Assembly: GCA_029339195.1 (NCBI GenBank)
Contig: JAPTJF010000183.1
Coordinates: 48,436 to 112,435 of the forward strand
Direction: 5' to 3'
DNA length: 64,000 nt
DNA from: Micractinium sp. NFX-FRZ
Lineage: Eukaryota; Chlorophyta; Trebouxiophyceae; Chlorellales; Chlorellaceae
Shown here: piece after piece, positions 1 to 64,000 of the stretch
Layout of the letters: the number at the start of each line of letters is the position of its first letter
Position numbering within the stretch: position 1 is the first letter of the stretch
Translations under genes and position numbers: made by a program
Notes under the pieces: model-generated
The model's input: only the letters and a program-made list of their open reading frames with translations
Told to the model about the DNA's origin: nothing
Database searches by the model: none

Positions 1-127
1 AGAGCAGGGCAAGCTGCAGCACATGCGGATGGCAGGGGGCGGGGCGCAGCGGGACAAGTTGCCGCACACCATGCCCTGGGCCAAGCGAGACAGCAGGGCG
101 CAGGGGGCAGGCCAGCGGCGGCCCGGG

Positions 128-1780
128 TCAGCTTGCCTCCACATAAATAGCACGTGCTTCTGTGTTCATCCACTCCACCTGGCCCCACCACGCCTCCCAG
201 ATGTCGCCCGCCTCCAGCCCCTGCGCTCCGTCAGCCGCCAGGCTGGCGATGGCCCCAAAGGCGGCGGCATACCCCTGGCGGCAGAGGGAAGGGGAGCAGC
301 AGGGAAGGGGATGGGCAGCAGGAGGGTGGGGGCCAGAGGGCGGGTCCCAGAGGGGGCAGGGCTGCTGGCAGGCGGCAGGCAGAAAACAGCATGCGTGGCG
401 TCGCATGTGAGCAGCCTTGGCAGAGCATGATGGTCCACTGCGCCCCCCCCTCCCCCCCCGGCACACCGCCCGGACTGTGCTCGACCCTGCGCCTGCCCAC
501 TTGCTGCCCCACCCCACCTCCTCTCAGGAAAGACCCACCACCCTGCCCCACCCACCCACCTCCACACGTGCCCACTTGCTGCCCCACCCACACCTCCCTC
601 CTCCCCCACCCTGCCCCACCCCACCCACCCACCTCCACCATGTCCTTGTGCAGCTCCATGCGCCCCGCCTTCTTGCGCCCCCCCATGTCGTCCCGGCTGA
701 CCTTCTCCAGAGGCAGCAGCTGCAGGCTTGGGGTCCCCCTGCAGAAGCGCCGCTCCCCCTTGCCGCGCACCACCTGCGGGGGAGAGCAGCCAGCTGTGCT
801 CAGGCTGCGCCCGGCCCCTCGCCGCCGCCGCCACCACCACCGCCACCAGCCAGGAGCGGCACTTGTGTTGCCGGCAATGGATCAGGGTCAGTGGCAGGCC
901 CTTCAGACCCACCTGGTTGGCTGCCTGTCAGCCAGGCATCCATCCAAAAGGGCATATGATCTAAGAGCGCCAGAGCTGTGGTGTCCCAGTGCCGCCACCA
1001 CCCCCGCTCTACCCCGCCCACCTGGTTGGCTGCCTCGTTCCAGGGGTCCAAGGGGCCCCATGTCTCGCTGAACCAGCCGTTCAGGTCTGCCGCCTCCAGC
1101 GCACCCTCCACCCGGCTCCTGGGAAGCGAGGAAGATGAGCAGGGCAGGGCAGGGCAAGGCAGGGCAGGGGAAGTGTGTGTCAGCTTGGGCCAGCGGCAAG
1201 GCCTGTACACAGGGCAGGGCAGGATAGGGTAGGGCAGGGCAGGAGAGGGCAGGGAAGGGCAAGTGTGCGTCAGCTGGGGTCAGCAGCAAGGCCTGTACAC
1301 AGGGATCCGTGTGCAGGAAGCAACAGTGAAAGGGTGGACCTGCGAGCCCTGGTGTGCGCTGCACATCCCCAGTGCAGGGCCGCCCCCCATGTGGCTCACT
1401 GTTCGTTTCCTGCCGCCTCCGCCAGCGCGGCGGCCAGACGCGGCGACAGCCAGCCAGCCCTGCAGCTGCCGCAGGTGCAGGTCGACTTCTTCTGCAGTGT
1501 GCAGATCACATGCAGCATCTCAATTTTAATTTCAGTGCAACGTAGTTTCACGAATGTCAGTGGCAGCACTGCTGGTAATTGGCAAGCTGGGGGGCGGGCC
1601 GGCTCCCGGGCCCAAGTGCCGCTGGCGGTGGCGGTGGTGGCTTGCAGGGCGGGGTGTACTCGAGCGCCAGTCATGGCGAGGCCTATACCCCCGCTGGCGA
1701 CGCTCTCGGCTCACTTTACGCTGCTTGGCCGGCCGGGTTTGGCGGCCGGCCGCCCCGGAAGCGGCGCGCTTGGGCGGCAT
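128..1780 (-). CDS. Small basic protein with C-x-C-G-x-C / GWLSPR motif, function unknown
   Basis: Five exons on the minus strand: 1780-1715, 1491-1400, 1118-1022, 773-639, 274-128. They join in consistent phase to a 178-residue protein. The N-terminus is short, basic and Lys/Arg-rich (MPPKRAASG...), which suggests nuclear targeting. Exon 2 carries CTCGSCRAGWLSPR, a putative zinc-binding Cys cluster followed by a GWLSPR signature. The C-terminal half is Trp-rich (DIWEAWWGQVEWMN). I recall similar GWLSPR motifs near Cys clusters in algal and fungal proteins, some with ankyrin repeats, but assign no function. The start at 1780 was preferred over an in-frame ATG at 1518 because a consensus CTGCAG acceptor lies just before the Cys cluster and a GTGAGC donor follows the MPPKR exon. 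Intron 2 holds a 90-bp tandem repeat and intron 3 a copy of the exon 3 end. Which promoter drives the gene is not clear. Confidence 0.75.
1170..1315. repeat. 90-bp direct repeat inside an intron
   Basis: Two similar blocks start at about 1170 and 1260. Each contains AAGTGTG(T/C)GTCAGCT, then a GCAAGGCCTGTACACAGG stretch, with GCAGG-rich spacer. They lie wholly in intron 2 of the GWLSPR gene. Confidence 0.8.
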
Positions 1781-3167
1781 GCGGGTGTCGGCACGAGGCG
1801 CAGCTAATCGTGCGACAACAGCGTGTGACGGTTGCAAGTGACCCGGCAGAAGGATCAACAACTTGCACGTGGTACAAACGCCGCTGGCTACACGTTCCCC
1901 AGTGTGGCAGCTGCAGCATGAGCACAGCAGGCCGGCGTCACGGCTGCGCCCAGCGGGACTAGCAATCCTGTGCAGCCTGATTAGCGACATCCTGTTCGCG
2001 AGTTGCCTGCCCCCATCAAAGGGTCATACATCCCCAGCATCAAGGATTGCTGGACAGCACCACTGCCGGGATGGCACAGCTCCCTCTCCGCCCGCCCCCT
2101 CTTCTTCTCTACGTCAATGCACCGCCTGCAAGGTACTGCTGCACTCACAGTCACTTCCCTTACAGTATGTGGGCAGCTACAGCATGACAACGGCAACCGA
2201 GCGTAACTGATTTTGTTCCATCACGACAGCCTGCTGCCTGCCACGCTGCCACCGAGAGAGCCCCAGCTGCTCCCAACAGCCGTGCTGCCGCGTCGTGCGC
2301 CGCCGTGATGGCAGCTGCCTGGCAAAGCAGGGCCCGCCTCTTCCTTGAAAGGCGGCCCGGGTGCTGGGGCGCCCGCCCCTGGTATGGCCTGCAGGTTGAG
2401 CCACGGTGGGCCAGGGTCATTCGTGCAGCCAGGTGTGCTTGGAACGGCAGCATCGCACGCGCAGCAGCGGCGGTGGGTTGCACGACGGCAGGCAGGCAGG
2501 CCTGCTGGGTCTAGCCTGCCGGCGGCACAGTGAGATAGCAGCAGCTGCAGCAGCAGCAGCAGCGCCCCATTTGGTTTGAGGACACCGGTTGGGACCCTTC
2601 CGAATGCACTGTTTGGCAGATGCTGCCTTTGCATAGAGCTGCGGTGGCGCGCTGCACGCGCTGCTTGATTGCAGGCTGGGGACGTTCGTGCGTGCTGACT
2701 TTACAGAAGTGGGCCTGCAACAGGCATCGCTGCCATGCCATGGCCCTGCCTCTCAGGTCTGGAAGCAGAGCGCGCCCCAGCACTAAATATACGTAGGATC
2801 GGGGGCCCAACCTTGCCGCCGCCCTTCGAAGGATTCTGGCTGTGGCTGCGGCCGTCGGCCGGGCCGCCCATGCGCCTGCAGGCACCGTTTTTGCAAATGT
2901 GTGAAGTGCTTCCAAACAATGAGTGCCAAAGCAACAGTTGGCGGCGGCAAGTGGCGGCAAATGGCGGAGTTGGCGGCAGCGTGGCCCGCCCGTCTCCTAA
3001 GCGAGCATGCATCCGAAGCGCTTTTTCGGCGTTTGGATTGCTGGAGTATGTTATCGCAATCAAAAGGACAAGCCCAGCAGGCCCGCTTGTTCGCGACCGC
3101 TGTCATCTGCGTTCCGGATGCGGCGCACCTGACATTGCTTCGGCTCCCGCTATTTAAATAACAATCA
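1781..3167. promoter_or_regulatory. Divergent intergenic region between the GWLSPR gene (-) and a secreted-protein gene (+)
   Basis: About 1.4 kb with no convincing exon on either strand; open frames here are short and lack splice-consistent continuation. It ends with an AT-rich TATTTAAATA box at 3151-3160, only 8 bases before the plus-strand ATG at 3168. Presumed bidirectional promoter region. Confidence 0.5.
3151..3160 (+). promoter_or_regulatory. TATA-like box
   Basis: TATTTAAATA lies immediately upstream of the ATG at 3168. It is the most obvious AT-rich element in a GC-rich region. Its closeness to the ATG implies either a very short leader or a translation start further downstream. Confidence 0.4.
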
Positions 3168-4598
3168 ATGAAGCTTGCGGCAGCCCTACTCTTCCTGCTG
3201 GCCGCTTGGGCCAGCACGGTGGAGGCCTTTACTCTGGCCCGGGCTCCACGCGTGGTGGACAGCGTCTGCGCTGGACGCAGCTGGGACTACCGGTAAATTC
3301 AGCGCGGCCGGTATTAATGTGGCCGGCGGGCGGGTGCGGGCGAGCCAAGTTGGGGGGTGCAAGAGCGGGCGGGCTTGCACACTAGCGGGAGCGGTGAGCG
3401 TATGCAACCGGTCCATGCATGTGCAATGTCCCCCATGCTCCGCTGACGCGCCCATCACTCTCATCCCAACTGTAGGTACCGTGTGGTGCGTAACCGGTGA
3501 GTGAAACTGAGAGGGTGCAAATCCTGCAGCACATCATGCAGCCACTGGCTGCACGCCTGGCAGCTGCCACGAGCTGCCTGATCAACAGCGGCCGCTGCTG
3601 CTGCCGCCGCCTCCTGTCCTCTGACCTCTCTCCCCAGCCCGCTCAAGCCTGACCCATCCTCTTCCCTGCCACTTAATTTCCAGCTACCGCGATGTGGTGC
3701 GTCGCAACTTTGCGCAAGAGGCGTTCATCATTACCGTGAAGGCAATCCGTGCTCAGGCCGTGACGAGCGGCGTGCTGCCGCGCGGCACCCGCATCGCCGG
3801 CTACCGCGCCATCAAGGGGTGCTACCATGTGAGCCTGGTAGCCTCCACCCAAAGTTCTTCTTGGCGCGCTGCTCGGCTCCTCGTGCTCTGCATTCCAAAC
3901 ATGCTCCTTACATGCTCCTTACGGTGTTGGCACGTGCCGCAGGCTAGCCAAGCTAGCATCTGCCATCGTGCCTGCCCTGCCTGCCTCTCACTGCTTTGCC
4001 TGAACACATGCCCCCGCGTCCCTCTCACCTTGCCTGCCTGCATGCAGAGCATCCGCCCCGGTCGGCGCGGCGCCCAAATCAAGGGGATGTACGAGTTTTA
4101 TTACATGGTCCGCTGGAGGCTGCCGGTGAGGTGCCCAGCAGCCGGCAGTAATTTGCAGCCGCCTGCGCTGCTGTGCTTGATGGTGCCCCATGCGCCCCCG
4201 CCTGCCGCAGGGGCGGCCCCGGCTGCTGCTTGCATGCAATGTGCCAGTGGCATTGCACCAAGGCACTGCACCGTGGGTGCAAGGACGCTATCAAGTGACA
4301 TTGAGCCTTGTACAGCTTGCGGGACGAGGGCGAGTGACTCGACATTGTCACGTCACGTGCATGCAGGCAGGCGGACCCCGCCAGCCTGGTGGGTGGCGTC
4401 CCAGCAGGCTGCACACACACATGCCATCGGGCAGTGCCCCATCCCTCAACCCCTCTGCCTCACCGCTGACCTCCCATCCCACCCAGTCCCCACCCGGGCC
4501 TGCAGACCGGCGTACTGGTCTGGAACAGCGTGGTCGTGACATCGGTCAACCGGCGCCGCCACCCGCATGCCCTTGTCATCAACGCGTGGATGTGGTAG
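3168..4598 (+). CDS. Small secreted protein, family not recognised
   Basis: Five exons: 3168-3292, 3476-3496 (a 21-base micro-exon), 3684-3828, 4048-4130 and 4487-4598, giving 161 residues with all phases closing. The N-terminus MKLAAALLFLLAAWASTVEA is a clear cleavable signal peptide, so the protein should enter the secretory pathway. The mature part is basic and rich in Tyr, Arg and Trp, with segments such as AFIITVKAIRAQ, GYRAIKGCY and MYEFYYMVRWRLP, and it ends NAWMW. The alternating hydrophobic pattern suggests a small beta-sandwich. A netrin-like (NTR/TIMP) fold is a possibility I cannot support further. It is convergent with another small secreted-protein gene at 6169-7307, but the two proteins are not visibly homologous. 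Confidence 0.8.
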
Positions 4599-6168
4599 CC
4601 CAATGTGGCCCGCCTCACCAAAACACCTTGGCAGCATGGCAGCCCTGGCTGCAGCACCTGCCTGCACCTGCAGGCTGCAACAGGTGTGGACGTGAGGGGA
4701 CACGCGCCAGGTGCATCATGGCCAGCCTGCAGCTGTGGCTGTAGCAGCAGGGGCCAGCAGCCAGGGTGCGGTGACAGGAGACGGCACGCACACCTGGCGG
4801 CTGCTGCTCCGCCTGCAGCCTTGGTATCCCAGCTGCAGCTGCAGCCATCCACAAGCTCGAAACCCAACAAAACATTTTGCCTGGCACCGCGGCCAGTGCG
4901 TGTTGCTACCCCGGCCCGCTGCTGGCTGCCAGAACACAACACGCCCCTCATGACAGCCAAGCTGCCCCCCGTTTCTAAGCCCCGCGCATGTATTCCCCAC
5001 TCCCCTCATCCGCATGTGTGTGTTCCCTCATCCCAGTTCGTGATTACACCCAGTTTTGCCGCCTCAGCCCTTTGACACTGACACCCTCCCCCCTGCGCAC
5101 TCCTCAAACACCCCACCTTCACCCAACATGCACAGCTTGCATCGCGCCTGCCCTTACCAAACAGCGCACAATGCCCCATGCCCTGCCACTCGCCTCCCCA
5201 TGCCGCTTCCAGTCGGCCCTCCACGCCACCCTTGAAGACGTTTCTCCCTGAACGATTGCCCAGCCGTTTGCCTTGACTGGCAGCACTGCACGCGGTCTGC
5301 GCGCCGGCCTGCATCAGGCAGGCTGCCTGCCCGGTCCCCTCGTGTGGCTGGCACTGCTGGCACTGCAGCCCCCATTGCAACCTACCCTGCCCTACCCTGC
5401 GGCCCTGCAGCCGCACACTGCTTGTAGCATGTGATTCTGCTGTTAGCATCTGAGCCTGGCTGGGCAGTGCGGGTGCACCACTGGTTTGTGGGGCGTGGGG
5501 CATGGGTGCATGCCGCCGTGGCCTGTTGCACGCAACGCGTGCGCCCGGAACATGTGTGTGCCAAGCTCTGCCTGGCTGGTGCAGCTGGAAGCACTCTAGT
5601 GCATCTGCAGCTCAGCTTGCACCCCTCTTGGTGCGGTGCTGCCCACAGCCTGCTTCGGCGCGCCCGGGTGCAGCTCTGCCAGGTGGTGCCAGCAGCAGTC
5701 AGGCGATGGGTCACAGTCACAGGGTTCGGTATTACAAGGGAGCTTGCGCTTGCAGAGGCAGAGGCACGCACGGAGGGTAAGGTCTAGATTGATCTGGATG
5801 CAAGGGGATGGGGTTCAAACACTGGGGCCCAAACGCAGTCTTACTCTGGAGCGTCGCCTTAGCAGACACCACATGAAGGTCGAAAGCAGGGCAGGGGAAC
5901 GCTAGGGTCGTGGAGAGGGGCAGGCACGTGGCTGGGGCGCTGCTCCTGCCGCTGCATGCCCCACCAGCTTCATGGAAGCGGGCAGATGCATCAGCTGGCG
6001 TGCCCCTGCCTGCCCCAGCAGCGCAAGCGCCTTCTGTGGGGCAGGCGGAGGCGGCATGCAGCGCAGCTGTGACCGACGGCAGCCAAGCGTGCCGGCAAGC
6101 TGTGGAGCGGCAGCGAGCGGTGGGCGCCAGCTCCGCTGCCGCCGCTGGTGCCGGTGTTGTTTGCCAGG
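4599..6168. other. Convergent intergenic region between two secreted-protein genes
   Basis: No supported exon on either strand. It contains the presumed 3' UTRs. A minus-strand TGTAA signal (TTACA at 5732-5736) is about 430 nt past the stop of the minus gene. A second TTACA is at 5044-5048. No plus-strand TGTAA was found. Confidence 0.5.
5732..5736 (-). terminator. Putative poly(A) signal TGTAA
   Basis: TTACA on the plus strand reads TGTAA, the usual green-algal polyadenylation signal, about 430 nt downstream of the stop at 6169. Confidence 0.4.
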
Positions 6169-7307
6169 TCAGCAAAAGCGCAGGGTGGAGGTGGCCTCGG
6201 GGTCGTAGCGGCGGTTGCCAATAAAGTAGTAGTAGTTCTGCGTGGGTGGAGAGGGGAGGGGAGGGGAGGGAGGGGCAGGGTGAGGTGTGGCCAGAGACGT
6301 TGGTCCAGGTGGGCTGGCGGCGGCAGGTGCGCTGGCAGGCCGGGAGGGAAGCGTGAAGGTACGAGGGCCAGATCATGGGCCAACTGTTTCAGAGGGGTGT
6401 CAGGCTGCACTGCCCGGCGCTCCCGGGCCCATCCCACTCACCCAGTGCTGGTTGAAGACCAGAGCCCGGTTCCTCCCCAGGTTGGCGGTGGCAGAAGTAA
6501 CCCTGGCAGTTGAGCTGTACCACCTGCACCAAAGTGGTGTGGTGTGGTGTGGTGTGGTGTGGGGCACAAGGCGGCTGGGCACATCGGAGGGGATGGCAGC
6601 ACAGGCTCCTCAGGCACTGAGTGCATGCGCAGGCGAGCACCACAGGGCTGCACCAAAATGCTGCATGGCGGCAGGCAGGTGTTGAGGACTAAGGGCGCGC
6701 GGGAATGAGCTGTCAGCCGCTGACCCGCCTGCCGCCACTGCCACTGCTCGCCCAGCAACGCTGCCTGGCACCTGGCTGTCATCACGCGGCAGCCAGCCAA
6801 CCAGCCTGCCTGTGCCTGTCTGTCCGTCATGCTTACCTGTAGTTGAACTTGCACCCGGTGGAGCAGTAGCAATTGATCGTGATGCGAATGGTCCGGTTGG
6901 ACTTGGACACGACGCGGCTGGGCTTCAGGCCGGTTTCGGCTGCGCTCAAGGCAGGCGCAGGGGTAGAAGGCACCCGAACTGCATCGCCATTCTCCCTGCG
7001 GCGGGAGGGTGGGCGGGGCAGGGGCAGGGGATGGTGGGGCGGGGCCCGCTCAAGCGCAAGCGTGTGCGTGGGGTATCAGGATGGGGTTGCAGTGGAGCGT
7101 TGGTGTGCAAGCGCTACCGTGGCGCTGCTTGGAGCAGGCGTGCACACTTTTCTGGTACAAGGTGGGTGCGCCTGGCACGGCACAGGCGGCGGGCACCTAC
7201 CCAGCTGGCTTTGCCTCGACAATAATGACGGACTCGCCAGCGGGCCTGGCCAGGGCGGCGCCACAGAGGAGGCAGAGCGCCAGGAGCAGCGCTGTCCGGG
7301 ATGCCAT
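6169..7307 (-). CDS. Small secreted Cys/Tyr-rich protein, family not recognised
   Basis: Four exons on the minus strand: 7307-7201, 6995-6837, 6523-6442, 6237-6169, giving 138 residues. The first residues MASRTALLLALCLLCGAALA form a signal peptide. After a Ser/Thr/Pro-rich linker the mature domain contains NRTIRITINCYCSTGCKFNY (including an N-x-T glycosylation site), then a Trp/Tyr-rich strand and a C-terminal Cys as the last residue. The small beta-rich, Cys-containing C-terminus suggests an extracellular or cell-wall protein. Introns carry simple repeats near their acceptors: a (GGTGT)n run at about 6534-6562 and a G4AG run at about 6248-6276 on the plus strand. Head to head with the F-box/LRR gene at 7870. 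Confidence 0.8.
6534..6562. repeat. (GGTGT)n pentanucleotide repeat
   Basis: About six units lie just upstream, in transcript sense, of the acceptor of exon 3 of the minus-strand secreted-protein gene, where the complement serves as a pyrimidine-rich tract. Confidence 0.8.
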
Positions 7308-7869
7308 GGTGCCTTGGGAGCAAGGCCTGCAGGGGGTGTTGGGATGGCAGCATGGCGGGGAGGGTGAGGATAACAGGATCGCCACTCTGGGCCCCGGGCC
7401 TCCGGGAGGCACTTGTGCCACCACCGCGCGCGCTTCTGCCTGGCCCAGGGCAGCGGGAGCACAGCGTAGCCCGATGAGGGCCATCCTCCGGACAGCTCGG
7501 GGTCCCCAATGGGCCCGGCCAATCCTGCGACCATTCAAACGGCCACACAGCCGGCCGACCGGCCAAAGATGGTGATCGTAGCAATGTTGGTGCCTACCTG
7601 GTGTTGACTTGGTTCCCGCTCTCAAATTGGAATTGAACGGGTGAAGAGGAATGGTAAGGCAGGCGCCGCGTAGCGCGAGAGGGGTTATGTAGGCCCGCAA
7701 GCTCTCGCCACTTCCCTGCAGCTTCCGTATCGCCAATAACCTCCGCGTTGGGCACTGGCGTAGGTCCACAGCACTGCCAGTGAGTGATCACGTTCGGGTC
7801 AGCGGCCTCTGTACTCTGCACGACAGTGAGCTGTGCGCAAGTCGCCAGGGCCCCGTCCAGCCAAGCCAA
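7308..7869. promoter_or_regulatory. Divergent promoter region, secreted protein (-) / F-box LRR (+)
   Basis: 562 bp between two start codons in opposite directions. No coding exon or clear TATA box was recognised. By position it should hold both promoters. Confidence 0.5.
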
Positions 7870-10338
7870 ATGGCGCAATCGCAGACTGGCGCCTGTATCA
7901 ACGACCTGCCAAGAGATGTGCTTGGCATGGTGCTCGCGGCGGTGGGTCGGCACCACGGGTAAGCGGCGTGTGTCTCTCGGGGCGGCGGCGGCGGCTGCGG
8001 GCTGGCGGCGGGTCCACCAGGTGCCGATCCGAAGAGGCCCGCAAGCCCGCACCTCGGGGCATGCCTGTTGTTTTGCCTAGCTATCTATCGTGAGGGGTTG
8101 CACTGGTGCTGCAACAATGTGTTCCTGGCTCTGCAGGCAACACAAGCCTGCCATGCAACAGGCACACACAAGTGACCCATGCGCCATTCTTGCCCACTTG
8201 CTGCCGCTCGTGCGCAGGCATGCAATCGTCAGCGTGTGCCGCCGCTGGCGGGAGGTGTATGACCGGTGGAGCTTCTTCCAGCTGCCTCAATATACGTCGT
8301 CTGGCGAGCAGGATGTAGAAGCCAGCCTGGAACAGCTGGGTCGCGTGGGCCACCTGGTTGAAGCTTTTGCCATTTCCATCGAGGGTTTCTACTATGAAGT
8401 GGAAGAGGCAGAGCAGCGGCGGGCAGAGCGGCAGGCGCCACTCGCGCATTATGAGCACCGCCGGCTGCCGCTAGCGCAGCTGGAGGGGAAGGTGTGCGGC
8501 GCCCTGGCGCTGCTGCACCCGCCTGCCCTCGAGCAGCTGCGCCTGCTGGATGTTTCCAGCCTGCCAGAGGCTGCGGCGGCCACGCTGGCCCGCCTCACCC
8601 GCGTCACCCAGCTGGAGCTGACAGGCTGCATGCGGCCGTGGTACACCCGCTGGCTTCGGGAGCACCGGGGGCAGGGCCCGCCGCCGCTGCCCGCGCTGGG
8701 GCCAGCCGTGGCCAGCCTGCCGGCGCTGCGCCACATCAGCGGCAACGAGCTGCCCAGTGAATGGGCCAACGAGCTGCTGGCAGCCGCGTGCCACCTGCGC
8801 TGCCTCACCCACCTGGACCTGCACGTATACGACCTGAGGGTGGAGCCAGTCCGAGCCCTCACTCAGCTCACCACCCTGCACACCCTCCAGCTCAGCTGCT
8901 ACGGCTGCGGCACGGAGCAGCCTGGCGGCGACCCGGCCGCGGCAGGGCTGCCCGCCCCGGCAGACTTTCGTGACCTGCAGAGCTTTTCGTACCTGGTGTA
9001 CTCCTCGGAGCCGTACTACACCAACGAGCCTCCGGACCTCACGCTTCAGGTGACTGCTGCACTCCCTCGCCAGCGCTGCTTGTCTATTGAGCTTTCCTTG
9101 TGCACGCGCCGCTGCCGCTGGTGCCTGTACGTCTCCTGCCTGTGCGGCCGGCCTGCCCAGCGCAGGAGGGGGGGCAGAGTGCGGTGGCAGCGCAGTTGAA
9201 GGCCCGCAGCACACGCCGGCTGGCAGCCTCGCTCCTAGCGCTAGGAGCTAGCTGCCATGTTTGTTTGTCCCCGTTGCCTCCTTGGCACGCACGGCACGGC
9301 TCCTAATCGTCATGCACGATGCTGGCCCTCCTCCACTCCTTGCTACACAGGTGGCTGGCATCACGCTGCAGAGCTGCAAGTACGAGCCGGGCAGCGGCAC
9401 CCTGGAGCTCAGCGGCGTGAAGGGCGCAGCCCCGCTGCGACCGCTGCTGGAATGCATGCTGCCACCTGGCACCAACTCGCTGGCAACGCTCGAGCTGTAC
9501 TCCTGCCACGTGGCATGCCCGCCGGGCTGCAGCGCTGCCCCCATGGGCCAGCTGGCCTCGCTGAGGACGCTGCGGCTGATCGACTGCACATGCCCTGAGG
9601 GTGGCATGCCCGCCGTGCTCGAGGCGCTGCTGCAGCAGGCTCCTGTGCTGGAAGATCTCTACTACCACTGCCCCAGAGGCACGCAAGGCGACCCCCCAAA
9701 CATGGTCCCAGCGTGCCTGGCTGGCTGCACCGGCCTCACCTCGCTCTCGCTGGGCAGCGTTCCGGAGCTGGCGCCGGGGCGGTACTTAGAAGGTGGGCTG
9801 CCATGCGTGCTGTGGTCATGCTTTGGTGAAGGGAAGGGGGCGGGCACTTGGCAACGGCCATCTTATGCAAATGCAAATGCAAATGGGTGGGCACTCGTGT
9901 GGCGGGCAGGCAGGTGCTCACAAGGGCAAGCAAGGTGGTTGGGCATGGCTGTTGACGCCATCCCAGGGGGCTGCATTCAAGCAAGTGCAAGCGCAGCTGT
10001 GCACCCCGCCCCACCCCGCAGGCCTGCGCTCACTTTACCTCAGTGAGTGTGGCATCCGGCGCCTGCCTCCAGCATTGGCCTTGGCCACCGCACTCACCAG
10101 CTTACGCCTTGCTTACAACTCCGACCTGGTCCTGACGATTGACGACATCAATGCCACCCTGGCCCGCCTGCCGCTCCTGCGCTCACTACGCCTGAAGGGC
10201 ATTCGGCCGCTGCGCCCCGACGTCGCGCTGTGCCTGTTGGACAGCTTGCCGGCCGCAACTGACGTGGAGCTGTCGGAAGCATCAGAGGTGGACTCCTCGG
10301 AGGAGGCGGGCTGCTGCCCCAGCTGCGTCGTGCAGTAA
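7870..10338 (+). CDS. F-box / leucine-rich-repeat protein
   Basis: Four exons: 7870-7958, 8218-9049, 9351-9792, 10022-10338, giving 559 residues. Exons 1 and 2 join to form an F-box-like segment: LPRDVLGMVLAAV near residues 13-25, then VSVCRRWREVYDRW near 35-48. This is the pattern that docks SKP1 in SCF ubiquitin ligases. The rest is LRR-type, with many LxxLxxLxL units (e.g. LTSLRLAYNSDLVL, LPLLRSLRLKGIR) and Cys/Asn positions typical of F-box LRR proteins. The C-terminus is acidic and then Cys-containing (CCPSCVVQ). Likely role: substrate receptor of a cullin-RING ligase; substrate unknown. The exon junctions match in phase (2, 0, 1). A second F-box gene lies at 60610. Confidence 0.88.
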
Positions 10339-11351
10339 ATGTGCACCAGAATACGATGTCTACTTTCATTCGTATTTCTTACATGTGGCACCAACCTGGC
10401 ATGTCTTTCCCATTCATCACGCACGTGCAAGCCTTTGCTTGCAAGTATTATGCCCATCTCAAGTTTGGTCAGCCTGTGATCATCTTGCAAACTGCCCGCG
10501 TGGGGCTTTTCTACCAATGATGGCACCGCCCTGTAGCCTGGTATGCAGTAATGACATTTTCGACGCACAGCAGATGTAGTTGGCGTAGAATGGAAGAAGG
10601 GTGCAGGGGTCGGGGCAGGAAGCGCTGGCGCGGGCACTTGGGCAGGCAGGCGCCTGTGGCAAGCTTGGTGCCAGTGGTGTTGGTGGTGCTCCTGGCTGGC
10701 AGCTCAAAGGTCCCTTCCATGCAGTCTGGGGTGGTGCTTCCCCTGAAATAAGGCCCACGAGACAATATGTGGGCATGGCAATGCCTCCAACACAACATGC
10801 GTGTGCAGAGGATGAAGCCTGCAGCCCCAGAGCAGGCAGGCGGCAGCAGGCGGCTCCGGCCGCTTCGCCGCCACGTCAGCATCCAATCGTCCCTGGAGCA
10901 AGGTGCCCTCCCGCATCATCCCCCTGCTCCGCTGATGAAAAAGAAAAGGAGACTCTCGTGTGGTCATCTGACCTCTGGAGGTTGTCGCTCTGAGCTCTGA
11001 CACGCTGACTCGGTGATAAAGTCCCGTGCCCCGAAGGCTCCATACGCTCCTGATTGGGTGTGTAGACTTGAAAACGCCGCCTTGGAGTAAACACCTGTCG
11101 CTGGCGGCGCCCCCGGCACCCTCGACCTCGTCTGCGGCAACCCAGGTGCGCTGAGAGCGGCTCAAACGGCCTTACAGACTGCAGGCTGGAAGCGGAACGG
11201 CGCCGAAACCGCGCGAAGGGACGTAGGTCCCCACCTCTGGCTGGAAACCGGCGGGCGGCCGCGGCGGGCGGCTGTGCTTCTGTGCGCTTTTGGCTGTCTG
11301 CAAGCAGGCCCCGTTTGCTCCTGCAGGCCACAGCTTACCATCGTCAACAAT
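10339..11351. promoter_or_regulatory. Intergenic region and probable promoter/5' UTR of the Raf-like kinase
   Basis: 1.0 kb with no supported exon. A good acceptor-like CTCCTGCAG sits about 20 bases before the kinase ATG at 11352, so a 5' UTR intron or an upstream exon is possible. No TGTAA for the F-box/LRR gene was found. Confidence 0.4.
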
Positions 11352-11377
11352 ATGGACCCAGCTCTCGCAGCTCAACT

Positions 11378-11410
<33 letters not shown>

Positions 11411-14400
11411 CCCGCCTGCGCCGCTCACCCCGGGCGTCGCGCCGCCGCTGGCACTGCCGCCAACCCAGCCGCCCCTGCTCGCCCCGCAGCTCCCCACGCT
11501 GCTCAACCCGCAGCTCCAAGGGGCGGCACCAACAGCCGTGCTCCTACCGACTGGGCCGTCAGCGCCCACAGCAGCGCCCGCAGCAGGGCTGGCAGCGACC
11601 TTTGCCACCCCCGCCCTGGCAGCCGCCCTGCCAGCAGCCGCCCTGCCAGCGGCTGTCGTGCCACCGCTGGTTGCCGCTGTGCCGCCCCAGGCGCAGCTCC
11701 TGGCCAGCACACCCCCGGCGCCAGCACAGGCGATGCCCGCCCCGCCACCAGAAGTGGGCTCTCTGGGTGCACGCCCAGCGGCTGGCGGCGGCAGCGGCAG
11801 CAGCCAGATTGCGGCAGGAGTGGCAGCAGCGGCAGGACCCCCGCAGGCGCTCCTGGCCACTGCAGGCACCAGCGGCTCACCCTACCCGGCTGGCCTGCCT
11901 CCCCAGCAGGCAGCACAGCTGCCTGTGGGTGTCACGCTGGTAGGCAGCCCTCCAGGCATGCCTCTCTCACCCTCCTCCTTCCTCGTGCACCCAGCCGGCG
12001 CGGCAGCTGCAACCTCGGCAGCGGCTGCCCTGGCGGCAGCGCCAGCCCAGGCGGCGCCAGCCCAGGCAGCTGCCACCCAGCTTCCCCTTGCTCTGCCCAC
12101 CGTTGCATCCGGCCTGCGGGCCAGGCCGGCCGGCCAGCTGGCTGCCGTGCCAGAGCTGTCACCCTATAGCGTGCCTGCCGCGGCCCTGGGAGCAGCCGAC
12201 GGACAGCCCGGGATGCCGGCGGCGCCAGGGTTGCTGCCAGCCTCTGCAACGGGCGCGCCGACAGCGGGGCAACAGCGGTGCAGCCCAGCCCTGCAAGGCA
12301 CGGCACCACAGGGAGGGAGCACCGGCATCTCTGGTGGTAGCAGCCGGCTGAGCATCTCCGGTGGTGGCGGCTCGCCCTCTGCCGCCGGCCTGGCTGCGCA
12401 GCAGCAGCAGCAGCAGCAGCAGGCAGCGGCAGCCGCGGCTCTGTTGGCGGCACAGGGGCAGGCGGCGCAGCAGCAGGTGGTGCAGCAGCAGCAGGCGGCG
12501 CAGCTGCAGGCGGCACAGCAGCAGGTGGCAGCGCAGCTGCAGGCGGCACAGCAGCAGGTGGCGGCGGCGCAGCTGCAGGCTTCACAGCAGCAGGTGGCGG
12601 CGGCGCAGCAAGCCTCACAGCTGCAGGCAGCGCAGGTGCAGGCAGGCCAGCTTCAGGCCGCACTGGTGCAGCAGGCAGTGCAGCAGCAGGCTGCGCAGCA
12701 GCAGGCAGCAGTGGCGGCGGCTGCGGCGGCGGCGCAGCAGCAGCAGCAGGTGCAGCAGCAGGTGGCAGCTCAACAGCAGGCAGCACAGTTGCAGGCAGCG
12801 CAGTTGCAGGCAGCGCAGATGCAGCCAACCGCAGGTATGGGCACAAGAGCTGCACCACCGGGGGGCTTCTACAGATGGCAGCTGCAACACTTCCTGCGCC
12901 CCCAGCCTGGTGGCAAGTAGCGCCCTGCTTGCGTGGGGTAGTGGGGAGCGTGGGTGGCGGGGCTGGGAAGGGCTAGCTAACCCTGCCTGTGGCATGCGCC
13001 AACCAGCCCAGCTGCCCTGCCTGGGTATTTGAGTGTGCAGCGCGGACGCGTTCCAGACTGCAATCTGCAGCTCACGTCAAGCCCAGCCCCCTTCACGATA
13101 CCCCTTCGTGCCTTCACCGCTTGCCTGGCGCTGCAGGAGCGCCGGCGGGTGTCCTGTCAGCCGGCGGTTTTGGGTCGGCAGAAGGCGCTCTGCCCACATC
13201 TTCGGCTGGCGCCAGTCCCTCTAAAATGTCCCAGCTCGCCGCAGCAGCACAGCAGTTTGCAGACCAGAAGACGGCGAGGAGGCAGGTGGCAGCGGGGGCG
13301 GCGGAGCAGGCCTCGGCGGCTCTTCTGCAGGCGTCAGATGAGGCGGCAGGAGCTCAGCAGTTTGCTCACCAACTGGCAGCAGCAGCCACCGCCAACCTGC
13401 CTGGCGGCGGCGCCGGCCTGGTGCTGAGCGGCGGCTCGGCAGTTTCCGTGCCTCCTGGGGCTTCCAGGAGCAGCAGAGCCAGCGGGGATTCCTCCGCCGG
13501 AAGCACGCCGCGCACAGCAGCAGTCGCTGCGGTGCAGGACGCGGCTGCGGGGCAGCTGGCCCAGGCGGCGGCCGCCTCCCGGCAGGTGGCGGAGCAGAAG
13601 AAGGTTGAGCAGCAGGTGGCGATTGCCGCATACCAGGACGCCGCCAGCCAGGCAGCAACAGCGACGGATGCTGCGACGGCCAGCAGGGCGGTGGCGGCAG
13701 CGCAGGGCGCCGCCGCCGCCTTTTCGGCGGCAGCCTCAGAGGCGGCGGCCGCCCAGGAGAGGAGCAGCCGTCTGGAGCAAGCCGCCACGGCCACCGCCTC
13801 TGCCACGGTGGTACCAAGCCAGGCAGCCTCTCAGCTGGCAGAGGCTGCAGCAGCGACAAAGCAGGTGGCTGTGCAGAAGCAGGCAGAGCAGCAGGCCGCC
13901 GCCGCTGCCTACCAGGCTGCGGCCGCACAGGCGGCCACGGCGACGGATGCCCAGACTGCCGGCAGGGCCATGGCGGCAGCTCAGCAGGCAGCCGAAGCCT
14001 ACTCAGCCGCCACCTCTCAGGCTGTTGCGGCGCAGGCAGCAAGCAGTGAGTTCCAGCAGCAGGCGGCAGCCGCCTGTGTGGCGGATGCCATCCACTCCCT
14101 CCCGCCCGCCGCCGCCCCCAGCGGCCCCGCAGCCCTGCCGCTACCCCTGGCGCCCGCGCCCCCGCCGCCCCCGCCGCCGGTGGCAGCCAGCGCGGCCGCA
14201 GCACATCTGGCGGGTGCGGCCGCTGCTGCCAGCCAGGTGCATGCGCAGAAGAGCGCTGAGCAGCAGGCAGCCGCTGCCGCGTACCACGCAGCTGCCAGCC
14301 AGATGGCGACTGCTACAAATGTGGTGGAGCAGGCACATGCCACCGCCGTGGCGCAGAAGGCCGCAGATGCCTACACAGCCGCTGCCAACGAGGCAGCGCA

Positions 14401-17400
14401 AGCAGCCACCGTTGCCACGCAGCTGCAGAATGCAGCAGCGGCAGCGGCGGCCGTGCCCACCGCCGTGGCGGTGCCTGCCTCAGCCCCTCTTGCTGCCTCC
14501 ATTGCAGCAGGCATGCTGCTGCCCACGGCGGGCACAGTTGCCTCCGGCGCTGTGCATCCATCCATGCTCGGCTTGGCGGCGGCCCCTGTGCCAGCCATCA
14601 GCCCGCCTGCTGTGCCGGCAGTAGGGTTTGGCACGGGGACCGCGGCCCTGATGGCTGGCACAGCAAGCACAGCAGGCACAGCAGGCACAGCAGGGGCACA
14701 CTACCCGGCGCCTCATGCGGCCTACCACGGCGCACTGGCGGGCAGCGGCGGCGGGTCAGCTGCCAGCGGACAGGCCCACTCCACCAGCACCGTCTCCTCT
14801 GCTGCGCTGGCGCCCTCGGCGACCGCAGCGGGGGCAGCGGCAGCGGCAGCGGCGGCAGCAGGCCTGGCTGGCATGTCAGCCGTTGCAGCCCCGCATGCCT
14901 TCTCCTCGCCTGCCTACCACGCCGCCATGGCAGGGGCCGCAGCAGCCTTGGGGTCAGGGCTGCCACCTGCCCTGCCGGCCGCACAATGGGCCGGCCTGCC
15001 CCTGGCCGCTGCCCAGCAGGCCCAGCAGGCCCAGCAGGCGATGCAGTTGCAGATGGGCCTTTCCAGCAGGGGAAGCTCAGCAGGCACCCCGCCTCCCGGG
15101 AGCAGTGCTGCGGCCGCCGCTGCTGTTCGCACCCTGCAGAGCCACGCCACGTCTGCCTACCAGAGCGTGTCTGCCTGGTCGCGTGACGCAGCAGGCGTGG
15201 CACGCACGGTGGGTTGCCTTGGAAGGGGCTTCGGGAGGGGGCCTCAGCATGCGCTGCCCTGCCAGGCTGGGCCATGTGTCACTTGACGCTTGCGACCCTA
15301 CCACGTCTAGCACTGGCTTGATCGGCATGCGGCGTCGGTCCCCCTGTCCCCTCGCTCTCGCCCCCCCCGGGCCGTGTTGCTGGCTCCCAAAGCCGCTGCC
15401 CTGCACAGATCAGACTGGCTTTGAGGGAATCAAATCACTCGCCGACATGTCGGTCTTGCCGGGTGCCCCTGTGCCTCTCTCCTCCCTCCCTCTTTCCAGG
15501 TCAAGGTGGTGTGCAGCAGCGGCGGCAGCTTTGCCAAGCTGTCCTCCAGCGGGGCACTGGAGTATGAAGGTGGGCAGGGATTCAGGGACGGCGATGGGGG
15601 GCTGGGCACCGCCCAGCTGCCATGCCGCGCTGTGCCACACTGCACATCTGTATGCAGGCGCCTGCATAAACTTATGGTGTATGCGTTGGGTAGGATGAGT
15701 GCATGGCAGTGTGTGAGGCCACGGCCATTTGCGATGCCGGGGCCGCAGCCCTCCTGGGTACCCTGCCTGCCTCCCTCCCTGCTCCCTGGGTTTTCTCTCT
15801 GCAGGCGGGGAGACACGCCCAGTCCCCACATCCCTCCCGCTGCAGCTACCGTGAGATGGCACACCTGCTGCTGTCTCAACTTCTCAAATGTGTTGTAACT
15901 TTGCAGGCGGCAAGACACGCCCTGGTGCTTCCCATCCTGCTCCACTGCGACGGCCAGGAGCTCCGCTGCCTTCACCATGCATCAACATGCGTCCGCCCCG
16001 CTTCCACTGTCTCCCTGCAGGCGGCGACACGCGCCTCATCTCCATCCCCTTCCACTGCGACTACCACGGCCTGCTGGAGGCGCTAGAGAGGACCACCGCC
16101 CCGCTGGGGGGAGGCAGCGCCGGCGCCGGCAGCTCAGACACCTCGGACGCCGCGCCACGCACTTTTGTGAGGACGCACCCTTGTGGTTGGGGAGGGGGGG
16201 CCACAGAGCGTGCAGTTGTGTGCGGGCTGGCGTCGATGTGAGAGCAGTGGTTTGGGGTGTGGCTGCTGCGGCGCTCTGCTCCACGCTGGCGGCAGGCCTT
16301 GGCGGTCGCCGCAGCAGGGCGGCTGGTCTGGCCCGGCCCTATCGCAAGCTTGCCGCCCCTCTCCTGTCCCGCGTTGTCCACCTCAAGAGTCCTTGACTAT
16401 CCTGACCGGTGGGGATGCAGAACCCCCAAATCAAGTATCGGCTCCCCTCGGACCCCAGCGTGTGGGTCGACCTGCTGGACGATGATGACGTGGCGGTGAG
16501 TACAGAGGCGGCAGGGGGTGACGTGGCGGTGCAGGGTAAGACTTGTGCAGAGCGCCCAGCACTTCCAGTACGCCCCGCTGCAGGCGAAACGCGGCCCTGT
16601 TTTGGCCTGAAACAGAGGGCTGACCTGGCGGTGACTGGCAGGGGGTGGCGTGGCCCCATAGGACGTGTGGCCGCCATTTCAAGCCTTTCCCGCATCTCGC
16701 TCGTTCCGCTTGCTCACGCTCAACCCTTTCGCCGCACTGGCCACTCACCCTCTCATCCTTCCTCCAACCCCTGCCGCCGCTCTTGTTTGAATGCGCGCCG
16801 AGCCTGTGCACTGTACAGGCACAGCCGATATCTCTTTTAACCGACCTGCTCACTCTCCCCTCCCCCCTTCCGCACCATGAATCTTTCCTCTGCAGCTCAT
16901 GTTTGACGAGTATGACGAGCACCGCAGCGGCGCCACGTCAGCATACAAGCTGCACCTCTTTGTGCAGGCATGTGTGTATTTTGGCATTGTGTGTAGTGCA
17001 AGGGGGCTGGCCGGCAGGGTGATGAGGTGGGGGGCCAGTGGCAGCAGTGCCGGCGGGAAGGGTCACAATGTGTGTTTCAAGTAGAATGAAGCAGATCCTG
17101 GGAAGTTAACATTAATGAAGTAATGAAATGCCTTAATGACCTAAATCCTGAGAAGTTGACGAGGCACGCGCCAGGCCAATGCCCCTCAACAATATGACCA
17201 CATGACGACTTGAAAAGTAGAACCCAACCTGCCCCGCCTGCAGTGGCGCGACCCTCACGACGTCAGTCTGGCTGATTCGGAGGTGCACAGCGGCGGTCCA
17301 GGGCTCGGCAGCGGCGCAGGACAGCACCAGATGGCATCCGGGGCCGCGGGGCATGCGTGTGGGCGGGGGGAGGAGCGGGCCGGAGGCGAGGGCGGCAGCT

Positions 17401-20400
17401 CAGAAGCAGGTGGGGGGGTCTTGCAGGCGGGCAGGCAGGCAGGTGGGGTAGGCACCCCTGAACATGCGGCCGCGCTGCATGCTGCATGCCAGGGCGCCTG
17501 GCAGTTCCAGAGTGCAATGCACTACTGCGTATCACTAGGGGGGTGCCGCGCTCTCAACGCTGCTGCTGCCCCTCCCCCAATATTGCTGCAAACCCAGCAG
17601 GGCCTGAGGTGCCATGCTCAGACGAGGCAGCGGCCGCTGCTGCTGCCACAGCTGCTGCAGCCGCAGCGGCCTCCCAGAGCCTGGCCACCCGGACGCAGGT
17701 GACACTTGACAGGGGGCAGTTGGTGGGGTCGGATGAGTCGGGGAGGCGCACTGCACCTGGGCCAGTCACCCAGGCTGTGTGAGCCCCCACACGTGACACA
17801 GTCCTGCCGTCCGCTTTCCGCACCCATCGTTTGCAAGCCACGCCCACCCGCCCCGCCGCCGCCGCCCTCTCCTGCCCTGTGCTGCCCCTCCCGTGGCAGC
17901 AGGCGCGGGAGCAGCGCCCCACGGGGGCCACTTCCTCCTCCTCTGCTGGGCTGGACCTGGCTGGGTTGGTGGACAAAATGGAGATCATACAGCCAGAGGA
18001 CATCCAGCTGCTGCGCTTCCTGGGCAGCGGCGGGTGAGGCAGGGGGTGGGGGGCTGCTGCTGCACTTGCGTGAGAGGAGGGGTGGGTGAGTGGGAAAGGG
18101 CTGCTGCGTTACCTGGGGAGCGGCGGTTGAGGGGCGTAGGGGAGGAGGGTCAGGCAGGTGGGAGACGCCCCGTTGGACAGCGGGGGGCTGGCAGGCTGCC
18201 TGCCCAGCTGCTGCACTTCCTGGGGAGCGGCGGGTGAGGGGGTAGAGGAGGGGCAGTTGGAGGGGGGGGGCACTGCCAGACGGCGGGGCGCTGGCAGGCG
18301 GGCTGCCCAGCGCCTGGGGAGCGGCAGGTGAGTGGTGAGGGGAGGCGGGAGGGGGAGGCACCGCCGGACAGCCGAGGCGAGGGGGTAGGCTGGCTGCCCA
18401 GCCTGGCTGCACGTGTTGGGCAGTGGCAAGGGGTGAGCTGAGAGGGATGGTGTGGGGTGCAAGCTGGGGCGTGAGGATGGGTGACCCATCCATCCATCGC
18501 GCTTTCTTGGCAACGAGGGCACAAAGCGAGGCGGTGGGTGTGCCACCTAGCATTGCACACTGTCGGAAACACACGGCTTGCTCTGACCTCAACCTGTCTC
18601 CCCTGCCCGCTCCCTGCCTCTCCCCCTGCAGTTTTGGGGATGTGTACCTCGGCAAGTGGCATGGCTGCGAGGTGGGGCGGATTGGCGTGTGCCCCTGCAC
18701 CCCATTGCCTGCTCGCACCACAGTGCGCCCGCCCCGTGTGAAGATGCGACCTCTTCACTGGCCACGCCAACATTGCGCCCTCTGCCCACATACCTAATGT
18801 CACCAGCCAGCAGGGAACCTTTGTCGCCAGTGCACTTTGAGGCCTGCCCAAGTTGGCCTCTTAAATCCTGCCCCACTTGCGTGCAGGTGGCAGTGAAGTG
18901 CCTCAACCCCTCGCTCTTCTTCGGCGGAGGTGAGGGCAGGGGTGTGCCAGGCAGTAGGGCGGGGAGTGGTTGGCCTCGCGCGCTCGGCAGCACCCAAGGC
19001 CCCGCAGCTCCACCGCAGCACAGCCCTGTGCCACAGCAGTGCTAGCCGCACCCTCCGCATTTGCTAGCCGTAAGCACTGCGCCGCCTACGTCCTCCACTG
19101 CCCTTGCCTGTACACACACCCACCTCTCCCCTCCCTCCAGGCAATATGAGCTTTGTCAACCGAGCTGCGAATTGCAGACCTGCTGCGGCTCCCCCACAGT
19201 GCATCTCACCCCCTGCTGCCGCGTTCGCCCGCTGCTGCTGGCAACCTGCCCACCTGTGCAGCATCTTGGATGTTGTCCTGAGCGTCTTGGCCCACGTAGT
19301 AGGACTACGTGGCCCACGTAGCAGGACTACGTAGTAGGAGCATGTTCTCTGTACGTAGTCCTGCTACGTAGTCCTGCTACGTGGGCCACGTAGTCCTACT
19401 GGGCCAAGACGCTCAGGACAACATCCAAGGTGCTGCACAGGTGGACGCAAGCAGCGCACTCCTGGGTGCAAGGGACTGCAAACCCGCTACAGCCTCTGCT
19501 GCGCATCCCGCCCACGCTGTCTTGCTCACCCATGCGTGCTCTTGCACCCGCTGCTGCTGCTGCAGGCGACCTGAGCTCCGTCAACCGCAGCACACCCTGG
19601 ACGGAAGGCATGTTGCAGACCTGCTGCGGCTCCGCCAGTGCACTTTACTCCTGCCTCTTGCATTTGCCCGCTGCTGCAGGTGGTGACCTGAGCTCCGTCA
19701 ACCGCAGCGCCATTCTGGACCTGATCAAGGAGGCAGACCTGCTGGGGTCGATGAGGCACCCAAACGTGGTGTGGGTGAGTGAACTGAGCCACAGCCGCAG
19801 CCGGGCAGGGGCCCTGTCGGGTGGACAGCCCCCTGCATGCCGCCGGCAGCGAGGCAGCGCTCGCTCGGCGTGGCCCCTGCCCGCTGCCCCACGCTGCTCT
19901 ACGCCTGCTTCTTGCTTGTGCTTTCCATCACACCCCCTCTGCACCCGCCACATGCCTGCCCCTGCCCCAGATTTACGGCATCGTGCTGCCCACGCTGCCC
20001 GCCGAGCCGCCCAGCGGGGCCAGCGCCAGCGCCAGCGGCGACAGCCTGGACGCCGGCGACAGCCCCTGCCCCGCCTCGCCAGGTGGCGCACAGCAGGCCG
20101 AGGCTGAGGCCGCCAGGGCGGGTGGCAGGGATGGCGGGGATGGCAGCGGCAGCGCTGCCGCACGGCAGGCGCAGCAGGAGAAGCGGCAGGGCGATGTGGT
20201 GGAGGCGATTGCCAGCGGCATGCGGCGCAGCGGGATGACCCCAGGGGTGGTGCGCCCTCCTGCCATGGTGGCAGGTACGGCCGGGAGGCAGGGCAGGGTG
20301 CAGTGCAGCCCTTGCTGCGTGCAAGGATTCCCGACCTGCGACTGGTGCTCCAGCCAGCGTGAAAACATGGTTCATTCAGCGCTGCCTGCTTTGAGGGCGG

Positions 20401-23363
20401 TGCCTGTCCATCTTCGGGCCCCACCACGGACCGCTCAGCTCGCCTGTCAACAGAAACGAAGTTTCGCACCCTTCACTGAATCACGCCCCATCCCTCCGCC
20501 TGCATCGCCGACTGCCTCCTCTCAACCCTGCAGAGTACATGGCAGGGGGCAGCCTGAAGTCTGCCCTGAGCCGCAAGGCGGACATTGTGGCTGGGGCGCT
20601 GACCAAGGTTGTGCTGGCGCTGGATTCTGCCAAGGTGAGGTGGCGCACGCTTTGACAGTTGTGACCCATTGCGGCGCCCATGCGCTGCACGGCATGCACT
20701 CTGCTGCAACGCCTTGACAGTTGTGACACATTGTTGAGTTGGTCAGTTTGACTGTTGCGTGTGTTGGGTCGACTTTGTTGTTTGTTGTTGTTGTTCAACG
20801 TGGGCACCGATGGCAAGCTGAAGGCGGGCCGGCTAGCTGGTTGGCTGGCTGATTATACCGGTTCAGTGTGTGATAAGTGCCTCCGCAAGCCATGTTTCTT
20901 CCTGCTACGCTTGACTGCCAGCCTGGTTTGTTCCTGCTACGCTAGACTGGCTGCCTGGCCCCCTGCTGCTGTGCAGGGCATGGAGTACCTCCACTCCAAG
21001 CGCCTGGTGCACTTTGACCTCAAGGCAAGCAGTGTTCCAATGAGGGCAGCTCATGTGTGGATGCATTGGAAGGTAGTGGATGCTGCGGTGTGCCTGACAT
21101 GCGGCACCAGCGGCGCCAGGGCTGCCGTTACGACGTGCCTGCCGCCTCTACGCTTTATGACCCAAGCCTCTGCTCTTAAGTGGGCTGTGCTGGTGCCATC
21201 CGTTTGAAGACCTGAGCCCCCTCTCCTCGCCTGCGCAGAGCGCCAACATCCTTCTGGGCTACCGCGACCGCCGGCCGGTGGCCAAGATAGGCGACTTTGG
21301 GCTGTCCAAGACCAAGGTGCAGACGTACGTGAGCGGCGTGAACAGCCAGCGGGGCACGCTGCCGTGGACGGCGCCCGAGATCATTCGGTGAGCGATACTT
21401 CAGGGCAGCCAAGGGCAGGTGCAGGGGGGCGCTGCAGTTTGGGGTGGGCGGCCGTTGGGGGTGGGCCCACGGATGTCTGGGGTGTCTGCCTGAGAGGCCG
21501 ATGAGGGGAGGGGGAGGGTGTACAGCCGGGGGGCAGGCGCGAGGCGGTGCACGGGGCCACCTTGTTGTTGGGTTGGTTCCTGGAGGCCCACGCATGCCCT
21601 GCAACAGAGCGGGGGCGGAGAAGGGAGAGGGCCAAAGGGTTGGCGGCAGGGCAGGAGTGGGGAGTGGTGCAGCGGCGCGGCAGGGATGGGTGTGCTGGGC
21701 GGTGCAGCAGTTGATGAAGCAGGGCGGGATGCCTGGGAGGCTGTGCCGTCGTTGGCGGACGCATCCCTGCTCGCTTCCGCATGCATCTGCACAACCCCCG
21801 CCCTCTGAGCCACTAGCAACAGCCTCACTCAGGCCAGCCCAAGGGCCAAATGACTGATTAAGATTATCAAGTCGTCTGCTCTTCCTTCTCCCGCCCATGC
21901 GCCCCGCCCCGCAGCACGCCCGGCACCGTCACAGAGAAGGTCGACATCTACAGGTGGGCGCTGTGCTGTGCTGTGCTGTGCTGTGATCTTGCAAGGCCGT
22001 GGTGTGCCATGCCCCCGCCGTGCCATGCTGTGCTGTGCTGGGGGTCTGGTGGCAGCCTGAACCGACAGGTGGGCCGTGTAACAGCCTGGCCGCATGATGC
22101 CATCTTGCTCCCATCCTGAAAGACCCCTCCCTTGACACCACCCTGCGTGCGTCTCGCAGCTATGGCGTCGTGATGTGGGAACTCTGGACGGGTGAGCGGG
22201 AGCTTGGTGGGGAGGGTGAGGGCAAGATGGAGGGGAAAAGGGGGGGAGAGGGAGGGTGTGAGGGAGACGGAAAGAGGGAAGGAAAACGGGAGGGAAAGAG
22301 GGAAGGAAAGAGGGAGGGAAAGCGGTAAGGAACGAGGGGAGGAGAGAGGGAGGGGCAGAGGGAGGGAGGGAGGGCAAGAGGGAGGGACACCGTGAGGGCA
22401 GCCGCCCTGCATGCACACCGATGACAGCTGCCGTGCCGCAATCGCACACGAACTCTTGCGCACCGACGCCTGCCCTGCCCTGCGCCCCCTCTCTGCCTGC
22501 ACCCGACCCCACCTCTGCTCTTTGTTTTCCTTTCCCGTGCCCAGGCTTGGAGCCCTTTGCCGACATGAACTACCACGCCCTCATGCTGCGCCTGGCCAAC
22601 CCAGCAGAGCGCATGCGCCCGCCGCTGCCGGGCAGCTCCGGCTGGGATGCGGGTGAGGCTGGGCAGGGGGGAGGCGGGCTGGCGTGGGGCAGCTGAGGGC
22701 GGGCAGGGGGGGGAGGCGGGCGGGAGTGGGGCAGCTGAGGCAGGCGGGCAGGGGGTGGCGGGCGGGCGCAGGGCTAGGGAGGCAGGCGGGCAGGCGCGGC
22801 GCAGGGAGGCCAGCAGGCACGGCGGCAAAGGCACTTGAGCAAGAGGGCTTCCGTACCCACTCCCCGCCAGCAGCGCCCACCAGTCAATCCACCTGCTGCC
22901 CCCGTTTGCCCGGCCATCCCATCCCTGTTCCCCCGGTCAGGCGAGGCGCCGCCAGAGCCGGCGCCGGGATGGAGCGACCTCATGCAGCGCTGCTGGGCGG
23001 ACGACCCTGCGGAGCGCCCCGCATTCCCAGGTGGGTGGGTGGCAGGGCCCAGCACCCACCCCAGACGGTGCCCAGCACTTCATGCACTGCATTCTCCTTT
23101 ACGCGGCTGCCTTGCACCCCTGGCTGCCCGCGAAACGCTTGCTCCTCGCCACCAGCCCCGCCACCCTGACCTGACCCCTGCCCTCCCCCGCTGTGCCCTG
23201 CTGGGGCCGTGGTACAGAGGTCATCCAGGAACTTCGCTCCATGGTGTCCCACCTCAAGCCGCGGCGCACCAACAGCGGGCGCAACCTGCACGTGGCGGCT
23301 TCCGCCCCGCCGGCCGTCGGCGCCGCCGCCCAGGGCCCGGCGCCGGGAGCGCCGCCCTCTTGA
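11352..23363 (+). CDS. PB1-domain Raf-like (MAPKKK-type) protein kinase with Gln/Ala-rich N-terminus
   Basis: 21 exons: 11352-12834, 13137-15208, 15500-15569, 16021-16166, 16421-16495, 16896-16967, 17244-17409, 17598-17698, 17900-18033, 18632-18671, 18887-18929, 19680-19774, 19971-20274, 20534-20634, 20977-21024, 21239-21387, 21915-21953, 22160-22191, 22545-22652, 22941-23030, 23218-23363. Total ~1837 residues. Residues 1-1185 are low-complexity Gln/Ala/Pro, with an 11-Gln run and Ala-rich repeats. A PB1 domain follows (~1186-1310; [31 protein letters not shown]). The kinase domain (~1420-1790) has GSGGFGDVYLG, VAVKCL (Lys), [20 protein letters not shown] and [15 protein letters not shown] plus PB1 is typical of plant group B Raf-like kinases (known family trait), which act in osmotic, ABA and CO2 signalling. 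An ~85-residue Ser/Ala/Gly insert sits in the N-lobe after NVVWIYGIVLP. Introns 6 and 15 look GC-AG. Introns 3, 9 and 11 carry junction copies. Regulation is not visible. Confidence 0.9.
11382..11410 (+). repeat. CAG trinucleotide run encoding poly-Gln
   Basis: An uninterrupted CAG run close to the start codon of the Raf-like kinase encodes part of an 11-residue Gln stretch. A second CAG-rich zone, 12399-12830, encodes QQQ/QAAQ repeats. Confidence 0.9.
13227..14450 (+). repeat. Ala-rich protein repeats in kinase exon 2
   Basis: At least three long units share the frame (Q/H)LAxAAAAxxQVxxQKxxEQQ followed by AAxYxxAA and ATATDA-like segments. They begin near 13550, 13835 and 14204, with a shorter related unit near 13230. 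They predict long Ala-rich helices upstream of the PB1 domain. Confidence 0.7.
15795..16020 (+). repeat. Two degenerate copies of the exon 4 acceptor junction
   Basis: Intron 3 of the Raf-like kinase holds two copies of CTGCAG plus the beginning of exon 4, with exon-equivalent starts at 15805 and 15907. The true exon begins at 16021. Spacing is 102 and 114 bp and AG is intact in both. From 15907 the frame stays open into exon 4. Confidence 0.8.
18000..18440 (+). repeat. Ladder of copies of the exon 9 donor junction
   Basis: After the true exon 9 end at 18033 (CTGGGCAGCGGCGG then GTGAGG), related segments end near 18126, 18233, 18327 and 18432, about 93-107 bp apart. The copy near 18233 keeps GTGAGG and the one near 18327 has GTGAGT. 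The copy near 18126 has lost the GT (TTGAGG). Confidence 0.8.
19131..19679 (+). repeat. Two degenerate copies of the exon 12 acceptor junction flanking a hairpin
   Basis: Copies of the exon 12 start (GACCTGAGCTCCGTCAACCG in the true exon) begin at 19141 and 19566, each after an intact CAG. The true exon starts at 19680. The copy at 19566 is 114 bp upstream, and the frame is open from it into the exon. Confidence 0.8.
19251..19444. repeat. Near-perfect inverted repeat (hairpin), ~92-bp arms
   Basis: The left arm, ~19251-19342, begins CACCTGTGCAGCATCTTGGA. The right arm, ~19353-19444, is its reverse complement with about one mismatch and one 4-base indel in the outer two thirds. The apex includes GCATGTTCTCTG. 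Inner parts are built from ACGTAGtAGGACTACGT-like palindromes. It lies in intron 11 of the Raf-like kinase. It may be a foldback element or a small-RNA precursor; no clear target-site duplication was seen. Confidence 0.85.
22218..22390 (+). repeat. Polypurine (GGGA/GGAAA) tract
   Basis: About 170 bases are almost wholly purine on the sense strand within intron 18 of the Raf-like kinase, made of AGGGAGGGA and GGAAAGA variants. Confidence 0.85.
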
Positions 23364-24911
23364 GCCACCTGGCGGCTGCCACTCTTGACCGGCCACACGC
23401 TTTTCTTGTTCGGTGCAGCCACAGCAGCAGGGCACAGAGGCCATCGGCGCGCCTAGCCGTGACAGGGCTTACTCCAGCCCGGATTTGTCGGCTGGCCAGC
23501 TTTCGTATTGTCGTGTACATCTGTTGACCCCCTTTGCATCGTCACCTCGACCATCCGCTCTTCACAGTCCTGGTCCCTCACCTTTCAACAGTGCCTTCTA
23601 AAAGGCTGGGTGCTTGGAGGCATCTTGCCACTGCCGCACCGTACCCACCCAACTCCTGGTTGCGCCTGCCACGGTCAGTTGCCCACATCATCTGCTTTCT
23701 TCCCCTCCTCCCCCTGCCCTGCCCCCCGCTGCTTGTAACCGGATTACACGGCATGAGCATGAGCGCGTGGAAGGAGCATTCATCGGAAAATCAAGGAGGA
23801 AAGGCGAGCTAACGAAGCATAGGGGTTGAGCAATGCAGGTTCCGGGAGGGGGGGAGGGTGCCTGCCCAACTGCGTTGCAACGGCACGGACAGGCAGGCAC
23901 CCCCGAGTGCGGACCAAGAAAAGAATCGGGCAGACTGGCAAGCAAACCAAGCGGCCTGAGCAGCGCAGCAGCGCAATGCATGCGGCAGCCGAGCTGCGCC
24001 GAGGTCGGTGGTGTGCTGGCTGGGTGATGCGCCGCGAGCTGTCATGGGGGCGGGGCCAGCGCGCCGCGCGGCCGGCGCACACGCCGGCGGGGGCAGCGCA
24101 CCGGAGGCGCTCTGGCAGGGCGAGGTGTGAATGCGCTGCCCCACCGGGCGGCACGCGGGCGAGCGGCCCCAAACGTGTATGTAGGTAACAGGCAAGGGGG
24201 GAAGAAAGGGCGGGGTTGGGACACACTAACTCACGGGCACTCGAGTGGGGGTAGGGACAAGCGACCCCCCGCTGGGTCCGGGGCACGGCTGCTGCAGCCG
24301 CCGCCGCTGGGTAGGGGGCCTGCCTCGCAGCGCCCGTTCAGGGAAGGAGACGAGGAGGCACGCACTCGCACCACCTCGCTCCCACCGGCGGGGGGCCGCA
24401 CGCCCGCAGGAAAAGCAGGGGGGGTGGGCACGGCAGTGTGGTTGAGGGGAGTGTGTGCACGCCGCCGCCGGCGAGGCTGAAGCTGCCAGGCGGAGGGGGG
24501 CATTCGGGGAGGGGTTGGGGCGGCGGTGGGCATGCACACGAGGAGAGCTGAGCAACGAACGAGGACGGGGCGGGGGGGAGGAGAGCTGGGAGGAAAACAG
24601 GGAGTAAATTTCGGGAGGGGGGCGATCAAATGCTCTGGACTGTCGTCGTTATTGATACACTCGTGCATGGGCGCAGCGTGCGTGGCGGGCCAAGTGGCGC
24701 GCGGCGCATGGCTGCAGCAGAGGCGCCTGGACGGCGCCCCGTGCTGCCAGGCATGGGCAGCAGAACTGGGTGCTGCTCTGCCCCCGCGCGCCACCAAAGC
24801 CTGGCCGAGGAGCCCTCAGGCAGGCCGGCGGGTGGGCAGGCCAGCAGGGGCGCCAGCAAGGATGGGCGGCGGACGGGCACGCGGGCACGCGAGCGCTAGC
24901 CCCAGGGCTGG
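23364..24911. other. Convergent 3' region between Raf-like and WNK kinases
   Basis: 1.5 kb with no supported exon. Apart from the paired TGTAA/TTACA signals at 23734-23748 it is plain GC-rich sequence, presumed 3' UTR of both genes. Confidence 0.5.
23734..23748. terminator. Overlapping bidirectional poly(A) signals
   Basis: TGTAACCGGATTACA contains TGTAA on the plus strand (23734-23738) and TGTAA on the minus strand (TTACA, 23744-23748). It lies about 370 nt after the Raf-like kinase stop and about 1.16 kb after the WNK stop. It may serve as a shared signal for the convergent pair. Confidence 0.55.
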
Positions 24912-27900
24912 CTAGCGGTGCTGGTCCATGCCTCGGTCAAGCCACTCCTTCAGGGCTGCAGCGCAGATGTCTCGGTCAGTGTCGCTCAGGTGGAACTCGC
25001 TGCTGATCTCCGCCGCTATCTCATCTGCAGCATGGATGGATGGAAGGGAAGGATGGGGAAGATTGGGTAACAAGGGAAGGTACAAGGGGCTGGGTGGTGG
25101 GTCGGCTGGCAGGCAGGCAGGTAAGGCGAGGCGAGCACATGCGATGGATGCGGTGTGTGGGAAGCCGCACTGTACCGCCGGCACAACCCTTGTGCTGCTG
25201 GTACGCTGCTGGGCTGTGCTGGTGCCCCCTGGCACTGCTACTCGCCGCTGCCTGCACCACCGGACCCGATGGCACCACCATTGCGGCACCACCTGGCGCC
25301 TCCTGCTGACCTGGCGTGTCCGAGTCGGGGTCGTACACAAAGTCAATCGTCTTGCTGCTGCCCATCTCGCCGGCCGCGTCGCCGTCGCCCTCCCACTGCG
25401 CGGAGGAAAGCGGCGGGGCGAGGCGGAGCAGGCAGCAACAATTATATAGCAGCAGGCGGTGAGCTGGTGCAAGCACCAGTGGACACAAGTCAGCAGGCCG
25501 TGAGCTGGTGGTGCAGGCACCAGCAGTTGGCTGGTGCAGGCAGGCGGGCAGCAGGCGTCAAGGAGCTCAGGCGTGCAGGCAGGCAAGGCGGGCAGCACCA
25601 GCGGCTGGCCCTTCTGACGCCACCACCGCGCCCCGCACCTGCATGTGCAGCCGGAAGTGCAGCTTGCCTTCCCGCAGCTTGCCAGTGAAGTTGAAGCAGT
25701 AGTCCTCGCCACGCACTGCAAGGGGGGAGGAGTGGGGGCGTGTGGAGAGCAGGGGTCAGGCAGCAAGGTGGGAGAGCAAGGTAAGCGGGGGAAAAGCAGC
25801 TGCAGGGTACAGTGGGAGCACATGGGGACAGGCTTGCACGAATGCTGCGCAGTGGCAGCTCTTGCAATGTTAAAGTGCAGCCCCAGTATGTGCACGCACC
25901 TGAGCCTGCCTCACACGCCGCCGGCTCGTCGTCGCTGCCGGGCAGCGAGGGCGCATGGCCACCGCGTAGCGAGGCCTCGTCAAACGACTGCAGTGTGCAG
26001 AGCGCAGGGCAGCAGGGCAGAGTGAGAGTGGCGCACGCCAGGAGGTGCGTCGACGGGGCAGCAGGGCACTGCCGGCAAGCTGGCAACATTGCAGCATCAC
26101 CCCCCGCCGCACCATCACGCACCCTCCCATTGCCCCACCCGCCCCCCACCCCCCACCCGGCGCACCATGCTGCTCTGCCGCTCCGCGTCGCTCTTGCACT
26201 TGCTGAGCAGCTCCGCGTCCGCTGAGCTGGCGGGCGCCACGGGCTGCGGCTTCTTGGGCGGCTGCAGGAACGGGTCCTCCAGCAGCTCCCGCGCGCTGGG
26301 CCGCTCCTCGGGCGCCGCCAGGCAGCGCGAGATGAAGGCGCGCGCCGAGGGGTCGGCCACCCCGCCTAACCGCTCCTGCCAGTCGTCGTTGCCGCACCGG
26401 TCAATGCGCTTGCCGCTGCAGTGGGGGCGAGCCAGCAGACGGGAATGTTTGGACGCAGAGCAAGTGGTGCAGCCAGCACGCTGCACCCATTGAGAGTGCG
26501 TAGCTAATGAGGCGCTGGGTTGGCGGCATTCAAACCAAGCCGCCCCAGCCTCTACCCCCAAAAGAAAACCAAACAACCCAGCCGCCTCCCCGCCCCAAAC
26601 AACCCCCCAGCTAGCCTCAGCCGGCCTGTATATGTGCCCGCCCTCACGTGATGAGCTCCAGCATGAGCAGGCCGTAGGCAAAGATGTCCACGCTGCGGGT
26701 GTACTGGTTGGAGGGGTCGCCCTCGGGCATCACACCTGCAGGCACCAAGGGGGGGCGGGGGGCAGGCAATGGTGGAGTGGTGCGCGGTGCAGCGGGGCCG
26801 CGCCGTGGTGGGCGCCGCAGCAGGCAGAGGACAGCACAGGCTGCGTCTGGCGGTGCGCTGGCAGTCGGACTGTGGAACTGGACTGCCGCGTGCTCCTGCA
26901 GGCCTGCCGCCGCCTCTGCTGCCTCCATGTGGCAGCTGCTAGCGCTGCACGCCACCGAGCGTTTTCAGTAACGCACCGGGGGCGAAGCGGCGTGGCGCCA
27001 GCACCGCCAGGCCCAGGTCCCCAATCTTGATCTCCCCGCTGTGCCCGTTGATGTAGATCTTGTCCAGCCTGGCAGGCAGAGGATGGGGGGGCAGGCAGGG
27101 GTCGCGTGGGTGCTGCCCGCGCAAACAAGGAGGGTGGGGCACACAGGCACTAACTGGCAGGCAGAGAGCGGCTGGGCAGGTACAGCTGCAGCTCATGGGG
27201 AGCACAGCAGGGCCTCGCAAAACGCTCTTCCTGCTGCTGCCATGGTCTGTGTTCCACTGCCCAGAGCTTCGCTCCTGCTTCCTGCCCGCCCTCTGCCCGC
27301 CCCCCTCCCGCCAGCGCCACGCACCGCAGGTCTCCGTGCACCACGGGTGGGTCGCGGTTGTGCAGGTACGCCAGGCCCTGCAGGATCTGGCGCCCCCACT
27401 TCTTCACAGCCTTCACATCCAGGCTCTTGTGCTTCTGCCGGTACTCCCTGCGGGCGGGGCAGGCAGCAGGAGGGTGGGCAAGAAGGAAAGGGTGAGCAAG
27501 GATGACAGGTGAAGGTTCAGTGCGGATGCAGGGAGGGCTGCACAAAGCCACCGCCGCTACGGGAGAGACACTCCACCAGAGCAGCTAGGCAGGCGCCAGG
27601 CAGGTGTCGACACTGCCGGAAGGAGCCGCAGCGTGCACGGCCCGCCGCCCGCCGGCACGGCAGCCAGCTCAACACAGCGTTACTCAGCAGCACAGCCCAG
27701 CGCACCGCAGCGCGCCGCTGGTGAAGAACTCGGTGATCATGTTGATGCAGCTCTGGTCAGAGTCTTCCCAACACTGGAAGCACTGCAGGGAGGGCAGGCG
27801 GCGGGCGACGCCGGGCATGCTCAGCAGGCGCCAGGGCAATGCTTGATTGCAAGCGCAGGGTCGCCGCGCCGCCGCCAGTTTGCAGTCTCGTAACAATGCA

Positions 27901-28805
27901 AGCGACATGCCACGCGTCTGCTCAGGCTGGCAACCGTCGCTGCTGGCTGCGCTGCTGCCAGCTTGCTTGCCCCCTGCGCACACTCGTGCACGCCGCAGCG
28001 GCAGCACCCAGCGCCGCCGCACTGTGGCGACACCTTGTGCACCTGCATCCATGTGGCGCCTGCACCCATCACCCCCTGCACCCATCACCACCGGCACTAC
28101 AGGAGCAGCAGCTCAGCACCCACCCACCTTGATGATGTGCGGGTGGTCCAGCCCCAGCCCGTAGCTGATTTCATCCACGATGCGCTTCATCTGCTCGTGG
28201 CTCAGCCCATTGCTGTCCGCCTCAATCTTGCTCCACGCCACGTCAATCCCCTGCTTCTCGTCAAACCCCTTGTACACCACCTTGAACCGCCCAGCGCCAA
28301 CCTGCTGGCGGTACCGCGAGTACCGGCCTGCGGGCAACAAAGGGGGGGCAATGGAAACGCGCCAGGGCAGGTGGGCAAGCCACACCGCCATTGGAGCAGG
28401 CGGCGCCACTGCACCGACTGGTGGAGGGATTGCGGCAGGGGTCGACTGTGGCCAGTAGGGAAGCAAAATCACGTGCCTTGAATGTTGCAGGCAGGACCCA
28501 GCGCCCAGCGAGCAAGTGGCTCTGCGTCACACATGCTGGCCGGCCGGCAGCGGCAGTACGGCTGTTGTGCCTGCCTTCAGCCTGTGCCGTGACCTTCATC
28601 CCTGCACCCGCTCACCCGTGGGATCCTGCTCCACCACCTCGTCCTCGTCATCCTCTGTCAGCTGTGAATCCATCCGCGGCGGCGGCAGCCGCGAGAGGCT
28701 GTCGCCGCCGCCGAGGCCCGGTGGTGGAGCCGCCGCTGCCGCCGCCGCCGCCGTGCTGCCCTCGGCCTCCACTGCAACGGCTGCCATGTCGCCAGCTGGC
28801 AGCAT
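24912..28805 (-). CDS. WNK: WNK (with-no-lysine) family protein kinase
   Basis: Eleven exons on the minus strand: 28805-28616, 28327-28128, 27782-27706, 27447-27325, 27068-26977, 26735-26648, 26415-26166, 25987-25900, 25715-25639, 25395-25311, 25024-24912. They give 460 residues with all phases closing. WNK hallmarks: the catalytic Lys sits in the Gly-rich loop ([14 protein letters not shown]) and the usual beta-3 Lys site reads VAWSKI. Other landmarks are [21 protein letters not shown] and IKIGDLGLA. The C-terminus has an OSR1_C-like motif region ([20 protein letters not shown] and [12 protein letters not shown]). Odd points: the catalytic loop is HGDLR instead of HRDLK, and the segment after DLG lacks a clear APE motif, so activity is uncertain. 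Known WNK roles are ion and osmotic homeostasis. Tail to tail with the Raf-like kinase. Confidence 0.9.
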
Positions 28806-30259
28806 CTATGCGCCCCGATTCACGGCGCCGTCTATACAGACGGCAGCCGCGGGCGGGATCCGCGAGAGGGCGGCGCGAGGGCGGGTATGGGGGCCGGCTG
28901 CGCGGCCTGGAGCACCCCAACGGCGCTGCCGATGTTTGTAAACACCACCAGCCGCAGCAGCTGTTTGAAAGGTGCGAGCGATGTGGGGGCGGTTGCCGCA
29001 GCAAAGCCCTGAGGGCGGTGTATATGGCCGAGCCAAGAGACCGGCGCAGGGGGGAGGGTCGGGCGATGAGCGGTTGAGGGGAAGAGCAGACCGGCTTGAT
29101 CGGTGCTGCAGTAGTGAGACTGGCAGACTGGCAGACTGGAGGGTCGAGGGGGGGTCGCAATGCAGCCTCCACACAAATGCAGGCGTGGGCCTGGTGGGCT
29201 TTGCGGATTCTGGGCCTGCGCAGCGCGCCCTGGAGCGCCGGCCAGCCCCAGGGAGCGGGGGTGCGCCACACCGCCCGCCCCGCCCCGCCCCGGCCGCACC
29301 CGTTCTAAGCCTATGCTTGCGCAGCAACGTCACATTGTAAATGCAGGTAGCACGTCAGGGAGGTTCTGTCACCACACCCAGCCTCCGCACAGCCTGCAGC
29401 AGGTCCCGTTGAACGGCCGCCATGCGGCGGTGCTTGATGCCCTGCTCTGCCCCAGTGCGGCACAGCAGCATGCATGCTGGCGCCAGTGCCCTCTCTCGCG
29501 AAACCATACATGCTTCACTGTTGCAACAATAGATTGACCCGGAAAAAGTGCGAAGACGAGTGCAGGGACCTTAGCTGGGTGCTGGGCAGGTGCCCTGGCT
29601 GTCGAACATTACTACAGGTGGCGGCTGCACACCACCGCTGCTCCTGAATTTTGCACGGCAGGCAGACCACTAGACGGGCTCCCTAGCCCCCACATAGTAG
29701 GAGCCCTCTTGCACTTGCGATTGGTTGGGTTGTCTGAATCGCGGCGATCTCGCAGCAAGGTTTGAAATCCCAGGTTGGCTCCGCCCCAACATGCTGCTCT
29801 TTCGCAGCAGGCTGCCATCGTGGCCCGTGAGAGGCACCCCTGCCTCCCAAGCATCCAGCTTCGTTGGCCACCTTGGCCTCTAATTACGCCAGATCATGGA
29901 AATGCATCCAGCAAACATCTCCAGACCCCGCTGCATCACAACCACCCACCTTCATCCTTCTGCTCCCACCCATCCCCTGCCTGCTGGGGGCCTACTCATA
30001 GGGAAGAAGAGCACGCCGGGACGGCAGGAGGGATGCCCCTGTTGGCAGCCACGGCTGCAGAGGTGTGCTGACCAGCTGGACGAGCTTGGTCTTGCATGCA
30101 TGCAAATGTATGCGTTCTGTGGGGCCATGCTGCTGCAGGCGGCATCAATGCGCCTACAAATGCTGGGCTACAGGGGTTGGGCCTACAAATTTGGGGCTAC
30201 CGCCATTCGGACAGCAGAATGCTACAGGCGGCACCGACTGATGGGGGCAGTGAATTCAG
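28806..30259. promoter_or_regulatory. Intergenic region: WNK promoter and CSN5 3' flank
   Basis: 1.45 kb without a supported exon. The part next to 28805 should hold the WNK promoter. A TGTAA occurs on the plus strand near 29336, but no minus-strand TGTAA for CSN5 was found. Near 30140-30235 short GGGCTACA/CCTACAAAT motifs recur. Confidence 0.4.
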
Positions 30260-33200
30260 TCAGGTCTCCATGGGCGCCGCGCCCCCACCGCCTCCTCCCG
30301 CCGCCGCCGCCGCCGCCGCTAGCCCGCCCGCTGGTGCCGCCGCTGCCGCCGCGTGTTGAGCGCCGCAGCCGCAGCGCCGGTTAAACAGCAGCTCCTTGAT
30401 GACCTGAGGGGAGGAACAAAGAATGAACCAGCCGGTGAGGGGAAGTGTAAGAGAGAGAGATGTTAATTGGGAGGCAGCGCCGGTTGAAGAGCAGCTCCTT
30501 GATGACCTGAGGGGGGCACAGGGGCACGTTGAAAAGAAAGGGCAGAATGCATAAGACAGAAGATGTAAACGGGAGGCACAGGTGACTGAACAGCAGCTCA
30601 TTGATGACCTGAGGGGGGCACATTGAATAGAAAGGGGAGGGAGTACGAATCTTGAGAGGGGAGAGCTTGATTGGGAGGCACAGACAGTTGAACAGCAAGC
30701 AGCTCCTTGGTGACCTGAGGGGGCGACACAAACACACATGGAGACCGGGGAGTACGAACAAGAGATCGAGGGTTTGATCAAAGGCGCAGGCAACTGAACC
30801 GCAGCTCTCGGTGGGGTATCCAGCTTCTGTGCATGGGAGCCATATGCTGTGCAACAGTGATTGGGAGGAGGGAAGTGGGTTTGGGAGGCAGGAGGCAGGA
30901 CATTTATGGGAGGCAGGCATGGGTGGCTCTGCCTGCCCTCGGCTGGTGGGTTGCGACGTGCGGAGCAGCTGCTGCCTACGAGCAGTGCGCCCGGCTGTGT
31001 GCGGAGACTTCTGTGGGCAGCGCAGCGAGAGGCGGTTTCGGACAACCCCAGCCCTCCAAGCCCGGCCCACCCACCTGGGAGGCGAGGCCCTTGATCTGCT
31101 CTGCCGCCACGCGCGCCGTGTCCCGCACCACCTGCTCCAGCTTGCCGTCCTCTGCAGGGCATAGCAGGAAATAAATAGCCAATAAAGGGCAGGCCAGGCC
31201 TTGATTGCTTGCTGCTGTGTCCCCATCACCTCCTCAAGCTTGCCGTCCTCCCCGTGCAAGGGGGGCGGGCAGGGGCAGACTGAAAGCAGGTCAGGCCAGC
31301 AGGCGGACAAAGCAGACGGGCAGACAGGCGGAGGGCCAGCAGGCAGCGGTACCCTGCTCACCGCACACTCCTCCTCTGCCTCTCAGCCGCCCGCCAGAAT
31401 ATATCATTCGATGCTCTTCGCATGCCCCCTCCCCCCGCCAGCACGGGCCAGCGGCACGGCGACGGCAGCCCCTCCCCCCCCTTGCGTGGGCTTCGGGCAG
31501 CCGGCTTACCTTTCTTGGAGCTGGGCCCCGCCACAAAGCGCCCCATGCGCCCGCTGCTGCTGACCTGGCTCTCCACCGCCTCCAGCTTCTTGCCTGCAGC
31601 CCGGGTGGCATACGAGGGGGGGAGGGGCGGGAGGCGTGAGCGATGGAGCGTTTGGGTGCGAAGAGGAGCAGCCCGCCCGTGCGTGCCGAAGAGGGTCCCG
31701 GGTTCTAGTGTGCCTATGCAGACAGGCAGGCAAGACACGCGGGGCTCTGGGTGGGGGCGGGGCCAACGGACACGCAGCGCTGGCCCCTCACGTAGGCAGG
31801 CAGGCAGGCAGGCGGGCAGGCAGGCGGGCAGGCAGGCAGGGAAGCAGGCGGGCAGGCGGGCTTCTAAGCGCACTCCCCCCTGGGCCCCTCACCAATGTCT
31901 GCCAGCTGCCCCGCCACCAAGTCGCGCGTGTTGAGCAGCGGGTTGGAGGAGAGGGCGTTCACCCAGTACCTGCCAAACAGGAGCATGGCGGGGCGTGGGG
32001 GAAGGTTGGGGTGCAGGGTGCAGGACATGCCTATTGCCAAAGAGAAGCAAGGCGGGGTGTGGGGGCAGGGTGCTGGGTGTCACGCACGGGGCGAGGCCAG
32101 GGCGGGGCAGGGTGATGGCGTGGTTTGGATGTCGCACCCGTCGTCGTGATTCAACTGCCATGCAACACCCACAGCCCACCGAGGCCCCCCCCAGGTCCAT
32201 TTTCGGCCCACCCTAGGTCCCCTCCCGTCCCTGCCCTTCCCCCCTCACTTGTTCCACAGCAGGTCGAGCAGGTGTGAGTCCAGGGAGGACTTGAAGAAGG
32301 TGATCTCAAGGGGGTAGTACTGCTCAAGGAGCGGGGCGGCGGGGGTGGTGCAGGGGGCGGTACAGAGTTGTGTGAGCGGCACGGCAGTGGGTCGAACAAC
32401 AAACGCACAGCGCTGGGTCGAAGAGCAATCCCAACAACTGCACGCAAGTAGTGGGCGATCAACAGGCACCCGCCCCCTCACCTGCTCGGCGTGCACCCCA
32501 CCTGCTCAGGTTGCCTACCCCAGCCCCATCCGCCCACCTGCTTGGCGTGCACCCCAAAGTCCTCGATCTTGTCCAGCGGGATGGTCTGGTACTCGCTGGG
32601 CCCCTCCTCGGGGGGCTTGTAACCCTGCAGGGGCAAGCGGGGGAGGCGGGGAGAGGTAAGGGGTGGGCAGTGGGGCCAAAGGATGGTCTGGTACTCGGTA
32701 AGGACCTCTGGGGGGGCTCATACCCCTGCAGGGGGGCGGGGGAAGCGGGGGAGGGGAGGAGAGGGGAGGTGCCTGTGTAGCGGGGCCAAGGGATGGCTGC
32801 ATGCATGCCATGCCCCCTTGAGCCTCCCTCCTCCCTCCGCACCCTGCTGCCAGGTGCAGCCCCCTCCACCCATGTGCCCCACCCCCTCCCCCTCCCCTCA
32901 CACCGCTGGGCGCGTGCGGAACACCACACGAACCTCCACCCTTGCCCGCCTGCTGCAGCCGAGCACCCACAAACCCAGCATCACCGAACACATTTGCAGT
33001 GCACGCATGCACAGCGCACACGCAGCGCACCTCTGGGTACGTGCGGAACGCACCAATCTCCACCTTGCCGGCAGCAATGGTGCGGAAGGGGTCCACCACG
33101 ATGGCCAGGAAGGGCTCCTAGAAAAGAGAGTAGAGGGGAAGGAAGGGACAAAGGGGTTGGGTGCATTTGTGTGGAGAGCGGTGGGGGCCCCACCACGATG

Positions 33201-34956
33201 GCCAGGAAGGGTTCGTGCAGAGCAGAGAACAAGGGACGGGAGGGGCAAGCAGGGGTCAAGAGTTGAGAGGGGATGGCGGGTGGGTGGGAGGGCATGAGGG
33301 CGCACCACGAATGGCTCAGGAAGGGTTCGAGAGAAGCAGGGAGGCAAGGGAGGGAAGGCGCAGGGCACAAGAGGATGGGTGCATGGGTGCACGGGCAGTG
33401 GGGCCCACCACCAATGCACGGCAATTGGCTGTCAACGGGCGGGGAGTGGCCGCGGGCCCGACTTAAGACTGGGCCACCCCTGCCGCTGCCAGCTCAGCAT
33501 GCCAGCTCAGCACCCACCTGGTACTTCTGGTTGGTCATTTGTGTGCCCACATCGATGCCCGACAGCCAGCAGCCGTACCCCGGGTGGCTGTGGTACCACC
33601 CCACAAGGTTCTCCATGCGACCAGAGGCCTGCAGGCGGAGAGTGTGGCGGGGAGGGCACGTCGACTGTGGAAAGCAAGTGCATGCAGGGCGGCACTCTTT
33701 GGACTGCCTGCACTGCCGCGCTTTGATGGCATCACAGGCGGTTCGCCCCCGTCAAACACCCCGCCCCAGCCCTGAACCCACAACCTTGCAGCGTTGCAAA
33801 GGAAAGGGGAGGCCCGCCCATCCCGCCTGGCATGCTCCGTCAGGAAGCTCACCAGCCGTGGGCCCTCCCCGCCCCGCTCCTTGTACCACACAGAGGCTTC
33901 ATCAGCAGCAGTCCCGCCCCTCGTTTCGTCACCGTGCACGCCTTCAGGGAGGCTGTCGGCGCCATGCACTTCAGCACCAGCCTCTTTTATAGCCCTCCAA
34001 CCAATACAATTGCTGCCCTTCAACTAAAACCACACCTCGGACAACGTCTCCAGTAAGCCCACCATGCACTCGCACGCCAATCAGGCCAACCAGGTTCTGC
34101 TTGATCCCTACAACTTCAGATGAATGACTCTCAAATTAACCCCACCCCACCCCACACCCACCTTGCACGTCTCCAAAAAGTCCACCATGTACTCGTACGC
34201 CTCTGCCCCCGCGTTCACCCGCGTCTCCGTCCCCTCCACCGGCAGCGCAAACGTGTCGACGACGATGAACTCGTTGCCCTGGATCTTGCCCTGCAGGGGG
34301 TGCCAAACAGGGGAGGAGCGGGCAGGCGGCAGGCGTCGAGCACATCCAGGCGGCACCAACCACTAGGGCTCACTGCGGCGGGAATGCACCATGCTGCAGT
34401 CTGCACCTGCTACAGGCAACTTGTTGCCGGGAGCTCAACGCGAGCCGTCCACAGGTGCTGCCTGCTAGGGCACATCGTGGTCCCCCACCGCTGCCCTTCC
34501 TCCACCCCACACTGCGATTCGGCGGCCCCTCTCCCAAGGCTGCACGCTCCCAGCCCACCTGCATGACGCCCATGACCTCTATATTGCCCCCGCTCTTGGC
34601 ATGCATGGCCATCTTCAGCAGCGCCAGCGCGGATATCCGCACCCTGCAGGGAGCAGCCGGCAAGAGTTGGGAAACACGCGGTGGCAACACGGCGCATTGG
34701 CGGCGGCGGCGGCTGGCAAGAGTGATCGCGCGCGCCACGGCCCGCGATCGCTGAACCATCCGCCCTCCCCGCACCTCTTGAAGAACTGAGGGTCGCGGGC
34801 CCACGGCTTGGAGGCCTGGATGGCCTTTTGCTCCTCAGCGTCGTAGCGGTAGAGGTTGTCCAGGTCGCTGGGGCCCGCTACCTGCACATCGTTCTCCAGC
34901 TCCCACCGTGCCTGTGCATTCGACACCATGGGCTGCTCCCCCTGCGCCTGGCTCAT
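30260..34956 (-). CDS. CSN5: COP9 signalosome subunit 5 (JAMM deneddylase)
   Basis: Eleven exons on the minus strand: 34956-34775, 34643-34559, 34290-34162, 33628-33518, 33117-33031, 32624-32538, 32319-32249, 31969-31893, 31593-31510, 31151-31075, 30403-30260. They give 377 residues, close to the ~360 of plant CSN5. The MPN+ domain has the JAMM zinc site: Glu in [10 protein letters not shown] and [14 protein letters not shown] (H-x-H-x7-S-x2-D), so the protein should be catalytically competent. It removes NEDD8 from cullins, thereby tuning SCF-type ligases. Other family landmarks are [25 protein letters not shown]-like [19 protein letters not shown] and a C-terminal IKELLFNRR. The extreme C-terminus is an Ala/Gly-rich tail. 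Introns 4, 5, 6, 9 and 10 contain degenerate copies of exon junctions. Head to head, 235 bp apart, with the plastid-protein gene at 35192. Confidence 0.95.
30404..30830 (-). repeat. Ladder of four copies of the last CSN5 acceptor junction
   Basis: CCCCTCAG|GTCATCAAGGAGC-type segments recur with exon-equivalent starts at 30506, 30608 and 30714, and a weaker one near 30812. The true exon starts at 30403. Spacing is 103, 102, 106 and ~98 bp. AG is kept in the first three. Confidence 0.85.
31199..31262 (-). repeat. Copy of CSN5 exon 10
   Basis: A segment 98 bp upstream of exon 10 repeats its start (GAGGACGGCAAGCTTGAGGA versus AGGACGGCAAGCTGGAGCA). It continues with weaker similarity to the ATCAAGG(C/G)CT part of the exon. 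Confidence 0.8.
31795..31862. repeat. (GCAG/GCGG)n tetranucleotide repeat
   Basis: About 17 units of GGCA/GGCG in intron 8 of CSN5. Confidence 0.9.
32479..32740 (-). repeat. Copies of both borders of CSN5 exon 6
   Basis: Upstream, a copy of the acceptor and about 50 exon bases starts at 32725, 101 bp from the true start at 32624, with CTGCAG intact and GAGTACCAGACCATCC shared. Downstream, the exon end GTGCACGCC(A/G)AGCAG recurs, ending at 32482 and followed by GTGAGG. Confidence 0.8.
33118..33420 (-). repeat. Copies of the CSN5 exon 5 acceptor region
   Basis: Two clear copies and one partial copy of the start of exon 5 (GAGCCCTTCCTGGCCATCGT) plus its pyrimidine tract lie in intron 4. The alignable starts are near 33214 and 33328, 97 and 114 bp apart. 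In these copies the AG before the exon sequence is lost. Confidence 0.8.
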
Positions 34957-35191
34957 AGTGCCTCGCTGCTGTCTTCCCTGGCCTCTTCCTGCTATCCGTG
35001 TATATTCTGACACGGCTGCATGCCACGATGGTAGGCGTCCGAGACGGCAGGGAGACCGGAAGCCGCAGTCAGTGAGCGCAGCAGGCTCAGCAGCTCTCAT
35101 CGGCCCAGGCAACCTGGCGGATGGCCTCGCTGCATTGCCACATTTTCTGTTGGACAGACACCGAGTTGACTGCCACCGTCACAGAGCAGAC
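34957..35191. promoter_or_regulatory. Compact bidirectional promoter, CSN5 / plastid-protein gene
   Basis: Only 235 bp separate the two divergent start codons. A TATATT motif occurs near 35001. By position both promoters and 5' UTRs must be contained here. Confidence 0.6.
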
Positions 35192-37634
35192 ATGCAGGCC
35201 TCCATCGCCACCGCCGCCCTGCTGCGACCCTGCCCAGCCGCCCCCCGTGGCGGCAGCACCTCTGTGCAACCCTTCCGCAGCAGAGCTGCCAGCGCGCCGC
35301 GCCGCCACGCTGCAAGCGCTGACTCCGCCGGCCGCCCCTGCCGCCGCCTGGCAGCAGCAGAGGGCGAGGCCGCCACCCCGGAGAGCCTCACCGCTGTCCA
35401 GGAGCTGGATGCGCTGATTGATGCACTGATGGCCAAGCGCGGCGCGCAGGAGCTTGCGCAGACAGTGGTAAGCGCAGCGCCCATCTCAGCCTGCGGCAGG
35501 TGCAGGCGGCAGTGCAGGGGTGCTGTTTGCTCTCTGGCAGCAGCGCCGCGCCCCTGCTTTGTTCACTTTTGTAACCCTGCAAGCGTTTGCGTGCAGGCTG
35601 AGAACATCATGTCGTTTGACCAGCGCTTCTGGCTGCGCCTGGCCACGCGCTCCGACTCTTCTGCCGACGAGGAGGAGCGGCAGCAGCTGGCGGCGCTGGC
35701 CAAGGTGTGGAGGCGGGTGGGGGTGTAGTGGGAGAGGGTCTACAGAGTCTCGGGGCTGCGGGTGGGGCTGTGGGCACGGGGCCAACATCGCCTCCTGCTG
35801 GGCTTCCGCCGCTGCCTCACCCATTCCCCCTGCTCGCCGTGTTTGTTGCGCCCGGTGTTTTGGGTGCTTTCTGCAGGTTCTGCTGCACCGTGCTGAGCAG
35901 TACCGCCCCCAGGGCCCCAGCCTGACCCGCACCCTCGGCTGCTGCTTTTTGTGCCCTCTGTTCTCTCCCACTGCAGGTGGTGATGCAGCTGGTGGACGAG
36001 ATGGTAAAGCGCACCAACGAGCAGCTCAGCGAGTCGACCAGCCTGCTGCAGGACATACTCAAGGCGGCGGCCGACCCCCAGGTGGGGCTAAGGGGGAAAT
36101 CTTGAAAGGGGGCAGGGTGGGGCAGGCAGGAGGCCGTTGGGGGTGCACAGCGACGGTAGTGGCGGCAGCAGTGGGGCAGGCAGAGACTTGTTGGGATTGG
36201 GTGTTCGGTGTGTGGCGGCAGCGGTGGGGCATGGAGGAGGCCGTGGGGGGTGGATAGTGGGGCAGTAGCAGCGGCAACGGTGGCGCCGTCGTCTGCAACC
36301 CAGCCCACCTACCTGCGGGGCGACGCTGGAACGCAGCCAGGGCTTCTGCACCGCTTGGGACCCCTCCTTCACCTCCCGAATGTACCATCCGCTCCGCCAT
36401 CCTTTTCCACCACATCCCCACTGCTGCCACTTTCCGCGCCGAGCACCCCTCCCTGGCGTGCCTGCTTATTCTTCCCCCTCCCCCCTTTCCCCCGGCAGTC
36501 GGGCGAGTGGCAGCTGCCGCTGTCGGCCGACAAGCTGGCGGCGATGCGGCGCGTGATGGCCGACAACCCGGCCGCCCTGGATGAGGGCCTGCTGGCCTCC
36601 TGCTACTCGTGGATGCGCAAGGCGTCGCAGGACAAGATGGATGGTGAGCCAGGGGTAGGGTGGAAAGGATGCACATAAGGGTGGACATAAGGTTGTCCTG
36701 GGTACACGACAATTGAAGGAGGAGGAGGGCCCTGGGTGGCTCCCCCCGCCCACACCGTAACTTCCACTGCTGCTGCTGCTGCTGCTGCTGCTGCGCCGAT
36801 CTTCCCTGGGCCCCCCACCGGTGACAAGATCTACCTTAGCTGACTCCAGCAATCCTCCTGCAGGCATGGTGACGCTGCGGCAGCACATGCTGCAGCTGTG
36901 TCCTGACCCTCTGCCGCCGTCTCATTCAATTCCACCCGGCCCCTCTCTCCCTGCGCAGGCATGGTGGCGCTGCTGCAGAAGGTGCTGCAGCTGTACGCCT
37001 GCCACCAGCTGAGCCAGCCGCAGGCGGGCAACGGCGGCAGCAGCGGCAGCGGCGGCGATGCGCTGGTCGACGAGCTGCTAGCCGCCGACGAGTCGCTGTG
37101 GGCGCGCCTGATACGCCAGCGCGCCGGCGAGGGCAGCGTCAGGTGCGCCCTAGCGTAGAGCAGGCGTCCTTGGGGGTGGGGTGAAGGGAGGGACAGTTGC
37201 TGGCTGGCCCACCTGGAGGGGTATGCATCAGGCTCGTGGCCAGGCAACTGCCGCACGGTCGCCTGCTGCCTGCCCTCCACCTGGCACTTTGCCACCACCT
37301 CTTGCTGGGCATCCATCTGTCATCTTCCCATCCACCCTCTCTCCTTTCTTCACGCCTGCCCCCCCTCTCCATCCCGTCCCACGTCCCTCCTCCCTTCCCA
37401 CCTGCCCCTGGCATGCTCCCTCCCCCTCCCGTCTCCCACATTCCTCCCCCCCCCCGCCCCCCCTTCCCTTTGTGCAGCGAGCCCGCCTTTATGGAGGCGC
37501 TGCAGCGGCGCATGGAGGCCGTCGTGCTGGGCCTGCCCTCGGGCTCCTATGCACAGCGGGTGCAGGCTGAGTACCTGAAGGAGCTGGAGGAGCGCGCCAA
37601 GTCAGCGTTCGCTGAGCTGGCAAAGAGCGCGTGA
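35192..37634 (+). CDS. Plastid-targeted helical protein, function unknown
   Basis: Six exons: 35192-35467, 35597-35704, 35977-36081, 36499-36643, 36959-37142, 37478-37634, giving 324 residues. Residues 1-55 are Ala/Ser/Arg-rich and poor in acidic residues, a typical chloroplast transit peptide. The mature part is predicted to be all-helical, with segments such as FDQRFWLRLATRSD, SLLQDILKAAADP, LPLSADKLAAMRRVM and LASCYSWMRKASQDKM, and a coiled-coil-like C-terminus (YLKELEERAKSAFAELAK). It may be related to plant plastid proteins of the At4g37920 type; this is a weak impression. Intron 4 contains a copy of the exon 5 border, and the 3' flank repeats the last coding bases. A TGTAA signal follows at 37837. 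Divergent from CSN5. Confidence 0.85.
36857..36910 (+). repeat. Copy of the exon 5 acceptor junction (plastid-protein gene)
   Basis: CCTGCAGGCATGGTGACGCT at 36858 mirrors GCGCAGGCATGGTGGCGCTG at the true exon 5 border. The exon-equivalent start is 36864 versus the true 36959, a spacing of 95 bp. AG is intact and similarity extends through CTGCAGCTGT. Confidence 0.85.
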
Positions 37635-37730
37635 AGGGGCTGAGCTGGCACGCCGCCTGCCAGCGGGCCTGAAGAAGGGCGTGCCGCTGTCAGCACTCGC
37701 TGAGATGGCAAAAAGCGCGTGAAAGAGTGG
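37590..37730 (+). repeat. Tandem copy of the last coding bases
   Basis: The gene's end, TTCGCTGAGCTGGCAAAGAG then CGCGTGA, recurs 88 bp downstream as CTCGCTGAGATGGCAAAAAG then CGCGTGA, so the coding tail is duplicated in the 3' UTR. Confidence 0.85.
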
Positions 37731-37836
37731 GAGGATCACACTGGCACGCGCTACTGGCTCCCAGCAGCTGTTATGCTCTGCCACGCATCCCCCACGTGCC
37801 TCTCCCTCCAGTTCCTTGCCCCCTCCTACCAGCCGA

Positions 37837-37841
37837 TGTAA
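37837..37841 (+). terminator. Putative poly(A) signal TGTAA
   Basis: TGTAA about 200 nt after the stop of the plastid-protein gene. Confidence 0.5.
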
Positions 37842-37963
37842 CTTGAAATCCTGGGAAGTGAATATGACATGAAGTTGGGGACGGGAATTGCAGCCTGCGC
37901 AGAGGAGGAACCATGGCACTGACGTGCAGGCACGCCGGGCCGGCATGGGACCTGCGCCTGCCC

Positions 37964-38157
37964 CTACTCCTGGGCCGCTGCCGCCGCCGCTGTTGCCGAC
38001 GCCTCCGCCTGCAGCGCCTGTGCCTCCTAAGCTTCTTCTGTGTTCCTTCTAGAAAAGCACTCCTGTCTTTTTTCCTCCTCCCGATGTTGAGGATGCGCTG
38101 GAGAGGCACAGTGGTGACGGGAGAGGGGCAGCAACAGTGGTTGCTCTTGCCCAGCAC
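37964..38157 (-). pseudogene. Relic copy of the last exon of the first ankyrin gene
   Basis: Minus-strand sequence resembles the final exon of the ankyrin gene at 39330-42013. It has LLGK-like and CGTCACCACTGTG / CAGCGCATCC blocks, a basic RRKK...RRHRR stretch, and even CCCAGGAGTAG, but the frame is broken before the stop. It lies on the far side of the heptamer array and has no upstream ankyrin exons. Confidence 0.65.
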
Positions 38158-38286
38158 CGTGAAACGGCAGCAGCTGTGCAGGCAGAGGTGGCAAGGTCAC
38201 GGCAGTGCTCTGCTGTGCTCTACTGAGGCCGGACAGCACCGACCCTTTCGTTCATTGTGAATCCCTCCTCACCCATCACCATGTTC

Positions 38287-39130
38287 GTCACTTGCTGGAT
38301 GTCACTTGCCTAGCCCATCCCACCTTCCCACTTGTCACTTCTCGCTTCCCACTTGTCACTTCCCACATGTCACTTGTCACTTCCCATTTGTCAGTTGTCA
38401 GTTGTCACTTCCCACTTTGTACTTGTCACTTGTCAGTTGTCACTTCCCACTTGTCGCTTGTCAGTTGTCACTTCCCAATTGTCACTTGTCACTTGTCACT
38501 TCCCACATCTCACTTCTCACTTCCCATTTGTCACTTGTCAGTTGTCACTTCCCACATGTCACTTCTCACTTCCCATTTGTCACTTGTCAGTTGTCAGTTG
38601 TCACTTCCCACTTGTCGCTTGTCAGTTGTCACTTCCCACTTGTCACTTGTCACTTGTCACTTCCCACATGTCACTTCTCACTTCCCATTTGTCACTTGTC
38701 AGTTGTCACTTCCCATTTGTCACTTCTCACTTATCAATTGTCACTTCTCACTTGTCAGTTGTCACATCCCATTTGCCTCTTCCCACTTGTTGTTTGTCAC
38801 TCCCCACATGTCACTTGTCAGTTCCCCCTGTCACTTATCAGTTGTCACTTCCCACTTGTCACTTCCCATTTGTCACTTGACAGTTGTCGCTTGTCGGTTG
38901 TCACTTCCCACTTGTCACTTCCCATTTGTCACTTGTCAGTTGTCACTTCCCACTTCCCACTTGTTGCGTGTCAGTTGCCACTTCCCATTTGTCAGTTGTC
39001 ACTTCCCACGTGTCACTTCCCATTTGTCACTTGTCACTTGTCACTTCGTCACCTCCCACTTCCCACTTTGTCACTTCCCACTTCCCACTTGTCACGTCCC
39101 CCCTGTCACTTCCCATCTGTCACTTCACTA
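38287..39130. repeat. Heptanucleotide tandem array, about 840 bp
   Basis: About 115-120 consecutive 7-base units, mainly GTCACTT, CCCACTT, GTCAGTT, CCCATTT, CTCACTT and CCCACAT, with very few breaks in register. Since 7 is not a multiple of 3, all three plus frames stay open for long stretches and create long spurious ORFs. It lies 3' of the first ankyrin gene. It is not the plant/algal telomere heptamer CCCTAAA. Confidence 0.95.
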
Positions 39131-39329
39131 TTCTTTTCCGGCTCCATTCCCATGTTCTACCCATGTGCTTTGCATGGCACGCAAGTCCGTATATTCATTA
39201 GAAGGGCGCACTATATGGGGACGCAGGTTCAGTGTGGCCGCCACTCTCCCGCTGCCGCCGCCGGCACCGCTCTGAGGGCCAAGCAAAGCGACTGCTGGCG
39301 CTGACAGGACGCCATGTTGTGTGTGCGCC

Positions 39330-42013
39330 CTACTCCTGGGCCGCATGGCTGTTGCTGCTGCCGCTGCCGTTGGCACTGTCGCTGCTGCCGCTGCCGCTGC
39401 CGCCGCTGCCGCCTCTCCTGGGGCGCCTGTGCCTCCCGTTCTTCCCCTTCTGCTTGATGCCAGGGATGCGCTGGAAATGCACAGTGGTCACCGAAGAGGC
39501 TGCACCGCGGGCCCTGCGCTTGCCCAGCAGCCCCCTCAGGCAGCCGAGCAGGCAGGACCTGACCTTGTTGCACGAGGTGCCTGCAGGCAAGAGAGAGGAC
39601 GTCTGGGTCACCGGCAGTACTGCTGAGGGGCGGAGGGGCGAGGCTGTCGGCAGGGGGTAACAGGGGGGCCGTTTGCAGGATTCTGCAGGAGGCTTGGGCA
39701 GGCTGGGCTCAGCTTGCTGTTGAACAGGCAACAATCCTCCGTAACACACCCCCGCGTCCAAGCGTTTGGGCGCCCCCGCTGTGCCGAAACTCCACCTGCC
39801 CTGCCCACTCCCTTGCTTGCGCACGGGCACGGCACGGGCATCCAGTCAAAACAGGTGCAGCCCACCTGACTTGCTGCTGCAGCTGCTGTCCATGCTCGCC
39901 CGCCCCAGCGCCAGCACCGGTGCTTGAACAGACAGCGCCAGCTGGGTTTGCTCGCCTGCTCGCTGGCGTCTGCTGCCTGCTGCTGCACGGGAGGCAGCAG
40001 GGCAGAGCAGCGTGGGTTGGGGTGGGGCGGGAGTAGGGCAGGGCAAGGCAGGGCAGGGCAGAGCAGAGCTGAGCATCCACCCACAGAAGAGAACGGAGCA
40101 AAGGGCCCGCGACCGCTGCTTCTACCGTGCACCTGCCCACCTGTGTGCCTCAGGCCCTGCCATGTCATCTCTGCCAGCTGCTCCTCCTGAAGCAGGGCTG
40201 CCACCTCGCCCTGCCCATGCAGCGCCGCAGCCACCGCCAGCGGCGTCTGCCCGTCGCGGCTGCTGGCCGTCACGGCGGCACCGCCTGCCAGCAGGGCCGC
40301 CACGCAGCCCACATGTCCATTCTGTGGAACAGATAAGAGGACGCAAGGTGGCTGAACATTCTGTAGGGAAGGGTAGTTTTAGACCCGCGGCTGTCAGGAG
40401 TGGGCTTCCAATTTCGCTGGCCACAACACGCACGCACTCCCCACGCTCTTGCCTGCCTGCCCGCCCGCCCGCCCGCCCGCCCGGCTCGCCTCTGCGGCGG
40501 CGTGCAGCGGCGCCCACCCCTCGCTGTGCGTCTGCAGATCCGGGTTCGCCCCCTGCGCCAGCAGTGCAGCCAGCACCTCGCAGTGCCCGTGCCTGGCGGC
40601 CAGGTGCAGGGGGGTCCGCCCATCCGCCATTGCACAGTCCACGTCTGCCCCCGCCATCTGCAGGCACAGCGTGACCACAGCGCAGCGCAGCCGTGAGCCA
40701 GCAAGTGACCCGTGAAGTGGCAGGCAGGGCACAGAGGAAAGCAGAACCAGTAAGCCAGCAAAACGGCAGGTGAAGTGGCGGGCAGGGCACAGGAGGACAT
40801 CCGCACAGATTGAAGAGAGCTGGCTGTCCGGCTGAGTCAGCAGCACTCACCAGCAGAGCGTGGAGGCAGGAAAGGTGCGCATAGGCGGCTGCAAGGTGGA
40901 GCGGCGTCTTCCCAAAGGTGCCGCGAGGGCCAGGGGAGGCGCCAAAACGCAGCAGCAGCACGAGGCAGGTGAAGCTGCCATTCTGGGCAGCCAGGTGTGC
41001 CGGCGTCCAGCCGTCAGTGCGGGCGCAGCCTGGGCTGCCGCCAGCCGCCAGCAGGGCCGCCAGGCAGTCGACGTGCCCTGGGACGGGGCAGGCGAGAGGA
41101 ACACTGGGATTGGCGTCAGGTCACGGTGAAGGGAAGCACAGCAAGGGCAAAGCAAAGAGAACACGGAGGCAGCGAGAGGCGCGGTGCAAGCACGAGAGTG
41201 AGGCACGAGATGGGGGACACACCGCACGCTCCACCCGCCCGCCCACTGCTCAGCCAGCCAACCAACCCTCGCACCGTTTTGTGCAGCCAGGTGCATGGCA
41301 GTGGCCCCGTCAGGCAGGGTTGCTGCTGGGTTGGCGCCCGCCGCCAACAGCGCTTGCACCGTCAAGGTATGCCCATTCTTGGCAGCGAGCGCCAGGGGCT
41401 GCCGCCCGCTCTTATTCACCGCTCCTATCAATGCCTGAGCGCAGCCGGCGCTGGCCATGTGGTCCAGTAGCGCCCGCACGCACCCCACCCTGCCCTCGCT
41501 GGCCGCCTTGTGCAGCGGCAGGTCCCCCCACATGCTGTCTGCTGCTGCTGAGCTGGCGCCAGCTGCCAGCAGCTGCTCCAAGCAAGCCAGCTGCCCCTCC
41601 TTTGCCGCCAGGTGCAGAGGCTGCCGCCCCCAGACGTCTAATGCCAATGGTGAGGCCCCTGCTGCCAGCAGCGCATCGAGCGGGGCCGCGAGGCCTCTGC
41701 TGGCTGCACGGTGCAGGGGGGTCAGCCCATCTACGCCCGCCTCCTGCATGCGCGCAGTGTCGGGAAACAGATGTTCAAGGACCCTTGGCATGTTGACATC
41801 ATCTTTCCGGAATTGAGCTCAGGGTGCTGAGCAGGGGGCAGCTGCAGAGGCTGCTGCTGCCTGTCAACAGTGTGGTTGCGGTGGGCGGGACGCTGGCAGT
41901 GGGCAGCGCGCTGCCGAGCTGCTGCTGTCGCTGGCGCGCACATTGGACTCCGGTCTCGACCCACAAATCCGAAGCCGCAGCAGGGCGCGCGGTGACGCTG
42001 CGGTGGCCGCCAT
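39330..42013 (-). CDS. Ankyrin-repeat protein with basic Cys-containing tail, tandem copy 1
   Basis: Seven exons on the minus strand: 42013-41942, 41743-41275, 41077-40851, 40657-40490, 40321-40141, 39982-39866, 39580-39330. They give 494 residues. Roughly residues 25-320 form about nine ankyrin repeats (TPLHLAA, GHxxCLxxLLxAGA pattern), so this is a protein-interaction scaffold. The C-terminus has CNKVRSCLLGCLRGLLGKRR, a Cys/Leu/basic segment that could bind membranes or be acylated, then a Ser/Gly tail. The first exon (MAATAASPRALLRL) is inferred from its conservation with the neighbouring paralogue; a later in-frame ATG at 41791 is the alternative. The exon 4 donor reads GAG|GCGAGC, where the paralogue has GAG|GTGAGT. 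Exons 3 and 4 have identical lengths in both genes (227 and 168 bp). Partners unknown. Confidence 0.85.
40700..40800. repeat. 57-bp direct repeat in intron 3 of ankyrin gene 1
   Basis: GTGAAGTGGC(A/G)GGCAGGGCAC occurs twice, about 57 bp apart, between exons 3 and 4. Confidence 0.7.
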
Positions 42014-42177
42014 GGTAGCGAGCACGTGATGAGGGGGTCCCCTCTTGCACTTCTTTAGGGAAGCTCTTCCGGCGCTCTACAGATCCAGCGAGTGATGCAG
42101 ATCGAATGAAGACACACCTTGCGGCCCACTGTTGGTGGTCTCGAGCACCCGCCAGCCTGGCGCCAGCGGGGTTTAGG

Positions 42178-42193
42178 CCATCAGCTACCAGGG
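42178..42193. promoter_or_regulatory. Conserved upstream block CCATCAGCTACCAGGG (ankyrin gene 1)
   Basis: This block lies about 165 bp upstream of the inferred start of ankyrin gene 1. It recurs at 46600-46615 at the same relative position upstream of the paralogue, with further similarity on both sides. Confidence 0.45.
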
Positions 42194-42735
42194 ACCAGGT
42201 TGCTCTTCTTGCAGCCTCAGTGGCCCCACCATCAGCTGTTCCTGGAGGCGTGGGATTGAATTGAAATAATTTGGTCGCATGACGGACGGACCGCCTGCGT
42301 GGTGCGCTGGTGAGACGAATGGGCTGTTCTGTGGGTCTGTCCCATTTACCGACATCCTGCCAGTGCACACACTTTTGTCTGCGGTACGCAGCTAGTCAAT
42401 TTGCGGGACCTTGCCGGGTGGTGCCACTGTAGCCTCAAGCATTTACGGCTGATACAGAGGAGGACGCACCTATTTGAGACAGGAGGGCTTAGTGTGCACC
42501 CCATGACCGCCGCTCTCCCGCCGCTTGTTGGCAGCGCTGGCACGGCCAAGAGCCAGTGAAGCGGATGCTGGCGGTGACGGCGGCACAAGGGTATGTGTCA
42601 TTGAAGAAAATACATACGGCATAAAATTGCTTTACGCTAGCATGCACTCCCCCGGAGCCCCTCGTCGCCCCGGTGTCACCAGCACAGCAGCGGCTGTCGA
42701 CCCCGGACTCCGGCCATCGGATGGAAGATGAAGTG

Positions 42736-42740
42736 TTACA
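42736..42740 (-). terminator. Putative poly(A) signal TGTAA (ankyrin gene 2)
   Basis: TTACA on plus, TGTAA on minus, about 640 nt past the stop at 43378. Confidence 0.35.
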
Positions 42741-43377
42741 CGTCATCCATACGAAATGGTGTGCATTCTAGCAATGGAATACAATCAAGGGCGCCCTGTC
42801 ACTGTGACTGCCGTGCTCAGCAGCCTCACCAGTTTGCAGTGAGCTCTGCCAACTGCTTCACCCGAAGACTGCTGGCGGCGGCAGCGGCGGTAGCGGCAGC
42901 AGCAGCACCAGCGGCGCATGCATGTCTGGCTTCACACATAAGAAGGGCCATGCCGGTGCATGCATGTCTGTAAACAAGCCCCAATATGAATATCGTCAGC
43001 GGGGGGGCGGAGGGCGCTGCAGGAGGGAGCGATGTGAGGGAGGCGCTGAATGAAATGTCAATTCTGCAGGACTGCCGCCGGCGCCATTGCCTTGGGGCAG
43101 ACTTTCATGTAAAATGGCTGAGCGAGCACGGAAGTTGGGAGGCAAGGGCAGGCTGGGGGCCATGGTGCCGGTTTGAGGTACGTGCGCTTTCAAAGTAAGC
43201 ATGGAGTAGGAAAACGTACGAGTGAAAACATGCGTACATTGGCGGAAATGTGCAGTCACTGTGGTAAATCAATGATTCGTTAGTTTCTGGAAAACGAATT
43301 TTTGATTTTTACGTTCAAGATGGTTAGTGCTGCAGCCAGCTGTGCCCTGCTGTGCCCTGCTGTGCCTGCACAACTGC

Positions 43378-46300
43378 CTAGGGCTCGAAGCCACCCACGC
43401 TGCTGCTGCTGCCGTCGCTGCCCCGGAAGCGCCTGTGCTGCTTGCGCGCAGCCCTGCCCGTGCCACGGCTGCGCTTGCGCAGCAGGCGGCGCAGGCAGCT
43501 GAGCAGGCAGGACTGGAGCTTGCAGGTTGAGCCTGCGCGGCGGGGGGAGATACCAACGGCAAGATAAGATACAAATGCAAGACAAGGTTGAAGTTGCAGG
43601 ACTTGGGGAGCCTGCGGGGCAAGAGAGGGCAATGGGTTGGTGGCTGGCAAGGTTTGAGTCGCTGTGCGATGGGGCGGGAGGGCCGAAGTTGTGAAAGGTC
43701 CGACGGTGAGGAGGACCCTAGCAGGCCCCCCGGGGGACCCGGCAAGCACGGCCAGACAACGAAGCCTGTTTTGCAAAGCAACACAGGATCCCATTGGGCC
43801 TTCCCGCCTAAGCCTATGCCCATGCTGCAATTGACCTGTCCCCAACCGCATGTGCACCAGCTGTCCGGGGCCACGCGCTGAGATGCCTCTCACCTGCCTT
43901 GCTGCTGCTGCTGCTGCTGCTCCTGCCACTCCTGCTGCTGCAGCCGCTGCTGCCGCTGCTACCAGGGCTGTCCCGCCCCAGCGCCAGCAGCGGCGGCGCC
44001 CGCATGGGCAGCAGGTCGTCCTCGCTTCCTCTCCGGCGTCTGCTGCCTGCCGCTGCAGCGTAGGCAACAGAGAGGGCGGCAGGGAAGAAGTCTTGGGTGG
44101 GGAGGGTGGGCAGAGGCAGAGCAGGGCGGGGTGGTGCGTGATGTGCAGGGCAGGCGGGGCAAGGCAGGGCGCAGGGGAGCAGAGCGATACGAGCTCGAGG
44201 GGCATTGACGGTCCGAGTGGCGACCCTCATATGATGCATTGGAAGGGAGCCGGTGCTGCCGCCACAATCAGTCACGTCGCCTCAATGCTGCACAGGTGCT
44301 TGTACCACTTGCCCTCCCACCTGTTGGCGGTGGCGTGCTGAGCCCTGCCATTACTGCCGCCTGCTCCTGCTGCAGAAGAGCAGCCACCTTGCCACGCCTA
44401 TGCAGCGCCACTGCAAGATCCAGCGGTGTGTGCCCGTCGCAGTTGGTGGCCGCCGCCCTGGCGCCAGCTGCCAGCAGTGCTGCCACGCAGCCAGCATGGT
44501 CGTTCTGTGGGCCAAAAGGAGGGATCGCGAGGCGAGTTGGGTTGCATGGCTGCCAGATGCAGAGGGTTACTCCATCGCCAGAGAGGAGGGTACCGTACCC
44601 CAAAGCCTTGCGGGCAGGCTTGTCATGCTCTCCCCTGCCCGCATGCCCGCCCGCACGCCCGCCCAACTCACCTCTGCGGCGGCGTGCAGCGGCGCCCACC
44701 CCTCGCTGTGCGTCTGCACATCTGGGTTCGGCCCCTGCGCCAGCAGTGCAGCCAGCACCTCGCAGTGCCCGTGCCTGGCGGCCAGGTGCAGGGGGGTCCG
44801 CCCATCCGCCATCTCACAGTCCACGTCTGCACCCGCCACCTGCAGGCACAGCGTGACCACAGCGCAGCGCAGCATTGGCATGGCAACACAGCAGGCACGG
44901 CGCTTGGCAGGGCAAAGCAGCGCTGGGCAGCAATGCCAGGGCAGCAGCAGGATTCGAGGCAGGGCAGCGCTAGCAGCAGGGGGCAGCGCTAGCAGCAGGG
45001 GGCAGCGCTAGCAGCAGGGGGCAGCGCTACAGGGCAGGTTGATCAGATGCAGCATCCAGCAACGCGACGCACCAGCAGAGCGTGGAGGCAGGCCATGTGG
45101 GCGTAAGCAGCCGCCAAGTGGAGCGGGGTCTTCCCAAAGCTGTCGCGAGGGCTGGGCAAGGCTCCAAAGCGTAACAGCAGCGCGAGGCAGTTGGCGTTGT
45201 TGTTTTGAGCCGCAAGGTGCACCGGCGTCCAGCCGTCAGTGCGGGCGCAGCCTGGGCTGCCGCCGGCCGCCAGCAGGGCCGCCAGGCAGTCAGCGTGCCC
45301 TGGAGAGGGGCAGGCAAAGTGGGGTGGAGCGAGGGCTGTCAGAGTTGCACCGGCAGCAGAGCACACAGCGCAGAACAGCTTCCTCCCGCCTGCAGGAGCA
45401 GAACAAGAAAAAGGGGAAAGGGAGTGGGAGGGCCGCCACAGGCAGCAAGCAGGGCATAGGATCATGGCTGTATGCACTGCATGGCATGCCCCACATGCCC
45501 CACATGCCCCACATGCCCCACCCATCAGCGTATCCCAGGCGGGCCTCCGCCGCCAACCCACGACAGCCGCCCGCTCCCGAGACAGCCTGCCATACCCTTA
45601 TGGCCCCCCAAACCCTAAGCGCCGCACCATTTTGGGCAGCCAGGTGCATGGCGGTGGCACCTTCGAGCAGGGTCGCAGCCGGGTCAGCGCCCGCCGCCAG
45701 TAATGCTTGCGCCGCTGCTGTGTGCCCGTTCTTGGCAGCGAGCGCCAGGGGCTGCCACCCGCTCTTGTTGGCCGCCCCTGCCGCCTGAGCGCAGCCGCTG
45801 CCGGCCATGTGGTCCAGCAGCGCCCGTACGCACTCCGCCCTGCCCCCGCTGGCCGCCGTGTGCAGCGGCAGATCGCCCCACATGCTGTCCGCCGCTGCTG
45901 AGCTGGCACCAGCTGCCAGCAGGTGCTCCAAGCAGACCAGGTGCCCCTCCTTTGCCGCCAGGTGCAGAGGCTGCCGCCCCCAGATGTCCCTTGTTGAAGG
46001 AGAAGACCCCATGGCCAGCAGGGCATCCAGATGCTCGACAAGGCCCCACTGGGAGGCACGGTGCAGGGGGGTCAGCCCATCCACGCCCGTTAGTGGGTGC
46101 ACGCCACGGCGCAGGCTTCTCTCCTGTGGGCGGGCAACGTCAGCAGCAGAGGTCAGGCTTGTGGATCTCTTGGGATGCACTGGGGTGTCCCTGCGTTCCC
46201 AGGCTGCGGCAGCAGCCGGTACTGGCAGCACAGGGGCAAGCAATCAAGCAGCAGCCGGCCGACTGTAGGGTCCACTACCAACAGGTCCTGCAGTACGGTA

Positions 46301-46423
46301 GCGCCGCTACCGGAGCGGCACTGTTTGCGGGGCGCTGCGGCTGGCTATGCCACGCACATTGACGGCTTGATTGCACCCAATGGTCTCTATCCGCAGCAGG
46401 CTTGGCGGCGAGGCGGCCGCCAT
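43378..46423 (-). CDS. Ankyrin-repeat protein with basic Cys-containing tail, tandem copy 2
   Basis: Seven exons on the minus strand: 46423-46358, 46123-45628, 45299-45073, 44839-44672, 44504-44321, 44052-43894, 43532-43378. They give 484 residues. Exon order and phases match copy 1, proving tandem duplication. Ankyrin repeats fill about residues 35-320 (GVDGLTPLHRA, WGRQPLHLAAKEGH, WGDLPLHTAA). The C-terminus reads CKLQSCLLSCLRRLLRKR followed by a basic and Ser-rich tail ending GGFEP, so the Cys/basic motif is conserved while the tail diverges. The first exon (MAAASPPSLLRI) is supported by copy 1; an in-frame ATG at 46243 is the alternative start. Likely a scaffold or adaptor; partner and location unknown. 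PP2C lies upstream in divergent orientation. Confidence 0.85.
44963..45029. repeat. 19-bp tandem repeat, about 3.5 copies
   Basis: GCAGCGCTAGCAGCAGGGG repeated head to tail in intron 3 of ankyrin gene 2. Confidence 0.9.
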
Positions 46424-47457
46424 TCGCTTGAGCACGTGTTGGCGGTTCCCGCCTGTGTCGCTTAGTGGCGCTCCCCCACTACTGAAATGATCTTGCGTGA
46501 TATACAGTCGTGTTCAGGCTGGGGGGCATGGACCCGCGGACACTGCTCTGCTGGTCTCTCCTCAGCCGCCAGCCTGGCTGGTTGGCGGCAGGGTTTATGC
46601 CATCAGCTACCAGGGCACCAGCTCGGCTCCTTGCTCTGCTTGCAGCCTCATCACCCATACAAAACTGTTGATCCAGTGCTGTTCTTGCTTGAGAGGGTGC
46701 GTCACGAGCCAGGACTTTTGGCAGACCTTTCCGCACTGCGCTCTGCTCCCCACGGGGTGAACACATGTAATGAGGGCTGACCTGCTGGTGCCACCGCCTG
46801 CAGTTCACCGCATCAGCCTGCAATCTCTCTACTTGTTATCAAGCTCAGCCATGGGGCATGCCAACCATCCAGCGGGAGGTGCCTGAGAGCGATTGGCGGG
46901 CAAACAGCCGTGTCGGGCAAGGACCGGCAGTGCAGTGGCAAGGCCACAGAGTCTGCGCTGTCTGGGTGCTGAACCCGCTAGGCTGCATGATTGCTGCGTT
47001 TCAGACACGGCGCCGTCGTGAGCTGCATGGAAATTTGACTAAGCAGACTGACCGAGGAGCTTTGAAGTCCATGAGCGCTTGCTTAGCGCCTGGCTGCCGT
47101 TCCATGCGTTGCTACTCCACCACGCGTTGCTACCACTGGCACTGCGGCAGCTGCTGCTGCAAACACTGATGCTTGAAGAAATCACGTGAAGCATCAAACA
47201 AGCCAGTAAAGTGGTGTGCAAATGAACAGGCGAGTTCATTAGCTGCAGCACTCTCGCAGACTGCTGCCTAGCACTGCGGCGTTGGCGGCAGCATGCAAAT
47301 CATAACCCGGCAGGGCCTGGTAAGCTTCGGGGGCCTCCTTGCACCCCATTCCGCAGTTTGACTGCTTTGTCACCGTGCAGCACCTTTGGGATTCTGTGTT
47401 GCCTCCACGCCATCTTCCGGAACCCAGCCCTTTTGTCGGCGGACGCACAGAGCCGCC
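46424..47457. promoter_or_regulatory. Divergent region, ankyrin gene 2 (-) / PP2C (+)
   Basis: 1.03 kb without a supported exon. It includes the CCATCAGCTACCAGGG block at 46600-46615 shared with ankyrin gene 1. Presumed promoters of both genes. Confidence 0.5.
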
Positions 47458-49925
47458 ATGCAGCGCATTGCGGCCTGCAATGTCGCCCGCGGCTTTGGGG
47501 CCAACCTAACGGCGCCCCGGGTCGCCCACAGGCAAGAATGTAAAGGATCTTATATAACGCGGGGATTACTGCTTTGGTGCGGTCCCTGCGTTGCTCACTA
47601 CCATGACTTTGCGTTTCTTTGGTGCAGGACTCGCGCCACGCGATTCGCGGCTTGCTGCGCGCCTCGCCGCTCACCGGCGGCAGCGGCGCCCCGACCCGCC
47701 ACGGCCCGCTTTCCTGGTGCCTGGCAGCGCGCCTTGCGCACCAGCCGCCTGCATGCAGCAGCCGTGCTTGAATTCAGACGCTCTGCAGGTGATGCAGGCT
47801 CAGCATCCTCAGCGCCCCGAATCCCCAGCTATCCTGACGCCCTGGCAGCCTCCCTCTCGCGCACCACCCTCAGCTGGGCGCAGCTGCTGCCAGAGCTCAG
47901 CACAGCAGGCGCAGCACCTGCAGCCGACGGTGACATGGCGCGCCTGCTGGAGCAGCAGCGCTGCACCCTGGAGGTTGCGGCGACGCTGCAGCTGTGGGAG
48001 GGCAGCGCCCTGGCAGACGGCGGCGACGGCGCCGTGCCCGCCAGCGACGCCACGTTTGTCTCGGAAACGCTCGAGGAGTGGACGGCTGTGGCGCACCAGC
48101 GCCCCGACGGCTTTGACCGAGAGGCGCGGCTGGCGCTGCCCGGCGTGGCAGGTGAGGGGGCGCAAAGCTGGGCTGCGCAGGCTTTTTTTGCCTGCAGCAA
48201 GCTGCACCCGTCTGCCCTGCCAGTGCCGCTGCTGCAGCCTCTGCCCCTGCCCCTGCCTGGCCTGCCCTGCCAGCGCCGCCCCTGCTGCCTGCCCCTGCCC
48301 CTGCCGCTGCCTGCCTCCGCTGCCCCTGCTGCCTGCCTCCGCTGCCCCTGCCGCTGTCTGCCAGCATCGAGCATTCGCTCACCACTCCTCTCCCCTCTGC
48401 CTCCTCTGCCGTTGGCGTTCACAGACGTGGCGGTGGTGACGCGCGGTGGGCGCACCAGGGGCTTCTGGAAGGGTGTGAACCAGGATGCCTTTGTGCTGTC
48501 CGCTCCCTCCCACGACACCCTGCTGCTGGGCGTGTGCGACGGGCACGGGCGGCGCGGCGAGAACGCGAGCCAGGCTGCCGCTGCCGGCCTGGCAGCCGCC
48601 GTGCCCGAGCAGCTGGCGCAGGCTGCCGGCAGCCGCGGCAGCCGCGGCAGCAGCGATGCCGTGCAGCGTTCGCTGGTGGCTGCTTTCCAGGCTGTAGCGG
48701 GCGGCATGCAGCAAGACCCCGCCTACGGGGAGTGCGGCACAGCAGTGGCGGCCTGCCTGGTGCAGCCCGGCAGCATCAGCGTGGCGTGGGCGGGCGACTG
48801 CCGCGCCGTGCTGGGCCTCAGCGTGGGCACGCCTGCTGGCCCACGCTGCCTGGTGCACTCCCTCTCCCAAGACCACAAGCCCGAGAGCCCTCTAGAGCAT
48901 CAGCGCATTGCCGCCACCAGCCGGGGGAAGGTGATCCAGACGGGGCCGGACCGGCCGCACCGCATCGCCGCCCGCGACCGCTCCACGCCCAACACCCTCT
49001 CCCTCAGCCGCGGCTTTGGCGACACATGTGAGGGGGGAACGGGAGGGGAGGGCATGCCTGTGCTGTGCCGGCAGCAGGGCGCGGTGCCGGGATCGGTCGT
49101 GCGGTCAAGGGAGGCTTGCCTGTGTACAGCGGCTGCAGACCTTGGCAATCCCTGCCCAGGCATTGGCAACCTACAACCGAGCCCCCCGCCGCTTCCCTGT
49201 CCCCACCCTTGCCTGCCTGCAGGGGCGGTGCCGCTGGGGCTAACCGCCGAGCCCGACGCCGTCACCCTCCTGCTGCCGCCGCCCGCGCCCTGGGCCCTTG
49301 GCAGCGGCGCTGCCGCCAGCCGCGCCACCCCCGCCAGCCGCGCCGGCCCCCTTGAGTCGGTCTTCAGCAGCACCGACGATTTGGATAGCAGCAGCGCCTA
49401 CTCCAGCGCAGCAGCAGCAGCAGGGACGGCAGCAGCAGCAGCGGGCCCTGCGCACCATGTGCTGGTGCTGGGCTGCGATGGGCTGTGGGACCAAGTGAGC
49501 AATGCAGAGGCGGTGGCCGTTGCCATGAGGTGAGGCGCGTGGCTGGCAAGGGGTTGACGGGTTGAGGCAGCTGTTGGATGGCCGGGTGGGGGCACTGCTG
49601 CTGTGCCTGCCTGGTGCCCCGCCTGCCTGTCCTCTGCTTGCACCCCTTCCCTACCCGCCCGCTTGCTCGTCTTGCGCCCCCTTCCCTCCCTTCCCTCTCC
49701 CCACCCCCGACGTCGCGCCTTTGCCCCGGGCCCTTCCCTCCCCCCTGTCTCTGTCTCTTACACAGTCCGGCCCCCTCCGCCTGCCCCCTCTCCCTCTGCA
49801 GCTGTACGTCCGCGGAGGAGGCCGCCCACTCGCTGGTGGCAACTGCCCGCCGCAGGTGGGCGGCAGCCTACCGTGGGCAGGAGATGGATGACATCACCGC
49901 TGCCGTGGCCTTCCTGCCCTGCTGA
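47458..49925 (+). CDS. PP2C-type protein serine/threonine phosphatase, possibly plastid-targeted
   Basis: Five exons: 47458-47531, 47628-48151, 48425-49027, 49223-49529, 49802-49925, giving 543 residues. The PP2C (PPM) motifs appear in order: NQDAF, GVCDGHG (metal-binding Asp), GECGTAVAACLV, AWAGDCRAV, LSQDHKP, LSRGFGDT, GCDGLWD and DDITAAV. The metal-coordinating Asp residues are all present, so activity is expected. The first ~70 residues are Arg/Ala-rich and look like an organelle transit peptide; residues ~75-190 are unassigned. A Ser/Ala-rich insert lies between the EPD and GCDGLWD motifs. Intron 1 would use a GC donor (AG|GCAAGA) and its 96 bases are in frame without a stop, so retention cannot be excluded. 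A TATATAA box at 47551 inside this intron could mark an alternative start. Confidence 0.88.
47551..47557 (+). promoter_or_regulatory. TATATAA box inside putative PP2C intron 1
   Basis: A strong TATA-like sequence lies between the first and second putative exons. It could drive a shorter transcript beginning just before exon 2, but no in-frame ATG follows until well inside the coding region. Confidence 0.3.
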
Positions 49926-50764
49926 TCTGCCAGCCAGGCACGCTCTGGTTGCCGGCGCCAGGTCAGCGTACGACAGACTTCCCCCAAGCCACCCACCCGC
50001 AGTCGCACACGCCGCAGCGCGTTGGTGTGAACAAAGCGGGCCTTGCATCTGATGCCCTTCTCCCTAGCCCAAGGCCCCGGTTTTCAAGCCCCTGGACCTT
50101 CTGACAGCAAAAATGTAGCCTTCTTCTGTTTCCCCGTTTCCGCACTGAGTTTTGGCCCGTTCTGGCACATGCCGGGGAGCCCTGAATAAGCCCTTTGGAA
50201 TGTACATGTCACGGTTGCAGCCCTGTTTGTTGTATAATTTCTTTCGATTGTACGCCCGCCTGTTTGATGCTGTTGCCCCAGTTCCTTACTTCCAAGTCGA
50301 TCCATTAAAGGTAGCAACATCATTCCTCTCTCCAGGCTGTACAACCTAATCCTCTTGCACCTTGCATGTTGCTGCTCTGCATCTCCCTCCCCGGCTAGCA
50401 TCATTCTGCCAGTCACTCTGCACTTCACAAGTTACTGTGCTCCTCCTATTAGCTGGCATTTCATACTTTGTAAGCCATCCAATTGGACAGCAAAACATGG
50501 TGTAAGGGAAATGAAGGAATGTGGACGTGGGCGCAGCACCAGGGTTCACCAGCAGATCAGGAGCGTGGGGAAGCAAGACCTGGGGCAGAAGAGCGCGCTA
50601 AATAAATAGCAAGCGGGGAGCATTAGTTGAAACGATTCATCAACTGCAAGTGATTTGGGTGCTGCATGCTGTGCTGTGCTGGCTTCCACATGCCCTGTAC
50701 CGACCCAACCCAACGTCTGTTGTGCTGCGCTGCCTTTGCTGATTCTCCAAGGGCGTCGGAAATC
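49926..50764. other. Intergenic: PP2C 3' flank and promoter of the ankyrin gene at 50765
   Basis: No supported exon. TGTAA at 50469-50473, about 540 nt after the PP2C stop. The stretch 50150-50500 is AT-richer than its surroundings. Confidence 0.5.
50469..50473 (+). terminator. Putative poly(A) signal TGTAA (PP2C)
   Basis: TGTAA in an AT-richer 3' flank about 540 nt after the PP2C stop. Confidence 0.4.
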
Positions 50765-51961
50765 ATGCTGACTGCGACTCTGGCCCGCGTGTTCTCTGGC
50801 ACGGCAGTTGCCGCATCGGCTGCACCCTTTGCTCGACCCAGCGCCCTGCGCTGCGCCCTGCACCCTCGCCCGCACAACTGTGCTCGACCCGGCCCTTCCA
50901 AGGCAAGTGCCAAGACCCAAGGGGGCAGGGGAGGCGGGCAGGCACCGCTGCCGCACAACCCGCCACCGCCGTCTCTCCTTCCTGGCGCCTCCATCCCGGC
51001 CATACTTGCTGCCCCGCATTGCAGTCGTCGCCAACTGCCTGCCCCTCAACCGCCTCCCGCTCCTTCACCCCCTCCTTTTGTGCAGGGACGCGTCCTGGCC
51101 TTCAAGGCCGAGCCCTCGCCCACCCAGCAGCAGCAGCAGGGCGCCAACCAGCCCTTCCCCCTGCACTCCGCCTGCCGCACCTCGGCCAGCGCCGCCGCCG
51201 CCAAGGAGGCGATCAAGCCGCTGCTGGCAGCAGGGCACAGCGCCAGCCAGCCGGATGAGGCCTTTGGCATGTACCCCCTGCACCACGCAGCCCTAAACCC
51301 CAACCCAGAGGCCGCTGTGGCGGCCATCCAGCTGTTGGTGGCGGCGGGCGCTGACGTGGCGGCCACCGATGACGTGGCGGGGCGCTGCCCCCTCCACATG
51401 GCCGCCATGACCAACGCCGCCAGCGTGGCCGAGCTGCTGCGCTCGGGGGCGGACCCGCACGCGCGCGACAGCGAGGGGCTCACCGCACTGCACATCGCCG
51501 CCCAAGTGGCGCGCAGCGGCGAGGAGGCCCAGGCCATGCTCTCCGCCCTGCTCCAGGCGGGCGCCGACGAGAGCGCAGCCTCATCTGCAGGCACTCAGCC
51601 CATCCACACGGCCGCCCTGAATGAGGACGCCGACGCCGCCCAGACCGCCATCAAGCTGCTGCTCGAGGCGGGCGCCCGCCCCGACGCCAAGGGGCCCGCC
51701 GGCTGGCGTCCGCTGCACTTTGCGGCCACCAACCCGGGCGCCCAGGGCGCCGCCGCCGCCGTGCGCGCGCTGGTGGGCGCCGGCGCCAACCCGGATGAGC
51801 CGGACGCCGACGGCATGTGCCCCCTGCAGCACGCCTTCATCTCCGGCGGGGAGGGGCCCACCTTTGCCGGGCCCTTTGCCGCCACAGAGGCGCTTCTGGA
51901 GGCGGGGGCGCACTACCGCCTGTACAAGGCGGAAAGCGCTGAGTGGGTGCCCTGGGCCTGA
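50765..51961 (+). CDS. Organelle-targeted ankyrin-repeat protein
   Basis: Two exons: 50765-50902 and 51086-51961, giving 337 residues. The N-terminus (MLTATLARVFSGTAVAASAA...) is rich in Ala, Arg and Ser with no acidic residues for about 45 positions, typical of a chloroplast or mitochondrial presequence. Residues ~100-325 contain about six ankyrin-type repeats of an unusually long form (CPLHMAAMTN, GLTALHIAAQ, QPIHTAALNE, WRPLHFAATN, CPLQHAF), alternating with AAxxAIxLLLEAGA helices. The intron would be GC-AG (AAG|GCAAGT ... TGTGCAG|GGA). It is 183 bases, in frame and stop-free, so the unspliced Pro-rich version remains possible. Not closely similar to the tandem ankyrin pair upstream. Function unknown. 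Confidence 0.85.
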   Translation: MLTATLARVFSGTAVAASAAPFARPSALRCALHPRPHNCARPGPSKASAKTQGGRGGGQAPLPHNPPPPSLLPGASIPAILAAPHCSRRQLPAPQPPPAPSPPPFVQGRVLAFKAEPSPTQQQQQGANQPFPLHSACRTSASAAAAKEAIKPLLAAGHSASQPDEAFGMYPLHHAALNPNPEAAVAAIQLLVAAGADVAATDDVAGRCPLHMAAMTNAASVAELLRSGADPHARDSEGLTALHIAAQVARSGEEAQAMLSALLQAGADESAASSAGTQPIHTAALNEDADAAQTAIKLLLEAGARPDAKGPAGWRPLHFAATNPGAQGAAAAVRALVGAGANPDEPDADGMCPLQHAFISGGEGPTFAGPFAATEALLEAGAHYRLYKAESAEWVPWA

Positions 51962-52876
51962 GTCGTCGCCGGCTGGGAGGGGTCAGCACGCCCTGCAAGG
52001 GCGCCTGCATGGCACCAGACCTCTTGTCGTGTGTCTGCTGCTAGTTTTGAGCCTGCGTGCCGATGGCTGGGGGGCACAGGCCTCGGCTCTGACTTCTGTG
52101 TGCGCCAGCAGCAGTTGAAGCTTCCTGGCTCCCCTGCTTTCGAGGAAGAGAACAACCCTGCATGCACTTGGGGGCGCTGGAAAACACTCCACTCACATTT
52201 GCGCCTTTGCCTTCTTTCCGCCCGTCTTGCCCGTTGCCGGCCCTACCTGACTCCGCGGCCCGCAGTGCCACTGCTTGTTTGCAGCCATGTACAGCTCACT
52301 GGCACGTTTTCCTCTGCCCCCATCGATTTTGACTGCCTGCCGCTTTCATTCCGTCCCCGCACCTCCCTCCCGCTCTGTTGCGGTCGGCAGCACCTGTTGA
52401 CACGCTGCCACACACAGCGGTGCAAGACTTAGATGCTCCTCCATTTCCGCTTTGTTGTTCGTAAAGTCTCCTGTACATATCTGTGAGCCAATTTATGGTG
52501 CGGAACATGCGGTCATGAATAGCAGGCAGGGGAAATGAGGAGCATTCTGCTGCAGTCATGCTCTGCCTCCGCTGCCATCAACACCAAATGGCTGGGCAGC
52601 AAGCCCCCCGTCGTTCTGGGTGCTTCCCTCCTCTGGCTCCTTGTTCCTGCACAGTGTCACAATGATTATGTGTTTGAATTGGAGTATGCTGCACTTGTCA
52701 CCTCAATGCCAGGTGGCCACAGGGGCAATGGTGGCAGCGTGGGCGGGGCGATGCGGGCGGGCGGGTTGGTTGCTGCCCTGGAGATTTTCCGCAGATCCTC
52801 TCAGTGTCGCCCTCGCCCATTCCTCTTCTGTCAAACCAACCCAGTCATCGGCTGCGCCACCGTGAACGCGCCAGCC
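51962..52876. promoter_or_regulatory. Intergenic: promoter of secreted Cys-rich gene 1
   Basis: 0.9 kb without a supported exon. The last ~150 bp resemble the region upstream of the tandem paralogue, sharing a CAGATCCTCTC block (near 52793 and 55200). No TGTAA for the preceding gene was seen. Confidence 0.45.
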
Positions 52877-54760
52877 ATGGCATGGCCGGCCTCGCAAGTC
52901 TCGCTGCTGCTGCTGCTGCTGGCCCCATGCCTGCTCGCCTCCCTCGGCCTGTCAGCGGCCCAGGCGCCCGCCGCCTTCACGGACGGCGGCAGCGAGGATG
53001 GAGGCTGCCCGGGCGACGAGGTATACGAGCACGGCTGCCAAATAGATTTCGAGCCTGCCGACGGCGGCGGCCCCTGCGACCGTGGCGCAGCATCTGGGGT
53101 CACCTGCACGCCAGAGTGTGCTGAATACCTGAAGACCATACCAGAGGTCGAGTTTGCTGTCTTTGGGCGGATGCATTCATTGTGAGTTTACAGGGCTGCT
53201 GCTATGACGCACCTCTGCCTGCCGCCTGCCCGCCGCTCCCACCCCGCCGCCGTGCACATCTCCTGCCCGCCCCGCCCAACGCTTCCCTGCCCATCTCGCC
53301 CTTCCCGCCGGCCCAGCGCTCACCTGACCACTGACTTCAAATTGCTGCAAACTCTGCTGTCTTTGCTTCACCGTCTTCGACCCACACAGAGCAGCACACC
53401 GCACACCTCTGCACGCCGCCGCTCATGCCCATCGGTTAACACCCACAAGAGTCTGCTGCACTCTTCTCTGCTGCCCTGCAGCTACCTCCTGCGGACGGCG
53501 TGCAAGTCGCAGGCCGGCACTTCCCCTCCCTCGCGACCAGAGCCAGCCTTCAGGAAGGCAGGAGGTGAGCCCAGGCAGATGGTGGCACCGACAGCTGGGG
53601 GAGCCCTTTATGCGTCCGGGTGCTTTGGGGGTGGGCCACAGCTGATGTGTTAAAATAAAATAAGAATAAATAACCTATGAAGGCAAGTGAGTGGCCGCGG
53701 AATGGCTCGGCAGCTGGGAGGCGGGGCCTGCAGGGTCAATGGTACCGCTTGTGCCAGGTTACAGGCGGCTGTGGGGCAGTACGTGCACGTGTAGCGGGCA
53801 GCACGCTTCACTGGGCGTGCTGAATGGGGCTCATACCCCTCCTCCGTCTCCTCGTGAAACACTGCCCTTGTTCATGGCTGCAGCCTGCCCGGGAGGCACG
53901 ATTGTGAGCCTCTGCCAGATCACCTTCATCCCCAAAGGCGAGCGCGATCAGGACCTCCGGCCCTGCCCCCCAGGCTTGGCAACCAACGTGGGCTGCCCGC
54001 CAGCATGCTCAGGTGCGCCTAGCCACCCACCTGCCTGCTGCGGCGCTGCTCGCACCTGCTGCCCTGTCCCGGGCAGGGCCAGTAATGTGCAAGGCAGGCG
54101 ATGTTTCGGTTGCAGCGCAGCGGTGTGCTCAAGCTTCCTGCTGCCTTTGGTGCATGTAGCCAGCAGCCAGCTGGCGCCAGCCTGCCCAAGGTGTTCATCG
54201 TCTGTTTGCTTCTTTCGCCCCGACTGAGCCGTTCCTTTAATGTCCTTCCCAACAGTGCACTGTGCTGGCTGCGCTGGCTGCGCTACACTGCATGCCTGCT
54301 CAAGTAGCGCCCCAGCTGTCTATGTTCTGTGGTGCAGTGTATGTGCTGTCCCTCCCAGAGTCCGCCTTCAGCCTTGGAGGAGAGCTCGCTTATTAGTGAG
54401 TGCATCGCCAGGGGGAGGTGGGGGTGGGCAGCTGATGTACAGCAGGCAGTACAGCCTTTGTAGCCAGCGAGTAACTGCCAGCCACTCGCTTCCTAGAGCG
54501 CAGGCGCCTTACTAATCAGCATGCCCTCACATTCCTCCCCCACTGGCGCAGGACCCGTCCACCGGCTAGTCTCGCCTGCCCGCCTGCCTGGCTCTCTGCT
54601 TGCCTGTGACTCGGGATGTTGCATGGACCTGCTGCACGCACCCAACTCTCTCTCTGCTTTTCACCTGCCTGCCCCTCCCCTTCTCTACCCCACACTGTTG
54701 GTGTTCCCTTGCAGCTATCCAATTTATAAGACGTGCGAGGGGGCGTCGATGGGTCGCTGA
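52877..54760 (+). CDS. Secreted Cys-rich protein, tandem copy 1
   Basis: Five exons: 52877-53181, 53482-53564, 53884-54012, 54338-54395, 54715-54760, giving 206 residues. Residues 1-29 form a signal peptide (MAWPASQVSLLLLLLAPCLL). The mature protein has about 13 Cys in two clusters: GGCPGDEVYEHGCQIDFEPA...CDR...CTPEC, then ACPGG...CQITFIP...CPPG...GCPPAC. The C-terminus YYPIYKTCEGASMGR is nearly identical in the paralogue. The paired Cys pattern suggests a disulfide-rich extracellular domain of unknown family. Exon 1 appears to end in a stop if unspliced, but a perfect TT|GTGAGT donor precedes it in both copies. Exon lengths 2-5 (83, 129, 58, 46) are identical in the paralogue, which confirms the model. 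Confidence 0.85.
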
Positions 54761-55314
54761 GTTGGGCAGCGGCAGGCACACCAGCCCACGACGCCACCAG
54801 GCTGCGCCGGCCCTGCAAGTGCCTCCTCGTCTTCCTGTGGGCCCCCAACCAAGTTCCACTTGCATCATGTTCCACCTCTTTTGACCTGTTCTCCACGTGC
54901 CGCTGCCTTGCCTTGTGTATCCACTGAAGCAAAACGCTGCATAGTGACAGAACAGCGCCGCCACTGGACTCCAGGCCACACAATGCGTCGACATCCCCGT
55001 CAGCGGCGTGCAGAAAGCCACCCTTCATGCTAATTGAATGCCTCTACCTGACTCCGTGCTCCTTAATAACTACGTGTCCCGGTGCTTAGAAATTGTCACG
55101 AGAAGGTTGGGCTGTTGCGGGTGGCTTGGGGCTCCTCAGGGCCAGGTGGCTACGGCGGGGTTGCAAGTGGGCGCGCGAGCGGGTTGGAGAAGATTTGCCA
55201 CAGATCCTCTCTGTTGCGCCTCCACCCATCCACCTCCTAATCATGGCCATCGCTTGCATGCCTCCCTACCCTTCACACACGTGCTTGCATCGTTAAACTC
55301 GTGATCGACAAGCC
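54761..55314. promoter_or_regulatory. Intergenic between the tandem secreted-protein genes
   Basis: 554 bp with no supported exon. The distal part resembles the promoter of copy 1 (shared CAGATCCTCT and adjacent C-rich sequence). Confidence 0.5.
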
Positions 55315-57340
55315 ATGGCCGGGCCGACCTCGCACCGCTCTCTGCTGCTGCTGGCCCTATGCCTGCTCGCCTCCCTCGGGCGCTCAGCGGCCCAGCCGCC
55401 TGCCGCCTCAACGGACGGCGGCAGCGAAGTTGGAGGCTGCCCGGGGGATGAGGTCTATGACTACGGCTGCCAGATAAATTTTGAGCCTGCCGACGGCGGT
55501 GACCCCTGCGACCGTGGCGCAGCATCCGGGGTGGTCTGCCCGCCAGAGTGTGCTGAATACATGAGCACCATACCAGAGATCGAGTTTGCTGTCTCTAGGC
55601 AGATGTGGCCCTTGTGAGTCTCAGGGCCGGGGCTGCCCCTATGGCGCACCTCTGCCTGCCGCCTGCCCGCCGCTCCCACCTCGCCGCCGTGCACCTCGCC
55701 CGCCCCAAGCTCTGCTGGCCACCTCGCCTTTCCTCCCGGCCCAGCACTCACCTGACCACTACCTTGCCAATGCTGTTAGTCATGCTGCCCTCACTTCACC
55801 CAAATCAACCGACCCCACCCAGAGCATTACACCGCACCTCACCTCCGCTGGCCGGCGCTCATGATCCCCGAGGAACACAGACAAAAAGTCTTCCGCGCTC
55901 TTGCCTGCTGCCCTGCAGCTACACCTTGAAGATGGTGTGCAAGGCGCAGGCCGGCATTTCCCCTCCCCCGGGCCCAACCTCAGCCCTCAGTGAGGCAGGA
56001 GGTGAGCCCAGGCAGACGATGGTGGCACCGACAGCTGCATGGCAGGGCAGTACATGCGACCAGGTGGTATGGGGGTGGGTGATAGGTGATGGCAAGTGGG
56101 TGCCTGCGGGGATGCTCAGGAGGGGTTGCCAACAGGACTGCTGTTGGCAATGCCAGATCACAGGCGGCTGCAGGGTAGCATGTGCACATGCAGCGGGCGC
56201 ACTGTGAACCGGAGCGCTGAGCGGGGGTTGAGCTCTCAGCTGTCTCCGCATGAACCTCCAAACCATGCTGGTTTTTTTGTGTTTGTTTTGTATTCATGGC
56301 TGCAGCTTGCCCGGGAGGCAAGATTCAGAGCTTGTGCCAGATCGACTTCATCCCTGCGGGTGCGAGCTACCAGGACCGCCAGCCCTGCCCCCCAGGCTCG
56401 GCAAGCAACGTGGGCTGCCCGCAAGCATGCTCAGGTACACCCACCGGCAGCCGCCTGCCTCCTGTGGCGCTGCTACCACCTGCTGACCTGTCAGGCCCGG
56501 GTTTATGGCTGGTGCAAGCCGGCCGGCAGAATCGGTGCAGCGTGCAGCCAGCCCCGCAGCACAGTTGTCATGACTTGATGTCTGGGCTTGATGTGCAAGG
56601 CAGGTGCTCTTTGGGTCGCAACACAGCGGTGCATCCCCACTGCCTGCCGCTTTTGGTACAGCCAGCCATGAGCCGCTGGGCGCCAGCCCACCCATGGTGT
56701 GGATGTTCTGCTTGCTTCGGAATCTCTTGCCCACGCTGTGCTGTGCTGTGCTGTGCTGTGCTGCCTCTGTAGCTAGTGAGCTGTGCTGTGCTGTGCTGTG
56801 CTGTGCTGTGCTTCCCTATCCCTGTCGGCTCGCTCCCTCCGTCCCCAGCGGGGCTGTAGTCCCAGTGCTGTGCTTTGCCTGCAGCCCAAGTAATGCTCTA
56901 GCTGCCTCCTCCGTGTGCAGAGTATGTGCTGTCCCTCCCAGAGTCTGCTTTCAGCCCTGGGGGAGAGCTTGCCGCCTAGTGAGTGCATCAGTGGGCGGTG
57001 TGAGGCGGAGGTGGGGCTACTGACAGTATGTCTGGCTGCACAGCCTAAGTAGCCAGCCAGTTGGCGTGCCGCTCACCTCATGATGCAGCACGGCCAGCCA
57101 GTGTGCACAGTCTACTGGCACAGGGCTGTCCACCCGCTGCCTTGCCTGCCCGCCTGCCCGCCTCTCTGCTTGCCTTTGTTACCTGGGGCCCTTGCCTGGA
57201 ACGAAGAGGAAACCTGCAGCACGAGCTCTGCTGTCTCTGCCTTCACCTTCCTCCCCCTCCTCAACTACCCCGCACTGCTGTTGTCACCTTGCAGTTATCC
57301 AATTTATAGGACGTGTGAGGGGGCGTCGATGGGCCGGTGA
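55315..57340 (+). CDS. Secreted Cys-rich protein, tandem copy 2
   Basis: Five exons: 55315-55613, 55919-56001, 56306-56434, 56921-56978, 57295-57340, giving 204 residues. The signal peptide is MAGPTSHRSLLLLALCLLAS. Cys spacing matches copy 1 (GGCPGDEVYDYGCQINFEPA, CPGGKIQSLCQIDFIP, CPPGSASNVGCPQAC). Differences cluster in the linker after exon 2 (GPTSALSEAGG versus PEPAFRKAG) and in charged positions of exon 3. The end YYPIYRTCEGASMGR is conserved, suggesting a constrained C-terminus. Intron 3 carries a (GTGCT)n run absent from copy 1. A TGTAA signal follows at 57573. Recent tandem duplicate including the promoter; function unknown, probably extracellular or cell-wall. Confidence 0.85.
56737..56810. 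repeat. (GTGCT)n pentanucleotide repeats
   Basis: Two runs of CTGTG/GTGCT units, about 4 and 7 copies, separated by a short spacer, in intron 3 of secreted Cys-rich copy 2. Confidence 0.9.
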
Positions 57341-57769
57341 ATCAGGGAGCGGCAGGCACACCAGCCCACGGCACCACTGCCACGCTGCGCCCAAGTGCCT
57401 CCTTGGCTTGCGGTGGGCCCCAAGCCTTGAACTGTATGTGCTCCACCCCTGCTAACCCGTTCTTCATGTGCCATTGCCTTGCCTTGTGCCTTCCACTGGC
57501 ATGCATGTGCTCTGCCCGTGCGGTCTGCCCGGGAGCACAGTCCTGGATCAGTCTTCCACGTTGGCTAGGAAATGTAAGGGTCACTGCGCGTTAGGAGGGG
57601 TCACAAGCTGGCAGGAGCCAGAGGTGCCAGCAGGGGAAGGAGGCAAAGTGAGAGGTGGGAGGACTTGCGCTGCTGGGAGGAGTTCCAGGCAGTCGCAAGC
57701 GGCCAAACTCAACCAACAAGACAAGAACAGGAAGAGGTGAGGGTGCATCAGTCGCACTTGTGCATTGCC
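57341..57769. other. Convergent 3' region
   Basis: 430 bp between convergent stops. It holds TGTAA for the plus gene; no minus-strand TGTAA was found. No exon. Confidence 0.5.
57573..57577 (+). terminator. Putative poly(A) signal TGTAA
   Basis: TGTAA about 230 nt after the stop of secreted Cys-rich copy 2. Confidence 0.5.
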
Positions 57770-59949
57770 TCATTCCGCCGCCTCCTCCCAGAACAAAGCG
57801 CCCAGCTGCGCCCAACGCGGCTGCAGCACGCGCAGCGCTGCCCGCTGCCTGCGCACATATTGCCGGCTGGCAGCCAGCGCCTCTTGCAGCTCTTGTGCTG
57901 CTGCCACAGGCAGCCCTGCTGTACTGCTGTTTCCGCTGAGCTGGCAGCTGCGCAACCAGGCACAGCTGGCTGTGCCTGCTTCTGCGCCTGCGCCAGCTGG
58001 CAGCTCGCACAGGTGGGTGCTGCACACGCGCTCGCAGGCGCACGCGCCGCCAGGCCGCTGCCACGCCCAGTGCTGCAGCGCAAGCACTGCCTCCTGAATG
58101 CTTGTGAATTCCAGGCCAGGCACCAGCTGTGCTGTACCTGTCTGTGCAGGTGCCGCCGACGCCACTGCCGCTGCTGATGCTCCAGAAGCACCACATCTCG
58201 CTGCTGCTTTAGGCGCCCCTGCTCCTGCTGCTGCTGCCGCTGCCGCCTCGAGGGGCTGCGAGCTCGAGTGCCAGTCCAGCCACGCCTGGAGCACTGAAGG
58301 CTGCACCGCCAGCTGCAGCCGTAGCGGGCCAGCCCCTGCTCCTTTTGCTCCCTCTGCTCTCGCTGCTGCCTCCCTTCCTGCCTCTGCCGCTTCCACCCAG
58401 TCATCAGCCTGTGCAGCGCTCAGTAGCAGCCGGCCCTGATACAGCAGCCCAAAGCCAGCGATGGCCAGCCGGCAGAGGCGCAGGTCGGTGCCATCTGGCA
58501 GGAGCCACATGGATGGGGGCAGCGGGGGGGCAGGGGCGTCTGCTGGGCCTGCAGAGGCAGCGGCAGAGAGGCGCACGCAGAGGAGGTCAAGGACGGCACG
58601 GGCCCGAGCTGAGCCTGCCCCGGTTGGCACACGCAAGCAACGGCCTGCCGCTTTGGTCTCACCACCTGCGTCCCGTGTTCTGTCTCTCGGCTGCATTCCA
58701 TCCCAGTGAGTCTTCCTCAACCCACCCCGCCCAACCACCCACCCTTGCCCACCTGGCAGCCGCGCCAGCAGGCGTGTGTCTTCGCAGTGTGCTGGATCTT
58801 CAGTGAACCAGACGGTCAGGGCAAAGCGCTCGCCAGCAGTGACGGGCGCCACGCTGTGCGTGTCATGCGCATCGTACGCCACCTGGCACCGGTGGGGTGG
58901 GGCGGGCGCACCGGGGTAGAGCAGCAGGTGCAGAATGTTGGGGGTAAGGCAGCGCAAAGCCGATCCGGGCAGGCGGGCATGTGGATCTGGCCTGGGGCAC
59001 AGGCAGCAGCAACAAGTCAGCACTCACCACTCTGCCAGGGACTGCCTGCACCTCCACGTTTTGCTCGCTCCCACTTTCACCGCCACTGCTGCTGCCGCTG
59101 CTGCCCTCAGCTGCTGGCTGTTGGCGGAACAGGAAGGTGCCGCCCTGGAAGTCGCTGCCTGCTGTGTTGAGGTAGCAGACAGCGGAGTAGGCGCGCTGCA
59201 ACAAGTAGGGCCTGCTCAGGGGGGCGGGGCATCGACGCCGGGGGGGTGGGCAGTGCCTGGAGCAGCTCATGTGGTGAAGAAGAGGCGAGCGATGCAGCAG
59301 TGCCCAGTAAACGCACTGCAAACCTGCGGTCCACCATACAGGGCTGTGCCTGCTGCCCTGCCTGCCCTGCTCACCGATCGGCCCGCTGAGCCCTGCCCCC
59401 GCCCTGACCAGCCCTTCCCGCCCCGTGCCCCCCGCCTGCCTGTTGGCGTCGTGGTGCCAGCCGATTGAGGAGCCGGGGCGCCAGCAGATGAGGCCCGTGA
59501 ACTCAACCAACATGCCCAGCTCGAGACCCAGAGCGTCCTCCACTGCTGCCCGCACCGCCTCCCTCGCTGCCACCTGCGGGCAGGGGCACGGGCAGGGTGG
59601 TTGAGGGGGCTGAAGAGACTGCTGAAGGCAAGCCCGCAGCACGCACCAGCAGGCAGCACACGGCAGGCCTCGGCAGGCAGGTGCACAGCAGGCCTCAGCA
59701 GGCAGCTCATGGCAGGCAGGCGCACAGCGGGCAGCGCACCAGAGGGACGAGCAGCTCCGGTGCTGCCGCTGCCACCTCAAAGATTGTGGCGGAGCAGACG
59801 CAATCACGGTACCCACAAACAGCTAGGCTTCGGGCCAGCATGACGAGCTCCTGGCAGATAGCTGGCGACAGCACGCCGTCCAGCACCACCCGCCGCCGCC
59901 CCGGCTGCTGCTGCTGCTCCTGTTGCTGCTGCAGATCGGCGCCTGCCAT
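57770..59949 (-). CDS. 2-oxoglutarate/Fe(II) oxygenase, prolyl 3-hydroxylase (leprecan)-like
   Basis: Five exons on the minus strand: 59949-59740, 59573-59440, 59211-59028, 58882-58753, 58614-57770, giving 500 residues. The catalytic double-stranded beta-helix spans about residues 60-215. Landmarks are SIGWHHDANRPYLLQRAYSA with the H-x-D iron ligands, FQGGTFLF, then DAHDTHSVAPVTAGERFALT with the distal His and the Arg that binds 2-oxoglutarate, and VWFTEDPAHCEDTR. The last part matches the 'ALWFT..P.H' signature of prolyl 3-hydroxylases (family knowledge). Residues ~220-500 form a long Ala/Gln-rich C-terminal extension of unknown role. No clear signal peptide is seen from the chosen ATG; an open frame continues upstream to 60369 and contains a hydrophobic stretch. 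Intron 2 appears to be GC-AG (AAC AG|GCAGGC). Substrate unknown. Divergent from the F-box gene at 60610. Confidence 0.85.
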
Positions 59950-60609
59950 TGCAGTCGAGCCTGCTGCAAGGCAGAAAGGCGAGGGAGAGTAAGCCCGCTG
60001 TGCTTCCCTGCTCTCCCTCCCTTGCTTGCAACCCTGGCGGCCCCCTGCTGGCCAGGGGTCTGTGTCGCACTTTCTTGCGAAAATCAGACAACCCCCCAAA
60101 GCCAAAGCAAGCAGGGCAAGCCAAGGTGTGCACAGCGGCGGCCGGGCGAAGGCGGGGGAGGCGGTGGCAGCAGGGGGTTGGCAGCTGGGGGGGCTATTGC
60201 TTCTCGCGATCTGGCATATTAACTGGCATATTAACTTAATGTACACACACCAGTAGATGTTTCTCAGTGTGCAGAGTGGCGCAAGGACGGCGTTGAGGAG
60301 CGGCTTGGACTTGTCGCCGGCAACCTTTGGCCACTTTAGTGTATTGAGTATCACGGCTCTATCGAGCATTACCGTAATGACTCAGTTTGGGGTTTGCACG
60401 TCGAGTTTGCTGGCCTTGCAGTACGCCTGTACTCCTGCCCTGCCCTGCGCTGTTTCGTTCGTGAACACTTTACTCCCAACTGGGCTGCGCTGGGCGGGGT
60501 GCCTGGAGCTCGCACCCTCCCTGAACGGCAGCCCGCCAGCTGAGTTGTAACCGGCCCTGCTGCTCCGCAAGCCGCTTCGGCGCTGTTCGAGAGCGTGCGG
60601 TAGCCATCC
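59950..60609. promoter_or_regulatory. Divergent promoter region, oxygenase (-) / F-box (+)
   Basis: 660 bp. A minus-strand open frame in phase with the oxygenase runs through part of it (to 60369), so its 5' end could extend here. An AT-rich patch with repeated TGGCATATTAAC lies at 60211-60237. Confidence 0.45.
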
Positions 60610-61626
60610 ATGCGGCCTAAGGCGCGCTTCAGCCTTCGCGCCGCCCGTGGCAGCGGCGGCGGCGGCACAGGCCGCGTCGCCGCCCCGCAAGCCACCGCCT
60701 GCAGCTGCCGAGCTGCTGCCTGCCGCAGCCTCATGGCCAGCGGTTCGTGCGGAGCTCTGATTGTGCACCCCCGCTTTGTGCACACCCTGGGCGACCCGCC
60801 GGTGGCGTCTGCCCCGCCCTGCCGCCGCGACTGGCGTGACCTGCCTCCCGAAGTTCTGGAACTGATTGCGGGCCAGCTGGAGAGCGCACGAGACCTGCTG
60901 TCTCTCTCCTCTGTGTGCCGCGACGCCAGGTGTGCGTGTGTGTGTCTGTGTCTTTCAGGAAAGCCAGAGCCAGGTTCTCAGGAGGGCCGCTGCGCAGCCC
61001 CGCGCGTGCCCGCCCCCTCTTCTCCTCCCTGGCGTGCTGCGCATCACTTCCCCATGTCTGTGGGATGCATGCACAATTTCTGGCTTGCCAGTTGTCTGTA
61101 TCGTTGTGCTCCATGGACAGCGGCATGCTACTGACCTCCACTTGAATCCCACCTGTGCCAGCGCCGCCCTCCTCGTGCTGCTGCCCCGCAGGCCGCTGGC
61201 TGGCAGCGACACGCTGTGGAAGCAGCTGTGCCGGCGGCGGTTTGGTGTGCCCGAGCCGCCCAGTGCCGGCCCGCCCCCCAAGGGCTTCTGGAGGGACCTC
61301 TTCAGGTTCAACCACCAGCTGCTCATGGTGCGTGGATGGGCGGGCGGCAGGGCAGGGCGCACACGAGCAGGGTAAATGCATGCTGATTCAGTGGATGCCC
61401 TGCTGTTGTGCGGGACATGCATGTGAGCCAGCAGGCCTTATAGCAGCAGTGAAGTGGGAGAGCACACATGGGTTGAGGAGCCCGCTCAAGTGCACAGTGC
61501 GGCTTACCCCACCCCTTATCCCCGCACCCACTTGTTGCTGCGCAGGACATGGTGCGCTGCAGCAGCGGCGGCCCCTCTGACATGCCCCGCTTTGGCAATG
61601 GACCGCTCGTCATCCAGCTGCCGTGA
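60610..61626 (+). CDS. F-box protein, small
   Basis: Three exons: 60610-60929, 61192-61327, 61546-61626, giving 178 residues. An F-box occupies about residues 74-120: DWRDLPPEVLELIAGQLESA, LLSLSSVCRDAR, then after the splice PLAGSDTLWKQLCRRRFGV. The order 'LPxEvl..I......D.l.LssVCr..r.l..sd.lWk.l' is the textbook F-box. A short C-terminus (FWRDLFRFNHQLLM, then RFGNGPLVIQLP) follows with no recognised substrate domain. The first ~70 residues are Ala/Arg/Cys-rich and may be a transit peptide or simply leader; an internal ATG at 60733 is an alternative start. Likely an SCF ligase adaptor, linked in pathway terms with CSN5 in this window. Confidence 0.85.
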
Positions 61627-62741
61627 TGCATCCAGCGAGCAGCTGGTGCCATGGCGGTTAAGGGTCCAAGCAGCAGTGCTTCCTGCCGGGACGAGCAACT
61701 GTCCTGAACCATGTAGCAGCTGCCTTAATGGCCCAGCCGGGCAAGCCCCTGGCTCATGTTGGCAGGCCCCCACAGCCTGGACCGGGCCTTCAGTCCCAGG
61801 CCCTCCCGCCCCCTTCCACCCACACCCCGCAACTGCTGAGCCCTTCATGCCAGCAACACCACGTCTCACGGCCTGCCTCGCCTCCCACCCCGTGGGGCTT
61901 CCATTGCTCCCCACCTCACTTGAACACACCTCGGAAGATACCCTGCCACCACCAACGACTGCGCACTGCCGCCTTTCATGTCACGACCACCTGCCCACCC
62001 GCCCAATATCTCCTATTTGCAGCTGTTTCCCTGACCTGTGCCACCACCTGATAGCCGGCACGCCTTGCCCCTTTCGACCACTAGCATCTGCAGCTGCAGC
62101 TGCCGTTGCGAGCGCGATGCCTGTCGCTCATTCTGTACCCTCTCCTGCCTGCGCCCACCCTGTGTTCAACACTGAACTCTCTGTACTACCCCCCCCCCCC
62201 CCCCTTCTTGGTAGTGTCCGCTCTTCTCCTCCTCTCCTTGCAACATAAACCCACACGACGCCCCACGCCTTGCGAGAACACATGACACACCACCTGGCCC
62301 ACAAAGTGTAAGCTCGACAGTTGTGTTACAAATTAGCAACGGCAGTTTTGACAACAGCAGGCAAGGGGACGAGGAGAGCACAGCTGGGGAGGCAGCAGGC
62401 AAGGGGGAGAGGAGAGCAGAGCAGGGAGCGGGTGGTTGTCAGAGCTAGATAGGCAGGAGATGACAGTACATGAAAATCAGATAGGAACATGAAAGATAGG
62501 GGATGGTGGGAGAGGGGTTGCTGCCCGACACAGCTGCCAACCGGTGGCACAGATGGCACATCTCCAGTGTGGCTGCTGCTGCCAGCACAGCCACATCTTC
62601 GCCGTCCAAGCAAGAGCACCCCGCTGCACCTGCTGATGTGGCGGCCACGTCAGTGCCAGCTCAATGCAGGCGTGGCCCAAAGCCGCATTCGTGAGTGTGC
62701 CTGCTGACATGGGAGCCGGCGCGGCCCCACAGGCAGCCAGC
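61627..62741. other. Convergent 3' region between F-box and methyltransferase genes
   Basis: 1.1 kb without a supported exon. It contains a 17-C homopolymer near 62189 and closely spaced opposite poly(A) signals at 62307-62330. Confidence 0.5.
62307..62330. terminator. Opposed poly(A) signals TGTAA / TTACA
   Basis: TGTAA on plus at 62307-62311 (about 680 nt after the F-box stop) and TGTAA on minus at 62326-62330 (about 410 nt after the methyltransferase stop), within 24 bp of each other. Confidence 0.55.
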
Positions 62742-63650
62742 TCAGCGCAGGCGCAGCTCCCAGATGTCGACATACTCGAGGCGCAGCGGGCGCGGCACCT
62801 GCGACAGCGGCACCTGCTTCACGTGCTTGAAGTGCTTGCGCGCCTCCTCAATCAGGCACGCGCGCACCTGCGGGCAGGCGGGGGGGTGGGGGTGGGCGAG
62901 GGCTGCAGAGTGAGGCAGGGGTGTGAGTGGGTGAGCTGTGCAGGCAGGCGGGGGTCCCCCGAATGGGTGGAGAGTGGTGGGCGAGGAGGGGTTGGGGTTG
63001 GGCGGGATGCAGGAAGGTGTCGGTGGGGCGGGATGGCCAGGGAGAGTTGGTAAGCAATTGCGCACAAGACAGGGCACCAGGCGTGCTGCTCATAAAGCTC
63101 AACAAAGCTGAGGTATGATGCAGCTTGCCACTGCTGCACACGCTGTGCAGGCAGATGAGCTGCACAGGCAGGCGGGGGCTGTTGGCAGGGAGGGGCTGTT
63201 GGCAGGCACTTGCCTCGGGCGCTCGCCGCTCAAAGGCGACCAGGCAGCGGGTTTTGGGGCCGCACAGCCCTGCGCACGTCTGCACAAACGCCTGCACGCG
63301 TCGGGGGTAGGCGACCAGGCAAGCAGCAGGTTGGCCTCAATCACGCAACCCGCGCCGCATCCCGGCTGCTCCCCTTCTTCCACGCATGAGCGAGCCCACA
63401 CCCCGTGCCCAATTTGCCATGCATGCTTTCCCCCGCTCCCTGTGCTTCCCCAGCCGCCTCCGCTGCCGCCGCCGCCACCTGCCTCACCGGCGTGCTGGGG
63501 CTCTGCCCATCCTGGTCGATGTAGCAGCAGTCAGCTGCCACCACCAGATCAACCCCCTGCTCCGCCAGCCGTGCCACGGGGCCCTCCATCCACCCGGGCT
63601 TGCCCCACTCCAGCTCCGCCGCCTCGGCCCACCCAGAGCCTTCCTGCGGC
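62742..63650 (-). CDS. METTL21-type (Methyltransf_16) lysine methyltransferase, C-terminal part
   Basis: Three exons are seen on the minus strand: 63650-63488, 63291-63214 and 62867-62742. The 63650 exon starts in mid-codon, so 5' exons must lie further up, probably beyond the right edge. The visible ~122 residues include VDLVVAADCCYID, the post-motif of seven-beta-strand methyltransferases (where family members read D-V-V-x-x-D-x-x-Y), then TRCLVAFERRAPE and a C-terminal EYVDIWELRL. This fits class I SAM-dependent protein-lysine methyltransferases of the METTL21/Methyltransf_16 group (family knowledge); the SAM-binding N-terminal half is not visible here. The last intron uses a GC donor (GAG|GCAAGT). 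I found no convincing exon between 63651 and 64000. Confidence 0.75.
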
Positions 63651-64000
63651 CTGCACAAGGCGCGGGGGCATGTGGGAGTGGTGGTGTCACTGGTTGGGAC
63701 AATCACAGGGGATGGGAGCCTCCGACCATCTAGAGCCCTGCTGCGGGCGGGTGGCGACAGCAGTGGGTTGGATGCCGGGGGGGGGGGGAGTAGATCAGCT
63801 GCCAGGAGGAGTTCAAACACCACCCAGTCCCTCTTGACGGTCCCAAGAGGCGGCACGCAGAAAGAGGCAGCAGCAGCTCTGGCATCGTTGGTGTGCCGTG
63901 CTGTTGCCGGGGGCCGGGACAAGCTGACTGACTGACTGAATGTGGGTTACACGTCATTTCAGCACAAACCTGTGCTGCTCAATGAATCAAGCATGAATGA
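63651..64000 (-). other. Probable intron at the right edge
   Basis: 350 bp upstream, in gene sense, of the first visible methyltransferase exon. It includes a G11 run near 63779. No exon with a compatible phase-2 donor was recognised. Confidence 0.4.

Follow-up and report, generated by a model that had tools for sequence, protein, structure and literature searches.

Border copies in four genes of the window

The window, by which we mean the whole 64-kb stretch of DNA that was analysed (G000:C183:48436-112435), holds a GWLSPR gene, a Raf-like kinase gene, CSN5 and a gene for a plastid protein. A sequence-only reading had reported repeats of exon-intron junctions in these four genes, and all four were confirmed by reading of the DNA together with scans. 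The copies are given below, with the distance between copy and source (lag, in bp) where one was assigned.

908-942, minus strand: GWLSPR gene, copy of the donor border 1022/1021, lag 108; partly, and wrongly, called a 12-nt exon by the HMM gene finder
15787-15922, plus strand: Raf-like kinase, two acceptor-border copies (15787-15820 and 15889-15922); the real exon starts at 16021
18097-18345, plus strand: Raf-like kinase, donor ladder with copies at about 18097-18134, 18204-18239 and 18313-18345; the source exon ends at 18033
19141-19200, plus strand: Raf-like kinase, older and more decayed copy of the 19680 acceptor border, recognised by eye
19553-19591, plus strand: Raf-like kinase, acceptor-border copy, lag 117, source exon start 19680
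30464-30728, minus strand: CSN5, acceptor ladder in the last intron, source exon edge 30371-30403
31221-31249, minus strand: CSN5, acceptor-border copy, lag 98, exon edge 31151
32679-32731, minus strand: CSN5, acceptor-border copy, lag 101, exon edge 32624
32899-32928, minus strand: CSN5, donor-border copy, lag 127, exon edge 33031
33185-33330, minus strand: CSN5, two acceptor-border copies (33185-33214 and about 33299-33330), exon edge about 33117
34039-34078, minus strand: CSN5, donor-border copy, lag 123, exon edge 34162-34201
35877-35895, plus strand: plastid protein, weak acceptor-border copy, lag about 99, source exon start 35977
36854-36899, plus strand: plastid protein, acceptor-border copy, lag 95, source exon start 36959
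37689-37723, plus strand: plastid protein, last codons and stop codon (37601-37635) copied into the 3' flank, lag 88

The ladder in the last intron of CSN5 has three copies whose exon parts end at about 30506, 30608 and 30714, at lags of 103, 102 and 106; these three nearer copies all keep the pyrimidines and an intact CAG, and a fourth relic can be made out by eye at about 30785-30808. The donor ladder of the Raf-like kinase has lags of 93, 107 and 94, with a weak further rung seen by eye at about 18399-18437. In the kinase copy at 19563, a small indel masks an intact AG. The copy across the stop codon of the plastid protein gene is a clear one, and the process is thus not confined to splice borders. 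A long inverted repeat, with arms 88% alike over 195 bases, lies among the border copies of a Raf-like kinase intron (19250-19444); a genome-wide search for it gave no second copy.

Sample and gene models

The sample comprised the window and 24 ten-kilobase stretches (L002-L020 and L022-L026), 304 kb in all, from one green-algal genome of 66 Mb in 838 contigs, which the sequence-only reading had assigned to the Chlorellaceae. Exons and introns are predictions from sequence by a small HMM gene finder that was trained on these same stretches, with a single hand-built gene and typed consensus strings for the splice sites as its starting point. It predicted 585 introns in the 304 kb, with GTGNG donors and pyrimidine-rich TGCAG acceptors. 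Its CSN5 model agreed with the proteins of three relatives except for tiny false exons and one acceptor, called at 33114, for which these proteins place the correct site three bases on (TAG/GAG). Bits of border copies were mistaken for tiny exons at 913-924 and 32724-32725. Among the best 120 matches listed in a search with CSN5, the top one was 93% alike (on contigs of at most 1,332 bases) and the closest named organism was Parachlorella kessleri, at 78%. Rfam gave nothing at gathering scores on the 64-kb window.

Tandem Repeats Finder (TRF) arrays with a period of 40 or less, which make up 6.4% of exon, 6.8% of intron and 3.5% of other bases, were excluded before counting, as were low-complexity matches of the ungapped scans and the stretches L001, L021 and L027-L035. 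Gene calls with fewer than 200 coding bases were counted as non-gene.

Excess of border copies over chance

For each predicted exon border, the first 30 exon bases (18-29 where the exon was shorter) were sought in the adjoining intron at lags of 45-180, and a score of at least 12 was taken as a border copy. Across the 304 kb, such a copy was found at 41 of 1084 borders, compared to 0 of 1084 when the introns were shuffled. Thus, at about one exon edge in 25 the neighbouring intron contains a decayed version of that edge, typically some 100 bp distant, and the recurrence beyond one gene that the sequence-only reading had described extends past the window. When any lag was allowed, 42 of 1041 borders had a direct copy, 2 an inverted one and none a match in a random other intron, as would be expected of the local tandem-duplication process of about 100 bp at exon borders which that reading had proposed.

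Scans for local repeats point the same way. An ungapped scan of the first 254 kb gave 95 such repeats, whose lags peaked at 80-130 bp; two runs on Markov controls gave 7 repeats, none within 80-130 bp. In a gapped scan of the 304 kb at lags of 80-130, 122 repeats scored at least 22 versus 0 in one block-shuffled control. In the search by exon border, weaker scores were likewise enriched (e.g. 27 versus 3 in the score bin 6-8).

Anatomy of the copies

The 41 border copies divide into 20 at acceptors and 21 at donors, so that both sides are affected, as had been claimed. Median lags were 100 bp for acceptors and 116 bp for donors, and 33 of the 41 lay within 75-135. The scale of about 100 bp in the earlier claim of a unit length of 'mostly 90-115 bp' therefore stands, whereas the range was drawn too narrowly (interquartile 94-111 for acceptors and 109-133 for donors; full range 66-180). 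Introns at borders with a copy (score at least 13) had a median length of 357, against 237 at borders without, in agreement with the suggestion that the process lengthens introns.

Copying was concentrated at the very edge of the exon: for windows starting 0, 15, 30, 45 and 60 nt from the border, copies were found in 42/1041, 30/988, 4/909, 4/825 and 0/674 cases. By gapped extension, the exon part of the unit spans 22-93 nt, with a median of 41, and 32-128 bp are left for its intron part; a fixed exon size, suggested by ungapped extents of 22-52 nt, was dropped on these gapped values. Simulated breakpoints placed uniformly, but leaving at least 45 bp of intron, gave a median exon extent of 44-46. 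Since uniform breakpoints are compatible with the observed extents provided that about 45 bp of intron remains beside the working site, a special 100-bp machine is not required. Contrary to this machine-free reading, repeats with lags of 20-59 are much rarer than those with lags of 60-160 (6 as against 57 among matches of at least 24/30), and windows that start 30 nt into the exon have very few copies (4/909).

The intron side of the unit is related as well, with a median anchored score of 12.1 against a baseline 95th percentile of 11.5. As this homology exceeds baseline, whole units were duplicated in at least about half of the cases. Border composition was considered as a predictor of copying and rejected, the differences being small and within about two standard errors (G content at copied versus other borders 0.178 versus 0.216 for acceptors and 0.457 versus 0.423 for donors). 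Splice borders themselves are a possible target of the duplication.

Do the copies have a function?

Protein-level constraint was assessed in 34 of 52 repeat events, namely those with at least 12 exon bases facing intron. The resulting pN/pS of 0.53 (95% interval 0.41-0.68; pN 102/735.7, pS 61/232.3) is the value expected if the exon alone is constrained, and hence the copies are not protein-constrained. Frame is not favoured either, the lags of the 41 copies leaving remainders in numbers of 13, 13 and 15, and none of the copy sequence appears in the CSN5 proteins of three relatives. The suggestion that the copies supply alternative splice sites thus finds no support on these three counts, and mutually exclusive or alternative exons were rejected for want of coding constraint and frame preservation. 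As for the AG or GT, said to be usually intact, it is so at the ungapped lag in 23 of 41, which is a lower bound because small border indels hide intact sites; the claim stands in part, and we give little weight to the departure from an assumed 0.72 (p 0.035). Most copies look, as far as the DNA itself can tell, like relics of local duplication rather than a working part of the gene.

Position and age of the repeats

Two observations depart from plain duplication followed by decay, the first being location. The 93 clusters of repeats at lags of 75-135 comprised 54 exon-intron, 27 exon-exon, 8 intron-only, 2 intergenic and 2 exon-intergenic clusters; a scan with linear gap cost gave 56, 22, 6, 6 and 3 for the same classes. 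The 27 exon-exon clusters, which include coding repeats and unresolved cases, were left out of the location comparison. The sequence-only reading had staked the pattern on an excess over mid-intron and intergenic repeats, and this excess is clear (54 versus 8 and 2). Random units of 80-130 bp would take in one border with at least 8 exon bases in 26.7% of cases, fall within an intron in 30.4% and be intergenic in 16.4%, and simulation predicts border clusters near parity with intron-only ones. Even so, 54 of 62 clusters were at borders where 32-34 were expected (P 7e-9 to 4e-8). Detection bias alone was rejected as the source, since the simulated advantage of border units, 1.24-1.34-fold, is too small; an assumed three-fold border advantage is also rejected (P 0.005), whereas a six-fold one is compatible with the data (P 0.33). 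The contrast is weaker in a strict ungapped set (at least 27/30, lags 60-160), with 13 exon-intron, 5 intron-only, 1 exon-intergenic and 0 intergenic repeats. Of these five intron-only repeats, one forms part of the CSN5 border ladder, and two more (in L010 and L026) contain border relics recognised by eye.

The second departure concerns age. For copies whose exon half matches at 28/30 or better, whole units simulated with uniformly distributed ages, uniformly placed breakpoints and 0.45 indels per substitution had a median intron-side score of 39, whereas the five observed cases scored 9.3-20.1 (p 0.0004). The bins of 25-27 and 20-24 agree (12 and 24 observed; p 0.0002 and 0.002), so that the exon half of the copy is more similar than the intron half in all three. 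Hypermutable introns were rejected as the cause of this contrast on the evidence of one paralogue pair (window 52877-54760 and 55315-57340), in which introns evolve about as fast as fourfold sites (intron substitution 0.15-0.18; fourfold divergence 12/62). This pair is a tandem of related genes with signal-like N termini. Genome-wide searches with six ladder loci, made with a view to dating the ladders through paralogues, returned no second ladder copy.

Further copies were noted in two stretches outside the window, L016 and L020. At L016:8627-8818, a donor border has a downstream copy that agrees at 58 of 60 positions; it lies at a lag of 132 bp, and the other 72 bp of the unit are missing from it. 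At L020:4410-4545 there is a 29/30 acceptor-like copy at a lag of 93; the HMM ends its gene at the upstream copy, and the downstream one is perhaps the true exon. Copy 1 of the L020 ladder equals the real exon in its exon half, whereas in its intron half it lies nearer to copy 2 (0.65 versus 0.57) and shares a gap with it, few columns being involved. Such discordance between exon and intron halves is absent from the CSN5 ladder.

Origin of the copies

We read the copies as what is left of direct duplications that arose locally across an exon-intron border, for the most part 80-130 bp in size, and whose exon half was the longer-lived; we put the probability of this reading at roughly 0.45. A duplication would be tolerated when the splice site in use retains at least some 35-45 bp of the intron that belongs to it, the spare border would then become intron, and the intron halves of both units would decay freely. 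The exon half would outlast them because one partner, the real exon, is held constant by selection, and the exon might also now and then rewrite the intronic copy by template switching, gene conversion or unequal exchange. Ladders would reflect repeated duplication at the same border. Were the exon half longer-lived, visible units would be expected nearly all on borders and exon halves would look younger; six-fold greater persistence would suffice for the border bias. Since constancy of the exon is too weak an effect (1.24-1.34-fold), introns do not evolve faster and the copies are unconstrained, renewal from the exon is favoured, and the discordance in the L020 ladder hints at it. However, no rewriting event was observed in the 304 kb of this one genome, which counts against renewal, and some young copies that have no intron-side homology, such as that in L016, speak against duplication of whole units. 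A further-reaching version, which we regard as doubtful, would make exons the master templates that rewrite the decayed echoes of their own edges in adjacent introns, a one-way concerted evolution whose direction would be set by purifying selection on the exon as the intron half drifts away, with introns growing in steps of about 100 bp.

The main rival to a longer-lived exon half, in our judgement unlikely, is copying aimed at the border only, which would place 30-50 nt of exon edge and the splice site 60-80 bp into the intron without the rest. Triggers might be, for example, stalling at G-rich 5' or C/T-rich 3' intron ends, R-loops or splicing-linked damage. The predominance of border clusters (54 versus 8 intron-only and 2 intergenic), the sharp drop in copying between offsets 0 and 60 inside the exon (42/1041 to 0/674), the L016 copy lacking 72 bp of its unit and a slight extra skew of G content at copied borders would all suit such a process. 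Against it stand the intron-side homology above baseline in about half of the cases, composition differences within about two standard errors, and a copy that spans a stop codon, where no splicing takes place. Were nothing border-specific at work, random tandem duplication, neutral decay and the geometry of short introns would have to suffice. Random units do often strike one border (26.7% versus 30.4% for introns and 16.4% for intergenic DNA), pN/pS is neutral and the excess is weaker in the strict ungapped set (13, 5, 1 and 0), but this account, already disfavoured, is rendered improbable by the 54 border clusters where 32-34 of 62 were expected (P 7e-9 to 4e-8) and by an intron side too diverged for its exon side.

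Less probable again is that the copies are functional, as alternative or decoy splice sites or as regulated poison segments. The three nearer copies in the last CSN5 intron, with their pyrimidines and CAG, and the conservation of exon halves relative to intron halves might suggest so; the pN/pS of 0.53, the lack of frame bias, an AG or GT that survives at the lag in only 23 of 41 copies, which is a lower bound, and the absence of the copies from the CSN5 proteins of three relatives argue otherwise. We consider it very improbable that an introner-like mobile element or faulty assembly produced them, even though units of similar size recur in unrelated genes. Each copy matches its own border and none of 1041 borders a random other intron, and the six ladder loci, when searched genome-wide, found themselves and nearby matches; one of the six also gave three short matches elsewhere, within its exons. 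The copies are separated by substitutions and indels, which makes an assembly artefact, a ground on which the pattern might have fallen, unlikely.

Relation to known duplications and introns

Gao and Lynch 2009 reportedly described internal gene duplications that may include borders or whole introns, and the copies described here resemble these in lying within genes and taking in borders. In plants, the fresh breakpoints of tandem duplications made by break repair or paired nicks show joints that are blunt or have microhomology. A single duplication across a border has been described for the potato RdRp gene, in which a direct duplication over one intron-exon boundary created a new spliced intron and an extra exon (PMC4974935). 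That duplicate joins the 3' end of an intron to the 5' part of the exon that follows and keeps the splice signals of the parent border (PMC4974935). Our copies are similar in kind: direct ones outnumber inverted ones 42 to 2 at 1041 borders, and the intron side is related above baseline in about half of the cases. The potato report concerns one gene and a new spliced intron (PMC4974935), whereas we find many borders, both sides and ladders; and unlike in potato the copy stays in the old intron, no new spliced intron or exon being evident in CSN5, the gene compared with the proteins of three relatives.

The Rogers model and Hellsten 2011 describe how introns are gained when an exon segment that contains AGGT is duplicated in tandem (PMC3443670, PMC2891723); our copies share with this the local tandem duplication near splice signals. 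In that model the whole new intron is duplicated exon and the lag equals intron length (PMC3443670, PMC2891723), whereas here the copies lie within longer introns. Intron birth of this type was rejected: a search for the end of exon 1 at the intron end and the start of exon 2 at the intron start found none among 565 introns at score 12; score 10 gave 1, compared to 0 in the permuted set, and score 6 slightly more than the permuted set (7 and 5, against 2 and 1). Introners are copies of one element in the introns of many genes (PMC9860276). They too are recurrent, intron-tied units in many genes, but each of our copies derives from its own neighbouring exon, and no family shared across genes was found at the borders (0/1041) and ladders compared, which are a subset of all introns. 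A literature search, which mostly missed subscription papers, yielded no account of genome-wide border ladders.

If our reading is right, intron length in this lineage would grow in discrete, border-anchored steps, and about 4% of borders (42/1041) would have a visible spare border in varying decay. Such spare borders would keep cryptic splice sites in constant supply and document the lengthening of introns, and would offer a natural test of whether selected sequence preserves an unselected neighbour through conversion. Users of gene finders should be cautious, as border echoes can be called tiny exons.

Other repeats

At L010:5466-5647 there is a young 88-bp intronic tandem duplication, alike at 80 of 88 positions, whose unit contains a relic of the downstream exon start recognised by eye. 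The window also carries a 770-bp array of about 109 copies of the 7-base unit CACTTGT (38329-39095) and a pair of related genes at 39330-41749 and 43378-45883, which from the look of their sequence we take to be ankyrin-repeat-like.
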